Source of the DNA: an uncultured Bacteroidota bacterium | GTDB lineage: Bacteria > Bacteroidota > Bacteroidia > Bacteroidales > P3 | Assembly: GCA_902791695.1 (NCBI GenBank) | Contig: CADAWR010000018.1 | Location: 1-37,277 of the forward strand | DNA length: 37,277 nt | Direction of reading: 5' to 3' | Program-made: the position numbers and the translations under genes | Notes under the pieces: model-generated | Databases searched by the model: none | What the model saw: the letters and a program-made list of their open reading frames with translations, nothing else | Told to the model about the DNA's origin: nothing | In this document: piece after piece, positions 1-37,277 of the stretch | How the letters are laid out: the number at the start of each line of letters is the position of its first letter | Position numbering within the stretch: the stretch's first letter is position 1

Positions 1-540
1 GAGGTCATCCAGAAGATTCAGGCCGAGACCAACACCATCATCAATATCGAAGAAGAAGGCGAGTTCGGCATTGTCGACGTTGCCTCGTCGAACAAGGACG
101 ACATCGCTGCCGCCCTCAAGTGGATCAAGGACATCTGCACCGTCCCCGAGGTTGGTGATATCTTCAATGCCAAGGTCGTCTCGATTGTCGAGTTCGGCGC
201 CTTCATGGAGTTCCTGCCCGGCAAGGAAGGCCTGATGCACATCAGCGAGTACGAGTGGGGTCACCCCGCTACCCTCGAAGGCCTCATCAAGGAAGGTGAC
301 GAGTTCCAAGTGAAGGTCATCGCCTTCGACGAGAAGAACGGCAAGATCAAGCTCAGCCGCAAGGCCCTCCTGCCCAAGCCCGAAGGCTATGTGGAGGAGA
401 AGCCCGCCCGTGGCCCGCGCCGCGAAGGTGGCGACCGTGGTCCCCGCAAGGACGGTGACCGTGGTGGTCATGGCCGTCGCGAAGGCGGCAACGGTGGCGA
501 GCGCCGCAGCTCCGGCAACGGCGAAGGCCGCCGTCGCTAA
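1..540 (+). CDS. pnp: Polyribonucleotide nucleotidyltransferase, C-terminal end (partial)
   Basis: The reading frame is open from base 1 and ends at TAA 538-540, so only the last 179 residues are present. It starts inside the KH RNA-binding domain (about residues 1-55 of this fragment). An S1 RNA-binding domain follows, seen as VGDIFNAKVVSIVEFGAFM and GLMHISE, ending near KLSRKALL. The tail is a low-complexity Arg/Gly-rich extension (RREGGDRG type), common in Bacteroidetes PNPases and likely an unstructured RNA-binding tail. PNPase is a phosphorolytic 3'-5' exoribonuclease of mRNA decay; the two catalytic RNase PH domains lie upstream of the window. The KH-S1 order is diagnostic. A terminator follows directly. 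The partial 5' end is due to the window edge, not a break in the gene. Confidence 0.95.
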   Translation, partial: EVIQKIQAETNTIINIEEEGEFGIVDVASSNKDDIAAALKWIKDICTVPEVGDIFNAKVVSIVEFGAFMEFLPGKEGLMHISEYEWGHPATLEGLIKEGDEFQVKVIAFDEKNGKIKLSRKALLPKPEGYVEEKPARGPRREGGDRGPRKDGDRGGHGRREGGNGGERRSSGNGEGRRR

Positions 541-565
541 TCGGTCAAACAAATACTCTAAATAG

Positions 566-604
566 CATAGAAGCGAGACCATACGGCCTCGCTTCTATGT
601 TTTA
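566..604 (+). terminator. Rho-independent terminator of pnp
   Basis: A 12-bp perfect inverted repeat (566-577 with 588-599) has a 10-base loop and is followed by a short T-rich stretch (600-604). It lies 25 bases after the pnp stop. The convergent higA gene ends at 623, so the hairpin may also serve that strand. Confidence 0.85.
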
Positions 605-622
605 TAAAGGTTTTATGTAAGT

Positions 623-967
623 CTATAACACGGCTGCTGCACGACGGATGTTTTCCATCCAGTTGATAGTCTCCTTGTTTTTGCGGGCCGTTTGTAGGTT
701 GTACTTGGTCTGCAAGCGCATCAAAACATCGGCCGGCACATCCAGAGCGGCCTCGAACAGCAATGCAGTGGTTGTTGTCAGCGCACGGTGAGCGTTCAGT
801 ATTTCGTTCAGTACCGAGTATGACATGCCTACTGACTGTGCAAAGGCTCGCTGTGAAATGTTACGGGCTTCCAGTTCGTCTTTTATCACTTCACCTGGAT
901 GGGTCGAATAAAATGGCGTTAGGTTATTGGCAATCATATCGTCTTTTACTCCTTCAACGTGTACCAT
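623..967 (-). CDS. higA: HigA-type antitoxin (XRE family)
   Basis: 114 residues. The pattern TPFYSTHPGEVIKDELEARN, then ISQRAFAQSVGMSYSVLNEILNAHRALT, is the HigA version of the Cro/C1 (XRE) helix-turn-helix, at about residues 22-65. HigA binds and neutralises the HigB mRNA interferase and represses its own operon through the HTH. It lies 9 bases downstream of the higB stop, and toxin-before-antitoxin order is characteristic of hig loci. The C-terminal part (LQTKYNLQTARKNKETINWMENI) is typical of the family. The length is normal and nothing appears broken. Assignment rests on sequence pattern plus neighbour; the operator was not identified. Confidence 0.9.
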   Translation of the reverse strand: MVHVEGVKDDMIANNLTPFYSTHPGEVIKDELEARNISQRAFAQSVGMSYSVLNEILNAHRALTTTTALLFEAALDVPADVLMRLQTKYNLQTARKNKETINWMENIRRAAAVL

Positions 968-976
968 GGTAATATG

Positions 977-1294
977 TTATTTATAATGGTTTGACAATTC
1001 TGTTATATTGCATATTGTTGCCACCTGTTCGTTACCTTCGATGTGTTCGGTGAATTCGATGCGATACTTTTGTGTCACCCTCACCGAAGAGAAGCCTTCT
1101 TTATCTCCATGCAGGTGTTCATAGTGCAACCCTTTCCATAACGATAACATGTTGACATTCTCCGATTCAATCATAAGGTCTACCGTTTTGATATATCGTC
1201 TCACAACATCTGGTTGGAAACGATGTTTCTTGTCAGCAGAACTTCCTGTAACATACAGGTTTTTCAAATATTCTTTGTCAAAAGTTATCTTCAT
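977..1294 (-). CDS. higB: HigB-type toxin (RelE/ParE superfamily)
   Basis: 105 residues starting MKITFDKEYL. The core SLWKGLHYEHLHGDKEGFSS, then VRVTQKYRIEF, followed by ICNITELSNHYK, matches the HigB branch of RelE-like toxins, which cleave mRNA on the ribosome. I chose the ATG at 1294 over an in-frame TTG at 1306, because the TTG lies inside the -7 promoter box (TATCTTTG, 1311 to 1304), so it could not be on the transcript. The leader is therefore only a few bases. It forms an operon with higA. The protein has the usual family length. Toxicity itself cannot be judged from sequence. Confidence 0.85.
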   Translation of the reverse strand: MKITFDKEYLKNLYVTGSSADKKHRFQPDVVRRYIKTVDLMIESENVNMLSLWKGLHYEHLHGDKEGFSSVRVTQKYRIEFTEHIEGNEQVATICNITELSNHYK

Positions 1295-1303
1295 TTCGAG
1301 ATG

Positions 1304-1337
1304 CAAAGATACATACTTTTTTTAATATATTCGCAAA
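1304..1337 (-). promoter_or_regulatory. Promoter of higBA
   Basis: On the minus strand a -7 box TATCTTTG (1311 to 1304) lies 9 bases before the higB ATG. A TTTG (1337 to 1334) sits 22 bases upstream of it. This is the Bacteroidetes promoter form with a slightly long spacer. Confidence 0.65.
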
Positions 1338-1464
1338 AAAAGTGAATTAAATTTACAAGTGCTTGTTATACAATGATTATTGTTTGCTGCTTGTGTTGGG
1401 TCAAAGACGAAGCTATAGTGGGTCATATATCCCTGATACATTGCTATATAGTACTCTATTGGTT

Positions 1465-1508
1465 TTGCTCCCCTATTGCTCCCCTTTTGTTCCCGTTTTG
1501 GGTGCCTA
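1465..1508. repeat. 11-bp phased intergenic array, divergent region 1
   Basis: Near-identical units beginning TTGCTCCCC, TTGCTCCCC, TTGTTCCCG and TTGGGTGCC start at 1465, 1476, 1487 and 1498, an exact 11-bp period. The array sits between divergent higB and the DUF6266-like gene. Weaker 11-base phasing may extend to both sides (about 1410-1560). The rest of the 300-bp spacer shows no gene. See the arrays at 11189, 22351 and 36166. Confidence 0.75.
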
Positions 1509-1596
1509 TATGGTAACTCTATACTAAATATACTGTTCCTCCGTTCTTCATTATATCAGATTGTATTCAGATTCCCTTCGGGGTAATACCTATACT

Positions 1597-2385
1597 ATGG
1601 CAAAGGTAAGACCATCCATCATAGAGCAGACGGGTACCATCGGCGACCGTGTCTTCTACACCCGCTTCGGCAAGCAGTTCAGTCGCAGCAAGGCCACATC
1701 GTTCAACGACAACAAGTCGGAGGCGCAGCTGCGGCAGCGTGCGCTCTTCAAGGCCATGCAGCACACCTCCTCCATCCTCGGCTCCGTCATCCAGCGCGGT
1801 CTCGCCAAGGAGGCCCACGCCCACGGGCATGTCGAGAACAACGAGTTTGCCAAAATCAACAAGCAATGCTTCACCTACGCCGACGGCACGGTGCATATCG
1901 ACTACCCCCGCCTGATTCTCTCCACCGGCCCGATAGCCCGCGTGGATTTTACCAATTGCCATGCCGATGGCCTGCATGTGGAGCTACAGTTCGAGCCCTA
2001 CATCGGAGCCAATCATGCAAACCTCGACGATGTAGTCTTCATCTATGCTGTCGAGTTTCAGGTGGAGGTCTGCCAACTCGTGGCCTTTGCCGAGCGGCGA
2101 GCCGCCAGCGTCGCCTTCGACCTGCCCGACCTCAGCGATGAAACCGACAACCCCATCACTTTACTTGGCAGTGACGTTACTTCATCTCGGCATAGCAATC
2201 AAGCTTGCTTGCGCTCGACTTCCGTAACGTTCCATCTCTATGCCATCGTCGAGGCCGCCAATACCGCCTGCGTCTCGACCCTCTCCCCCGACGAGAAGAA
2301 AGCCGACAAGAGCCATCGAAATATCAACCGCCGTGTGTCGCCGTCGATATTCATCGGCACCATTACAGTTGGCTCAGCTAATTGA
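1597..2385 (+). CDS. DUF6266-like protein of unknown function, with inserted element
   Basis: 262 residues from ATG 1597; an upstream in-frame TTG at 1561 is less likely. The N-terminus (MAKVRPSIIEQTGTIGDRVF, then YTRFGKQFSRSKA) resembles the start of the Bacteroidetes DUF6266 family, whose function is unknown. That is followed by a stretch of the form NKSEAQLRQRALFKAMQH. I see no signal peptide or membrane segment. The C-terminal half includes a segment (DVTSSRHSNQACLRSTSVT, from 2171-2230) that looks foreign and coincides with a palindromic DNA element inserted in frame. The gene ends just before the promoter of the Bro-N gene. Its divergent neighbour is higB. Family assignment is moderate because it rests on the first 60 residues. 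Confidence 0.7.
   Translation: MAKVRPSIIEQTGTIGDRVFYTRFGKQFSRSKATSFNDNKSEAQLRQRALFKAMQHTSSILGSVIQRGLAKEAHAHGHVENNEFAKINKQCFTYADGTVHIDYPRLILSTGPIARVDFTNCHADGLHVELQFEPYIGANHANLDDVVFIYAVEFQVEVCQLVAFAERRAASVAFDLPDLSDETDNPITLLGSDVTSSRHSNQACLRSTSVTFHLYAIVEAANTACVSTLSPDEKKADKSHRNINRRVSPSIFIGTITVGSAN
2174..2230. repeat. 57-bp palindrome-ended element inside the DUF6266-like gene
   Basis: The element is bounded by perfect 7-base inverted repeats (ACGTTAC at 2174-2180, GTAACGT at 2224-2230). Its length is 57 bp, 19 codons, so the reading frame survives. Inside it is the sub-palindrome-like AGCAATCAAGCTTGCTTGCG. From memory, closely similar translated strings occur in unrelated Bacteroidetes proteins, which suggests a dispersed small repeat. 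A short direct repeat (ACGTT...CATCTC) occurs at both ends. Confidence 0.55.
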
Positions 2386-2386
2386 T

Positions 2387-2417
2387 TTTGCTGTGTCAGA
2401 AAAAAAGTGTATCTTTG
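2387..2417 (+). promoter_or_regulatory. Promoter of the Bro-N/DinD-like gene
   Basis: TTTG at 2387-2390, a 19-base spacer, and TATCTTTG at 2410-2417 match the Bacteroidetes consensus exactly. It lies 21 bases before the ATG at 2439 and just after the preceding stop. Confidence 0.85.
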
Positions 2418-2438
2418 CAGTCGAAATAACATAAAAGA

Positions 2439-3302
2439 ATGCGTACTGAGAATATGACCCAGCAGAACGCCATACAGATATTTGAAGGCAACCAGGTTCG
2501 CGTTGCATGGAACGAAGAGGAAGAGAAATATTATTTCTCCATCGTTGATATTGTGCAGATATTGACCGACAGCAAGGATGTCAAGCAGTACGTCAAGCGT
2601 ATGCGTGCTCGTGATTCAGAACTCAATGCCAGGTGGGGTACAATTTGTACCCCTACTGAAATGACAGCCGCCGATGGAAAGAACTACAAGACCCAGGCTG
2701 CCGACCTTGAAGGAATATTTCGCATCATCCAATCCATTCCTTCCAAGAAGGCGGAACCCATCAAACAGTGGCTCTCCGAGGTTGGCGCGCAACGCATTGA
2801 CCAGATGATCGACCCCGAGTTGACGTTCCAGATGGCCGTAGAGGATTACCGCCGTCAAGGGTATAGCGAACGCTGGATAGAAAACCGTCTCAAGTCCATA
2901 CGCACGCGCAAGGAACTGACTGACGAGTGGGAGCGTTCGGGGGTGAAAGAGCAGAAAGACTTCGCCATCCTGACCGACATCCTCACCAAGGCGTGGAGCG
3001 GTATGAATACAGGTGAATACAAACGATATAAGGGGCTTACGAAGGAGAATCTGAGAGACAATATGACCACCCTTGAGCTGGCTTTGAACACGTTGGCTGA
3101 AGCTGCCACCACCGAGGTATCGCGTAACCGTAATCCGAAGACCATGCAGGAGAACAAGCAGGTGGCACAGAGTGGCGGGAAAGCAGCCAAAGTGGCCCGC
3201 GAGGAGGTGGAGAAGCAGGTGGGCCACAGCGTCATCTCCCGTAAACGAGCCTCCGATTACCTGCTGCCTACGGAAGACGCTGAAATAAAAGAAATAGAAT
3301 AA
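2439..3302 (+). CDS. Bro-N domain, DinD-like protein
   Basis: 287 residues. A Bro-N (phage antirepressor/baculovirus BRO N-terminal) domain occupies about residues 8-115: IQIFEGNQVRVAWNEEEEKY, FSIVDIVQIL, MTAADGKNYKTQAADLEGIF. The rest (PELTFQMAVEDYRRQGYSER, LTDILTKAWSGMNTGEYKR, ALNTLAEAATTEVSR) resembles DinD-type proteins. Related DinD in E. coli is a DNA-damage-inducible RecA inhibitor; this protein's role in Bacteroidales is not established and the link is inferential. It is a single gene from its own consensus promoter; an alternative ATG lies at 2454. A Bro-N domain also heads the Fic protein at 9497 and a stub at 8397, so this domain recurs within 8 kb. No truncation is visible. Confidence 0.85.
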   Translation: MRTENMTQQNAIQIFEGNQVRVAWNEEEEKYYFSIVDIVQILTDSKDVKQYVKRMRARDSELNARWGTICTPTEMTAADGKNYKTQAADLEGIFRIIQSIPSKKAEPIKQWLSEVGAQRIDQMIDPELTFQMAVEDYRRQGYSERWIENRLKSIRTRKELTDEWERSGVKEQKDFAILTDILTKAWSGMNTGEYKRYKGLTKENLRDNMTTLELALNTLAEAATTEVSRNRNPKTMQENKQVAQSGGKAAKVAREEVEKQVGHSVISRKRASDYLLPTEDAEIKEIE

Positions 3303-3317
3303 TATTGCAAAATTTTG

Positions 3318-3325
3318 TATCTTTG
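3318..3325 (+). promoter_or_regulatory. -7 promoter box upstream of the first Fic gene
   Basis: TATCTTTG at 3318-3325 is followed by GCA, as at other promoters here; no convincing -33 TTTG was found at the right distance. Transcription from it would give a leader of about 160 bases before the Fic ATG at 3490. That leader holds a short hairpin (GGTGGT 3390-3395 with ACCACC 3399-3404). It also holds a 12-base direct repeat (AAGGTGGTATGA at 3388 and 3452). Confidence 0.5.
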
Positions 3326-3330
3326 CAGTC

Positions 3331-3399
3331 GATAAATCTACGGAATATCACGAAGTAATCAACGGAGAAACTGCGATATTTGCCTCAAAGGTGGTATGA
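3331..3399 (+). pseudogene. Possible 22-codon gene stub without a start codon
   Basis: The frame reads DKSTEYHEVINGETAIFASKVV then stop, directly after a -7 promoter box. It has protein-like composition but no start codon, and I do not recognise the family. Position and size resemble the stubs at 8287 and 8397, so it may be the residue of a replaced gene. It could equally be chance. Confidence 0.25.
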
Positions 3400-3489
3400 C
3401 CACCACTTAAATAGGTAGTATATACAATAAAAACGAAAGAAGTGCGTTAGTAAGGTGGTATGAACCCCATATAATATAGTGGTACGCTT

Positions 3490-4563
3490 ATGAAGATAGA
3501 AGAAATATACAACGACTGGAAGGCTCTTTTCCCGCTGTCGGAGAAGCATGTGGAGCTGTTGCGTAACAAGTTTACGACCGAATACAACTACAACAGCAAC
3601 CACATCGAGGGCAACACGCTGACCTATGGGCAGACGGAGTTGCTCCTGCTGTTTGGCAAGGTGAGCGGCGAAGGAGACCTGAAGGACTTTGTTGATATGA
3701 AAGCCAGTCAGGTGGGCGTTGAGATGGTGATGGAAGCCGTGCACGACAAAGGCATACCGCTGACGCAGAACTTCATCCGCCAACTGCACAAGGTGCTTCT
3801 GCGCGAGGACTACACCGTCTATCGCGACCTTCCTGGAGGTGGACAGACGAGTTATACCGTCCATGCCGGACAGTATAAGACGCGTCCCAACAGCGTCATT
3901 ACCCGATATGGCGACCGTTTCGAATATGCTTCGCCCGAAGAAACGGCCTCGCTGATGAGCGACCTTGTGGATTGGTACAACGCTGCCGAGCAGGAGGGCA
4001 AGCTGTCGCCTGTGGAGCTGGCTGCTTTGTTCCATTACCGCTACATCCGCATCCACCCCTTCGAAGACGGCAACGGACGCATCGCCCGCCTGATGGTGAA
4101 CTACATTATGGCCCGTCACGGGTGGCCCATGATAGTCATCCGCAACCGCAAGAAGGCTGAATACCTTGAGGCCCTGCATCGTGCTGACCAGAAAATAGGC
4201 AAAGTGCCCTCCGACGGTGCTCACGCCACCATAGGCAAGATTGCTTCCTTCCTTGCCTTCTTCCGCCAGACGGTGTGCGAGGAGATGCAATGCGAGATAG
4301 ACATCGTGAGGAATGCCGACAAGGACACCTGGTGGTACGACGGTCAGCGGATCCACTTCAGGAGTGGGAACGGCAGTCGCCTGCTTGCGCTCCTGCGTGA
4401 CAAGCCCTTCGTCACCTTCTCCGAGATAGCGGACTACCTGTCGGTCAACCGTTCTGCCGTACAGAAGCAGGTAGAGAGCTTCCGCAAGAAAGGCTATCTC
4501 GACCGCCGCGACGACGGTAGCTGGCATGTTTTGGCATTGAACTCAAACATCAAAAAAGCATAG
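3490..4563 (+). CDS. Fic family protein with N-terminal inhibitory motif and C-terminal winged helix
   Basis: 357 residues. The catalytic Fic motif HPFEDGNGRIAR starts at His189; Fic enzymes usually transfer AMP from ATP to a hydroxyl side chain of a target protein. The N-terminal SNHIEGN (Ser36, Glu40, Gly41) fits the autoinhibitory (S/T)xxxE(G/N) motif, making this a class II (intramolecularly inhibited) Fic. Before the core lies a stretch of the form YKTRPNSVITRYGDRFEYA. The C-terminus (VTFSEIADYLSVNRSAVQKQ, VESFRKKGYLDRR) is a winged helix-turn-helix, suggesting DNA binding or autoregulation. It precedes the restriction-modification gene by 47 bases on the same strand, although that gene has its own -7 box. 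The AMPylation target is unknown. All key residues are present. Confidence 0.93.
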   Translation: MKIEEIYNDWKALFPLSEKHVELLRNKFTTEYNYNSNHIEGNTLTYGQTELLLLFGKVSGEGDLKDFVDMKASQVGVEMVMEAVHDKGIPLTQNFIRQLHKVLLREDYTVYRDLPGGGQTSYTVHAGQYKTRPNSVITRYGDRFEYASPEETASLMSDLVDWYNAAEQEGKLSPVELAALFHYRYIRIHPFEDGNGRIARLMVNYIMARHGWPMIVIRNRKKAEYLEALHRADQKIGKVPSDGAHATIGKIASFLAFFRQTVCEEMQCEIDIVRNADKDTWWYDGQRIHFRSGNGSRLLALLRDKPFVTFSEIADYLSVNRSAVQKQVESFRKKGYLDRRDDGSWHVLALNSNIKKA

Positions 4564-4580
4564 ACATTGCTCTACTTTCG

Positions 4581-4588
4581 TATCTTTG
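4581..4588 (+). promoter_or_regulatory. -7 box upstream of the restriction-modification gene
   Basis: TATCTTTG at 4581-4588, followed by CA, lies 22 bases before the ATG at 4611. No good TTTG sits at the expected -33 position. Confidence 0.55.
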
Positions 4589-4610
4589 CAAATTGCAAAT
4601 ATAGAACAAT

Positions 4611-7600
4611 ATGTTATTCCAAAAGAACATACTGAAGAAATACAATGCGACGCTTGCACCCGAAAATGTAGAGCGTTCGTGGGTGCAATATAAGAGTTAT
4701 TTTCTCAACCCCGAGATACAGCAGAATATCCGCCAGTCGAACGAAGAGCAGTTCCAGGAGGGCTTCCTCCGCGAGCTATTCGTCAAAGTGCTGGGATATA
4801 CCCTCAATCCCTCGCCCGACTATAACCTCATCACCGAACAAAAGAACGAGACCGACTCCAAGAAAGCCGACGGCGCCATACTGCAGGACGGGAAAGTCAT
4901 AGGCGTTATCGAACTGAAAGACCATAAGACCACCGACCTATCAAAAGTCGAAGCACAAGCTTTCAATTACAAGAGTCAGCATCCCGATGCCCGTCTGGTA
5001 GTCATCTCCAACTTCGAGAAACTGCGCCTCTATATCGACAATGCTGTCGAGTATCGCGAGTGGAACCTTTTCCATATTTCAGAGCAAGAGTTCAGCGAGC
5101 TGTATCTCTGCCTTGCATGGCCACAAGTGCAACGAGGTGTGGCTTGCACGATGAAACAAGAGTCGGTGTCCAACGAAGACCAAATCACAAAAGCCCTCTA
5201 CAAAGACTATTCGCAATTCAAACGAGTCCTCTTTGCCGACATCATTGCCCGTAACCCTTACCAAGAAGGTAACGCTTGGGCAACAGACGAGAAAGCGTGG
5301 CAGCTTCTGCTCTTCAAAAAGACACAGAAATTGCTCGACCGCCTGCTCTTCATCTTCTTTGCAGAAGACGGTGGTTTGCTGCCGCCCAACTCGATGATTC
5401 AGATTATCGACCAGTGGGAAAAACTGAGAGATTTGGATGCGTATGTACCCCTTTATGACCGAATAAAGAAGTATTTCGGCTACATGAACACCGGCTTTCA
5501 AGGCAAGAAGTACGACATATTCGCATACAATGGAGGTCTCTTCAAGCCCGACGAGGTGCTGGATAATATCGTCATCAGCGACGAGCCCTTGGTGGAGCAC
5601 ACCCGCCGACTCTCCACATACGACTTCGAGAGCGAGGTTGACGTGAACATTCTCGGCCATATCTTCGAGAACTCGTTGTCGGAAATCGAGGAAGTGAGCC
5701 AACAGATCAGCAGCGGCGAGACCCCGAAAACCTCCAAGCGCAAGCAGGACGGCGTGTTCTACACACCGCAGTATATCACCAAGTATATCGTTGAAAATAC
5801 CGTCGGCCGTCTCTGTGCAGAGAAGAAGAGCGAGTTGGGCATCGTCGAGGAAGAGTATTTCGCCGATAAGAACCGCCAGAAACAAACCAAGCTGAAACTG
5901 CTCGAGAAACTGAACCAATACCGTGAATGGCTGCTGCAACTCACCATTCTCGACCCTGCTTGCGGCAGTGGTGCCTTTCTCAATGCTGCGCTGCAGTTCC
6001 TTATGGCCGAGCATTCCCTTATTGACGAGATGCAGGCGAAAATCACGGGCGACGCCATCGTCTTCCAAGGAATTGAAAACAGCATCCTGGAAAACAACCT
6101 CTATGGCGTAGATATCAATGAAGAGAGTGTCGAGATTGCACAGCTGGCCCTCTGGTTGCGTACCGCCAAACCTCGCCGCAAACTCAACACACTTAACAAG
6201 AACATTAAGTGCGGCAACTCCCTTATCAGCGACCCCGCCGTTGCAGGAGACAAAGCCTTCGACTGGCAGAAAGAGTTCCCTCAAGTCTTCGAGAAAGGCG
6301 GCTTTGATGTGGTGATTGGTAATCCGCCGTATGTAAATGCAATAGAATTGAAAAAAAGTTACTCTGATGAAGAATACAGCTATCTGAAAAAGAACTACTC
6401 TACAGCCAAAGGAACCGTAGACCTATATGTATATTTCTTTGAAAAAGGATTGAATCTGCTTAAACCTAATGGGGTACTTGCATATATTACACCCAATAGA
6501 TATCTTTCTGCAAGTTATGGTACCACATTACGACAACATATTATCAGCAATTACTCATTTTACCAACTAATTGATTATTCTGACAAGAAGGTTTTTGAAG
6601 ATGCATCAACCTATCCTGTTATCACTATGATTCAAAACGGATACAACAATTATGTCCTATGTGGAAAGTTCGATGATAATCATGAGTTAGTATGCAAAGA
6701 ATACCCTTCAGACAAACTTGACATTCTGGAAAACACCATTTTGGGATTCCTCTTAAATGATAAATTATCAATAACACAAAAAGTTATAAAACAAAGCCAA
6801 CCGTTATCTATTATTGGAGAAATAAATGCCACCTCAACCGCAAAGGAGGCGGATGACTATGCACCACTTATAACCGAAGATTACTGCGGTTATAAACTCA
6901 TTAATACTGGTACAATTGACCCATACTTTTCCATGTGGGGAATTTCCACATTTACTAAAAAAGGGACACAATATCTTACCCCATATCTTCCATCCGGTGA
7001 TGATATAATATCACCAAATAGACATGCTTTGTATTCTTCCCCAAAGATTATAATTTCAAAAATAGGCCTTTCATGTGAGGCTTTTTACGACAAGGAGGGT
7101 AAATACGCATCTATTGATACCAATTGCATCCATTCTTTTAAAGATGGTTTTATTCCAGAGTACATTTTGTGTTGGCTGAACTCAAAACTATACAACTACA
7201 TGTTTGAATGTCTGTTTGATGGGTTAAGGATGTCTGGTGGATATCTGCTTTATTCTGCCCCAAACCTTAAAAACACATACATTAAAGATATTTCAACAGA
7301 AGACCAACAACCGTTTGTGGTTCTTGCTGACAAAATGTTCTCCCTGAACTCACAACTTCATGAGAAGCGGAGTCGTTTCCTGCGTCGCTTGACGGAGAAT
7401 ATCGAAGGTGTGAAGATAACGACAGCCTTACAGACATTCGACCAGATGGACTTCGCTGCCTTTGTGGCAGAGCTGAAGAAGCAGAAAATCAAACTTACCC
7501 TCCCACAGCAGGACGAGTGGGAAGACTATTTCCGCCAGTATGCCGACGCTTGCCACCAACTCACCAACCAAATCGCTGCCACCGACCGAGAAATCGACCT

Positions 7601-7694
7601 CCGCGTATATCACCTCTACGGCCTCACCTACGACGAAGTACTCACCGTCGACCCCAATACAACCATCACCAAACTGGAATACGAAAACAAATGA
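4611..7694 (+). CDS. Single-chain type IIG-like restriction-modification enzyme (Eco57I-type methylase)
   Basis: 1027 residues, typical of type IIG enzymes that fuse nuclease, N6-adenine methyltransferase and target recognition in one chain. The N-terminal nuclease is of the PD-(D/E)xK kind: Asp87, then Glu101-Leu-Lys103 in GVIELKD. The methylase has the SAM-binding motif ILDPACGSGAF (Asp448) and the catalytic motif IGNPPY (Asn571-Tyr574), which indicate N6-adenine methylation. A TaqI/Eco57I-like target-recognition domain follows, at about residues 575-910, then a helical C-terminus. Base composition changes sharply: bases about 6335-7340, encoding the recognition block, are AT-rich against GC-rich flanks. 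This suggests the block was replaced by recombination. It overlaps the pentapeptide gene by 4 bases. Recognition sequence cannot be read from sequence. No frameshift is seen. Confidence 0.92.
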   Translation: MLFQKNILKKYNATLAPENVERSWVQYKSYFLNPEIQQNIRQSNEEQFQEGFLRELFVKVLGYTLNPSPDYNLITEQKNETDSKKADGAILQDGKVIGVIELKDHKTTDLSKVEAQAFNYKSQHPDARLVVISNFEKLRLYIDNAVEYREWNLFHISEQEFSELYLCLAWPQVQRGVACTMKQESVSNEDQITKALYKDYSQFKRVLFADIIARNPYQEGNAWATDEKAWQLLLFKKTQKLLDRLLFIFFAEDGGLLPPNSMIQIIDQWEKLRDLDAYVPLYDRIKKYFGYMNTGFQGKKYDIFAYNGGLFKPDEVLDNIVISDEPLVEHTRRLSTYDFESEVDVNILGHIFENSLSEIEEVSQQISSGETPKTSKRKQDGVFYTPQYITKYIVENTVGRLCAEKKSELGIVEEEYFADKNRQKQTKLKLLEKLNQYREWLLQLTILDPACGSGAFLNAALQFLMAEHSLIDEMQAKITGDAIVFQGIENSILENNLYGVDINEESVEIAQLALWLRTAKPRRKLNTLNKNIKCGNSLISDPAVAGDKAFDWQKEFPQVFEKGGFDVVIGNPPYVNAIELKKSYSDEEYSYLKKNYSTAKGTVDLYVYFFEKGLNLLKPNGVLAYITPNRYLSASYGTTLRQHIISNYSFYQLIDYSDKKVFEDASTYPVITMIQNGYNNYVLCGKFDDNHELVCKEYPSDKLDILENTILGFLLNDKLSITQKVIKQSQPLSIIGEINATSTAKEADDYAPLITEDYCGYKLINTGTIDPYFSMWGISTFTKKGTQYLTPYLPSGDDIISPNRHALYSSPKIIISKIGLSCEAFYDKEGKYASIDTNCIHSFKDGFIPEYILCWLNSKLYNYMFECLFDGLRMSGGYLLYSAPNLKNTYIKDISTEDQQPFVVLADKMFSLNSQLHEKRSRFLRRLTENIEGVKITTALQTFDQMDFAAFVAELKKQKIKLTLPQQDEWEDYFRQYADACHQLTNQIAATDREIDLRVYHLYGLTYDEVLTVDPNTTITKLEYENK

Positions 7695-8269
7695 TTGGAC
7701 TTGCCTTTATCCTTCTGTCTAAAGTCGGAACACCCGTAGGTGGATTCGGAGCCCTTGTTGTCACGTTCCTTGTGATTTATTGGGTATATAAGAAGGAACA
7801 TCCAAGTTCGACACACAACAGGATATACATTGAAACAAAGCAGGAGCCGGCGCAAGCACCCCAAACAGAAGAACTGATGCGAGAAGCACCAAACTCTATG
7901 ACTAATTCGAATCGGAAGGTTGTCATAAAGAATATGCAAGGAGAGGTGATCGCCAGGCTTGGAGAGGAACAAGGCTGCACCGACGACCTCAACACGGCAT
8001 ACCTCGACGAGTTAGACCTGAGCAATGCCAACCTTGAAGGTGCCGACCTCTCGAATGCCTATATAGGATTCTGCAACCTTACTGGTGCCAACCTACGCAA
8101 TGCCGATTTGAGCAATGCAGAAATAAAATGCTGCGAGGTGGCTGGTGCCGATTTCTCTGGTGCCGACCTCAGCAATGCCCAAATCGACATTACAACCGAC
8201 ATTTGGCTGGACGCCATCACAGACGACGAAACACTCTTCCCATCGCACCACAGACCGTCATACATGTAA
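7691..8269 (+). CDS. Membrane-anchored pentapeptide-repeat protein
   Basis: 192 residues. The ATG at 7691 overlaps the TGA of the restriction enzyme gene (ATGA), implying translational coupling. The N-terminus has one hydrophobic segment (about residues 3-32, GALVVTFLVIYWVYKK), followed by a polar linker and then pentapeptide repeats of the A(D/N)Lxx type (ELDLSNANLEGADLSNA, LTGANLRNADLSNAE, GADFSGADLSNA), about residues 100-165. Pentapeptide repeats form a right-handed quadrilateral beta-helix; some (Qnr, MfpA) mimic DNA and bind gyrase. No direct evidence links this one to DNA or gyrase. The coupling to a restriction enzyme and the membrane anchor together are unusual. The start is set by the overlap and by loss of protein-like sequence upstream in this frame. 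Confidence 0.85.
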   Translation: MIGLAFILLSKVGTPVGGFGALVVTFLVIYWVYKKEHPSSTHNRIYIETKQEPAQAPQTEELMREAPNSMTNSNRKVVIKNMQGEVIARLGEEQGCTDDLNTAYLDELDLSNANLEGADLSNAYIGFCNLTGANLRNADLSNAEIKCCEVAGADFSGADLSNAQIDITTDIWLDAITDDETLFPSHHRPSYM

Positions 8270-8286
8270 GAATAAAACAACAAAGA

Positions 8287-8358
8287 ATATCAAATATAGC
8301 CAAGACCAACCGCATAGAATTCAAACGAGAACTGACCGACGACCTTGACATTGAATAG
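8287..8358 (+). pseudogene. N-terminal stub of an AlbA_2-domain (RecG-like/Schlafen-type) gene
   Basis: The frame IAKTNRIEFKRELTDDLDIE then TAG matches the first residues of Bacteroidetes AlbA_2 (formerly AAA_4) putative DNA-binding proteins, which normally continue with EKEVVAFLN. It stops where that continuation should begin, and there is no ATG. It looks like the leftover 5' end of a gene whose body was lost. Assignment rests on about 18 residues. Confidence 0.6.
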
Positions 8359-8396
8359 TTAGTGAATAATGGACTGCATGAATATATTTAACGACA

Positions 8397-8468
8397 ATGA
8401 GCAATAAGAAATCTATACGTTTTTTCAATGACCACGAGGCGCGAGCCGTGTGGGATGAAAACATTTGA
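8397..8468 (+). pseudogene. 23-codon Bro-N stub related to the Fic gene at 9497
   Basis: It begins with ATG and reads MSNKKSIRFFNDHEARAVWD, then ENI and TGA. It aligns with the start of the Bro-N-Fic protein at 9497 (MSNDISIRFYKDHKVRAIWD). Fifteen bases around both start codons are identical (ACGACAATGAGCAAT, 8391 and 9491). The body of the gene is missing and the next Fic gene begins 20 bases later, so this is probably the remnant of a duplicated Bro-N-Fic gene. It may still be translated as a leader peptide. Confidence 0.7.
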
Positions 8469-8488
8469 AAGCAAAAAATAAGAGAAAA

Positions 8489-9448
8489 ATGTATATACCA
8501 CCATTCACTATAACAGATGCGATAGCATCATTGATAGCAGACATTGCTGAACAAGTCGGATTGTTGACGGCAACAACCGACAACTTGCCAACTCCTCATT
8601 TGCGAAAAGAGAACCGTATCAAGACTATCCAGTCATCGCTGGCCATAGAGAACAACTCAATGTCGGTGGAGCAAGTGACGGCCATCATAGAGGGTAAACG
8701 CGTTCTGGGGGCACCCAACGAGATACAAGAAGTCAAAAATGCCATCGATGCCTACGAACTACTGCTGGAATTGAATCCGTACAAAGAAAAAGACCTGCTG
8801 AAAGCTCATAAGCTGATGATGGCGGACTTGGTGAAGGAGAACGGCCGCTACCGTCAAGGTGGCGTGGGTGTTTTCGATGGGGAAAAATGTGTCCACTTGG
8901 CACCACCTGCAGAACGAGTTCCTTCACTAATGGGCGACCTGTTGAATTGGGTGAAGCAAACAAAAACTCATCCTCTTGTCAGCTCCTGCGTGTTTCACTA
9001 TGAATTCGAGTTCATTCACCCCTTTGCCGATGGCAATGGTCGTATGGGGCGTATGTGGCAAACACTATTGCTGATGCAATGGAAACCTGTTTTTGCCTGG
9101 ATTCCTGTAGAGACCATCGTCAAAGAACACCAGCAAGAGTATTATGACGCTATAGCCAAGAGTGACGCTGAAGCAAACAGCACCGCTTTCATCACTTTTA
9201 TGCTGCAATGCCTGAAACAGGCCTTGCTGGAGATGAAAGAAAGTAACCAAAAAAGTAACCAAAAAAGTAACCAGAAAATTCTTGTGGCAATGAGAAGGAA
9301 TCCCCAAGTCACAATCCGTGAACTACAAGAAGAAACGGGACTTTCTGAAAGTGGTGTGAAGAAAAACATTCGTCAGCTTAGGGGTGAAGGTCTTGTGCAA
9401 CGCATAGGAGGGGCGAAAGGCGGCCACTGGGAAGTCCGACAGGAATAA
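8489..9448 (+). CDS. Fic family protein with inhibitory motif and winged helix
   Basis: 319 residues from ATG 8489; an in-frame TTG at 8465 would add 8 residues and overlap the stub. An N-terminal segment (YIPPFTITDAIASLIADIAE) is followed by the inhibitory motif SLAIENN (Ser50, Glu54, Asn55). The Fic core carries HPFADGNGRMGR (His177), all residues needed for AMP transfer. Before the C-terminal winged helix (VTIRELQEETGLSESGVKKN, IRQLRGEGLVQRIG) lies a linker SNQKSNQKSNQK, encoded by three 12-bp direct repeats. This architecture (Fic_N, Fic, wHTH) is common in Bacteroidetes. The target is unknown. It differs from the Fic at 3490 in N-terminal architecture and is not a recent copy. Confidence 0.92.
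   Translation: MYIPPFTITDAIASLIADIAEQVGLLTATTDNLPTPHLRKENRIKTIQSSLAIENNSMSVEQVTAIIEGKRVLGAPNEIQEVKNAIDAYELLLELNPYKEKDLLKAHKLMMADLVKENGRYRQGGVGVFDGEKCVHLAPPAERVPSLMGDLLNWVKQTKTHPLVSSCVFHYEFEFIHPFADGNGRMGRMWQTLLLMQWKPVFAWIPVETIVKEHQQEYYDAIAKSDAEANSTAFITFMLQCLKQALLEMKESNQKSNQKSNQKILVAMRRNPQVTIRELQEETGLSESGVKKNIRQLRGEGLVQRIGGAKGGHWEVRQE
9242..9277 (+). repeat. Three 12-bp tandem repeats in the Fic linker
   Basis: The unit AGTAACCAAAAA occurs at 9242, 9254 and 9266, the last with one change. Each encodes SNQK, so copy-number change would alter linker length without breaking the frame. Confidence 0.9.
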
Positions 9449-9496
9449 AATCCGTTAAAAAAACAATGTTGTAATTCGAGAGTACAAATTACGACA

Positions 9497-10345
9497 ATGA
9501 GCAATGATATTTCCATACGATTCTATAAAGATCACAAGGTCCGCGCCATCTGGGACGAGGAAAACAACAAGTGGTGGTTTTCTGTGGTGGATATTATAGC
9601 GGCCATCAACGAGGAATCAGACTATCAGAAAAGCCGTAACTATTGGAAGTATTTAAAGACAAAACTTGCTAAGAATGGAGATGAACTGGTTAGTGCCACT
9701 CACCAGTTGAAGTTGACTGCTCCCGATGGGAAGAAACGCTCGACGGATGTGCTTGATGCTGACGGCGTACAACTACTGGCAAGAAACATTCCAAACATTC
9801 GTGCCGCGAAATTCCTTGATTGGTTCACCTACAGCGACAACACTATCGACGGACAAAGTAGAAAAAAAGCCTACACATTGTGGGAGAGCAATCTCGTATC
9901 AAGCCGGGACGTTGGAAAAGTAAAATCACTACAACAAATCCACGCCTATCTTTTCGGTGGCCTCTACGACTTTGCAGGCAAGATACGAACAAAGACAATA
10001 GCCAAAGGTAACACCCTGTTCTGTCTGGCAGAACATTTACACGGTTATCTCAAGACCGTTGAGGCAATGCCGGAATCGTCATTCGACGAGATTGTAGATA
10101 AGTATGTAGAGATGAATGCCGCACATCCATTCATGGAAGGCAATGGCCGCTCGACCCGCATCTGGCTTGACTTGATTTTCAAGAAACGTCTGAAATTATG
10201 TGTGGATTGGAGCAAGATAGACAAACGAGAATACCTCGATGCCATGATAGCAAGTCACACAGATAGCAGCCTTATCCGCGAACTGCTTCGTGGATGGCTA
10301 TACATTCCTACGATGAATGTTAGGCAAGAGTTTCATGCTGCCTAG
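9497..10345 (+). CDS. Bro-N-Fic fusion protein
   Basis: 282 residues. The N-terminal Bro-N domain (about residues 5-112) includes IRFYKDHKVRAIWDEENNKW, FSVVDIIAAI, QLKLTAPDGKKRSTDVLDAD. The C-terminal Fic domain contains LQQIHAYLFGGLYDFAGKIR and the motif HPFMEGNGRSTR (His210), with the full HPFxxGNGRxxR signature. The core resembles class III/Doc-like Fic proteins, for which an inhibitory helix, if present, is C-terminal; a clear (S/T)xxxE(G/N) was not seen. From memory, homologues in Bacteroidales have this same fusion. The last 15 residues look unlike what I recall of homologues, so the extreme C-terminus may be altered. It ends 3 bases from the convergent pseudogene at 10349. Confidence 0.9.
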   Translation: MSNDISIRFYKDHKVRAIWDEENNKWWFSVVDIIAAINEESDYQKSRNYWKYLKTKLAKNGDELVSATHQLKLTAPDGKKRSTDVLDADGVQLLARNIPNIRAAKFLDWFTYSDNTIDGQSRKKAYTLWESNLVSSRDVGKVKSLQQIHAYLFGGLYDFAGKIRTKTIAKGNTLFCLAEHLHGYLKTVEAMPESSFDEIVDKYVEMNAAHPFMEGNGRSTRIWLDLIFKKRLKLCVDWSKIDKREYLDAMIASHTDSSLIRELLRGWLYIPTMNVRQEFHAA

Positions 10346-10348
10346 AGA

Positions 10349-10700
10349 CTATTTCCGGATAAACTGCGAGTCTGTCTCAGGTTGGTCGGCGGGGGTGTAG
10401 CGGGCGACGGTCATGTGGAGGTCGTATTTCTCGCGGAGGGCGGCGATGGTGGCCATCATGGGGGTGGCGTGGTGGCGGTCGATGGCTTCCTGGCTGGCCC
10501 AGCTAGCGCAGGTTGCCCTCCTCGGCGCGGATGGCGGCGACGGTGCCGCTGGCGGTCATCTCCTCGGCGAACTTCAGGGCGTTCCCGTCAACGCCGGTAT
10601 ACTTTATGTTTACTGTTATCGGCATCTCTTTCTCGTTGTTGTCCCCACAGCAAGCGGACAAAAGGGCCATTGCCAGGAGGGTTGTCAGAATATGTTTCAT
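10349..10700 (-). pseudogene. Broken lipoprotein with antibiotic-biosynthesis-monooxygenase (quinol monooxygenase) domain
   Basis: From ATG 10700 the frame gives a lipoprotein signal (MKHILTTLLAMALLSACC) and the first part of an ABM domain (ITVNIKYTGVDGNALKFAEE, AIRAEEGNLR), then stops at 10503. The missing C-terminal part continues in another frame right after the stop: WASQEAIDRHHATPMMATIA to FIRK, ending at 10349. Between them the segment normally linking NLRYE to DSW is absent. One internal deletion of roughly 50 bases at about 10,500-10,506 explains both the loss and the frameshift. Intact relatives are putative quinol or NAD(P)H-dependent monooxygenases. The start overlaps the cupin stop (ATGA), so the pair was once a coupled operon. 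Confidence 0.8.
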
Positions 10701-11077
10701 AGTTCATCGGGGTGTTGTATCGACAGAGGCATATCCTTCTGCGAGAGGTAGAACATGTAGAGGATGGCGGGCTTGGGGCCGCGGTTCTCGCCGTGGTGGA
10801 CGGTGCCGACCATCTCGACCACTGCCTCGCCCTCGTGGACCACCTTCTCGGTGCCGTCCTGGGCGACGATGGTAAGCTCGCCTTGTGTCAGCACACCGAA
10901 GTTCATCACCTCGTGGTGATGCCATCCCAGCTTGCAACCTGCTGGAAACACATACTTCAAGGCCACCAGCTCGGGGCGCCCCTGCAGATAGTCGGGCAGC
11001 TCCACGCCGTCCCAGCTCTGCGAGGTGCGGAAGAGCTCTTGGGTCTCAACAATTTCCATATCCGGGTTAGTCTTCAT
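10697..11077 (-). CDS. Small cupin-domain protein
   Basis: 126 residues forming one cupin beta-barrel. Motif 1 is GCKLGWHHHEVMNFGVLTQG with candidate metal ligands His53, His54 and His55 plus Glu56; motif 2 carries GTVHHGENRG (His94/His95). Single-domain cupins of this sort bind a divalent metal, but their substrates are usually unknown. No signal peptide is evident, so it is probably cytoplasmic. It is transcribed from the consensus promoter at 11115-11148. The downstream quinol-monooxygenase-like gene, coupled by a 4-base overlap, is broken, so the two-gene unit is probably degenerating. The catalytic role is unassigned. Confidence 0.85.
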   Translation of the reverse strand: MKTNPDMEIVETQELFRTSQSWDGVELPDYLQGRPELVALKYVFPAGCKLGWHHHEVMNFGVLTQGELTIVAQDGTEKVVHEGEAVVEMVGTVHHGENRGPKPAILYMFYLSQKDMPLSIQHPDEL

Positions 11078-11114
11078 ACTGCGGTATTATCATGTAATTG
11101 CTGATAAATGCGGT

Positions 11115-11148
11115 TGCAAAGTTACGCATTATTTTCTATGTGGCCAAA
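11115..11148 (-). promoter_or_regulatory. Promoter of the cupin gene
   Basis: On the minus strand TTTG (11148 to 11145), a 20-base spacer and TAACTTTG (11124 to 11117) followed by CA match the Bacteroidetes consensus. The ATG is at 11077. Confidence 0.8.
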
Positions 11149-11177
11149 AATATTTAATCATTTTGCTGTGTTGTGAC

Positions 11178-11290
11178 ACCGTATTCCCTCCGTACCCGGT
11201 CCGTACCCGCTCCGACTGTTCACCGGTTGTTTAACGGTTTTTGGTCGGAGGGGGTACGGAGAGGGTACGGAGAAGGTGCGGAGAGGAAAG
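11178..11290. repeat. 11-bp phased inverted array, divergent region 2
   Basis: On the left, TCCGTACCC starts at 11189 and 11200 and TCCGAC at 11211. On the right, GGGTACGGA starts at 11252 and 11263 and AGGTGCGGA at 11274, all at exactly 11 bp. The two sides are reverse complements: TCCGTACCCGCTCCGAC at 11200-11216 pairs with 11244-11260 with one mismatch, across a 27-base centre containing GTTCACCGGTTGTTTAACGG. The centre is also phased (TGTTCACCGGT, TGTTTAACGGT). It lies between the cupin and recX promoters. Confidence 0.85.
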
Positions 11291-11297
11291 GGATGTC

Positions 11298-11349
11298 GGG
11301 GAGGGAGTGAGGGGGTAGGAGGGGGCTGCGGTGGGTGTGGGGGAGGGGG
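11298..11349 (+). other. G-rich tract with G-quadruplex potential
   Basis: Runs of 3 to 5 G at 11298, 11303, 11311, 11321, 11333, 11339 and 11345 are separated by 1-7 bases, which satisfies the usual G4 pattern at least once. It ends about 28 bases upstream of the recX -33 box, next to the phased array. Confidence 0.6.
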
Positions 11350-11376
11350 TGTCGGTGGGTTGAGGAGGAGAAAAAG

Positions 11377-11407
11377 TTTGGTGTTTGAAAAAAAAGTTGT
11401 AACTTTG
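11377..11407 (+). promoter_or_regulatory. Promoter of recX
   Basis: TTTG at 11377-11380, a 19-base spacer and TAACTTTG at 11400-11407 followed by CA. The recX ATG is 24 bases further on. Confidence 0.85.
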
Positions 11408-11431
11408 CACCTCGAAAGTGATACCGTCGCG

Positions 11432-11923
11432 ATGGCAGAAGAATTCCGCAAGAGTCAGTCCTACAAAGCGCAGCTGGACAAGGCGCGGTGCTGGTGCGCC
11501 GCAGAGGAGCGCTGCGAGAGCGGTGTGAGGGAGAAGCTTGTGGCGTGGGGTGCCGGTGCGGACGATGCTGACGAGATAGTGGCAGCATTGCGTGAGGAGG
11601 GTTACCTCGACGATGTGCGCTATGCGCGTGCCTATTGCGAGAGCAAGGTGTTGCATCAGCACTGGGGTCGCCAGAAGGTGCTCTATCAGCTGAGGCTGAA
11701 GCGCCTGCCGCGAGAGGCGATAGAGGAAGGGATGGCTGCGGTGGATGAGGAGCAGTATATGGAGATGCTACGAGAGACGGCGGAGAAGAAACAGCGTGAG
11801 CTAAGTTGGAAAAGTGAAGCAGGGAGTGTTGAGGTGAGGCGGAAGATGATGGCTTTTCTGGCGTCGAGGGGATTCACTATGAGCGAGATAAACGAAGTAA
11901 TAACTAAAATAAAAAAACAATGA
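11432..11923 (+). CDS. recX: RecX-family regulator of RecA
   Basis: 163 residues from ATG 11432. The frame is open further upstream, but that part is the G-rich spacer and lies before the promoter. The RecX helical repeats are visible: AEERCESGVREKLVAWG, IVAALREEGYLDDVRYARAY, CESKVLHQHWGRQKVLYQLR, LPREAIEEGMAAV. RecX binds RecA filaments and limits their extension, restraining recombination and the SOS response. Its stop overlaps the ATG of the DUF3078 gene by 4 bases, so the two are coupled, although DUF3078 has no known link to recombination. recA itself is not in the window. Length and repeat order are normal. Confidence 0.88.
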   Translation: MAEEFRKSQSYKAQLDKARCWCAAEERCESGVREKLVAWGAGADDADEIVAALREEGYLDDVRYARAYCESKVLHQHWGRQKVLYQLRLKRLPREAIEEGMAAVDEEQYMEMLRETAEKKQRELSWKSEAGSVEVRRKMMAFLASRGFTMSEINEVITKIKKQ

Positions 11924-13026
11924 AACGAATATTCGCACTTTGTGCAACCCTTATGATGGTTGCCACCGTCGCCTCCGCTCAGGAGGAGTCGTCAGTCTTC
12001 AAGGGCGGTGCTTGGGCCACCAGCAGCACCCCTGCGCTGAAGATTAGCGAGCAGATTTTCAACAACTGGTCGAAGAGCGGTAACTCGACCTTCGACATCA
12101 CCTCGTCGTTCTTCGGCAACTACAAGTACACGCACCCGAAGTATGTGTGGGACAATGTCGTCGACCTGGCTTATGGCTATGCTTGGCAGGACCTCGACCC
12201 CGAAGGAGTCCTCTTTGAGACGCGCCGCAAGAGCAACGATAAGATTGACCTGACCAGTGCCCTGTCGTGGAACGCCTACAAAGGTTGGGGCGCCAGCTTC
12301 ACGGCCAACCTGAAGACCCAGTTTGGTAACGGCTACGAGTACGACGGTGTGGGCCAGATTGCCGAGGATACCAAGCGCAAGGTGTCGATGTTCTTCGCCC
12401 CTGCCTACCTAACCACGGCTCTCTCCTTCGAGTACAAGAAGACCGACTGGTCGGTGTCGCTTTCGTTCCTCACCGGCAAGACCACCTTCGTGATGAACGA
12501 CTCGCTCATTCGCGAAGGTCATGACTATGGTGTCATTCAGGAGGACGGCTTCTACAACGATCGTTTGAACTACGGCAAGATCAAGCACGCCTACTTCGCC
12601 CTCGGTAGCTATATCCGTGCGCAGTACCTCAAGAAAGACATCGTGCCGAACCTCGACCTCTACGCCCGCATAGAGCTCTTCTATGACTACCAGAAGCCTA
12701 AGAACATGGGATGGAAAGCCATCGACAAGGCCAGCAGTTGGGAAGAAGTGGGAACCGACACCAAGTATACCGGTGTCGAGACCACGACCGAAGACGGCTT
12801 AAAGCACATGAAAGGCATGAACTGGATACAGCGCCGTGCTTTTGAAACCGACCTCGACATGGAGGTGAAGCTTGACTACCGCTTCTCGAGCCATATTGCC
12901 GCCAACTTTGCCCTGAACCTGAAGTACGACACCGACTTTGCCGGCATGGGTCGCGGCGGTCACTGGCAACTGTACCAGCTTGCCGGTGTGTCGCTCTTCT
13001 TCAACTGGAAGACCCCGCAGCAATAA
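11920..13026 (+). CDS. DUF3078 family exported protein
   Basis: 368 residues with a Sec signal peptide (MKRIFALCATLMMVATVASA, cleavage before QEES). The body (FKGGAWATSSTPALKISEQI, FNNWSKSGNSTF, LDLYARIELFYDY) fits DUF3078, a Bacteroidetes family that is predicted to form an outer-membrane beta-barrel-like protein because of its many alternating aromatic strands. The C-terminus ends in a strand (AGVSLFFNWKTPQQ). Function is unknown. It is coupled to recX by ATGA. It converges on the SAM hydrolase-like gene with only 2 bases between stop codons, so no separate terminator fits between them. Confidence 0.85.
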   Translation: MKRIFALCATLMMVATVASAQEESSVFKGGAWATSSTPALKISEQIFNNWSKSGNSTFDITSSFFGNYKYTHPKYVWDNVVDLAYGYAWQDLDPEGVLFETRRKSNDKIDLTSALSWNAYKGWGASFTANLKTQFGNGYEYDGVGQIAEDTKRKVSMFFAPAYLTTALSFEYKKTDWSVSLSFLTGKTTFVMNDSLIREGHDYGVIQEDGFYNDRLNYGKIKHAYFALGSYIRAQYLKKDIVPNLDLYARIELFYDYQKPKNMGWKAIDKASSWEEVGTDTKYTGVETTTEDGLKHMKGMNWIQRRAFETDLDMEVKLDYRFSSHIAANFALNLKYDTDFAGMGRGGHWQLYQLAGVSLFFNWKTPQQ

Positions 13027-13028
13027 GA

Positions 13029-13805
13029 CTATCTGAAACGCAACAAGACAGACTCGCTGACACGAAGCCCAACCAGCTGTGCCAGCGAGCCTTCTTTTAT
13101 GGCCAGTTCGAGCATGCCGGTGGCGGAGACGGTGAGATGCAGGCGGTGGCGCGGGTCGCTGGAAGTGTGCTGGCTGTAGTAGCCGGTGGTGAGCTCGGTG
13201 ACCTCCAGGTCGCGTACCGAGAGCACAAACTGGCGTCCTTGTCGAATCTCCTCGAACTCCCTGTAGCACATGCCGAGATAGGCATTGCCGTAGCGGTCTA
13301 TGTAATGCACGTAGATGCGGTAGTTGTCGCCCTGAATCACATAGTTCTGCATGGTGCGCGGCGCCAACTGTGTCGGCTCGCCGATGTCGTCCATCGATGC
13401 TCCGCGCGAGAGCATCACGGCCACGCGTGCGAACACAGAGTAAGCCGCGAAGTTAAGGAAACTGTTGCTCTTCACGGCTATCATACGCACGTCTTCGATG
13501 TCGTTGCCGAAAGCCATTGAGGGCAGGCCGTTGTCGCAGCAAAGGAAATACTGTCCGCGTGCTTTCACGCACAGCAGGGGCTGCCTTGTGGCCACGTCGA
13601 TGATGTGGACAGTGCCTGCCGGGAAGCCGAGGCATGCCTGACGCACCACAAAGGTCGCCGTCATCACGTTGTAGGGTTCCATGCTATGTGTAATGTCCAC
13701 CACCTGCAACCCTTCGATATGGCTGTACAACAACCCCTTGACCATGCCGGCAAAGAAACCGGCATCGCCCCAGTCGGTGGTCAGTGTCACAATCGGCGTG
13801 CCCAT
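13029..13805 (-). CDS. SAM hydrolase / SAM hydroxide adenosyltransferase family (DUF62)
   Basis: 258 residues from ATG 13805. An upstream in-frame start at 13871 is rejected because the promoter -7 box lies between. The N-terminus IVTLTTDWGDAGFFAGMVKG matches the S-adenosylmethionine hydrolase (adenosine-forming) family, related to fluorinases. A central VHIIDVATRQP segment and the LLCCDNGLPSMAF part (normally an APDNGL-like motif) follow, then a small C-terminal beta-domain with YGNAYLG (family: FGN). Members convert SAM and water to adenosine and methionine; whether this one is active is inferred. Some motif positions are diverged (CCDNGL). It is a single gene with a very short leader. Confidence 0.85.
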   Translation of the reverse strand: MGTPIVTLTTDWGDAGFFAGMVKGLLYSHIEGLQVVDITHSMEPYNVMTATFVVRQACLGFPAGTVHIIDVATRQPLLCVKARGQYFLCCDNGLPSMAFGNDIEDVRMIAVKSNSFLNFAAYSVFARVAVMLSRGASMDDIGEPTQLAPRTMQNYVIQGDNYRIYVHYIDRYGNAYLGMCYREFEEIRQGRQFVLSVRDLEVTELTTGYYSQHTSSDPRHRLHLTVSATGMLELAIKEGSLAQLVGLRVSESVLLRFR

Positions 13806-13812
13806 AATCGGC

Positions 13813-13822
13813 TGCAAAGATA
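13813..13822 (-). promoter_or_regulatory. -7 promoter box of the SAM hydrolase-like gene
   Basis: TATCTTTGCA on the minus strand (13822 to 13813). Only 9 bases separate its TTTG from the ATG at 13805, so the leader is a few bases at most. No clear -33 box was found. Confidence 0.65.
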
Positions 13823-13912
13823 CAAAAGAATTTCCATTCCTCCGGAAAAAAGTTTTTTGCCCTCTGTACAATAATATCTTGCATAGTGCGTTAGTAACAT
13901 TAAACCTAAAAA

Positions 13913-14761
13913 ATGAAAGTTATGAAATCCATAATAGTCGGCACCGACTTCTCTGAAGGCTCCTATGTGGCACTTGAACTTGCTGTTGACGTTGCCAACC
14001 GCCTCCAGTGTGGCATACTCCTCGTGTGGGTAAAGCGCGAGAAAATGCTCTTCACCAGCGACCAGCTGGACATGATGACCAACCTCGCCAAAGACAAGCT
14101 CAACGAGCTGTGCAGCAAGTACAGCCCATTGATGAAGCACGGCACTATCCACAGTCAGATACTCACCGGCAAGGTCTCCACCGCCATAGCCGACGCTGCC
14201 CAGCGTGAGCTTGCACCAATGATAGTCATCGGTACCAATGGTGCTTCGGGATTTGAGAAATACTTTATCGGCAGCCAGGCTGCCCGTATCGTGCAGGATT
14301 CGCCCTGCCCGGTGCTCACCATGCGTCAGGGCTACGACTTCCACAAGCGTCTTGAACGCATTGTCTGCCCCATACGCGTCAATGCCAATTCACGGCAGAA
14401 GATACCGCCCGCAGCCACCATGGCCAAGATCTTCGACTCCGAAGTGCACGTGCTTGGTCTCCTCGACCTCAAGGAGGAGGAGTCGGCGCTCCGCACTTAT
14501 GTCGGACAGAGCATCGACTATTTGGAGAAGGAGGGTGTACCCTATCACTTCGAGATACGTCCCTATTCAACCTATAGCGACACCGTGCTTAAATATGCCG
14601 ACGAGATAAAAGCCGACCTCGTCATCATCAACACCGAGCAGGACAAGGTCATCTCGCAGTTCTTCCTTGGCACCAATGCCCAGCAGGTGGTGCACAAGTC
14701 GCAGATTCCTGTCCTCTGCATTCATCCTGCCGACTACATCAACGTGGCGGCCAAGGTGTAA
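13913..14761 (+). CDS. Tandem-domain universal stress protein
   Basis: 282 residues, two UspA domains in tandem. The first (residues about 4-142) begins SIIVGTDFSEGSYVALELAV and ends with the ATP-binding pattern IGTNGASGFEKYFIGSQAAR (G-2x-G-9x-G-S). The second (about 148-275) ends IINTEQDKVISQFFLGTNAQ and has lost the first glycines, so only the first domain is likely to bind ATP. USPs are cytoplasmic stress-response proteins of diverse roles. An alternative ATG lies at 13922. It is followed after 21 bases by the flavoprotein gene on the same strand, so the two probably form an operon. Confidence 0.9.
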   Translation: MKVMKSIIVGTDFSEGSYVALELAVDVANRLQCGILLVWVKREKMLFTSDQLDMMTNLAKDKLNELCSKYSPLMKHGTIHSQILTGKVSTAIADAAQRELAPMIVIGTNGASGFEKYFIGSQAARIVQDSPCPVLTMRQGYDFHKRLERIVCPIRVNANSRQKIPPAATMAKIFDSEVHVLGLLDLKEEESALRTYVGQSIDYLEKEGVPYHFEIRPYSTYSDTVLKYADEIKADLVIINTEQDKVISQFFLGTNAQQVVHKSQIPVLCIHPADYINVAAKV

Positions 14762-14782
14762 AGGGTTAGAGGTTACGGGTTA

Positions 14783-16066
14783 ATGGATTACGATGTTATA
14801 GTTGTCGGAGGCGGAGCGGCGGGGCTTATGGCAGCTGTCGTTGCCGCCGAGCGTTGCCGTCGTGTGCTGCTGCTTGAGAAGATGGACCAGGCGGGCCGCA
14901 AGCTACGCATCACCGGCAAAGGCCGCTGTAACCTCACCAACACCAACACTCTCCGCGACACCCTGCCGCACATAGGCAGCAGCACTGCCGGCACCACCAA
15001 AAAGCCCGGCCAGACGGGTGGCGTATGGCTCCGCAATGCTTACGGCCGCTTCTTCAATCAGGAGCTCATGGACTTCTTTGAGGAGCGCGGAGTGCCTCTC
15101 GTTGTAGAACGCGGCAACCGCGTCTATCCCGCTTCGGGCAAATCCCTTGACATCTTTCTTGCACTCATAGGTGCGCTGGAGAACAACCCCAATGTCACCA
15201 TCCGCAAAAACACCACCGTCAAGAGCATAGAGGTCTTTAATGACACTAAGGACCTTGACCATAATGTACAAGCCACTGCCGTCATCACCGACCGAGGCGA
15301 GCGGATCTCCTGCCGCCACATCATCCTGGCCACCGGTGGCCTCTCTTACCCCACCACAGGCTCCACCGGTGCCGGTTTCCGCATAGCCGCCGACCTCGGC
15401 CACACTGTCGTTGAGCCCGTGCCGTCGCTCGTGGCGCTGCGCTGTGCCGAGAAGATACCGGAGGAACTTGTAGGGTTCCAGCTAAAGAACGTGCAACTGA
15501 CAGTAGGCGACAAAGCCTTCTTTGGCGAGATGACTTTTGTCAACGACGGCCTTGCCGGCCCCATAGTGCTCAGTGCCTCCCGCGTTGTTACCCGCCAATT
15601 GAACATCGGGCGGTCAACGCTGAACTCCATGCTTGACCTCAAGCCCGCCCTGACCCCTGAGCAACTGGACAAGCGTCTGCTTGCCGACATCAATACCAAT
15701 GGCACACGCATCTTCAACGACGCCCTGCGCCTGTGGCTTCCTGCCGAACTCATACCGCTGGCATTGCCGCAGCTGCATATAGAATATTACAAACGCCTGC
15801 ACCAAATCACCGGTGAGGAACGTCGCCGTCTGCGCGACTGGCTCAAGGGTGTGCCCTTCACCATTACCGGCACCCACGACTTCAATGAAGCCGTTGTCAC
15901 ACAGGGCGGAGTAAGCCTTACCGAAGTCAATCCCAAGACTATGGAAAGCCGCCTTGTCAAAGGTCTATATATCGTGGGTGAACTCCTCGACCTTGACGCC
16001 GACACCGGCGGCTACAACCTCCAGATAGCCTTCAGCACCGGCCATGCCGCAGGCGAAGCAGTATAA
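14783..16066 (+). CDS. BaiN/HI0933-type FAD-dependent oxidoreductase
   Basis: 427 residues. The N-terminal dinucleotide-binding motif is DYDVIVVGGGAAGLMAAVVA, followed by the family signature GRKLRITGKGRCNLTN. Other family marks are ATGGLSYPTTGSTGAGFRIA, and near the end GGVSLTEVNPKTMESRLVKG and LYIVGELLDLDADTGGYNLQ. The family is flavin-dependent and is annotated as aminoacetone oxidase or NAD(P)/FAD-dependent oxidoreductase; BaiN acts in bile-acid dehydroxylation, but members are widespread and most have no proven substrate. Predicted cytoplasmic. It probably shares a transcript with the universal stress protein and is closed by the bidirectional terminator at 16069. Confidence 0.9.
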   Translation: MDYDVIVVGGGAAGLMAAVVAAERCRRVLLLEKMDQAGRKLRITGKGRCNLTNTNTLRDTLPHIGSSTAGTTKKPGQTGGVWLRNAYGRFFNQELMDFFEERGVPLVVERGNRVYPASGKSLDIFLALIGALENNPNVTIRKNTTVKSIEVFNDTKDLDHNVQATAVITDRGERISCRHIILATGGLSYPTTGSTGAGFRIAADLGHTVVEPVPSLVALRCAEKIPEELVGFQLKNVQLTVGDKAFFGEMTFVNDGLAGPIVLSASRVVTRQLNIGRSTLNSMLDLKPALTPEQLDKRLLADINTNGTRIFNDALRLWLPAELIPLALPQLHIEYYKRLHQITGEERRRLRDWLKGVPFTITGTHDFNEAVVTQGGVSLTEVNPKTMESRLVKGLYIVGELLDLDADTGGYNLQIAFSTGHAAGEAV

Positions 16067-16068
16067 AA

Positions 16069-16101
16069 AGAAAAGCGACCTTCACGGGTCGCTTTTCTTT
16101 T
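16069..16101. terminator. Bidirectional terminator between the flavoprotein and ABC-F genes
   Basis: A 12-bp perfect stem (16069-16080 with 16087-16098) has a 6-base loop, with an A-run before and T-run after, so it can act on both strands. It lies between convergent genes. Confidence 0.88.
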
Positions 16102-18013
16102 ATTGCTCGGCGGCGATGACGGCGTCTTCCCAGGCGGTCATCTTCTGTTCCAGCTGGTCTTTCAAGGCTTGGTATTCTTTGTAGAAGTCGGGTGTCTGTG
16201 CTGCGCCTGTGGCGAGGATTTCGTCCTTAGCGGCAATCTCGGCCTCGAGGGCTTCAATCTCCTGCTCCACCAGCTTGACGGCATTCTGCAGTTTGCGGCG
16301 CTCACGCTCGCGCTCTTTGCTCTGCTCGTAGGCCTGTTTGGAGGCGGTGGGAGCCTTAGGGTCTTTAAGGTCGTTAGAGTCTTTAAGGTCTTTAAGATCG
16401 TTAGAGTCTTTGGCTTGATCTAGGAACTCCATGATGTCGCCCTTGAACTCGTGCACAGCGCCGTCGCGGAACTCGTAGAGTTCGTCGGTGAGGCCGCTGA
16501 GGAAGTCGCGGTCGTGGCTCACCACTATCAGGGTGCCCGTGTACTGCAGCAGGGCATTCTTGAGGATGTCCTTGCTGTTCATGTCCAGGTGGTTGGTGGG
16601 CTCGTCGAGGATGAGCAAGTTGCTTGGGGTGAGCAGCAGCTTAGCCAGCGCCAGACGTGCCTTCTCGCCGCCGCTGAGAACCTTGACCTTCTTGTCGATG
16701 TCGTCGTCGCCGAAGAGGAAGCTGCCCAGTATGTTGCGTATCTTGGGCCGGATGTCGCCTTGGGCGATGTCGTCGATGGTCTCGAAGACTGTCTTGTCGA
16801 GGTTGAGCATGGCAGCCTGATTTTGGGCGTAATAGCCGAGCTGGACGCCGGCGCCAAGCTTGAAGCTGCCTGTGTAGTCGTTGATGTCGCCCACTATGAT
16901 CTTGGCCATGGTCGACTTGCCCTCGCCGTTGCGACCAACGAAGGCCACCTTCTTGCCGGCGGTGAGCAGCAGGTCCACGTTGTCGAAGACCTGGTTGTTA
17001 CCATAAGCTTTGCCGAGGTGCTGAGCCTCCACCACAATCTTGCCGCTATGTGGGGCAGGGGGGAACTGGAAATGTATGCTTTCGGTGCTTACCTCGTCGA
17101 CAGTGATCTTCTCCATGCGCTCCAGCATCTTCACGCGGCTCTGCACCTGTTTGGCCTTGGTGGCCTTGTAGCGGAAGCGTTCGATGAAAGCTTCTATTTG
17201 TGCCACCTGGCGCTGCTGGTTGGTGAGCTGTGCCATCTGGCTGGCGCGACGTTCCTGCATCTGCACCACATACTCGGAGTAGGGGCATTTGTAGTCGTAG
17301 ATGCGTCCGGCGGTAATCTCTATGGTGCGCTTGGTGATGTTGTCGAGGAAAGTGCGGTCGTGTGATACCAGCACCACGGCGCCGCTGTAGTTGGCCAGAT
17401 AGTTCTCCAGCCACTGGATGGAGACAATATCAAGATGGTTAGTCGGCTCGTCGAGGAGCAGGAAGTCCGGGTGCCTGAGGAGTAATTTGGCCAGCTCCAC
17501 GCGCATCTGCCATCCGCCGCTGAACACCGCCACGGGTCGTTCGAAGTCAGTGTGCTTGAATCCCAAGCCCAGCAACACCTTCTCGGCCTGTTCCTGCCGG
17601 CGTGTGCCGCCGAGCATGGTCAGATGCTCCGTCACCTCGTTGTGACGTTCCAGCAGGCGTGTGTACTCTGCGCTCTCGTAGTCGGTGCGTTCGGCAATCT
17701 CCGCGGTGAGGCGTTCCTGTTCCCGTTCCAGGTCGTCGATGACGCTGAAGGCTGTCATAGCCTCCTCGAGGACGGTGCCTATGCTGTCGGGCACCATCTC
17801 CTGCGGCAGGTAGCCCACCGTTTGATCCGAAGCCACCACGATGGTGCCGCTTTCCGGTTCCTGCCATCCGCAGAGTATCTTTAATAAAGTGGACTTGCCG
17901 GCACCGTTCATGCCGACAAGTCCTATTCTGTCGCGGTCGCCTATGTTGAAGGTCACACCGCTGAAGAGGTCGGTGCCAGTGAACTGCACCGACAGATTGT
18001 TTACGCTAATCAA
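16100..18013 (-). CDS. ABC-F family ATPase
   Basis: 637 residues, two ABC domains and no membrane segments. Walker A motifs are GMNGAGKST (residues 34-42) and GRNGEGKST. Walker B motifs are LLLDEPTNHLD and LILDEPTNHLD; signatures are FSGGWQMRVELAKLLL and LSGGEKARLALAKLLL. Between the domains lies the charged linker with the QMQERRASQMAQLTNQQRQV helix. ABC-F proteins act on the ribosome, resolving stalls or giving antibiotic protection; the exact subgroup (EttA, Uup, ARE) is unclear. A C-terminal coiled coil (residues about 570-637) is Uup-like and preceded by a repeat-encoded DSNDLKDLKDSNDLKD linker. The only plausible start is a TTG at 18013, overlapping the tonB stop as TTGA, so translation is coupled to tonB. 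Confidence 0.92.
   Translation of the reverse strand: MISVNNLSVQFTGTDLFSGVTFNIGDRDRIGLVGMNGAGKSTLLKILCGWQEPESGTIVVASDQTVGYLPQEMVPDSIGTVLEEAMTAFSVIDDLEREQERLTAEIAERTDYESAEYTRLLERHNEVTEHLTMLGGTRRQEQAEKVLLGLGFKHTDFERPVAVFSGGWQMRVELAKLLLRHPDFLLLDEPTNHLDIVSIQWLENYLANYSGAVVLVSHDRTFLDNITKRTIEITAGRIYDYKCPYSEYVVQMQERRASQMAQLTNQQRQVAQIEAFIERFRYKATKAKQVQSRVKMLERMEKITVDEVSTESIHFQFPPAPHSGKIVVEAQHLGKAYGNNQVFDNVDLLLTAGKKVAFVGRNGEGKSTMAKIIVGDINDYTGSFKLGAGVQLGYYAQNQAAMLNLDKTVFETIDDIAQGDIRPKIRNILGSFLFGDDDIDKKVKVLSGGEKARLALAKLLLTPSNLLILDEPTNHLDMNSKDILKNALLQYTGTLIVVSHDRDFLSGLTDELYEFRDGAVHEFKGDIMEFLDQAKDSNDLKDLKDSNDLKDPKAPTASKQAYEQSKERERERRKLQNAVKLVEQEIEALEAEIAAKDEILATGAAQTPDFYKEYQALKDQLEQKMTAWEDAVIAAEQ
16361..16414 (-). 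repeat. Six 9-bp repeats in the ABC-F linker
   Basis: Variants of GTCTTTAAG and GTCGTTAGA follow each other in exact 9-base steps from 16361. They encode the charged DLK/DSN linker. Slippage would lengthen or shorten the linker in frame. Confidence 0.85.
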
Positions 18014-18699
18014 CGCAGCGAGAAGTTGACGGGGAGGTTGTACTGCACGCGCACATTCTTACCGCGCTGCTTGCCGGGAGTCCACTTGGGCATAGACTTG
18101 ACCACGCGGATAGCCTCCTGGCCGCAGCCGCCTCCGATGTCACGTAGCACACGCACGCCGGTCACCGAGCCGTCCTTCTCGACGACGAAGGTGACGTACA
18201 CGCGACCCGTGATGTTGTTCTCGCGAGCCAGCTGCGGATACTTGATGTTCTGCTGCAGATACTTCATCAGGGCCTCAATACCGCCGGGGAATTCAGGATC
18301 CTGCTCCACGACCTGGAAAATCTCCTGCTCATCCTCTTCCTCTTCTTCCTCGATCTTGACGGGAGTGATTTCGATGTTGGTGGCCTCTTCCTGACGCTGG
18401 AACGAGCTCATGTCCACCTCGTTCTTAGACTCGGCGTCATCCTCGATGACGTTGAGTTCGGTGACCACTTCGGGCTGCTCAGGGGGAGGGGGTGGCGGCA
18501 ATTCTTCCTGCTGTGTCTGGATGATGACATCCTCCACCTCGTCCATGGCGGTGCGCTGCACCACCTCGATTTGCTCCTTGTCGTAGCTCTTCTTCTCAAA
18601 AGCTGCCAGAACGATGGCCATAATCACCACAAGACCTATCTCCAGATAGAGTCCACGGCGATTTTCAAGGTCAGCCTTGGGGGTTTTCTTGGCTTCCAT
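18010..18699 (-). CDS. tonB: Energy transducer TonB
   Basis: 229 residues. A short cytoplasmic N-terminus is followed by one transmembrane helix (about residues 18-36, YLEIGLVVIMAIVLAAF), a proline-rich and acidic periplasmic spacer (ELPPPPPPEQPEVV, EEEEEEDEQEIF), and the TonB C-terminal domain (EFPGGIEALMKYLQQNIKYP, GRVYVTFVVEKDGSVTGVRV, SMPKWTPGKQRGKNVRVQYN). It couples the proton-motive force to TonB-dependent outer-membrane receptors; no ExbB/ExbD genes are nearby. This is the usual Bacteroidetes form, with a GxxGRVYVxFVV core. It is coupled to the ABC-F gene by a 4-base overlap. Confidence 0.93.
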   Translation of the reverse strand: MEAKKTPKADLENRRGLYLEIGLVVIMAIVLAAFEKKSYDKEQIEVVQRTAMDEVEDVIIQTQQEELPPPPPPEQPEVVTELNVIEDDAESKNEVDMSSFQRQEEATNIEITPVKIEEEEEEDEQEIFQVVEQDPEFPGGIEALMKYLQQNIKYPQLARENNITGRVYVTFVVEKDGSVTGVRVLRDIGGGCGQEAIRVVKSMPKWTPGKQRGKNVRVQYNLPVNFSLR

Positions 18700-18732
18700 A
18701 TTATTATTTTTTAGTTATTTATTCGCATTTTG

Positions 18733-18747
18733 GCCCTTTTTCAGGGC
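18733..18747 (-). promoter_or_regulatory. Hairpin in the tonB leader
   Basis: GCCC-TGAAAAA-GGGC on the minus strand: a 4-bp stem with a 7-base loop, extended weakly on the outside. It lies 34 bases upstream of the tonB ATG in an AT-rich leader. No confident consensus promoter was seen; TAATTTAG at about 18770 is a poor match. Confidence 0.3.
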
Positions 18748-18825
18748 TTCTTTTCTGGCCGCTAAATTACAAAAAAAATCTGAATTACCAACAAAAAAAT
18801 GTTAATTTTTTAGCATTGCCATTTA

Positions 18826-19149
18826 TTTACGGCCAAGAAGTGTCGCCCCTGCGGGGCTTGGTTTGTGTGTGATGGATGGCCTGCCTCCGTGGGTTGACGC
18901 CCACGGCTAAATACTGTTGCCCCTACGGGGCTCCGGGTTTACGGCCAAGAAGTGTCGCCCCTGCGGGGCTCGGTTTGTGTGTGGTGGATGGCCTGCCTCC
19001 GTGGGTTGACGCCCACGGCTAAATACTGTCGCCCCTACGGGGCTCCGGGTTTACGGCCAAGAAGTGTCGCCCCTGCGGGGCTTGGTTTGTGTGTGATGGA
19101 TGGCCTGTCTCCGTGGGTTGACGCCCACGGCTATATACTGTCGCCCTAA
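18826..19149. repeat. Three 112-bp tandem intergenic repeats
   Basis: The string TTTACGGCCAAGAAGTGTCG starts at 18826, 18938 and 19050, an exact 112-bp period. The third copy is cut short near 19,149 by the end of the addA-like gene. Each unit carries two palindromic parts, GCCCCTGCGGGGC and CGTGGGTTGACGCCCACGG, able to fold as hairpins on either strand. There is no coding content. Similar units are common between genes in Bacteroidetes (known from memory). It fills most of the 459-bp spacer between tonB and addA. Confidence 0.92.
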
Positions 19150-19157
19150 GCAGTGCT

Positions 19158-22100
19158 TCAGGCGCCGACGACAGATATTGTGGGGGAGACGTAGAGCAGG
19201 TATCCGCTGACCTGAGGGTAGCCCATGTCGATGAGGGCTTTGCAGTAGGCCTGCACCTGGCTGCGGTGTTCGTTCATAGGGGTGCCGGTCTTGAAGTCCA
19301 CCACCCAGGTCTCTGTGGGTGTGAGCACCACGCGGTCGGGGCGTCCGCGGCGGCCGTCGGCCACCAGGTCGCACTCGTTCTTGGCCGTGTATTCGGGGCT
19401 GAAGAAGCGTGCCGTCTGCGTGTTTTCCACCACGCGGCGAGCCAGTGCTCCCAGCTCCGCCGTCTCCTCGTCGCTCAGCTGGCGGCTCACGGCGAAGCGC
19501 TTTATGGCCTCGTCGACGTCGCCGGCATGCTGCACGGTGGCCAGCAGGTCATGGGCGTAGATGCCGAAGCGTCGGCGGTCCTCCAGCAGGGGAGTGAGAG
19601 CCTGCTCCGACGGCGACGCGATGCTCACGTGCTCGCTCCAGTCGGCGAAGGAGAGCCGTGCGAGTTTCTCCACCTGCTTTCCCTTGGTTTCGCCGCTACC
19701 GGTACGTCGGCAATCCTTGTCGCCACGCTGGCAGCCCTGCGGTGCGAAGGCGGCCAGCAGGGTGGGGTAGCGCCGGTCGTGCTCCGGTGGATTCTTGATG
19801 TCGGCGGGGTCGGGGCAGAAGATATACAATTGTTCCTTGGCGCGCGTGAAAGCCACGTACATGATGTTGAGCTCGTCCACCTCGGCCATGCGCTGCTCCT
19901 CGCGGCGCTGTTGCTCGAAGAGGGTGCGCTCGCCTGCGCTGAGGTTCACTATGGTGGTGGGCAGCCGCTTACCGTCGCCGCCGAGGCTGGCGTCGGGCTC
20001 CACCCACAGCTCGGCGGCGTGCTCGCTGCGGAAGAAGAGAGGGCAGATGACCACAGGCTTGCCCAAGCCCTTGGACTTGTGGATGGTGAGCAGCTGTACG
20101 GCGTCGATGTCGTCCGAGGCGGCAGCCGACAGGTTCTTCTGGTCGTCGAACCACTCGAGGAAGTCAGCCACCTCCTGGCGGTGGCGGGCCGCAAAGGCCG
20201 CCGCGCGGTTGAGGAGCGACGCCACATAAAGGCTGTCGATGCCGTCGAGGTGCAGCTCGCGCACCACCTCCTCGCAGCAGTCGTAGAGGCTCATCGACGA
20301 CAGATAGTCGAGGTCGAGGCTGCCCTGCACGCCCAGCGCTTCGAGGCGCATGCGCAAGTCGGTCTGTGCCACGCGGTCGTCGCGGTTCACCACCAGGCGC
20401 AGCGCCGCTACTATGGCCATCACGGCATGGCTCTTGCTGAGGTAGAACGACTCCGTGGAGGTCTGCCGCACCTCGGGACGGTGCTCGGCGAGCCAGCCGC
20501 TCACCGCCGCCAGCTCCACGTTGGTGCGGGTGAGCACCGCTATGTCGCCATAGGCGTAGCCGCGCTCGTCGTGCAGCATGGTGATGGTGTCGCCTATGCG
20601 CTGATGTATGGCCTCGCGGGCGTTCTTGAAGCCGCCGGCCTCGATGGCGCTTTTGTCCACGAATGAGAGCTCCACATAGCCCTCCTGACCTTTGACCACC
20701 TGCTGGCGCAGCTCCTCGCTGCCTTCGGGCAGGAGGCTGCCGTCGGCGGCACAGCCTATGTATATGGCCTGAGCCAGCGGGTTGTCGGTATAGACATGGC
20801 GTGCCAGCCAGGCGAAGAACTCGTTGTTGAAATCCACCACCGCCTTGGCGCTGCGGTGGTTGCTGGCGATGTTGCGCACCTCGTAGTTGCCGCGCATGGA
20901 GAGCGTCTGCCCATGGTGACGCATGCCCTCGACGCGGGGCAGGCGCACGAACTGAGCCACGTCGCCCTGGCGGAAGCGGTAGATGCTTTGCTTGCCATCG
21001 CCCACCACCAGCGACGCCTCGCCCTGGCTGATGCCGTTCTCAAGCAGCGGCACCATGTTGTGCCACTGCATGATGGAGGTGTCCTGGAATTCATCTATCA
21101 GGAAATGGCGGTAGCGGTTGCCGAGGCGCTCGAATATGAAAGGCGCCGGATTGTCTTCGTCTTCCACCATACGGTTTATCATGCGGTTGAAATCGCTCAG
21201 GTGCACCATGTCGTTGTCGCGGGCGTAGAGGCGCATCTGGCGGTCGAGCTCGCCGAGGAGTGCCACAGCGTAGAGCTTGCGGCGCAGTGCGCGGCAGCTG
21301 TTGCGGCGCGCCAGCAGCTCGAGCACACGCTCATAGTTGCGGTGCAGCACAGGGGCCGCGGCGGCAGTGTCCTCGGCAAGGTATTCGTCGCATTTGCTGC
21401 TGCAGAACCGGTCCTCCTCGAAGGAGGTCACGGTGTACTTGCCGGGCTCGTCGTATACGCCCGCGGCGAGTTTGGTGAAGTAGCCGTAGAAACCGCGCTT
21501 GCCCTGGTAGCAGAGCCCCTCGTCGAGGCCCACGGCCTCCAGCTCGTCGAGGACAGCCTTGCCGCACCGGCGCAACTCCTCCTCGGTGGCGCGCAGCGTG
21601 GCGGTATAGCTGTCGTGCACCTCGCGGAAGTCACTGAGGGAGAACCCCTCGAGCTGCTTCAGATGCTCGCCGATGTCCTCGTTGAACAGCTGTCCTGCCA
21701 GCTGGGTGACGAGGCGCTCGATATTGTAGTCGTTGTCCTCCTCCATCTCGCTGTCGGCGAAGGCTTTGAGGATTTCTGTCAGCTCCTCCTGCCCCTCGGT
21801 GCCGGCGAGCGACATCAGTTGTGCCACAGCCTGTCCGGTGAGCTCCTGAGCATCGAGAGTCACGTCGAAGTTCATCGGCTGGCCGAAGTCGTGGGCGAAG
21901 GTGCGCACGATGCGGTGCGTAAAGCTGTCGATGGTGCTGACGGAGAGGTCGCTGTAGCGGTGCAGGATGGTGCTGTAGAGCTTGCCGGCCATGCGCTGGA
22001 GGCTCTCGGGCGAGAGCTTGCCCTCCGACTCGCGCAGCAGGTCGCTGCCCATGCCCTTGCCCTCGGGGTCGGCGGGAGTGGACGCCATAGCCTCCAGCTC

Positions 22101-22289
22101 GCCGAGTATGCGATCCTTCATCTCCGCCGCCGCCTTGTTGGTGAAAGTGATGGCGAGGATGGAGCGCACGCCCTCCGCCAGGCGGCCTTCGCCCAGCGAG
22201 AAAGCCATCCTAAGGTACTCCTTGACAAGCGTGTAGGTCTTGCCTGCGCCTGCCGACGCCTTGTATATGAGGAACGGGTTTTGTGCCAT
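19158..22289 (-). CDS. AddA/RecB-like UvrD-family helicase with C-terminal nuclease
   Basis: 1043 residues from ATG 22289; earlier in-frame starts lie upstream of the -7 box at 22310-22319. Helicase motifs: Walker A ASAGAGKTYT (GAGKT at 14-18), ITFTNKAAAEMKDRI, the DExx motif FLIDEFQDTSIMQ, VGDGKQSIYRFR, LLTIHKSKGLGKPVVICPL, and MYVAFTRAKEQLYIF. A C-terminal PD-(D/E)xK nuclease is present: GRPDRVVL, VVDFKTG and QVQAYCKAL give the D, DxK and QxxxY elements. This is the architecture of AddA, which with AddB resects double-strand breaks for RecA loading. No AddB-type partner is in the window; it may lie elsewhere. Length is normal. The gene ends at the 112-bp repeats. Confidence 0.9.
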   Translation of the reverse strand: MAQNPFLIYKASAGAGKTYTLVKEYLRMAFSLGEGRLAEGVRSILAITFTNKAAAEMKDRILGELEAMASTPADPEGKGMGSDLLRESEGKLSPESLQRMAGKLYSTILHRYSDLSVSTIDSFTHRIVRTFAHDFGQPMNFDVTLDAQELTGQAVAQLMSLAGTEGQEELTEILKAFADSEMEEDNDYNIERLVTQLAGQLFNEDIGEHLKQLEGFSLSDFREVHDSYTATLRATEEELRRCGKAVLDELEAVGLDEGLCYQGKRGFYGYFTKLAAGVYDEPGKYTVTSFEEDRFCSSKCDEYLAEDTAAAAPVLHRNYERVLELLARRNSCRALRRKLYAVALLGELDRQMRLYARDNDMVHLSDFNRMINRMVEDEDNPAPFIFERLGNRYRHFLIDEFQDTSIMQWHNMVPLLENGISQGEASLVVGDGKQSIYRFRQGDVAQFVRLPRVEGMRHHGQTLSMRGNYEVRNIASNHRSAKAVVDFNNEFFAWLARHVYTDNPLAQAIYIGCAADGSLLPEGSEELRQQVVKGQEGYVELSFVDKSAIEAGGFKNAREAIHQRIGDTITMLHDERGYAYGDIAVLTRTNVELAAVSGWLAEHRPEVRQTSTESFYLSKSHAVMAIVAALRLVVNRDDRVAQTDLRMRLEALGVQGSLDLDYLSSMSLYDCCEEVVRELHLDGIDSLYVASLLNRAAAFAARHRQEVADFLEWFDDQKNLSAAASDDIDAVQLLTIHKSKGLGKPVVICPLFFRSEHAAELWVEPDASLGGDGKRLPTTIVNLSAGERTLFEQQRREEQRMAEVDELNIMYVAFTRAKEQLYIFCPDPADIKNPPEHDRRYPTLLAAFAPQGCQRGDKDCRRTGSGETKGKQVEKLARLSFADWSEHVSIASPSEQALTPLLEDRRRFGIYAHDLLATVQHAGDVDEAIKRFAVSRQLSDEETAELGALARRVVENTQTARFFSPEYTAKNECDLVADGRRGRPDRVVLTPTETWVVDFKTGTPMNEHRSQVQAYCKALIDMGYPQVSGYLLYVSPTISVVGA

Positions 22290-22309
22290 TTCTGCCTGCT
22301 GTTTCGCGG

Positions 22310-22319
22310 TGCAAAGATA
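22310..22319 (-). promoter_or_regulatory. -7 promoter box of the addA-like gene
   Basis: TATCTTTGCA on the minus strand (22319 to 22310) lies about 20 bases before the ATG at 22289. No good -33 TTTG was found. It decides the start codon by excluding the in-frame starts at 22340 and 22427. Confidence 0.65.
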
Positions 22320-22350
22320 CGAACTTTTTTTGGAATCCATGCCTATTTTC

Positions 22351-22493
22351 TCCGCCCCCTCTCCGTACCCGCTCCGACACATCGACGGTCGTTCTACGAC
22401 TGTTCTACGATAAAAACCGTTAAACAACCGGTGAACAACCGTAGAACAGTCGGAGAAGAGAGGGAGAGGGTACGGAGCGGATAGGGAGGTGTA
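22351..22493. repeat. 11-bp phased inverted array, divergent region 3
   Basis: TCCG starts at 22351, 22362 and 22373; GTTCTACGA at 22391 and 22402; CCGTTAAACAA, CCGGTGAACAA and CCGTAGAACAG at 22417, 22428 and 22439; then TCGGAGAAGAG and further G-rich units. All are 11 bases apart. The outer parts are inverted (CTCCGTACCCGCTCCGAC on the left against GTCGGAG...GGGTACGGAG on the right). The centre AAACCGTTAAACAACCGGTG is the reverse complement of the centre of the array at 11178. Confidence 0.88.
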
Positions 22494-22548
22494 GGGGTTC
22501 CGTTCAATTTTTTGTAGAGAAAAAATGGCAATATATATATTTTTTCGT

Positions 22549-22558
22549 ATATTTGCAT
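22549..22558 (+). promoter_or_regulatory. -7 promoter box of mutA
   Basis: TATATTTGCA at 22549-22558 fits TAnnTTTG. It lies 34 bases before the ATG at 22593. The -33 region is a weak match. Confidence 0.6.
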
Positions 22559-22592
22559 TTTATTAGAAACGATACGAAAACGATACAATACT

Positions 22593-24452
22593 ATGGAAGA
22601 CAACAAGTTGTTCAGCGAATTCCCGCCCGTCTCGACAGAGAAATGGGAGGAGGTAATCAATAAGGACCTCAAAGGTGCCGACTATGAGAAGAAGCTCGTG
22701 TGGAAGACCATCGAGGGATTCAAGGTGCGCCCCTACTACCGTGCCGAGAACCTCGAAGGCCTTGAGTATCTTGACACCAACCCTGGTGAGAAGCCTTTTG
22801 TCCGCGGCAAGCATGTGGCCGACAACGTGTGGGAGGTGCGTCAGGATATCCACGTCAAGGACTTGGCTGAAGCCAACCGCATAGCGCTGGACGCTGTGCA
22901 GCGCGGTGCCACCTCGCTGGGTCTCTGCGCCAAGCAGGTGAGCAGCGTGGCCGACCTGGAGAAGCTCCTCAAGGGCATCTATATCAACGCAGTGAGCATC
23001 AACTTCATGTGCTCGGACGACTACCTGCAGCTGCTGAAACTCTACGCCGAGTATGCCAAGAAGAACGGCTACAAGGCCGAGGAGCTCTGCGGCTCGGTGG
23101 ACTTCGACATGTTCCGCTATGCCCTGAAGAACGGTAAGTTCCACCGTGGCGAGGAGGGTGACCTCCAGATGGCCAAGGAGCTGGTGGAGTATGCCCACGA
23201 CGCACTGCCGAAGTTCCGCGTGCTCGCCGTCAACGGCCAGCTGCTGCACAACAGCGGCTCGAACATCGTGCAGGAGCTTGGCTTCAGCCTTGCCGCCGCC
23301 AACGAGCTGGTGAGCCGTCTGACCGACATGGGCTGCAAGGCCCACCGTGTGGCTTGCCGCATACAGCTCAACGTGGGTGTGGGCAGCACCTACTTCATGG
23401 AGATTGCCAAGATACGCGCCGCCCGCCTGCTGTGGAGTAATATTGTGGAGCAGTACAAGCCCGAGTGCGACTGCGCCTACAAGCTCTTCATCAACGCCAC
23501 CACCAGCGCCTGGAACCAGTCGGTCTACGACCCCTATGTCAACATGCTGCGCTCCACCACCGAGGCCATGTCGAGCGCTGTGGCCGGTGCCGACTCGATC
23601 AGCGTGCTGCCGTTCGACAACGCCTACAAGGAGGCTGACGATTTCGGCTACCGCATAGCCCGCAACCAGCAGCTGCTGCTCAAGGAAGAGTCCTATATGG
23701 ACAAGATTGTGGACCCTGCAGCCGGCAGCTACTATATTGAAAACCTGACCGACGAGATAGCCAAGGGTGCCTGGGAGCACTTCCTGAAGGTGGAAGCCGC
23801 CGGCGGCATGTGCAAAGCCCTCCGCGCCGGCCTGGTGCAGGACGAGGTGGAGGCCACCGCGCACCAGCGCGACCTTGACATTGCCACCCGCAAGACCACC
23901 ATACTGGGTACCAACCAGTACCCCAACTTGCTGGAGAAGATGGGCGACAAGGTGGCCGCAGGCGAGAAGCACTGTTGCTGCTGCTGCGAGAAGGGCGACG
24001 AGGTGCGCGTGCTGAAGCCCTACCGTGGCGCCGAGGCCTTCGAGGAGCTGCGCATGCAGACCGAGCGTGCTGCCCGCCGTCCCAAGGTCTTCCTGCTCAC
24101 CTACGGCAACCTCACCATGCGCAAGGCGCGTGCCGGTTTTGCCACCAACTTCTTCGGTGTGGCAGGCTACGAGATTATCGACAACCCCGGCTTCGCCACT
24201 GCCGACGAGGGCGCCAAGGCAGCCCTGGAGAGCGGCGCCGACGTCGTGGTGCTCTGCTCGAGCGACGACGAATACGCCGAGCTCACCGAGCCCGTATGCA
24301 AAGCCCTCAAGGGCAAGGTGAAGAGCCTGGTGCTCGCCGGCTTCCCCAAGGAGATGGTGGAGACCTACAAGGGCTACGGCATAGACGAGTTCATACACGT
24401 GAAGACCAACGTCCTCGAGAGCCTCACCAACTTCCAGAAGCTGCTGTTGTAA
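22593..24452 (+). CDS. mutA: Methylmalonyl-CoA mutase small subunit
   Basis: 619 residues. The mutase TIM-barrel is recognisable throughout: VSTEKWEEVINKDLKGADYE, KKLVWKTIEGFKVRPYYRAE, RIQLNVGVGSTYFMEIAKIR, NATTSAWNQSVYDPYVNMLR, GADSISVLPFDNAYKEADDF, DKIVDPAAGSYYIENLTDEI. The C-terminal flavodoxin-like domain (PKVFLLTYGNLTMRKARAGF) has no DxHxxG cobalamin motif, as expected for the non-catalytic small subunit. With MutB it interconverts succinyl-CoA and methylmalonyl-CoA on the propionate route. mutB usually follows directly; here an LptF/G gene does, 7 bases later. Residues 461-465 are five consecutive cysteines in the interdomain linker, which is unusual. Confidence 0.95.
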   Translation: MEDNKLFSEFPPVSTEKWEEVINKDLKGADYEKKLVWKTIEGFKVRPYYRAENLEGLEYLDTNPGEKPFVRGKHVADNVWEVRQDIHVKDLAEANRIALDAVQRGATSLGLCAKQVSSVADLEKLLKGIYINAVSINFMCSDDYLQLLKLYAEYAKKNGYKAEELCGSVDFDMFRYALKNGKFHRGEEGDLQMAKELVEYAHDALPKFRVLAVNGQLLHNSGSNIVQELGFSLAAANELVSRLTDMGCKAHRVACRIQLNVGVGSTYFMEIAKIRAARLLWSNIVEQYKPECDCAYKLFINATTSAWNQSVYDPYVNMLRSTTEAMSSAVAGADSISVLPFDNAYKEADDFGYRIARNQQLLLKEESYMDKIVDPAAGSYYIENLTDEIAKGAWEHFLKVEAAGGMCKALRAGLVQDEVEATAHQRDLDIATRKTTILGTNQYPNLLEKMGDKVAAGEKHCCCCCEKGDEVRVLKPYRGAEAFEELRMQTERAARRPKVFLLTYGNLTMRKARAGFATNFFGVAGYEIIDNPGFATADEGAKAALESGADVVVLCSSDDEYAELTEPVCKALKGKVKSLVLAGFPKEMVETYKGYGIDEFIHVKTNVLESLTNFQKLLL

Positions 24453-24459
24453 TACCACC

Positions 24460-25542
24460 TTGCAGAAGTTAGACAAATATATCTTAGCCAAGTACATCAA
24501 GACCTTCTTGCTGGCCTTGGCTTTGATTATTGTCATCATCATCACCTTTGACGTCAGCGAAAAGCTGGACCGCCTGATAAGCCACCACGCCACCTTCTGG
24601 CAGGTGGTCTTCGATTACTACGGCAACTTCATACCGGGCTTTGTGAACCTCTACAGCCCCTTGTTCATCTTCATCTCCGTGCTCTTCTTCACGTCGAAGA
24701 TGGCCGGCAACACCGAGGTGATAGCCATCCTGGGGTCGGGCATCAGCTACCGCCGCATGCTGCGGCCCTACCTCTACGGTTCGTCGATAGTGGCGTTGGT
24801 GGTGCTTGTGCTCGGCAATTTCGTGCTGCCAATATCCAACCGTCACCTCATGGAGTTCGAGGATAAATATATCAAGTCGCATACGACCAGCTACTACAAT
24901 AACATACACTTCCAGTCGGAGCGAGGAGTGCAGGTGTATGCCGGCACGTACGACGCCATAAGATGCGACGTGTTGCTGTTCCAGCGCGACGTGTTCGACG
25001 ACGAGGGTTGCCTGAAGCGCCGAGAGACGGCGAACTTCATAAGCTACGACAGTGTGGAGCACAGCTGGATATGCCACGACTATGTGGTGCGAACCATAGA
25101 GCCTGGCGGCAATGAGGATTTCACCTACGAGAATGGTGTGCACAAAGATCTTGGTCTGGTGCCCGAGGATTTCGACCTGCTGTCGAAGGACATCACCACC
25201 ATGAACACGCCGGCGCTGGTGAAGCACATACAGAGGGAGAGGTTCCGGGGCACGGGTATAGTGAAGGAGGCCCAGATAGAGCTGTGGCAAAGACTGTTGA
25301 ACCCCATAGCCATAATAGTGATGACGTTCATAGGCGTGGCCATAGCGGCGCGCAAGAGCCGTGGCGGCATAGGGTTGCACCTGGCCATGGGCATAGCCAT
25401 AGCTTTTGCCTTCATAGTGTTCATGAAGATAACCACGGTGTTCGCCACCAATGGCGACCTGTCGCCCTTCATGGCTGTGCTGCTGCCGCAGCTGATATTC
25501 GGCATAGCGGCTGGAATACTGATATACAAAGCACCGAAATAA
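24460..25542 (+). CDS. LptF/LptG family permease
   Basis: 360 residues. The start is a TTG at 24460, 7 bases after mutA; the first in-frame ATG is far inside the protein, and QKLDKYILAKYIKTFLLALA is the standard LptF/G beginning. Transmembrane segments are at about residues 11-31, 57-80, 101-122, 277-295, 305-325 and 333-356, with a periplasmic jellyroll domain (about 125-270) between. LptF and LptG with LptB extract lipopolysaccharide from the inner membrane for transport to the outer membrane. Only one permease is present here; lptB and a second permease are elsewhere. It overlaps the sufE start by one base (TAATG). Confidence 0.88.
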   Translation: MQKLDKYILAKYIKTFLLALALIIVIIITFDVSEKLDRLISHHATFWQVVFDYYGNFIPGFVNLYSPLFIFISVLFFTSKMAGNTEVIAILGSGISYRRMLRPYLYGSSIVALVVLVLGNFVLPISNRHLMEFEDKYIKSHTTSYYNNIHFQSERGVQVYAGTYDAIRCDVLLFQRDVFDDEGCLKRRETANFISYDSVEHSWICHDYVVRTIEPGGNEDFTYENGVHKDLGLVPEDFDLLSKDITTMNTPALVKHIQRERFRGTGIVKEAQIELWQRLLNPIAIIVMTFIGVAIAARKSRGGIGLHLAMGIAIAFAFIVFMKITTVFATNGDLSPFMAVLLPQLIFGIAAGILIYKAPK

Positions 25543-25961
25543 TGACAATACAAGAGACAGAACAGCAGATTATCGACGAGTTCGCCAACTTCGACGAGTG
25601 GCTCGACAAGTATGCCTACTTGATAGAGCTCGGCAAGGAATGTCCCGCTATCGAGGAGAAAGACAAGACGGAGCAGAACCTCATAAAGGGTTGCCAGAGC
25701 AGGGTGTGGCTGAGCTGCGAGTATGCGGACGGCGTGCTGCGCTTCCGCGCCGACAGCGACGCCGTCATCACGCGCGGCATCATCACGCTCCTCATCCGTG
25801 CCCTCGACGGCCACACGCCGCAGGAGATACTGGATGCCGACTTGGCGTTTATCGACGCCATAGGCCTTAAGGAACACCTGTCGCCCACGCGCTCCAACGG
25901 CCTCACCAGCATGGTGAAGCAGATGAAAATGTACGCGTTGGCATTTTCTATGAAGAAATAA
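25542..25961 (+). CDS. sufE: SufE-type sulfur acceptor protein
   Basis: 139 residues from ATG 25542. The family pattern is clear: FDEWLDKYAYLIELGKECPA, KTEQNLIKGCQSRVWLSCEY with the sulfur-accepting Cys51, then RGIITLLIRALDGHTPQEIL and the C-terminal LSPTRSNGLTSMVKQMKMYA. SufE takes persulfide from the SufS cysteine desulfurase and passes it to the SufBCD scaffold. It shares one base with the lptF/G stop and is followed after 2 bases by the DUF59 protein, so it lies in a tight operon. sufC and sufD are about 9 kb away on the other strand. Confidence 0.93.
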   Translation: MTIQETEQQIIDEFANFDEWLDKYAYLIELGKECPAIEEKDKTEQNLIKGCQSRVWLSCEYADGVLRFRADSDAVITRGIITLLIRALDGHTPQEILDADLAFIDAIGLKEHLSPTRSNGLTSMVKQMKMYALAFSMKK

Positions 25962-25963
25962 TT

Positions 25964-26281
25964 ATGGAACCGAACCAAGAGACCATAAAGAGCGCTATCG
26001 TCAACTGCCTTAAGAATATATATGACCCCGAGATACCGGTGAACATATACGACCTGGGGCTGATATACAAGGTGGACGTTGACGAAGAGTTGAACGTGAA
26101 GATCCTGATGACCATGACGGCGCCCGATTGTCCCGAGGCGGAGTACATGTATCAGGAGGTGAAACAGATGGTGGGCTACATAAGCGGCGTGAAAAGTGTC
26201 GACGTGGAGCTGACCTTCGACCCGCCATGGAGTATGGACATGATACCGGACGACATAAAGGTGGAACTGGGATTTATGTAG
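25964..26281 (+). CDS. MIP18/DUF59 family Fe-S assembly factor (SufT/PaaD-like)
   Basis: 105 residues. The family signature is DPEIPVNIYDLGLIYKVDVD, followed by VKILMTMTAPDCPEAEYMYQ with the conserved Cys in APDCP, and VELTFDPPWSMDMI. Members help mature iron-sulfur proteins, often in suf clusters. It follows sufE directly, which supports that role. It is cytoplasmic, without signal or membrane segments. An OppC-type permease gene starts 1 base after its stop, an unrelated neighbour. Confidence 0.92.
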   Translation: MEPNQETIKSAIVNCLKNIYDPEIPVNIYDLGLIYKVDVDEELNVKILMTMTAPDCPEAEYMYQEVKQMVGYISGVKSVDVELTFDPPWSMDMIPDDIKVELGFM

Positions 26282-26282
26282 T

Positions 26283-27365
26283 ATGACGTTTTTGTCGTTA
26301 ATAGGAAAGAAGAAAGACGTGAAGTCGGGGTCGCTGGACCGGATGGTGTGGCGGCGCTTGTGCCACAACCCGCTGGCTGTGACGAGCATGGTGGTGATAG
26401 GCTTCTTTGCCGTGGTGGCCGTGCTGGGCTACCTGATAACGCCCGACCCGACACCTTTCAGCAACCAGCAGTACCTGGAATTGGCGACGCTGAAGCCTGG
26501 GAGCAAGGCCACGTTCCTATGTGTGGGCGACACGGTGCCGTTGAGGCGCAACATGATTAAGGGCACACCGCTGCCATATACAGCCATACCGATAGAGTCT
26601 TACGAGCGACGTGGCGACAGCATCTACGTACAGCCGGTGGCGGGAGCGCCGATGGCGGTAGCTGCCGAGGGCACCACGGTGAAGGAGCGCACCTTTGTGC
26701 TTGGCACCGACCCATACGGGCGTGACGTGCTGAGTATGATAATGATAGGCTCACGCGTGAGCCTGTCGGTGGGATTCATAGCTATACTTATTGCATTGTT
26801 GGTGGGTATAACCCTCGGTGCATTGGCGGCATACCACGGCGGATGGGTGGACAATCTGATAATGTGGGTTATAAACGTGGTGTGGTCCATCCCCACGGTG
26901 CTGCTGGTGATAGCAATAACCTTTGCCTTGGGCAAGGGCTTCTGGCAGATATTTGTTGCTGTAGGCTTGACGATGTGGGTGGACATAGCACGTGTGGTGC
27001 GCGGCGAGGTGCTGAGCATCAAGGAAAAAGAATATGTGGATGCAACGCGTGCGTTGGGCTACAGCACCTTCCGCACCATCTTCAGGCATATACTGCCCAA
27101 TATAGTGGGCGCTGTGGTGGTGGTGGCGGCAAGCAACTTCGCCAGTGCCATACTGTTGGAGGCAGGCTTGAGCTTCCTCGGCATCGGCGTACAGCCTCCC
27201 ATGCCGTCGTGGGGCATGATGGTGAAGGACTATTACGGCTACCTGCTGCTCGACAGTGCATACCTGCCGCTGCTGCCGGGAGCGGCAATAATGCTGATAG
27301 TGCTGGCCTTCATGTTGCTGGCCAACGGCCTGCGTGACGCCCTCGACGTGAAGGCGGCTAAGTAG
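26283..27365 (+). CDS. ABC transporter permease, OppC/DppC family
   Basis: 360 residues. An N-terminal membrane segment (MVVIGFFAVVAVLGYLITPD) is followed by an extracytoplasmic loop of about 110 residues, then the five-helix permease core beginning FVLGTDPYGRDVLSMIMIGS, the family's hallmark. The EAA-type coupling loop is DATRALGYSTFRTIFRHILP, and the end includes ILLEAGLSFLGIGVQPPMPS, then WGMMVKD. It would import peptides or nickel with an OppB-type partner, two ATPases and a binding protein, none of which is in the window. It is the last gene of the mutA run. The loop is larger than in E. coli DppC, as in other Bacteroidetes. Confidence 0.9.
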   Translation: MTFLSLIGKKKDVKSGSLDRMVWRRLCHNPLAVTSMVVIGFFAVVAVLGYLITPDPTPFSNQQYLELATLKPGSKATFLCVGDTVPLRRNMIKGTPLPYTAIPIESYERRGDSIYVQPVAGAPMAVAAEGTTVKERTFVLGTDPYGRDVLSMIMIGSRVSLSVGFIAILIALLVGITLGALAAYHGGWVDNLIMWVINVVWSIPTVLLVIAITFALGKGFWQIFVAVGLTMWVDIARVVRGEVLSIKEKEYVDATRALGYSTFRTIFRHILPNIVGAVVVVAASNFASAILLEAGLSFLGIGVQPPMPSWGMMVKDYYGYLLLDSAYLPLLPGAAIMLIVLAFMLLANGLRDALDVKAAK

Positions 27366-27404
27366 GTGGAGAAAGTATAAAAAATATTAAAAAGTGAAGT
27401 TTTT

Positions 27405-27437
27405 TCTTGTATGTTAGAAAAAAGGTGTACTTTTGCA
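27405..27437 (+). promoter_or_regulatory. Promoter of the lipoprotein genes
   Basis: CTTG near 27406-27409, an 18-base spacer and TACTTTTG at 27428-27435 followed by CA. The first ATG is at 27482, after an A-rich leader. The minus-strand promoter at 30449-30481 has the same TACTTTTGCA. Confidence 0.65.
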
Positions 27438-27481
27438 TTCAAATAGAGAATAAATATTAACCTATAAAACATTAAAAGACA

Positions 27482-27970
27482 ATGAAAAACATGTTCAAAA
27501 TGATGGGCGTCGCCCTGCTCGCCGGTGCCATGCTGTTCACCGCTTGCAAAAAAGACAAAGAGGACACCACTCCTACCAACACCACTCCTACCTATAGTGT
27601 AGTTGTCACCATGGATGGTAATACCTGGCAGAGCAATAACGAGCTGCTCTATATGGTGGAAGGCGACTTGCTGACTATCCAGGGTGAGCAGGATACTAAT
27701 ACTTTCCAGATTGGCTGCGGCAAAAACGCCCAGAACTACAGCTTCGGTATTCCTGAATACTATGTTTGGCTCGAGAGTGGTGCTACGGAGATTACTGGTA
27801 CAACCAATGGTTATATCAACATCACTGCCATTGACCTGAACAGCGCCAAGAAGACCATCAGCGCCAACCTGAAATGCGAGATGGGTCAGATTGAGTCCGG
27901 CCTGTGGCTTGAGATTACCCTCAACAATGCCACTATGATTGATGGTGGTAACAAAATGTTAAACAAATAA
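27482..27970 (+). CDS. Putative lipoprotein of unknown function
   Basis: 162 residues. A lipoprotein signal (MGVALLAGAMLFTACKKDKE, lipobox FTAC) is followed by a Thr/Pro linker (TPTNTTPTYS) and a beta-rich domain starting SVVVTMDGNTWQS. I do not recognise a family. It resembles small Bacteroidetes surface lipoproteins with an immunoglobulin-like or jellyroll fold. It is the first of two genes in a probable operon, 15 bases before the next. The Lys/Asp residues after the Cys may act as an export signal to the cell surface, which is an inference. Confidence 0.8.
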   Translation: MKNMFKMMGVALLAGAMLFTACKKDKEDTTPTNTTPTYSVVVTMDGNTWQSNNELLYMVEGDLLTIQGEQDTNTFQIGCGKNAQNYSFGIPEYYVWLESGATEITGTTNGYINITAIDLNSAKKTISANLKCEMGQIESGLWLEITLNNATMIDGGNKMLNK

Positions 27971-27985
27971 AACAACAAATAGACA

Positions 27986-28345
27986 ATGAAGATTAAAGTT
28001 TTAGCTCTTGCCGTTGCCGCTATGGCTTTGACAGTTGCTTGCAACAACAAGCCTGCTGAGGTGGAAGACACCATGGTTGAGGATACCACCGTCATCGAGG
28101 AGATGGTCGAGGAGGAGGTTGAAGACACCACCACCGTCGCCGTCGCCGAGACTCCCGCCAAGCCGGTTGTCAAGAAGGAAGAGAAGAAAGAGACCACTCA
28201 GGTTAAGACTAACGAGGATGGCACCAAGACTGTCACCGTTAAGAAACTTGAGAAGAAGAACGACGAGCCTGCTGCCACCGAGGTTAAGACCAACGAGGAC
28301 GGTAGCAAGACCGTTAAGGTGAAAAAACTCAGCAAGAAGAACTAA
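27986..28345 (+). CDS. Small acidic/basic repeat lipoprotein
   Basis: 119 residues. Lipoprotein signal MKIKVLALAVAAMALTVACN with lipobox TVAC. The mature part is low-complexity: an acidic stretch (DTMVEDTTVIEEMVEEEVED), then a Lys-rich part with two copies of a unit VKTNEDG(T/S)KTVxVKKL separated by about 26 residues. No cysteines, hydrophobic core or known domain are visible, so it is probably disordered. It may be a periplasmic spacer or scaffold, but function is unknown. A good terminator follows. Confidence 0.75.
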   Translation: MKIKVLALAVAAMALTVACNNKPAEVEDTMVEDTTVIEEMVEEEVEDTTTVAVAETPAKPVVKKEEKKETTQVKTNEDGTKTVTVKKLEKKNDEPAATEVKTNEDGSKTVKVKKLSKKN

Positions 28346-28363
28346 TTGACTGCTGACAAAAAA

Positions 28364-28400
28364 GGAAAGAGACTGCTCCATGGAGTGGTCTCTTTTCTAT
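28364..28400 (+). terminator. Rho-independent terminator after the repeat lipoprotein
   Basis: A long near-palindrome centred on TCCATGGA at 28377-28384 has arms GAAAGAGACTGCTCCA and TGGAGTGGTCTCTTTTC, with one G-T pair. A T-run begins at 28393. Confidence 0.85.
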
Positions 28401-28414
28401 ATTAAAGAAAGAAT

Positions 28415-28813
28415 ATGAAAAAGTATTATTGTCTAGGGTTATTGTTGGCGATGTGTATTTCGTGCAGCAATGAGAATGAGCAGATACGGCAGGCGGCATA
28501 TGGCTACAGTGTTGCTATGGCCAACTATGATATTGACGGAGCAGAGCCCTTCTGCACAGAGGAGACGTCGGCAACAATGCTTAGTACCGCGCGTTATCTA
28601 TTACAGTTTGTGGACAGTAGCTATATTGCATCAGATACACCGGCTAAGGTTGAGATTGTGTCTGTGAGACAAATGTCAGATACCACAGCGTGTGCTGTAT
28701 TTCACAAGACGACACCGATAAAGGATTTTGTAGACACGCTGGAACTCCGCAAGCGTGACGACAGGTGGTTGGCGCATGCACCTATTATAAAAAATAACGT
28801 CGTAGCACAATAA
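28415..28813 (+). CDS. Putative lipoprotein, DUF4878-like
   Basis: 132 residues. Signal MKKYYCLGLLLAMCISCSNE with lipobox CISC. The body (QIRQAAYGYSVAMANYDIDG, AEPFCTEETSATML, and the C-terminal VDTLELRKRDDRWLAHAPI) has the alpha+beta outline of NTF2-like DUF4878 lipoproteins, a loose match. It starts 15 bases after a terminator without a clear promoter of its own. Codon use is more AT-rich than in the housekeeping genes nearby. Confidence 0.72.
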   Translation: MKKYYCLGLLLAMCISCSNENEQIRQAAYGYSVAMANYDIDGAEPFCTEETSATMLSTARYLLQFVDSSYIASDTPAKVEIVSVRQMSDTTACAVFHKTTPIKDFVDTLELRKRDDRWLAHAPIIKNNVVAQ

Positions 28814-28855
28814 ATATGGCTAAGCGACGTTAAAAGTTCAAAGATATTGTGCATT

Positions 28856-29578
28856 ATGAAAAAGTACGCCAAGATATTCGGATTGATGATTGCAGCCTTG
28901 TGTATCGCCAGCATGGTGTTTTCGGCATGCCGCAAGGAAATGCCGCCGGTGCCGGAGCTGCCGCCACCGCCGCCAGACACAACGTATGATGAGTACAATG
29001 GCGACTCAACGGGCATAGCCATCAATGACAGCATTCTTGTGATATTTGGCGACAGCACGGGAAATCTGCGGTGGTCGACGCTGGAGTATGAGTCACACAT
29101 TGAGGTGGACTCGTTTGGCACACATTTGGAGTGGATATTCATTGATGCACACGTCCCTGGAAAGGAGTATCCTTCGTTTAGCCTTAAGATACTGAAGGAG
29201 GAGGGTGACCACACGGGATATATGAATCCATCAAGACCACCAATGCCGGTGCAATATTCAATGCCGGTGCCATCTCTCACCGGAGATGCGAAATGCGGTA
29301 GTCTGTATTATTTCTCAAGTGACAGTGCGGCAAATGCACTGCGTATGACTGATGGATTGCAGTTGGGAGACTGGTGGCCGTGGGAGTTGACGACGTCGGT
29401 GCTGAAGATTGACTATGTCGAGGGACAGATGTTGTTGACAGGCCGCTGTATTGCCAGAATGTTCAATTATTTGGAGTGGATATCAGCCCAGCAAAACGGC
29501 AGCCCAATCAATGTCGAGGATGCTTCCGAGAAGGAGTTACGCATCTCCTTCGGTGGGTTGAGAATCAATAGGAACTAA
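28856..29578 (+). CDS. Putative lipoprotein with proline-rich linker
   Basis: 240 residues from ATG 28856; the frame can be read 3 codons upstream from a TTG, which is less likely. Signal MKKYAKIFGLMIAALCIASM ending in lipobox FSAC, then a proline-rich linker (PPVPELPPPPPDTTY) and a beta-rich domain of about 200 residues with no family I recognise. It may be surface-exposed. It follows the DUF4878-like gene by 42 bases. Its TAA abuts the stop of the convergent gene at 29579 with no base between them. Confidence 0.75.
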   Translation: MKKYAKIFGLMIAALCIASMVFSACRKEMPPVPELPPPPPDTTYDEYNGDSTGIAINDSILVIFGDSTGNLRWSTLEYESHIEVDSFGTHLEWIFIDAHVPGKEYPSFSLKILKEEGDHTGYMNPSRPPMPVQYSMPVPSLTGDAKCGSLYYFSSDSAANALRMTDGLQLGDWWPWELTTSVLKIDYVEGQMLLTGRCIARMFNYLEWISAQQNGSPINVEDASEKELRISFGGLRINRN

Positions 29579-29908
29579 TTATTTCTGGTCTTCGAGAGAT
29601 GCCGCCACGGCTTCGTGGATGGCGCTGTACTCTTCGGGTTGGCTTACGTAGTAGGCAAGGCTTGCCTCTACCTGCTCGCGTGTGATGCCTTGTGCGGCGA
29701 TGATGTCGTCATAGGCGTAGATCATTTCAGGGGTAAGCGAATCGAAATTGTATCGCGTCTCTATGGCGCAGTAGCCTTCGAGGAGATAGGCTTCATGCAG
29801 GAAATTGACCATTTGCTGCTGGTTCAGGATGCCTTCGGGGAGATTGTCGTTGTTGCAGGCAACCAGCATGAGTACAGAGAGGCAAAGAGGAAAAAGAGTC
29901 TTCTTCAT
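29579..29908 (-). CDS. DUF4296-like lipoprotein
   Basis: 109 residues. Signal MKKTLFPLCLSVLMLVACNN with lipobox LVAC. The mature part (LPEGILNQQQMVNFLHEAYL, LEGYCAIETRYNFDSLTP, VEASLAYYVSQPEEYSAIHE) has the outline of DUF4296, a Bacteroidetes family of small helical lipoproteins of unknown role. The gene begins 10 bases after the terminator-like hairpin of the upstream gene, so it either depends on read-through or has a promoter I did not find. Confidence 0.75.
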   Translation of the reverse strand: MKKTLFPLCLSVLMLVACNNDNLPEGILNQQQMVNFLHEAYLLEGYCAIETRYNFDSLTPEMIYAYDDIIAAQGITREQVEASLAYYVSQPEEYSAIHEAVAASLEDQK

Positions 29909-29917
29909 GATAAGGTA

Positions 29918-29948
29918 TAAAAAAAGGCAGGTCCTTACGGAGCCTGCC
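29918..29948 (-). terminator. Terminator or attenuator between two lipoprotein genes
   Basis: On the minus strand GGCAGG/CCTGCC pair (29926-29931 with 29943-29948), extended inward by TCC/GGA, followed by a run of T (29918-29925). It stands between the genes at 29968 and 29579. Confidence 0.8.
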
Positions 29949-29967
29949 CTTTGTTGTAGTCGTTTAC

Positions 29968-30399
29968 TTACTTCTTGAGCTGGTTGGCGATGGCTTTGGC
30001 ACCTTCCTTGACGGCTTTGTCACCGGCCTCTTTGGCGGCGGCGGAAACCTTCTCCTTGATGCAGTTGTTGTACTCAGCCTCCATAGCAGCCTTGAACTCC
30101 TCGTTGCCTTCGTAGGCAGCGTAGCTCTCGCTCAGGATGCTCTTGATGCAGCTCTCGACGCTGGCGGCATCGGTCTTGTAGCAGTTGCATTTGGCACGGC
30201 CGGCCTCAGCGGCGGCGTCCAGCATGGCCTGATGGTCAGCTTCGCTCATCTCTTCGATGGGGGCAACTTCTTCGACGGCGTTCATGACGGTGGTGTCATC
30301 AACGAGAGAATCGGTAGCGGCTTCCTGGTTGTTTTTGCAGGAGACAGCCATGGCGGCGACAAAGAGAGCGCAGCCGATAAACGATAAAACTTTCTTCAT
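29968..30399 (-). CDS. Small helical lipoprotein of unknown function
   Basis: 143 residues. Signal MKKVLSFIGCALFVAAMAVS ending in lipobox AVSC. The mature part is acidic at first (DSLVDDTTVMNAVEEVAPIE), then Ala/Lys/Glu-rich helix with three or four cysteines (RAKCNCYKTDAASVESCIKS, YNNCIKEKVSAAAKEAGD), possibly disulfide-bonded in the periplasm. No known family. It has its own consensus promoter and a terminator after it. It shares the TACTTTTGCA promoter type and A-rich leader with the gene at 27482. Confidence 0.78.
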   Translation of the reverse strand: MKKVLSFIGCALFVAAMAVSCKNNQEAATDSLVDDTTVMNAVEEVAPIEEMSEADHQAMLDAAAEAGRAKCNCYKTDAASVESCIKSILSESYAAYEGNEEFKAAMEAEYNNCIKEKVSAAAKEAGDKAVKEGAKAIANQLKK

Positions 30400-30448
30400 T
30401 TTGTTGTTTTTTAATGTTATACGTTATTTTCTTTTGTTATTTGTTGAG

Positions 30449-30481
30449 TGCAAAAGTACAACATTTCCAGCATATAGCAAT
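30449..30481 (-). promoter_or_regulatory. Promoter of the helical lipoprotein gene
   Basis: On the minus strand ATTG (30481 to 30478), a 19-base spacer and TACTTTTG (30458 to 30451) followed by CA. It lies 51 bases before the ATG at 30399. Confidence 0.7.
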
Positions 30482-30503
30482 GAAATATATTCTTAAATAA
30501 TGC

Positions 30504-30527
30504 AAAAAAGCCCTCGTGATGAGGGCT
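30504..30527 (-). terminator. Terminator of tRNA-Val
   Basis: On the minus strand AGCCCTC (30527 to 30521), a 5-base loop and GAGGGCT (30515 to 30509), followed by a run of six T. It lies 6 bases after the tRNA 3' end. Confidence 0.88.
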
Positions 30528-30533
30528 TTGCGG

Positions 30534-30608
30534 TGGGAGTAACAGGGTTCGAACCAGTGACCTCCTGCTTGTAAGGCAGGCGCTCTGAACCAGCTGAGCT
30601 ATACTCCC
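30534..30608 (-). tRNA. tRNA-Val (anticodon TAC)
   Basis: The 75-base gene folds as a full cloverleaf. The acceptor stem is GGGAGTA with TACTCCC and discriminator A. The D-arm contains AGCTCAGCTGGTTCAGAGC. The anticodon stem CCTGC/GCAGG has loop CTTACAA, giving anticodon TAC at its centre (decoding GTA and probably other Val codons). The T-arm has GGTTCGAACC. The 3' CCA is not fully encoded (ACC then G). A terminator follows at once, so it is a single-gene unit. Confidence 0.95.
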
Positions 30609-30654
30609 AAAGCGGGTGCAAAAATACTAACATTTTCCGATATGGCAAAATAAA

Positions 30655-32472
30655 TTATGCAAAGGACTGCATGTCAACCAGTTTTTTGTATAGACCATCG
30701 TTGGCCAGCAGTTGATTGTGTGTGCCGCGCTCCACGATATGGCCTTTCTCAAGCACTATGATAAGATCGGCATGGCGTATGGTGGAGAGCCGGTGTGCGA
30801 TGACAATGCAGGTACGTCCGTGCATTAGAGCGTCGAGGCCTTGTTGCACTGCCAGCTCGCTTTCGGAATCGAGGGCAGAGGTGGCCTCGTCGAGAATGAG
30901 TATAGGGGCGTTGCGTAGCACTGCGCGGGCTATGGATAGCCGCTGGCGCTGACCGCCGGAGAGGGTGATGCCGCGGTCACCGATGAGTGTGTCATAACCC
31001 TGAGGTAGTGATTCGATAAACTCGGCGGCATTAGCTACATGTGCAGCAGCCTTGATGGCTTCTATATTATATTGCGAAGAACCGAAAGCTATGTTGTTGG
31101 CAACGGTGTCGTTGAAGAGAATACAGTTTTGGCTCACGATGGCGAACTGGCGTCGCAGACTGTCTATGTTTAGGTCATGTATGCTATGACCGTCTACGAT
31201 GATATCGCCAGATGTTATGTCTTGAAATCTCGGTAGCAGGTCGACCAAAGTGCTCTTGCCTGCTCCCGATGGACCTACTATGGCAACGGTCTGGCCTTTT
31301 GCTATGCTGAGATTGATGTCTTGCAGAATGGGAATGCCGTCGGCGAAATGGAAGCCTGTGCCACGCAGCTCTATGGCTGTGCTGAAGGGGGGCATTACAA
31401 CAGCATCCGGCTTTTCTGTAATCATCTCGTCGGCGTCAAGCACTTCTAGGAATCGCACCGCCGAGGCGGAGCCTTTCTGCAGGCTGTTGTAAGCTTTCAC
31501 CACAGACTGTATGGGCGGTATGAGGCGTGCGAAGATTATGACGAAGAAGATGAATACCGAGGGGACGATATGTCCGCCGATAACCCACGAGCCGCCGACG
31601 ATAAGAATGATGACTAGCGCCAGAGTGCCGAGTATTTCGGACAGCGGCGATGATATCTCGCGGCGGCGCGCCACTTTCACCATGGTTGAAGCATAGTCTT
31701 CGTTTGTCGCCTTGAAACGTTTTGTCATACCGTCTTCGTGCCCGAAAGCCTTTATGGCTCGTAAACCTGCTAATGATTCCTCAAGTATTGCGAACACCTG
31801 TCCGAGGCGTGTCTGACCTTTCTGAGAATTGCGCTTGAGGCTTTTGCCAATCTTGGAGATAAGCCACACACCACCCGGCAGCACTATGAGGAACAGCACG
31901 AAGAGTCGCCACGAGATAAAGATAAGGGTAGCGCTGAACACGATGACGTTGATGGGGCTTATCACCAGCATCTGCAGCGTGCTCACGATGCTCCACTCGA
32001 TGTCCGCTAAGTCGTTGGACATGCGGCTGATGAGGTCGCCGCGGCGCTTGCGATTGAAGTAGCTGACAGGTAATATGGTGATGCGTTGGTAAAGATCGTT
32101 GCGCAGGTGTTCAATAAGGCCGTTGCGCACGGCATCGAGGAAGAACAGTGCCAAATAGCGGAAGAGGTTGCTCAGGAAAGAGAACGCCAGATAGCCTCCG
32201 GCGATAACCGTCAGGCATTTCCATAGGCCCCAGGTGTCGCGGTACTGGTGCAGATGCCAGAAGGCCCAGCCTGTCAGTCCCTCTTGGTCGAGGCTGAAAG
32301 CGGGCTCTTCCACCGGTACGTCACCAAGACCGAAGAGCAGTTCCACGAAAGGAACAATCATTACGTATGAGCCCAGATTGAAAACGATGTGCAACAGGTT
32401 GAAGAACACGTTCAACCCTATATGCCACGGAAAATGTTTTAGGTAGCTTAATATACGTATGATGGGCTTCAT
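30655..32472 (-). CDS. MsbA-type ABC exporter (fused membrane and ATPase domains)
   Basis: 605 residues. A six-helix membrane domain (about residues 15-330) is followed by an ATPase domain. Walker A GPSGAGKSTLVDLL, signature LSGGQRQRLSIARAVL, Walker B ILILDEATSALDSESE and the switch His in VIAHRLSTI are all intact. The coupling region has FNRKRRGDLISRMSNDLADI. This matches the half-size exporters annotated as MsbA or lipid A flippases, which act as homodimers; the substrate is not provable from sequence. The ATG overlaps the stop of the TPR/PD40 gene (ATGA), so the four genes from sufC to here may be one transcript. The gene ends about 45 bases from tRNA-Val. Confidence 0.92.
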   Translation of the reverse strand: MKPIIRILSYLKHFPWHIGLNVFFNLLHIVFNLGSYVMIVPFVELLFGLGDVPVEEPAFSLDQEGLTGWAFWHLHQYRDTWGLWKCLTVIAGGYLAFSFLSNLFRYLALFFLDAVRNGLIEHLRNDLYQRITILPVSYFNRKRRGDLISRMSNDLADIEWSIVSTLQMLVISPINVIVFSATLIFISWRLFVLFLIVLPGGVWLISKIGKSLKRNSQKGQTRLGQVFAILEESLAGLRAIKAFGHEDGMTKRFKATNEDYASTMVKVARRREISSPLSEILGTLALVIILIVGGSWVIGGHIVPSVFIFFVIIFARLIPPIQSVVKAYNSLQKGSASAVRFLEVLDADEMITEKPDAVVMPPFSTAIELRGTGFHFADGIPILQDINLSIAKGQTVAIVGPSGAGKSTLVDLLPRFQDITSGDIIVDGHSIHDLNIDSLRRQFAIVSQNCILFNDTVANNIAFGSSQYNIEAIKAAAHVANAAEFIESLPQGYDTLIGDRGITLSGGQRQRLSIARAVLRNAPILILDEATSALDSESELAVQQGLDALMHGRTCIVIAHRLSTIRHADLIIVLEKGHIVERGTHNQLLANDGLYKKLVDMQSFA

Positions 32473-34226
32473 TGCAGTGCTATTTGTGGTTTGTCAAAGG
32501 CTGTGCCGCTCTCTATGGTCACTCGTCCAGCTCGGAGCTTTTTACTCATCAGTCTATCATGTACAGCTTTAGCGTCGGTGTATTTTGGACATCTCACGGC
32601 TATGTTCACGCGGGGACGCTCCACGAGCCACTCTGCCAGCGCGTCGGTCACCATTTCCCCTTCCGTGGTCAGACGGCTACCGGCGAGGAAGGTGACGGCA
32701 AGTGGCGCCACGCTGTCGTACAGCGTTACGCTGGCTGGTATCTGACGGGCTTTCCCACATACGATGGAGGGCAGTGTGCCCTCTTTACTGAGGGTGATTA
32801 CATTGGTGTATTGCTCCGAGAGCATCATTACGGTATCTTGGCTGCTATCGCCGTGTTTAACTCTGATGCGGTGCAGTCGCATCGCTTCGGGACGCGCAGC
32901 AGGGTAGAGGTCGAACATCAGTATATCGGTACTTCGCGAGCCCTCGATGCGTCCTGCGAAGTACGCCCTTTTCCCGTCAGGAGCGACGCCGAAGCTCACC
33001 TCGTCCTCTTCGGTGTTTATGGGCAACCCAAGGTTGGTTGGACGGTTGCCGTAGGTGTCGTTGAGGTTGCAGAAGAAGATGTCGTATCCGCCGAAACTCT
33101 GCCAGCCGTTGCTGAGGAAATATAGTGTGTGGCCATCGGCAGCCAGAAAAGGCATCTTCTCGTTACCCTCGGTATTTACGGTGTTCCCTAGATTCTCCGC
33201 GCGGCTCCAGTCGCCGTTAGGCAGTCGGTGACAGCGCCAGATGTCTATACCCCCGTGTCCGCCCTTGCGGTTCGAGGCAAAAAGCAGTGTGCGCCCGTCC
33301 GGACTCACCGTCGGCTGCGATTCCCACGTCCGGTCGCCGTTCACCTGCGGTCCAAGCTGTTCGGGCTGTTGCCAACGGCCGTCGATACGGCGCACCCTGT
33401 AGATATCGCTGTTGGCGTACCCGCGCTCTTTCCGTATTATCGAGTAATACAACTCATTGCCGTCAGCGGTGATGCTTACGCTCCCCTCAGGGTCGCCGCT
33501 GTTGAATGGCGCCGGCATCTCTACTCCGCGACTGTAGCAGCTATCCTGCCACACGCTATAGCACAGCCTCCATTGTTTGTGTTCCAACTCGCGGTGGTAG
33601 AAGGTACGCCCCTCGTCCACGGGCATCTCTCGCAGATAGTAGAACGTGCGGCCGTCGGGACTGAGGTAGGGTAGCGCTTCGTTGTGCTTTGAACTTACGC
33701 CCACCACTCGCTGGGGGTCAAATGGTGCCATGTTGAGCATCGCTTCAGCCAGAAACTGTGACCAATACAGGTAGTTCGACGCCTCTTCGTACACAGCGCT
33801 CACCGCTTTGTCGTCGTTGTTGTTGGCTAACGCAAAGTATTGGTTGAGTTCAGCAACAGCGTCGTCGTATCGTTTGTCGGTGTAGTGTATCATCCCCATG
33901 TAGAAGTGGGCGAGGGCGTTGGGGTAGGTGGGGCAGAGTTCGATGCACTTGGTGAAATACTTCCGTATGCCTGTGGCGTTGAAGCCGTCGTGTACTGCCG
34001 TCATTCCGAGCCAGAACTGTGGGTCGGCAGCCTTGGGGTTACGTGAAGCTATCTTACGCAGCTCCACCCCAGCCGTCTTGAAGTTGCGGCTGTTGAAGTG
34101 CGCCAGTGCCTCCTCATACCGGCTCCGGTCTCCACTCTTTACCTTCACGCCGCACTGGGCCTGAACCAATGATGAATAATGGATGATGAATGATGAACAT
34201 AGGAGAAGTAAGAGGAAGTGAACCAT
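32469..34226 (-). CDS. Exported TPR/PD40 beta-propeller protein with degenerate OmpA-like end
   Basis: 585 residues from ATG 34226; a start at 34280 is possible but would translate an intergenic repeat. Signal peptide MVHFLLLLLCSSFIIHYSSL ending VQA-Q. TPR-like helices (about residues 30-150: YEEALAHFNSRNFKTAGVEL, YPNALAHFYMGMIHYTDKRY) are followed by WD40-like PD40 propeller blades (ALPYLSPDGRTFYYL, QPTVSPDGRTLLFASNRKGG, FGVAPDGKRAYFAGR). The C-terminus (VTDALAEWLVERPRVNIAVR, RLMSKKLRAGRVTIESG) is a weak OmpA-like domain. This resembles the TPR-PD40-OmpA proteins of Bacteroidetes such as the type IX secretion component PorE, but shorter; equivalence is not claimed. It overlaps the exporter gene by ATGA. 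Confidence 0.82.
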   Translation of the reverse strand: MVHFLLLLLCSSFIIHYSSLVQAQCGVKVKSGDRSRYEEALAHFNSRNFKTAGVELRKIASRNPKAADPQFWLGMTAVHDGFNATGIRKYFTKCIELCPTYPNALAHFYMGMIHYTDKRYDDAVAELNQYFALANNNDDKAVSAVYEEASNYLYWSQFLAEAMLNMAPFDPQRVVGVSSKHNEALPYLSPDGRTFYYLREMPVDEGRTFYHRELEHKQWRLCYSVWQDSCYSRGVEMPAPFNSGDPEGSVSITADGNELYYSIIRKERGYANSDIYRVRRIDGRWQQPEQLGPQVNGDRTWESQPTVSPDGRTLLFASNRKGGHGGIDIWRCHRLPNGDWSRAENLGNTVNTEGNEKMPFLAADGHTLYFLSNGWQSFGGYDIFFCNLNDTYGNRPTNLGLPINTEEDEVSFGVAPDGKRAYFAGRIEGSRSTDILMFDLYPAARPEAMRLHRIRVKHGDSSQDTVMMLSEQYTNVITLSKEGTLPSIVCGKARQIPASVTLYDSVAPLAVTFLAGSRLTTEGEMVTDALAEWLVERPRVNIAVRCPKYTDAKAVHDRLMSKKLRAGRVTIESGTAFDKPQIALQ

Positions 34227-34233
34227 TGTCCTC

Positions 34234-34271
34234 TCACTCCCTCTCACTCCCTTTTCACTCCCTTTCACTCC
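34234..34271 (-). repeat. Short tandem repeats upstream of the TPR/PD40 gene
   Basis: TCACTCC occurs at 34234, 34244, 34255 and 34265 (steps 10, 11, 10). The period is not a multiple of 3, which argues against translation from the start at 34280. A second imperfect array of ATGATGAA units (34168-34198) codes for the signal peptide. Confidence 0.75.
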
Positions 34272-34286
34272 ATTAAACATATTCCA

Positions 34287-35243
34287 CTACAATTTTGTTG
34301 GATCTATCTTGAAGTTTGCCATCTCGCCGTTGCAGGGGGTGGTGCAGCGTATGGCGCATTCGTCGCATGAGGGGCTGAGCTCCCCATGGAGGCGCTTCTT
34401 CACCATGTCGCCCACAGCGTCGCGCAGTGCGGGGATGGCGATGCCGCGTATCACCTCGTCGCAGAAGGCATAGCTGAGCATCGTCACTGCCGTGCGTTCG
34501 CTGATGCCGCGTGTCTGCAGGTAGAACTTCGCCTGCTCGTCGAGTTGCCCTATGGTCGAGCCGTGCGAGCACTTGACATCGTCGTTGTATATCTCCAGGA
34601 AGGGGCGTGTGTCAATGTGGGCTTTGTCGGTGAGCAGTATGTTGCGGTTTGTCATGTAGGCCTCAGTCTTCACCGCGCCGTCCTGCACCAGCACATGCCC
34701 GTTGAAGCGGGCTCTCGCCGCATCGTCCATGATGCCTTTATAGAGTTCGCTGCTAGTGCAGTGCGGTTTCGCATGCTCTACGAAGATGTAGTTGTCGCAT
34801 TCCTGCTCGCGGTCTATCAGGTAGAGCCCGTCGGCTTTGCAGCTGCAGCCCTCACCTTGCATGCGCACTATGATGTTGTTCCTCACGTGGCCGCCACCGA
34901 GGGTCACGGTGCACATCTCCAGTTGGGCGTCGCGCTGCATGTTGATGTGCAGTTGCGTCAGCTGACGCGCCGGAGTGTGAATACCCTGCAGACGGTAGAG
35001 CTTCAGATTCGCGCCCTCCTCCATTTCGACGTCCAGATTCTCCACATCCCCCATCACCTTATACCCACTCGAAGTCTCGAAGTCTTGAAGTCTCGAAGTC
35101 TCTATCATAAACATCGGCGCATCCTCAGGGTGACAGAGTACCAGCTGCATTGATTCTCCGCGCTGTACGGTAATCTGCTCTGCCGGTGCCTCACAGCGCC
35201 AGCCGTCGGTCCATACGTCGGGCAGTATGTCTTTCCTAATCAT
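34287..35243 (-). CDS. sufD: SufD-like Fe-S scaffold subunit, short form
   Basis: 318 residues, against about 430-450 for usual SufD. The SufB/SufD beta-helix core is present (YRLQGIHTPARQLTQLHINM, GLYLIDREQECDNYIFVEHA, HCTSSELYKGIMDDAARARF, LEIYNDDVKCSHGSTIGQLD, LQTRGISERTAVTMLSYAF). The normal N-terminal helical domain of about 120 residues is absent. SufD joins SufB and SufC in the SufBC2D scaffold. The C-terminus has CDECAIRCTTPC, a cysteine cluster I do not recall from typical SufD. The start at 35243 overlaps the sufC stop (ATGA), so the short form is not an annotation artefact. An 8-bp tandem repeat lies near its 5' end. Confidence 0.88.
   Translation of the reverse strand: MIRKDILPDVWTDGWRCEAPAEQITVQRGESMQLVLCHPEDAPMFMIETSRLQDFETSSGYKVMGDVENLDVEMEEGANLKLYRLQGIHTPARQLTQLHINMQRDAQLEMCTVTLGGGHVRNNIIVRMQGEGCSCKADGLYLIDREQECDNYIFVEHAKPHCTSSELYKGIMDDAARARFNGHVLVQDGAVKTEAYMTNRNILLTDKAHIDTRPFLEIYNDDVKCSHGSTIGQLDEQAKFYLQTRGISERTAVTMLSYAFCDEVIRGIAIPALRDAVGDMVKKRLHGELSPSCDECAIRCTTPCNGEMANFKIDPTKL
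35068..35099 (-). repeat. Four 8-bp tandem repeats inside sufD
   Basis: CTCGAAGT occurs at 35068, 35076, 35084 (one change) and 35092. The unit length is not a multiple of 3, so gain or loss of one copy would frameshift sufD near codon 50-58. It encodes TSRLQDFETSS. Confidence 0.9.
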
Positions 35244-35998
35244 TCTCCAAGCTCCTTTTTAATCCAGTCGTAGCCTTTCTCCTCAAGTTCCAGAGCCAGC
35301 TCTTTGGGACCGGTCTTCACGATGCGGCCTTCGTAGAGCACGTGCACAAAGTCGGGCACTATGAAGTCCAGTAGGCGCTGGTAGTGGGTGATGACGATGG
35401 TGGCGTTGTCCTTCGAGCGCAGCTGGTTGACACCGCCGGCCACTATGCGCAGAGCATCGATGTCCAGTCCGCTGTCGGTCTCGTCGAGTATGCTCAGCGT
35501 GGGGTTGAGCATGGCCATCTGGAATATCTCGTTCTTCTTCTTCTCGCCGCCGCTGAAGCCTTCGTTGACCGAGCGGTTGGCCAGGTTGGTGGTCATTTCC
35601 ACCACCTTCTTCTTCTCCTCCATCAGCTTCAGGAACTCGCTGCCGCTCAGCGGGTCGAGGCCGTGGTACTTGCGCTGCTCGTTGACGGCGGTGCGCATGA
35701 AGTTGGTGATGCTCACACCGGGAATCTCCACCGGGTACTGGAAACCGAGGAACAGCCCCTCGCAGGCGCGCTGGTCCACCGGCAGCTCCAGGATGTTCTT
35801 GTCTTTGAAAATCACCTCGCCGGCAGTGACGGTGTACTTGGGGTTGCCGGCCACCACACCCGCCAGGGTGCTCTTGCCGTTGCCGTTGGGTCCCATTATG
35901 GCGTGCACCTCGCCGCGGTTCACCTCGAGGTTGATTCCCTTCAATATCTCGCGTTCACCTATCGAGGCGTGCAAATTGCGTATAGACAATAGTGACAT
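35240..35998 (-). CDS. sufC: SufC, ATPase of the Suf Fe-S assembly scaffold
   Basis: 252 residues from ATG 35998; an earlier in-frame start at 36073 lies at or before the promoter. ABC ATPase of the SufC type: MSLLSIRNLHASIGEREILK, Walker A GPNGNGKSTLAGVV, the SufC-specific LFLGFQYPVEIPGVSITNFM, signature GFSGGEKKKNEIFQMA, Walker B LSILDETDSGLDIDAL, and VITHYQRLLDFI. It powers cluster assembly on SufB-SufD. It is the first gene of the minus-strand run and is coupled to sufD by ATGA. sufB, which normally precedes it, is not here; the divergent neighbour is ruvB. Confidence 0.96.
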   Translation of the reverse strand: MSLLSIRNLHASIGEREILKGINLEVNRGEVHAIMGPNGNGKSTLAGVVAGNPKYTVTAGEVIFKDKNILELPVDQRACEGLFLGFQYPVEIPGVSITNFMRTAVNEQRKYHGLDPLSGSEFLKLMEEKKKVVEMTTNLANRSVNEGFSGGEKKKNEIFQMAMLNPTLSILDETDSGLDIDALRIVAGGVNQLRSKDNATIVITHYQRLLDFIVPDFVHVLYEGRIVKTGPKELALELEEKGYDWIKKELGE

Positions 35999-36043
35999 AT
36001 TATGCTGCAATTGTTTGATTTTTATACAATAAAATACTATGTG

Positions 36044-36070
36044 GCCACACTGGCCGCTGTGGCAAAGATA
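36044..36070 (-). promoter_or_regulatory. sufC -7 box and leader hairpin
   Basis: On the minus strand TATCTTTG (36070 to 36063) is a consensus -7 box. The leader begins with a hairpin GCCACA/TGTGGC (36063-36058 with 36049-36044, 8-base loop) and is about 60 bases long. No good -33 TTTG was found. The hairpin could stabilise the mRNA or bind a regulator; neither is shown. Confidence 0.5.
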
Positions 36071-36165
36071 CAAAATTATTTTCGCACGCGCGAAAAAAAC
36101 ATCTCCTCAATGGCTCCATCCTCCCGCCTCCCTCCGCCTATCTCTCTATTTCTTAACTATAGTTT

Positions 36166-36240
36166 GACTTTCGTTTAACCATTATATATGGTTGAAGTAT
36201 GGTTGAACGATGGTTGAACTATGGTTGAAATGATGGAGGA
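36166..36240. repeat. 11-bp phased array, divergent region 4
   Basis: ATGGTTGAA starts at 36188, 36199, 36210 and 36221, exactly 11 bp apart, followed by ATGGAGGA at 36233. On the left GTTTAACCAT (36173-36182) is inverted relative to ATGGTTGAA. The flanks hold pyrimidine-rich (36118-36140) and purine-rich (36233-36260) tracts, also opposed. The array lies between the sufC and ruvB promoters. Confidence 0.88.
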
Positions 36241-36284
36241 AGGGCGTATCGAAGGCGGGCTTTTTATGGTCATTTTGCGATTTA

Positions 36285-36316
36285 TTTGGCCATGTCGTAG
36301 ATTATTTGTATTTTTG
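36285..36316 (+). promoter_or_regulatory. Promoter of ruvB, giving a leaderless transcript
   Basis: TTTG at 36285-36288, a 20-base spacer and TATTTTTG at 36309-36316. Only 4 bases separate the -7 box from the ATG at 36321, so transcription should begin at or within a base or two of the start codon. Confidence 0.8.
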
Positions 36317-36320
36317 CATT

Positions 36321-37277
36321 ATGAATGACACTCTCGACAGCAACGTTATATCCGCGAAAGAGAAAGAGATAGAGCGCGCTCTGCGTCCCTCGGGGTTCGA
36401 CAGCTTCGCCGGACAGCACCAGGTGGTGGAGAACCTCAAGGTCTTCGTGCGTGCCGCCAAGGACCGTGGCGAGCCCCTCGACCATGTGCTCCTCTACGGC
36501 CCCCCGGGCCTCGGCAAGACGACCCTCAGCAACATCATTGCCAACGAGTTGGGGGTCAATATCAAGACCACCAGCGGCCCGGTGCTCGACAAGCCTGGCG
36601 ACCTCGCCGGCCTGCTCACCGCCCTCGAGCCCAACGACGTCCTCTTCATCGACGAGATTCACCGCCTGTCGCCCATTGTCGAGGAGTATCTATACTCCGC
36701 CATGGAGGACTTCCGCATCGACATCCTTATTGAGAGCGGCCCCGCGGCACGCTCGGTGCAGCTCAACCTCAAGCCCTTCACCCTCATCGGCGCCACTACC
36801 CGCAGCGGTATGCTCACGGCCCCGCTGCGCGCCCGCTTCGGCATCAACTGCCGCCTCGAATACTATGACACCGAGACGCTTACGCGCATTGTCAACCGTT
36901 CCGCTAGCCTGCTGCAGGTGAAGATAACCAGCGAGAGCGCCATCGAGATAGCACGCCGTTCGCGCGGCACCCCCCGTATCGCCAACCGCCTGCTGCGCCG
37001 TGTGCGCGACTTCGCGCAGGTGAAGGGCGACGGCACCATCACACTCGACATCGCGCGCTATGCCCTCCAGGCCCTCAATGTCGACCGCAACGGCCTCGAC
37101 GACATGGATATCCGCATCCTCACAACCATCATCGACAAGTTCAAGGGCGGCCCCGTGGGTCTCAACACCATTGCCACCGCCGTCGGCGAGGAAGCCGGCA
37201 CCGTCGAGGAGGTCTATGAGCCCTACCTTATCCAGGAAGGCTACCTCATGCGCACCCCCCGCGGCCGCGAAGCCACC
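36321..37277 (+). CDS. ruvB: RuvB Holliday junction branch-migration ATPase (partial at window end)
   Basis: 319 codons are present, open to the window edge; about 20 residues are missing. AAA+ motifs: Walker [10 protein letters not shown] (residues 60-68), Walker B LFIDEIH (Asp111-Glu112), sensor 1 [11 protein letters not shown] and arginine-finger region APLRARFG (about residues 158-174). The C-terminal winged helix ([58 protein letters not shown]) is typical. RuvB hexamers with RuvA drive branch migration at Holliday junctions. ruvA and ruvC are not adjacent. The start is supported by the family N-terminus [12 protein letters not shown] 20 residues in and by the promoter position. Confidence 0.97.

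Follow-up and report, generated by a model that had tools for sequence, protein, structure and literature searches.

Four arrays between divergent genes

The window, that is, the whole stretch of 37,277 nucleotides that was analysed, was scanned for sequence that matches itself at a fixed lag (at least 40 matches in 60, lags 4-30). Exactly four lag-11 regions were found, at 1462-1533, 11209-11294, 22407-22497 and 36152-36259; the remaining matches of the scan were at lags 9 and 27 only, both within one gene. Tandem Repeats Finder also gave period 11 at all four places, and shuffled spacers never passed the cut-off. The four arrays with a step of exactly 11 bp described in the first-pass annotation of this DNA were thus borne out, and the fifth divergent gene pair, SAM hydrolase/USP (13805 to 13913, approximately 107 bp apart), indeed has no array. 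The arrays and the genes and promoter boxes around them are listed in Table 1. We take the motif TAnnTTTG to be the Bacteroidota promoter motif (-7 box).

Table 1. Arrays, flanking genes and outward promoter boxes (from a TAnnTTTG scan), in window positions
Feature	Position	Strand	Details
HigB-like toxin gene	977..1306	-	left of array 1; PF05015, 7e-08
array 1	1459..1537		11-bp units, TTTTGCTCCCC shifting to TATATGGTAAC; leader of DUF6266-like gene
DUF6266-like gene	1597..2385	+	right of array 1; PF19781, E=0.0048, under curated cut-off
cupin gene	10697..11077	-	left of array 2; PF07883
cupin -7 box, outward promoter	11117..11124	-	left of array 2; TAACTTTG
array 2	11169..11296		class A: [CTCCGTACCCG]n - short asymmetric core CTCCGACTGTTCACCGGTTGTTTAACGGTTTTTGGTCGGAG - [GGGTACGGAGA]n
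recX -7 box, outward promoter	11400..11407	+	right of array 2; TAACTTTG
recX	11432..11923	+	right of array 2; PF02631, PF21981; start from coding score and promoter
addA-like UvrD helicase/PD-(D/E)XK nuclease gene	19158..22289	-	left of array 3; PF00580, PF12705
addA-like gene -7 box, outward promoter	22312..22319	-	left of array 3; TATCTTTG
array 3	22349..22503		class A; pair of inverted half-arrays, AT-rich centre near 22405-22422
mutA -7 box, outward promoter	22548..22555	+	right of array 3; TATATTTG
mutA, methylmalonyl-CoA mutase subunit	22593..24452	+	right of array 3; PF01642
sufC-like ABC ATPase gene	35240..35998	-	left of array 4; PF00005
sufC -7 box, outward promoter	36063..36070	-	left of array 4; TATCTTTG
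array 4	36145..36261		GGTTGAACTAT class; arms inverted around ATTATATAT
ruvB -7 box, outward promoter	36309..36316	+	right of array 4; TATTTTTG
ruvB	36321..37277, continues past window end	+	right of array 4; PF05496 (1.7e-77), PF05491

The genes were called by an in-house codon-usage finder, which is not a standard one. The start of recX is most likely the one downstream of its promoter box, and the longer open reading frame only seems to enter array 2. The name sufC was given by the first-pass annotation and not by our analysis; the sufC-like gene had matches in 60/60 genus genomes searched, its own genome counted.

Array 1 is the least certain of the four, with a lag-11 score of 40/60 and a Tandem Repeats Finder call of period 11 at 1463-1500; in genome G023 an almost unchanged array stands ahead of a homologue with 85% identity. 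Arrays 2 and 3 have the exact 22-mer GTTCACCGGTTGTTTAACGGTT in common (C18:11218-11239 on the plus strand, 22415-22436 on the minus strand), and the GGTTGAACTAT class of array 4 is also present at further loci of the same genome.

Families, period and position of the arrays

A sample of 837 kb on draft-assembly contigs, 38% of this genome (G000), contained 61 lag-11 regions, whereas any other lag gave 0-8 at the same cut-off. The scored regions were 71-248 bp long, and there were 61 array-bearing spacers in the sample. The lag-11 score reached at least 38/60 in 54/237 spacers of at least 75 bp and in 0 in each of 10 dinucleotide shuffles, which excludes chance. A first exact-pattern search for array sequence gave no match; the repeat pattern of the own genome had 424 matches, with 0 for the reversed control.

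The arrays are members of a superfamily whose repeats advance by 11 bp and which occurs in many species of one Bacteroidales genus; its families tend to the unit ~ACGGTTCAACT. On this degenerate 11-mer, 31 family units, which were hand-picked and include close, non-independent relatives, were aligned with an information content of 6.52, against 5.43 (sd 0.17) for shuffled units and above all 60 shuffled sets. The first-pass annotation had held that the arrays differ in sequence and share a period without shared sequence. The first statement fails on the common 22-mer and on this alignment, and the second is too strong, although the step itself stays constant across the families of the species. 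Units were also seen to change gradually along single arrays.

Further species of the genus hold their own 11-bp array families; at some loci these occupy the orthologous spacer but differ in letters. Ahead of sufC, mutA and recX, G000 and G082 carry arrays, as do G023 and G090 with other sequence; in the latter two genomes the spacer orthologous to that of array 3 holds an 11-bp array with another sequence, and the array at the locus of array 4 is wholly different in sequence. An array was found upstream of mutA in 16/30 genus genomes, a genus-wide locus comparison in which some loci were miscalled. The array density is uneven across the genus. When the starts of contigs from 20 further genomes of the genus were scanned, 282 kb in all, 7 arrays were found, confined to 4/20 genomes, and the lead of lag 11 was modest (7 against 5 at lag 9, the next best). 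G082 had 29 lag-11 and 12 lag-7 regions, and G091 was not led by lag 11 (1 array, against 2 each at lags 9 and 18). The synteny stretches of approximately 40 kb were orthologues of the array-rich window and were therefore chosen for their correspondence to array-bearing DNA. Arrays were absent from low-GC windows of G082 (0 in 8) and G023 (0 in 2) and present in those of G000 (3 in 5), and the last count rules out a placement in the core chromosome only.

The form of the arrays is often that of two half-arrays inverted about a centre. In class A of G000, unit 3 of the arms was mirrored in 21/29 cases against 10.8 by shuffling, and the innermost units in 0/29 against 8.3 expected; mirrored triplets were significant at unit 3 only in this class and at unit 2 only in G082. 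The dyad was no better than shuffled in G091, G079, G072 and G001 (1-5 arrays each), and several species have direct repeats only. The idea that selection acts on a hairpin or cruciform was rejected, because mirroring is significant at single units only and reversed at unit 1, and in four species the dyad does not exceed the shuffled level. The GC phase measured from the dyad was 4.8-6.5 bp in 6/7 palindromic groups, a figure without a null in which 65/77 arrays form one group and three groups are single arrays.

It had been claimed that the arrays lie only in divergent spacers. This is true within the window; in the genome sample, arrays were found in 26/68 divergent, 23/147 tandem and 5/22 convergent spacers. 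Because of a false gene call (36282-36662), the spacer of array 4 was tallied as tandem, and the corrected counts would be 27/69 divergent and 22/146 tandem. The divergent excess was not significant when length was matched (21/30 divergent spacers of 200-400 bp with an array against 16/35, p=0.08), and 43/92 spacers of 200-700 bp were without an array. Equal frequency in tandem or convergent spacers, which the first-pass annotation had named as a refutation of its claim, is therefore neither established nor clearly contradicted. The arrays sit in promoter-free DNA that separates transcription units, tandem and convergent spacers included, and this description is better than "between divergent promoters".

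Spacing along the chromosome

The arrays are under-represented within approximately 5 kb of one another, and this holds for arrays of unlike sequence too. Among 145 spacers of at least 150 bp in G000, 1 array pair was less than 5 kb apart, whereas 11.8-12.4 were expected, and as few close pairs were obtained in 0/4000 permutations under each of three label-permutation schemes. On GC- and length-restricted spacers (200-700 bp), 0/43 gaps were below 5 kb against 9.6 expected, and none of 44 array spacers was nearer than 5.7 kb to another. Of the array-free spacers of 250-700 bp, 15/32 had an array spacer of the same size range less than 5 kb away. The avoidance is not absolute. When all lag-11 regions at a cut-off of 36 were taken, short spacers included, 5/59 gaps were below 5 kb against 23% expected; one of these five is within a single spacer and another touches a spacer of 149 bp.

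Of 15 non-A arrays, 1 had a class A neighbour within 5 kb (4.8 expected, P=0.015) and 2 had one within 7 kb (6.8 expected, P=0.004), and including the non-A arrays lowered the CV of the spacing from 0.63 to 0.49. Because the avoidance holds between unlike families, homologous deletion or same-family target immunity is an unlikely cause of it. A sister species showed the same tendency, and seven distant species, pooled, had 0/11 gaps below 5 kb against 3.4 expected (P=0.0055). The deficit in G082 was borderline to absent (P from 0.002 to 0.59, depending on null and cut-off), and G023 had too few arrays for a spacing test. Evenness as measured by the CV was weaker (P 0.015-0.17 on GC- and length-restricted spacers), and in G082 the CV was low only after the post hoc removal of an 81-kb stretch of low GC. 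The strata and cut-offs of these tests were chosen by us, and several nulls were tried, for which the range is given. In the two genomes that were sampled best, the median gap was approximately 11-13 kb, and the density in this genome is about one array per 12 kb. The earlier suggestion that something acts on spacing over letters has gained support, since the families keep their 11-bp step from species to species and unlike arrays stay apart.

What the arrays may be

We lean, with reserve, to the explanation that the arrays are fast-evolving, helically phased putative protein-binding platforms for nucleoid or supercoil organisation. Each array would be the platform of a candidate protein or DNA-wrapping enzyme, for example a gyrase-like topoisomerase, which would recognise a short degenerate motif at each turn of the helix, with all units facing the same side. 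One platform per chromosomal stretch could serve as a supercoil-domain boundary, a nucleoid anchor or a topoisomerase loading site. Units could turn over fast while pitch and chromosomal spacing are kept, because the protein would read phase over letters. Gyrase is expected downstream of genes and not between divergent promoters, which counts against a gyrase-like platform. The gyrase motif of E. coli, like strong gyrase sites, is degenerate in its letters, approximately 130 bp long and phased in GC with a period of 10.75 bp to either side of a centre (PMC6379681, PMC12393610), and the arrays may resemble it in these points. The arrays differ in being genuine sequence repeats that step by 11 bp, in the lack of a centre in some of them, and in that their binding is putative.

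The chief rival is that the arrays are selfish or neutral dispersed repeats, and we regard this as a real possibility. A MITE- or minisatellite-like family would be copied between loci and grow by slippage of units; it would persist only outside coding and promoter DNA, wax and wane by species, and keep its 11-bp step by descent. The degenerate unit common to the families looks like such descent. Amplification in few species also fits, as the class A core 22-mer had 167 matches in G000, 150 in G019, 2 in G023 and 0 in 57/61 genomes, and so do minor copies of foreign-species families, namely the class A core in G023 and a G023-type array in G000 (C2:145380). Leaders common to arrays of G072 and G079 (by eye) point the same way. 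This rival does not predict mutual avoidance at approximately 5 kb, least of all between unlike sequences. Moreover, 9/11 array spacers were common to G000 and G082, and neither of the 2 with an array in G082 only was a clean insertion. Short flank repeats, taken as a check for target-site duplication, were in slight excess at arrays (4.53 against 4.13, P=0.01), possibly from leftover unit sequence. No shared leader, tail or terminal inverted repeats were found around 49 class A arrays of G000, in whose 98 flanks the 25 commonest 9-mers were promoter-type or A/T-rich.

Porphyromonas gingivalis, a member of the Bacteroidales, is host to the MITE minisatellite BrickBuilt. This element has a 23-nt unit in 19 copies, a leader, a tail and inverted ends, and its spacer-less tandem units are dispersed and always intergenic (PMC4596501). 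The arrays are similar in their Bacteroidales host, tandem units without spacers and dispersed, intergenic placement; they differ in that the 11-bp unit length is kept across many sequence families and that class A of G000 has neither leader nor tail. REP elements are palindromic and intergenic and number more than 100 per genome (PMC2817692), and BIME-2 is cleaved by gyrase, with a possible part in genome organisation (PMC6379681). The arrays are alike in their many intergenic copies, often palindromic, and may be alike in a link to gyrase and genome organisation. In contrast, the REP unit is a palindrome of 20-40 bp (PMC3733652), and the arrays are built on an 11-bp step, are common between divergent promoters and avoid each other at approximately 5 kb. 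A search for the RAYT transposase (Y1_Tnp, PF01797) gave 0 matches in the class A-rich genomes G000 (95% complete) and G019 (81% complete) and 1 in the class A-bearing G082; 11/18 genomes had a match, so the search works. A RAYT/REP origin is weakened by these absences, although the single transposase of G082 speaks for it.

A purely mutational origin seems improbable to us. In this view, replication slippage, or template switching at hairpins, would tend to duplicate non-coding DNA of any sequence in steps one helical turn long. The G082 orthologue of array 2, upstream of recX, is nearly identical and shorter at one end by approximately 10 bp, a near-unit difference; unit drift within single arrays and the partial mirroring at unit 3 also agree with such a process. 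However, no arrays were found in 248 kb from 20 genomes that belong to the same order but to other families, several stretches being short, so the slippage would need to be genus-specific. Identical families at dozens of loci and the unmirrored innermost units of class A also speak against it, and it does not predict the spacing.

Local operators are still less probable. Pho boxes are 11-bp direct repeats upstream of promoters, and the arrays, as head-to-tail 11-bp units adjoining outward promoter boxes, could be sites of PhoB/OmpR-type response regulators that control adjacent genes. Arrays border recX, the addA-like gene, ruvB and recA; a DNA-repair regulon was rejected, because the 20 neighbours of 10 arrays (from 50 listed array spacers) include recA and are otherwise mixed, with aminotransferases, feoB, a chaperonin and a TonB-type receptor. 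What sets the arrays apart from pho boxes is a far larger number of units, the inverted halves, the dissimilar sequences and the lack of regulon logic. That 38% of the genome holds 61 array spacers, that arrays lie in convergent spacers and that unit sequences differ between close species does not suit operators, which also leave the 5-kb avoidance without a reason.

Transcription terminators or RNA hairpins can hardly be believed: the arms are inverted and 15/23 labelled-tandem spacers (one being the mislabelled array 4) have the array start at most 55 bp after the left gene end, but the same kind of array lies between outward promoters where no transcript of either passes it, several species have direct repeats only, and the 8 Rfam matches in five sources (window, L033, L057, L064, L015) were on no array.

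Returning to protein-binding platforms, we speculate, with more doubt than for the platforms themselves, that the arrays represent a class of chromosome-architecture sites: helically phased, degenerate, about one per supercoil-domain length and recognised by pitch over letters, so that each species replaces the letters while pitch and long-range spacing are conserved. Estimates for topological barriers in E. coli range from one per 10 to one per 100 kb (PMC9071471). In the literature, at the level of titles and abstracts and among the matches listed, no description of such arrays was found. The arrays may mark chromosome-organising sites, none of which we found described before. How the boundaries of bacterial topological domains are set is an open question. 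If the proposal is true, testable positions would be supplied by sites that can be read from sequence, avoid themselves at approximately 5 kb and, in the best-sampled genomes, recur approximately every 12 kb. Helical phase and chromosomal distance, not letters, would then appear to be what selection acts on.

Arrays in the window

The first-pass annotation had named four arrays with an 11-bp step. A scan of positional identity (lags 4-30, 60-base windows, threshold of at least 40 matches) found exactly four lag-11 places in the window, the same ones, and its sole other repeat, of lag 9/27, lies within a gene. The arrays had also been said to differ in sequence, which fails for arrays 2 and 3, since they have an exact 22-mer in common. 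These two belong to one family of the source genome (G000), class A, in which outer CTCCGTACCCG units lead inward to others (CTACGGTTGTT and CACCGGTTGTT, for example), then to an AT-rich centre and the reverse complement. Class A also includes a shorter core, CTCCGACTGTTCACCGGTTGTTTAACGGTTTTTTGTCGGAG, which is asymmetric and reappears little changed in G000 (contig C3 at 138555, 155249 and 260591, contig C2 at 120754, and the window at 11218), and the subfamily that carries it looks younger. Near-palindromic class A centres numbered 29 in G000 (C3:9651 and C1:13005 are examples). Of these, 27 have TAA as the innermost triplet of just one side and none has it on both; the triplet is mirrored in 0 of 29, against 8.3 expected from shuffling. 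These elements therefore have an orientation, and this one-sidedness is less strict in the close relative G082.

Array 1 may travel with the DUF6266-like gene behind it, because a homologue in another genome of the genus (G023), 85% identical to that gene, has a nearly identical array upstream. The G000 sample includes three DUF6266-like genes, and two of them are immediately preceded by an 11-bp array outside class A (locus L042:17062-17409, which is C3 237062-237409, and window 1295-1596). Lag-7 repeats, one of which lies near sufC in the window, are frequent in G082 too (12 regions).

Repeat arrays and other features of the window
Feature	Position	Location	Composition
Array 1		higB/DUF6266 spacer, upstream of DUF6266-like gene	TTTTGCTCCCC units drifting along the array
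Array 2	11169-11296	cupin/recX spacer	class A
Array 3	22349-22503	addA-like/mutA spacer	class A
Array 4		sufC/ruvB spacer	inverted array of GGTTGAACTAT units
112-bp tandem repeat	18826-19146	intergenic	about three copies; two Rfam Acido-Lenti-1 sRNA matches inside (three more in locus L033)
Mobile-looking region	205-10345		HigB/HTH toxin-antitoxin pair; 1027-aa Eco57I/MmeI-like restriction-modification protein; BRO-N in two proteins and Fic domains in three (one with both); 6 of 10 called genes without blastp match in ten syntenic stretches
7-, 10- and 8-bp tandem repeats	34168-34197, 34230-34271, 35068-35102	near sufC, between and inside neighbouring genes	

Abundance, spacer type and promoters in the source genome

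The G000 assembly has 2.17 Mb in 37 contigs, of which 837 kb (38.5%, window included) was scanned. At a cut-off of 38 matches per 60 bases, this sample held 61 lag-11 regions (57 after merging neighbours, some being halves of one array), compared with 0-8 for every other lag from 5 to 30. The periodicity claimed at first reading clearly exceeds that of shuffled sequence, as 54 of 237 spacers of at least 75 bp had a lag-11 array and none did in each of ten dinucleotide shuffles. The numbers of class A core matches in G000 and G019 were 167 and 150, respectively; G015 and G023 had 1-2, and the remaining 57 of the 61 genomes had none. The reversed control gave 0 throughout. In a public set, the carriers among the matches listed were the uncultured Bacteroidales/Bacteroidetes assemblies RUG649, RUG12227, RUG061 and RUG279, where RUG presumably stands for "rumen uncultured genome".

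The arrays had been thought to be confined to divergent spacers. Instead, they were found in 26 of 68 divergent, 23 of 147 tandem and 5 of 22 convergent spacers of G000, classed from home-made gene calls in which a false gene made array 4's spacer count as tandem. Among length-matched spacers of 200-400 bp, 21 of 30 divergent and 16 of 35 tandem ones had an array (p = 0.08), so confinement is unsupported. The TAnnTTTG box, the -7 promoter element of Bacteroidota, was used as a promoter proxy. The 26 divergent arrays had an outward box on the right in 18 cases and on the left in 18, and inward boxes were scarce (left of 1, right of 2). In tandem spacers, the outward box was on the downstream side of 14 of 23 arrays and on the opposite side of 2, with 4 and 2 inward boxes. 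No box lay inside any of the 54 G000 arrays. The arrays thus occupy the promoter-free DNA that separates one transcription unit from the next. The outward promoter CAAAGATAC was among the commonest 9-mers flanking 49 class A arrays (11 of 98 flanks versus 3 of 150 controls).

Arrays in other species and their shared unit

Beyond G000, 20 genomes of the genus were sampled in stretches totalling 282 kb, several below 5 kb; four of them yielded seven lag-11 arrays, of other sequence. A sample of 248 kb, with several short stretches, from 20 genomes in other families of the order had none. The region syntenic with the window, taken from ten genomes at about 40 kb each and picked as matching an array-bearing region, had 1-5 lag-11 regions in all ten; every species or clade had its own units, and 11 was the most frequent lag in nine. 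Arrays occupy the spacers upstream of sufC, mutA and recX in G000 and G082 and, with other letters, in G023 and G090; among these four genomes, the cupin gene is the left neighbour of recX in G000 alone. An array was present in the 1.5 kb upstream of mutA in 16 of 30 genomes of the genus; the score found 15 of these, and the sixteenth is G000, where the gene finder miscalled the spacer. Upstream of sufC, 10 of 30 had one, ruvB not being the neighbour of sufC in every species. In the sufC/ruvB spacer, the flanking promoter sequence is conserved right up to the array. Of 11 array spacers compared between G000 and G082, whose proteins have a median identity of 93%, 9 were common to both and 2 had an array in G082 only. 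Unlike class A arrays, several in the syntenic stretches of G072 and G079 (loci L279-L282) have, as judged by eye, a common leader in front of them (CACCTTCGCCTGATC-type in G072 and AGGGCAAGGGTTTTGCCCTGGTTTTAAGAGAGTCATC in G079).

Thirty-one hand-typed units, one per array family from 18 genomes, were aligned in all frames and on both strands. They gave the degenerate unit ACGGTTCAACT, which individual units may match poorly, with an information content of 6.52 bits; 60 letter-shuffled sets aligned likewise gave 5.43 bits (sd 0.17), and none reached 6.52. In palindromic members, the phase of GC with respect to the dyad, taken without a null, was 4.8-6.5 bp in 6 of 7 groups and 3.6 in the seventh (one array). 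Common descent, or a reader that they share, therefore probably links the families. A dyad is widespread (G000, G082, G023, G012 and G029) without being universal, as G091, G079, G072 and G001 are at the shuffled level.

Spacing along the chromosome and its interpretation

The median gap between arrays in G000 was about 11-13.5 kb (cut-offs 34-38), with a CV of 0.47-0.55 versus 0.79-0.82 when spacers were drawn at random with weights for class and length. Gaps below 5 kb made up 5 of 59 at cut-off 36, compared with 23% expected (none of 3000 simulations gave so low a value), and 1 of 51 at cut-off 38. Among 145 spacers of at least 150 bp, one array pair was closer than 5 kb, whereas 11.8-12.4 were expected with labels permuted within strata of our own choice; 0 of 4000 permutations were as low in each of three schemes. 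The remaining close pairs lie within one spacer or involve regions outside these spacers, one of them in a 149-bp spacer at C9:95016. When only spacers of 200-700 bp with GC of at least 0.50 were used, 0 of 43 gaps were below 5 kb versus 9.6 expected, and the evenness by CV was marginal (P = 0.10; 0.015-0.17 across five settings). In the 250-700 bp size range, 15 of the 32 spacers without an array had an array spacer no more than 5 kb away, and no two array spacers were that close to each other. Only 1 of the 15 non-class-A arrays of G000 was within 5 kb of class A (4.8 expected, P = 0.015), and adding these arrays evened the spacing (CV from 0.63 to 0.49).

In G082 (440 kb), one gap was below 5 kb (P of 0.002-0.017, 0.03-0.07 or 0.04-0.59, by test), and, for gaps below 8 kb, cut-offs 34-36 gave P of 0.001-0.03 and cut-off 40 gave 0.30. 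An array-free stretch of 81 kb with low GC makes the CV of this genome high; after post hoc removal of this stretch, the CV was 0.41 and the median 12.4 kb. The stretch (contig C5, about 93-174 kb, loci L292-L296) is mostly of GC 0.37-0.50 and partly non-coding by the host codon model, and looks like acquired DNA. Low-GC windows held no array in eight from G082 and two from G023, and three in five from G000. G023 (160 kb, other families) had no gap below 5 kb, with n too small. Seven distant species pooled had 0 of 11 gaps below 5 kb versus 3.4 expected (P = 0.0055) and none below 3 kb versus 1.9 (P = 0.09); with arrays outside the spacer set included, all 17 gaps were at least 6.2 kb. One genome shows strong avoidance; in the others it is moderate.

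We tentatively favour, with not quite even confidence, a functional class of which each chromosomal stretch has about one member, because a repeat that survives by being harmless has no reason to avoid its neighbours, and still less arrays of unlike sequence. That the arrays are a selfish or neutral dispersed repeat is a credible alternative, although we lean against it: avoidance, especially between unlike sequences, is unexpected for a merely surviving repeat. Shared leaders beside arrays in G072 and G079, taken with BrickBuilt in Porphyromonas (PMC4596501), count against the functional reading by showing that mobile-looking, minisatellite-bearing elements occur nearby. The Y1 transposase present in G082, the low-GC arrays of G000 and the preselection of the syntenic stretches strengthen the selfish or neutral alternative and weaken the functional reading, along with the idea of a new class of site.

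For the functional class, binding, partner and effect are all inferred: the array would be read by a protein, or by an enzyme that wraps DNA, contacting one helix face once per turn. The closest precedents are the E. coli gyrase motif, described as 130 bp long, degenerate and GC phased at 10.75 bp (PMC6379681, PMC12393610), and the BIME-2 elements, which are cut by gyrase and might contribute to genome organisation (PMC6379681). Barrier spacing in E. coli has been estimated at 10-100 kb (PMC9071471), and the array spacing is at the short end of this range. It is possible, though rather doubtful, that the arrays are an apparently undescribed class of chromosome-architecture site, recognised by pitch over letters and placed about once per supercoil-domain length.
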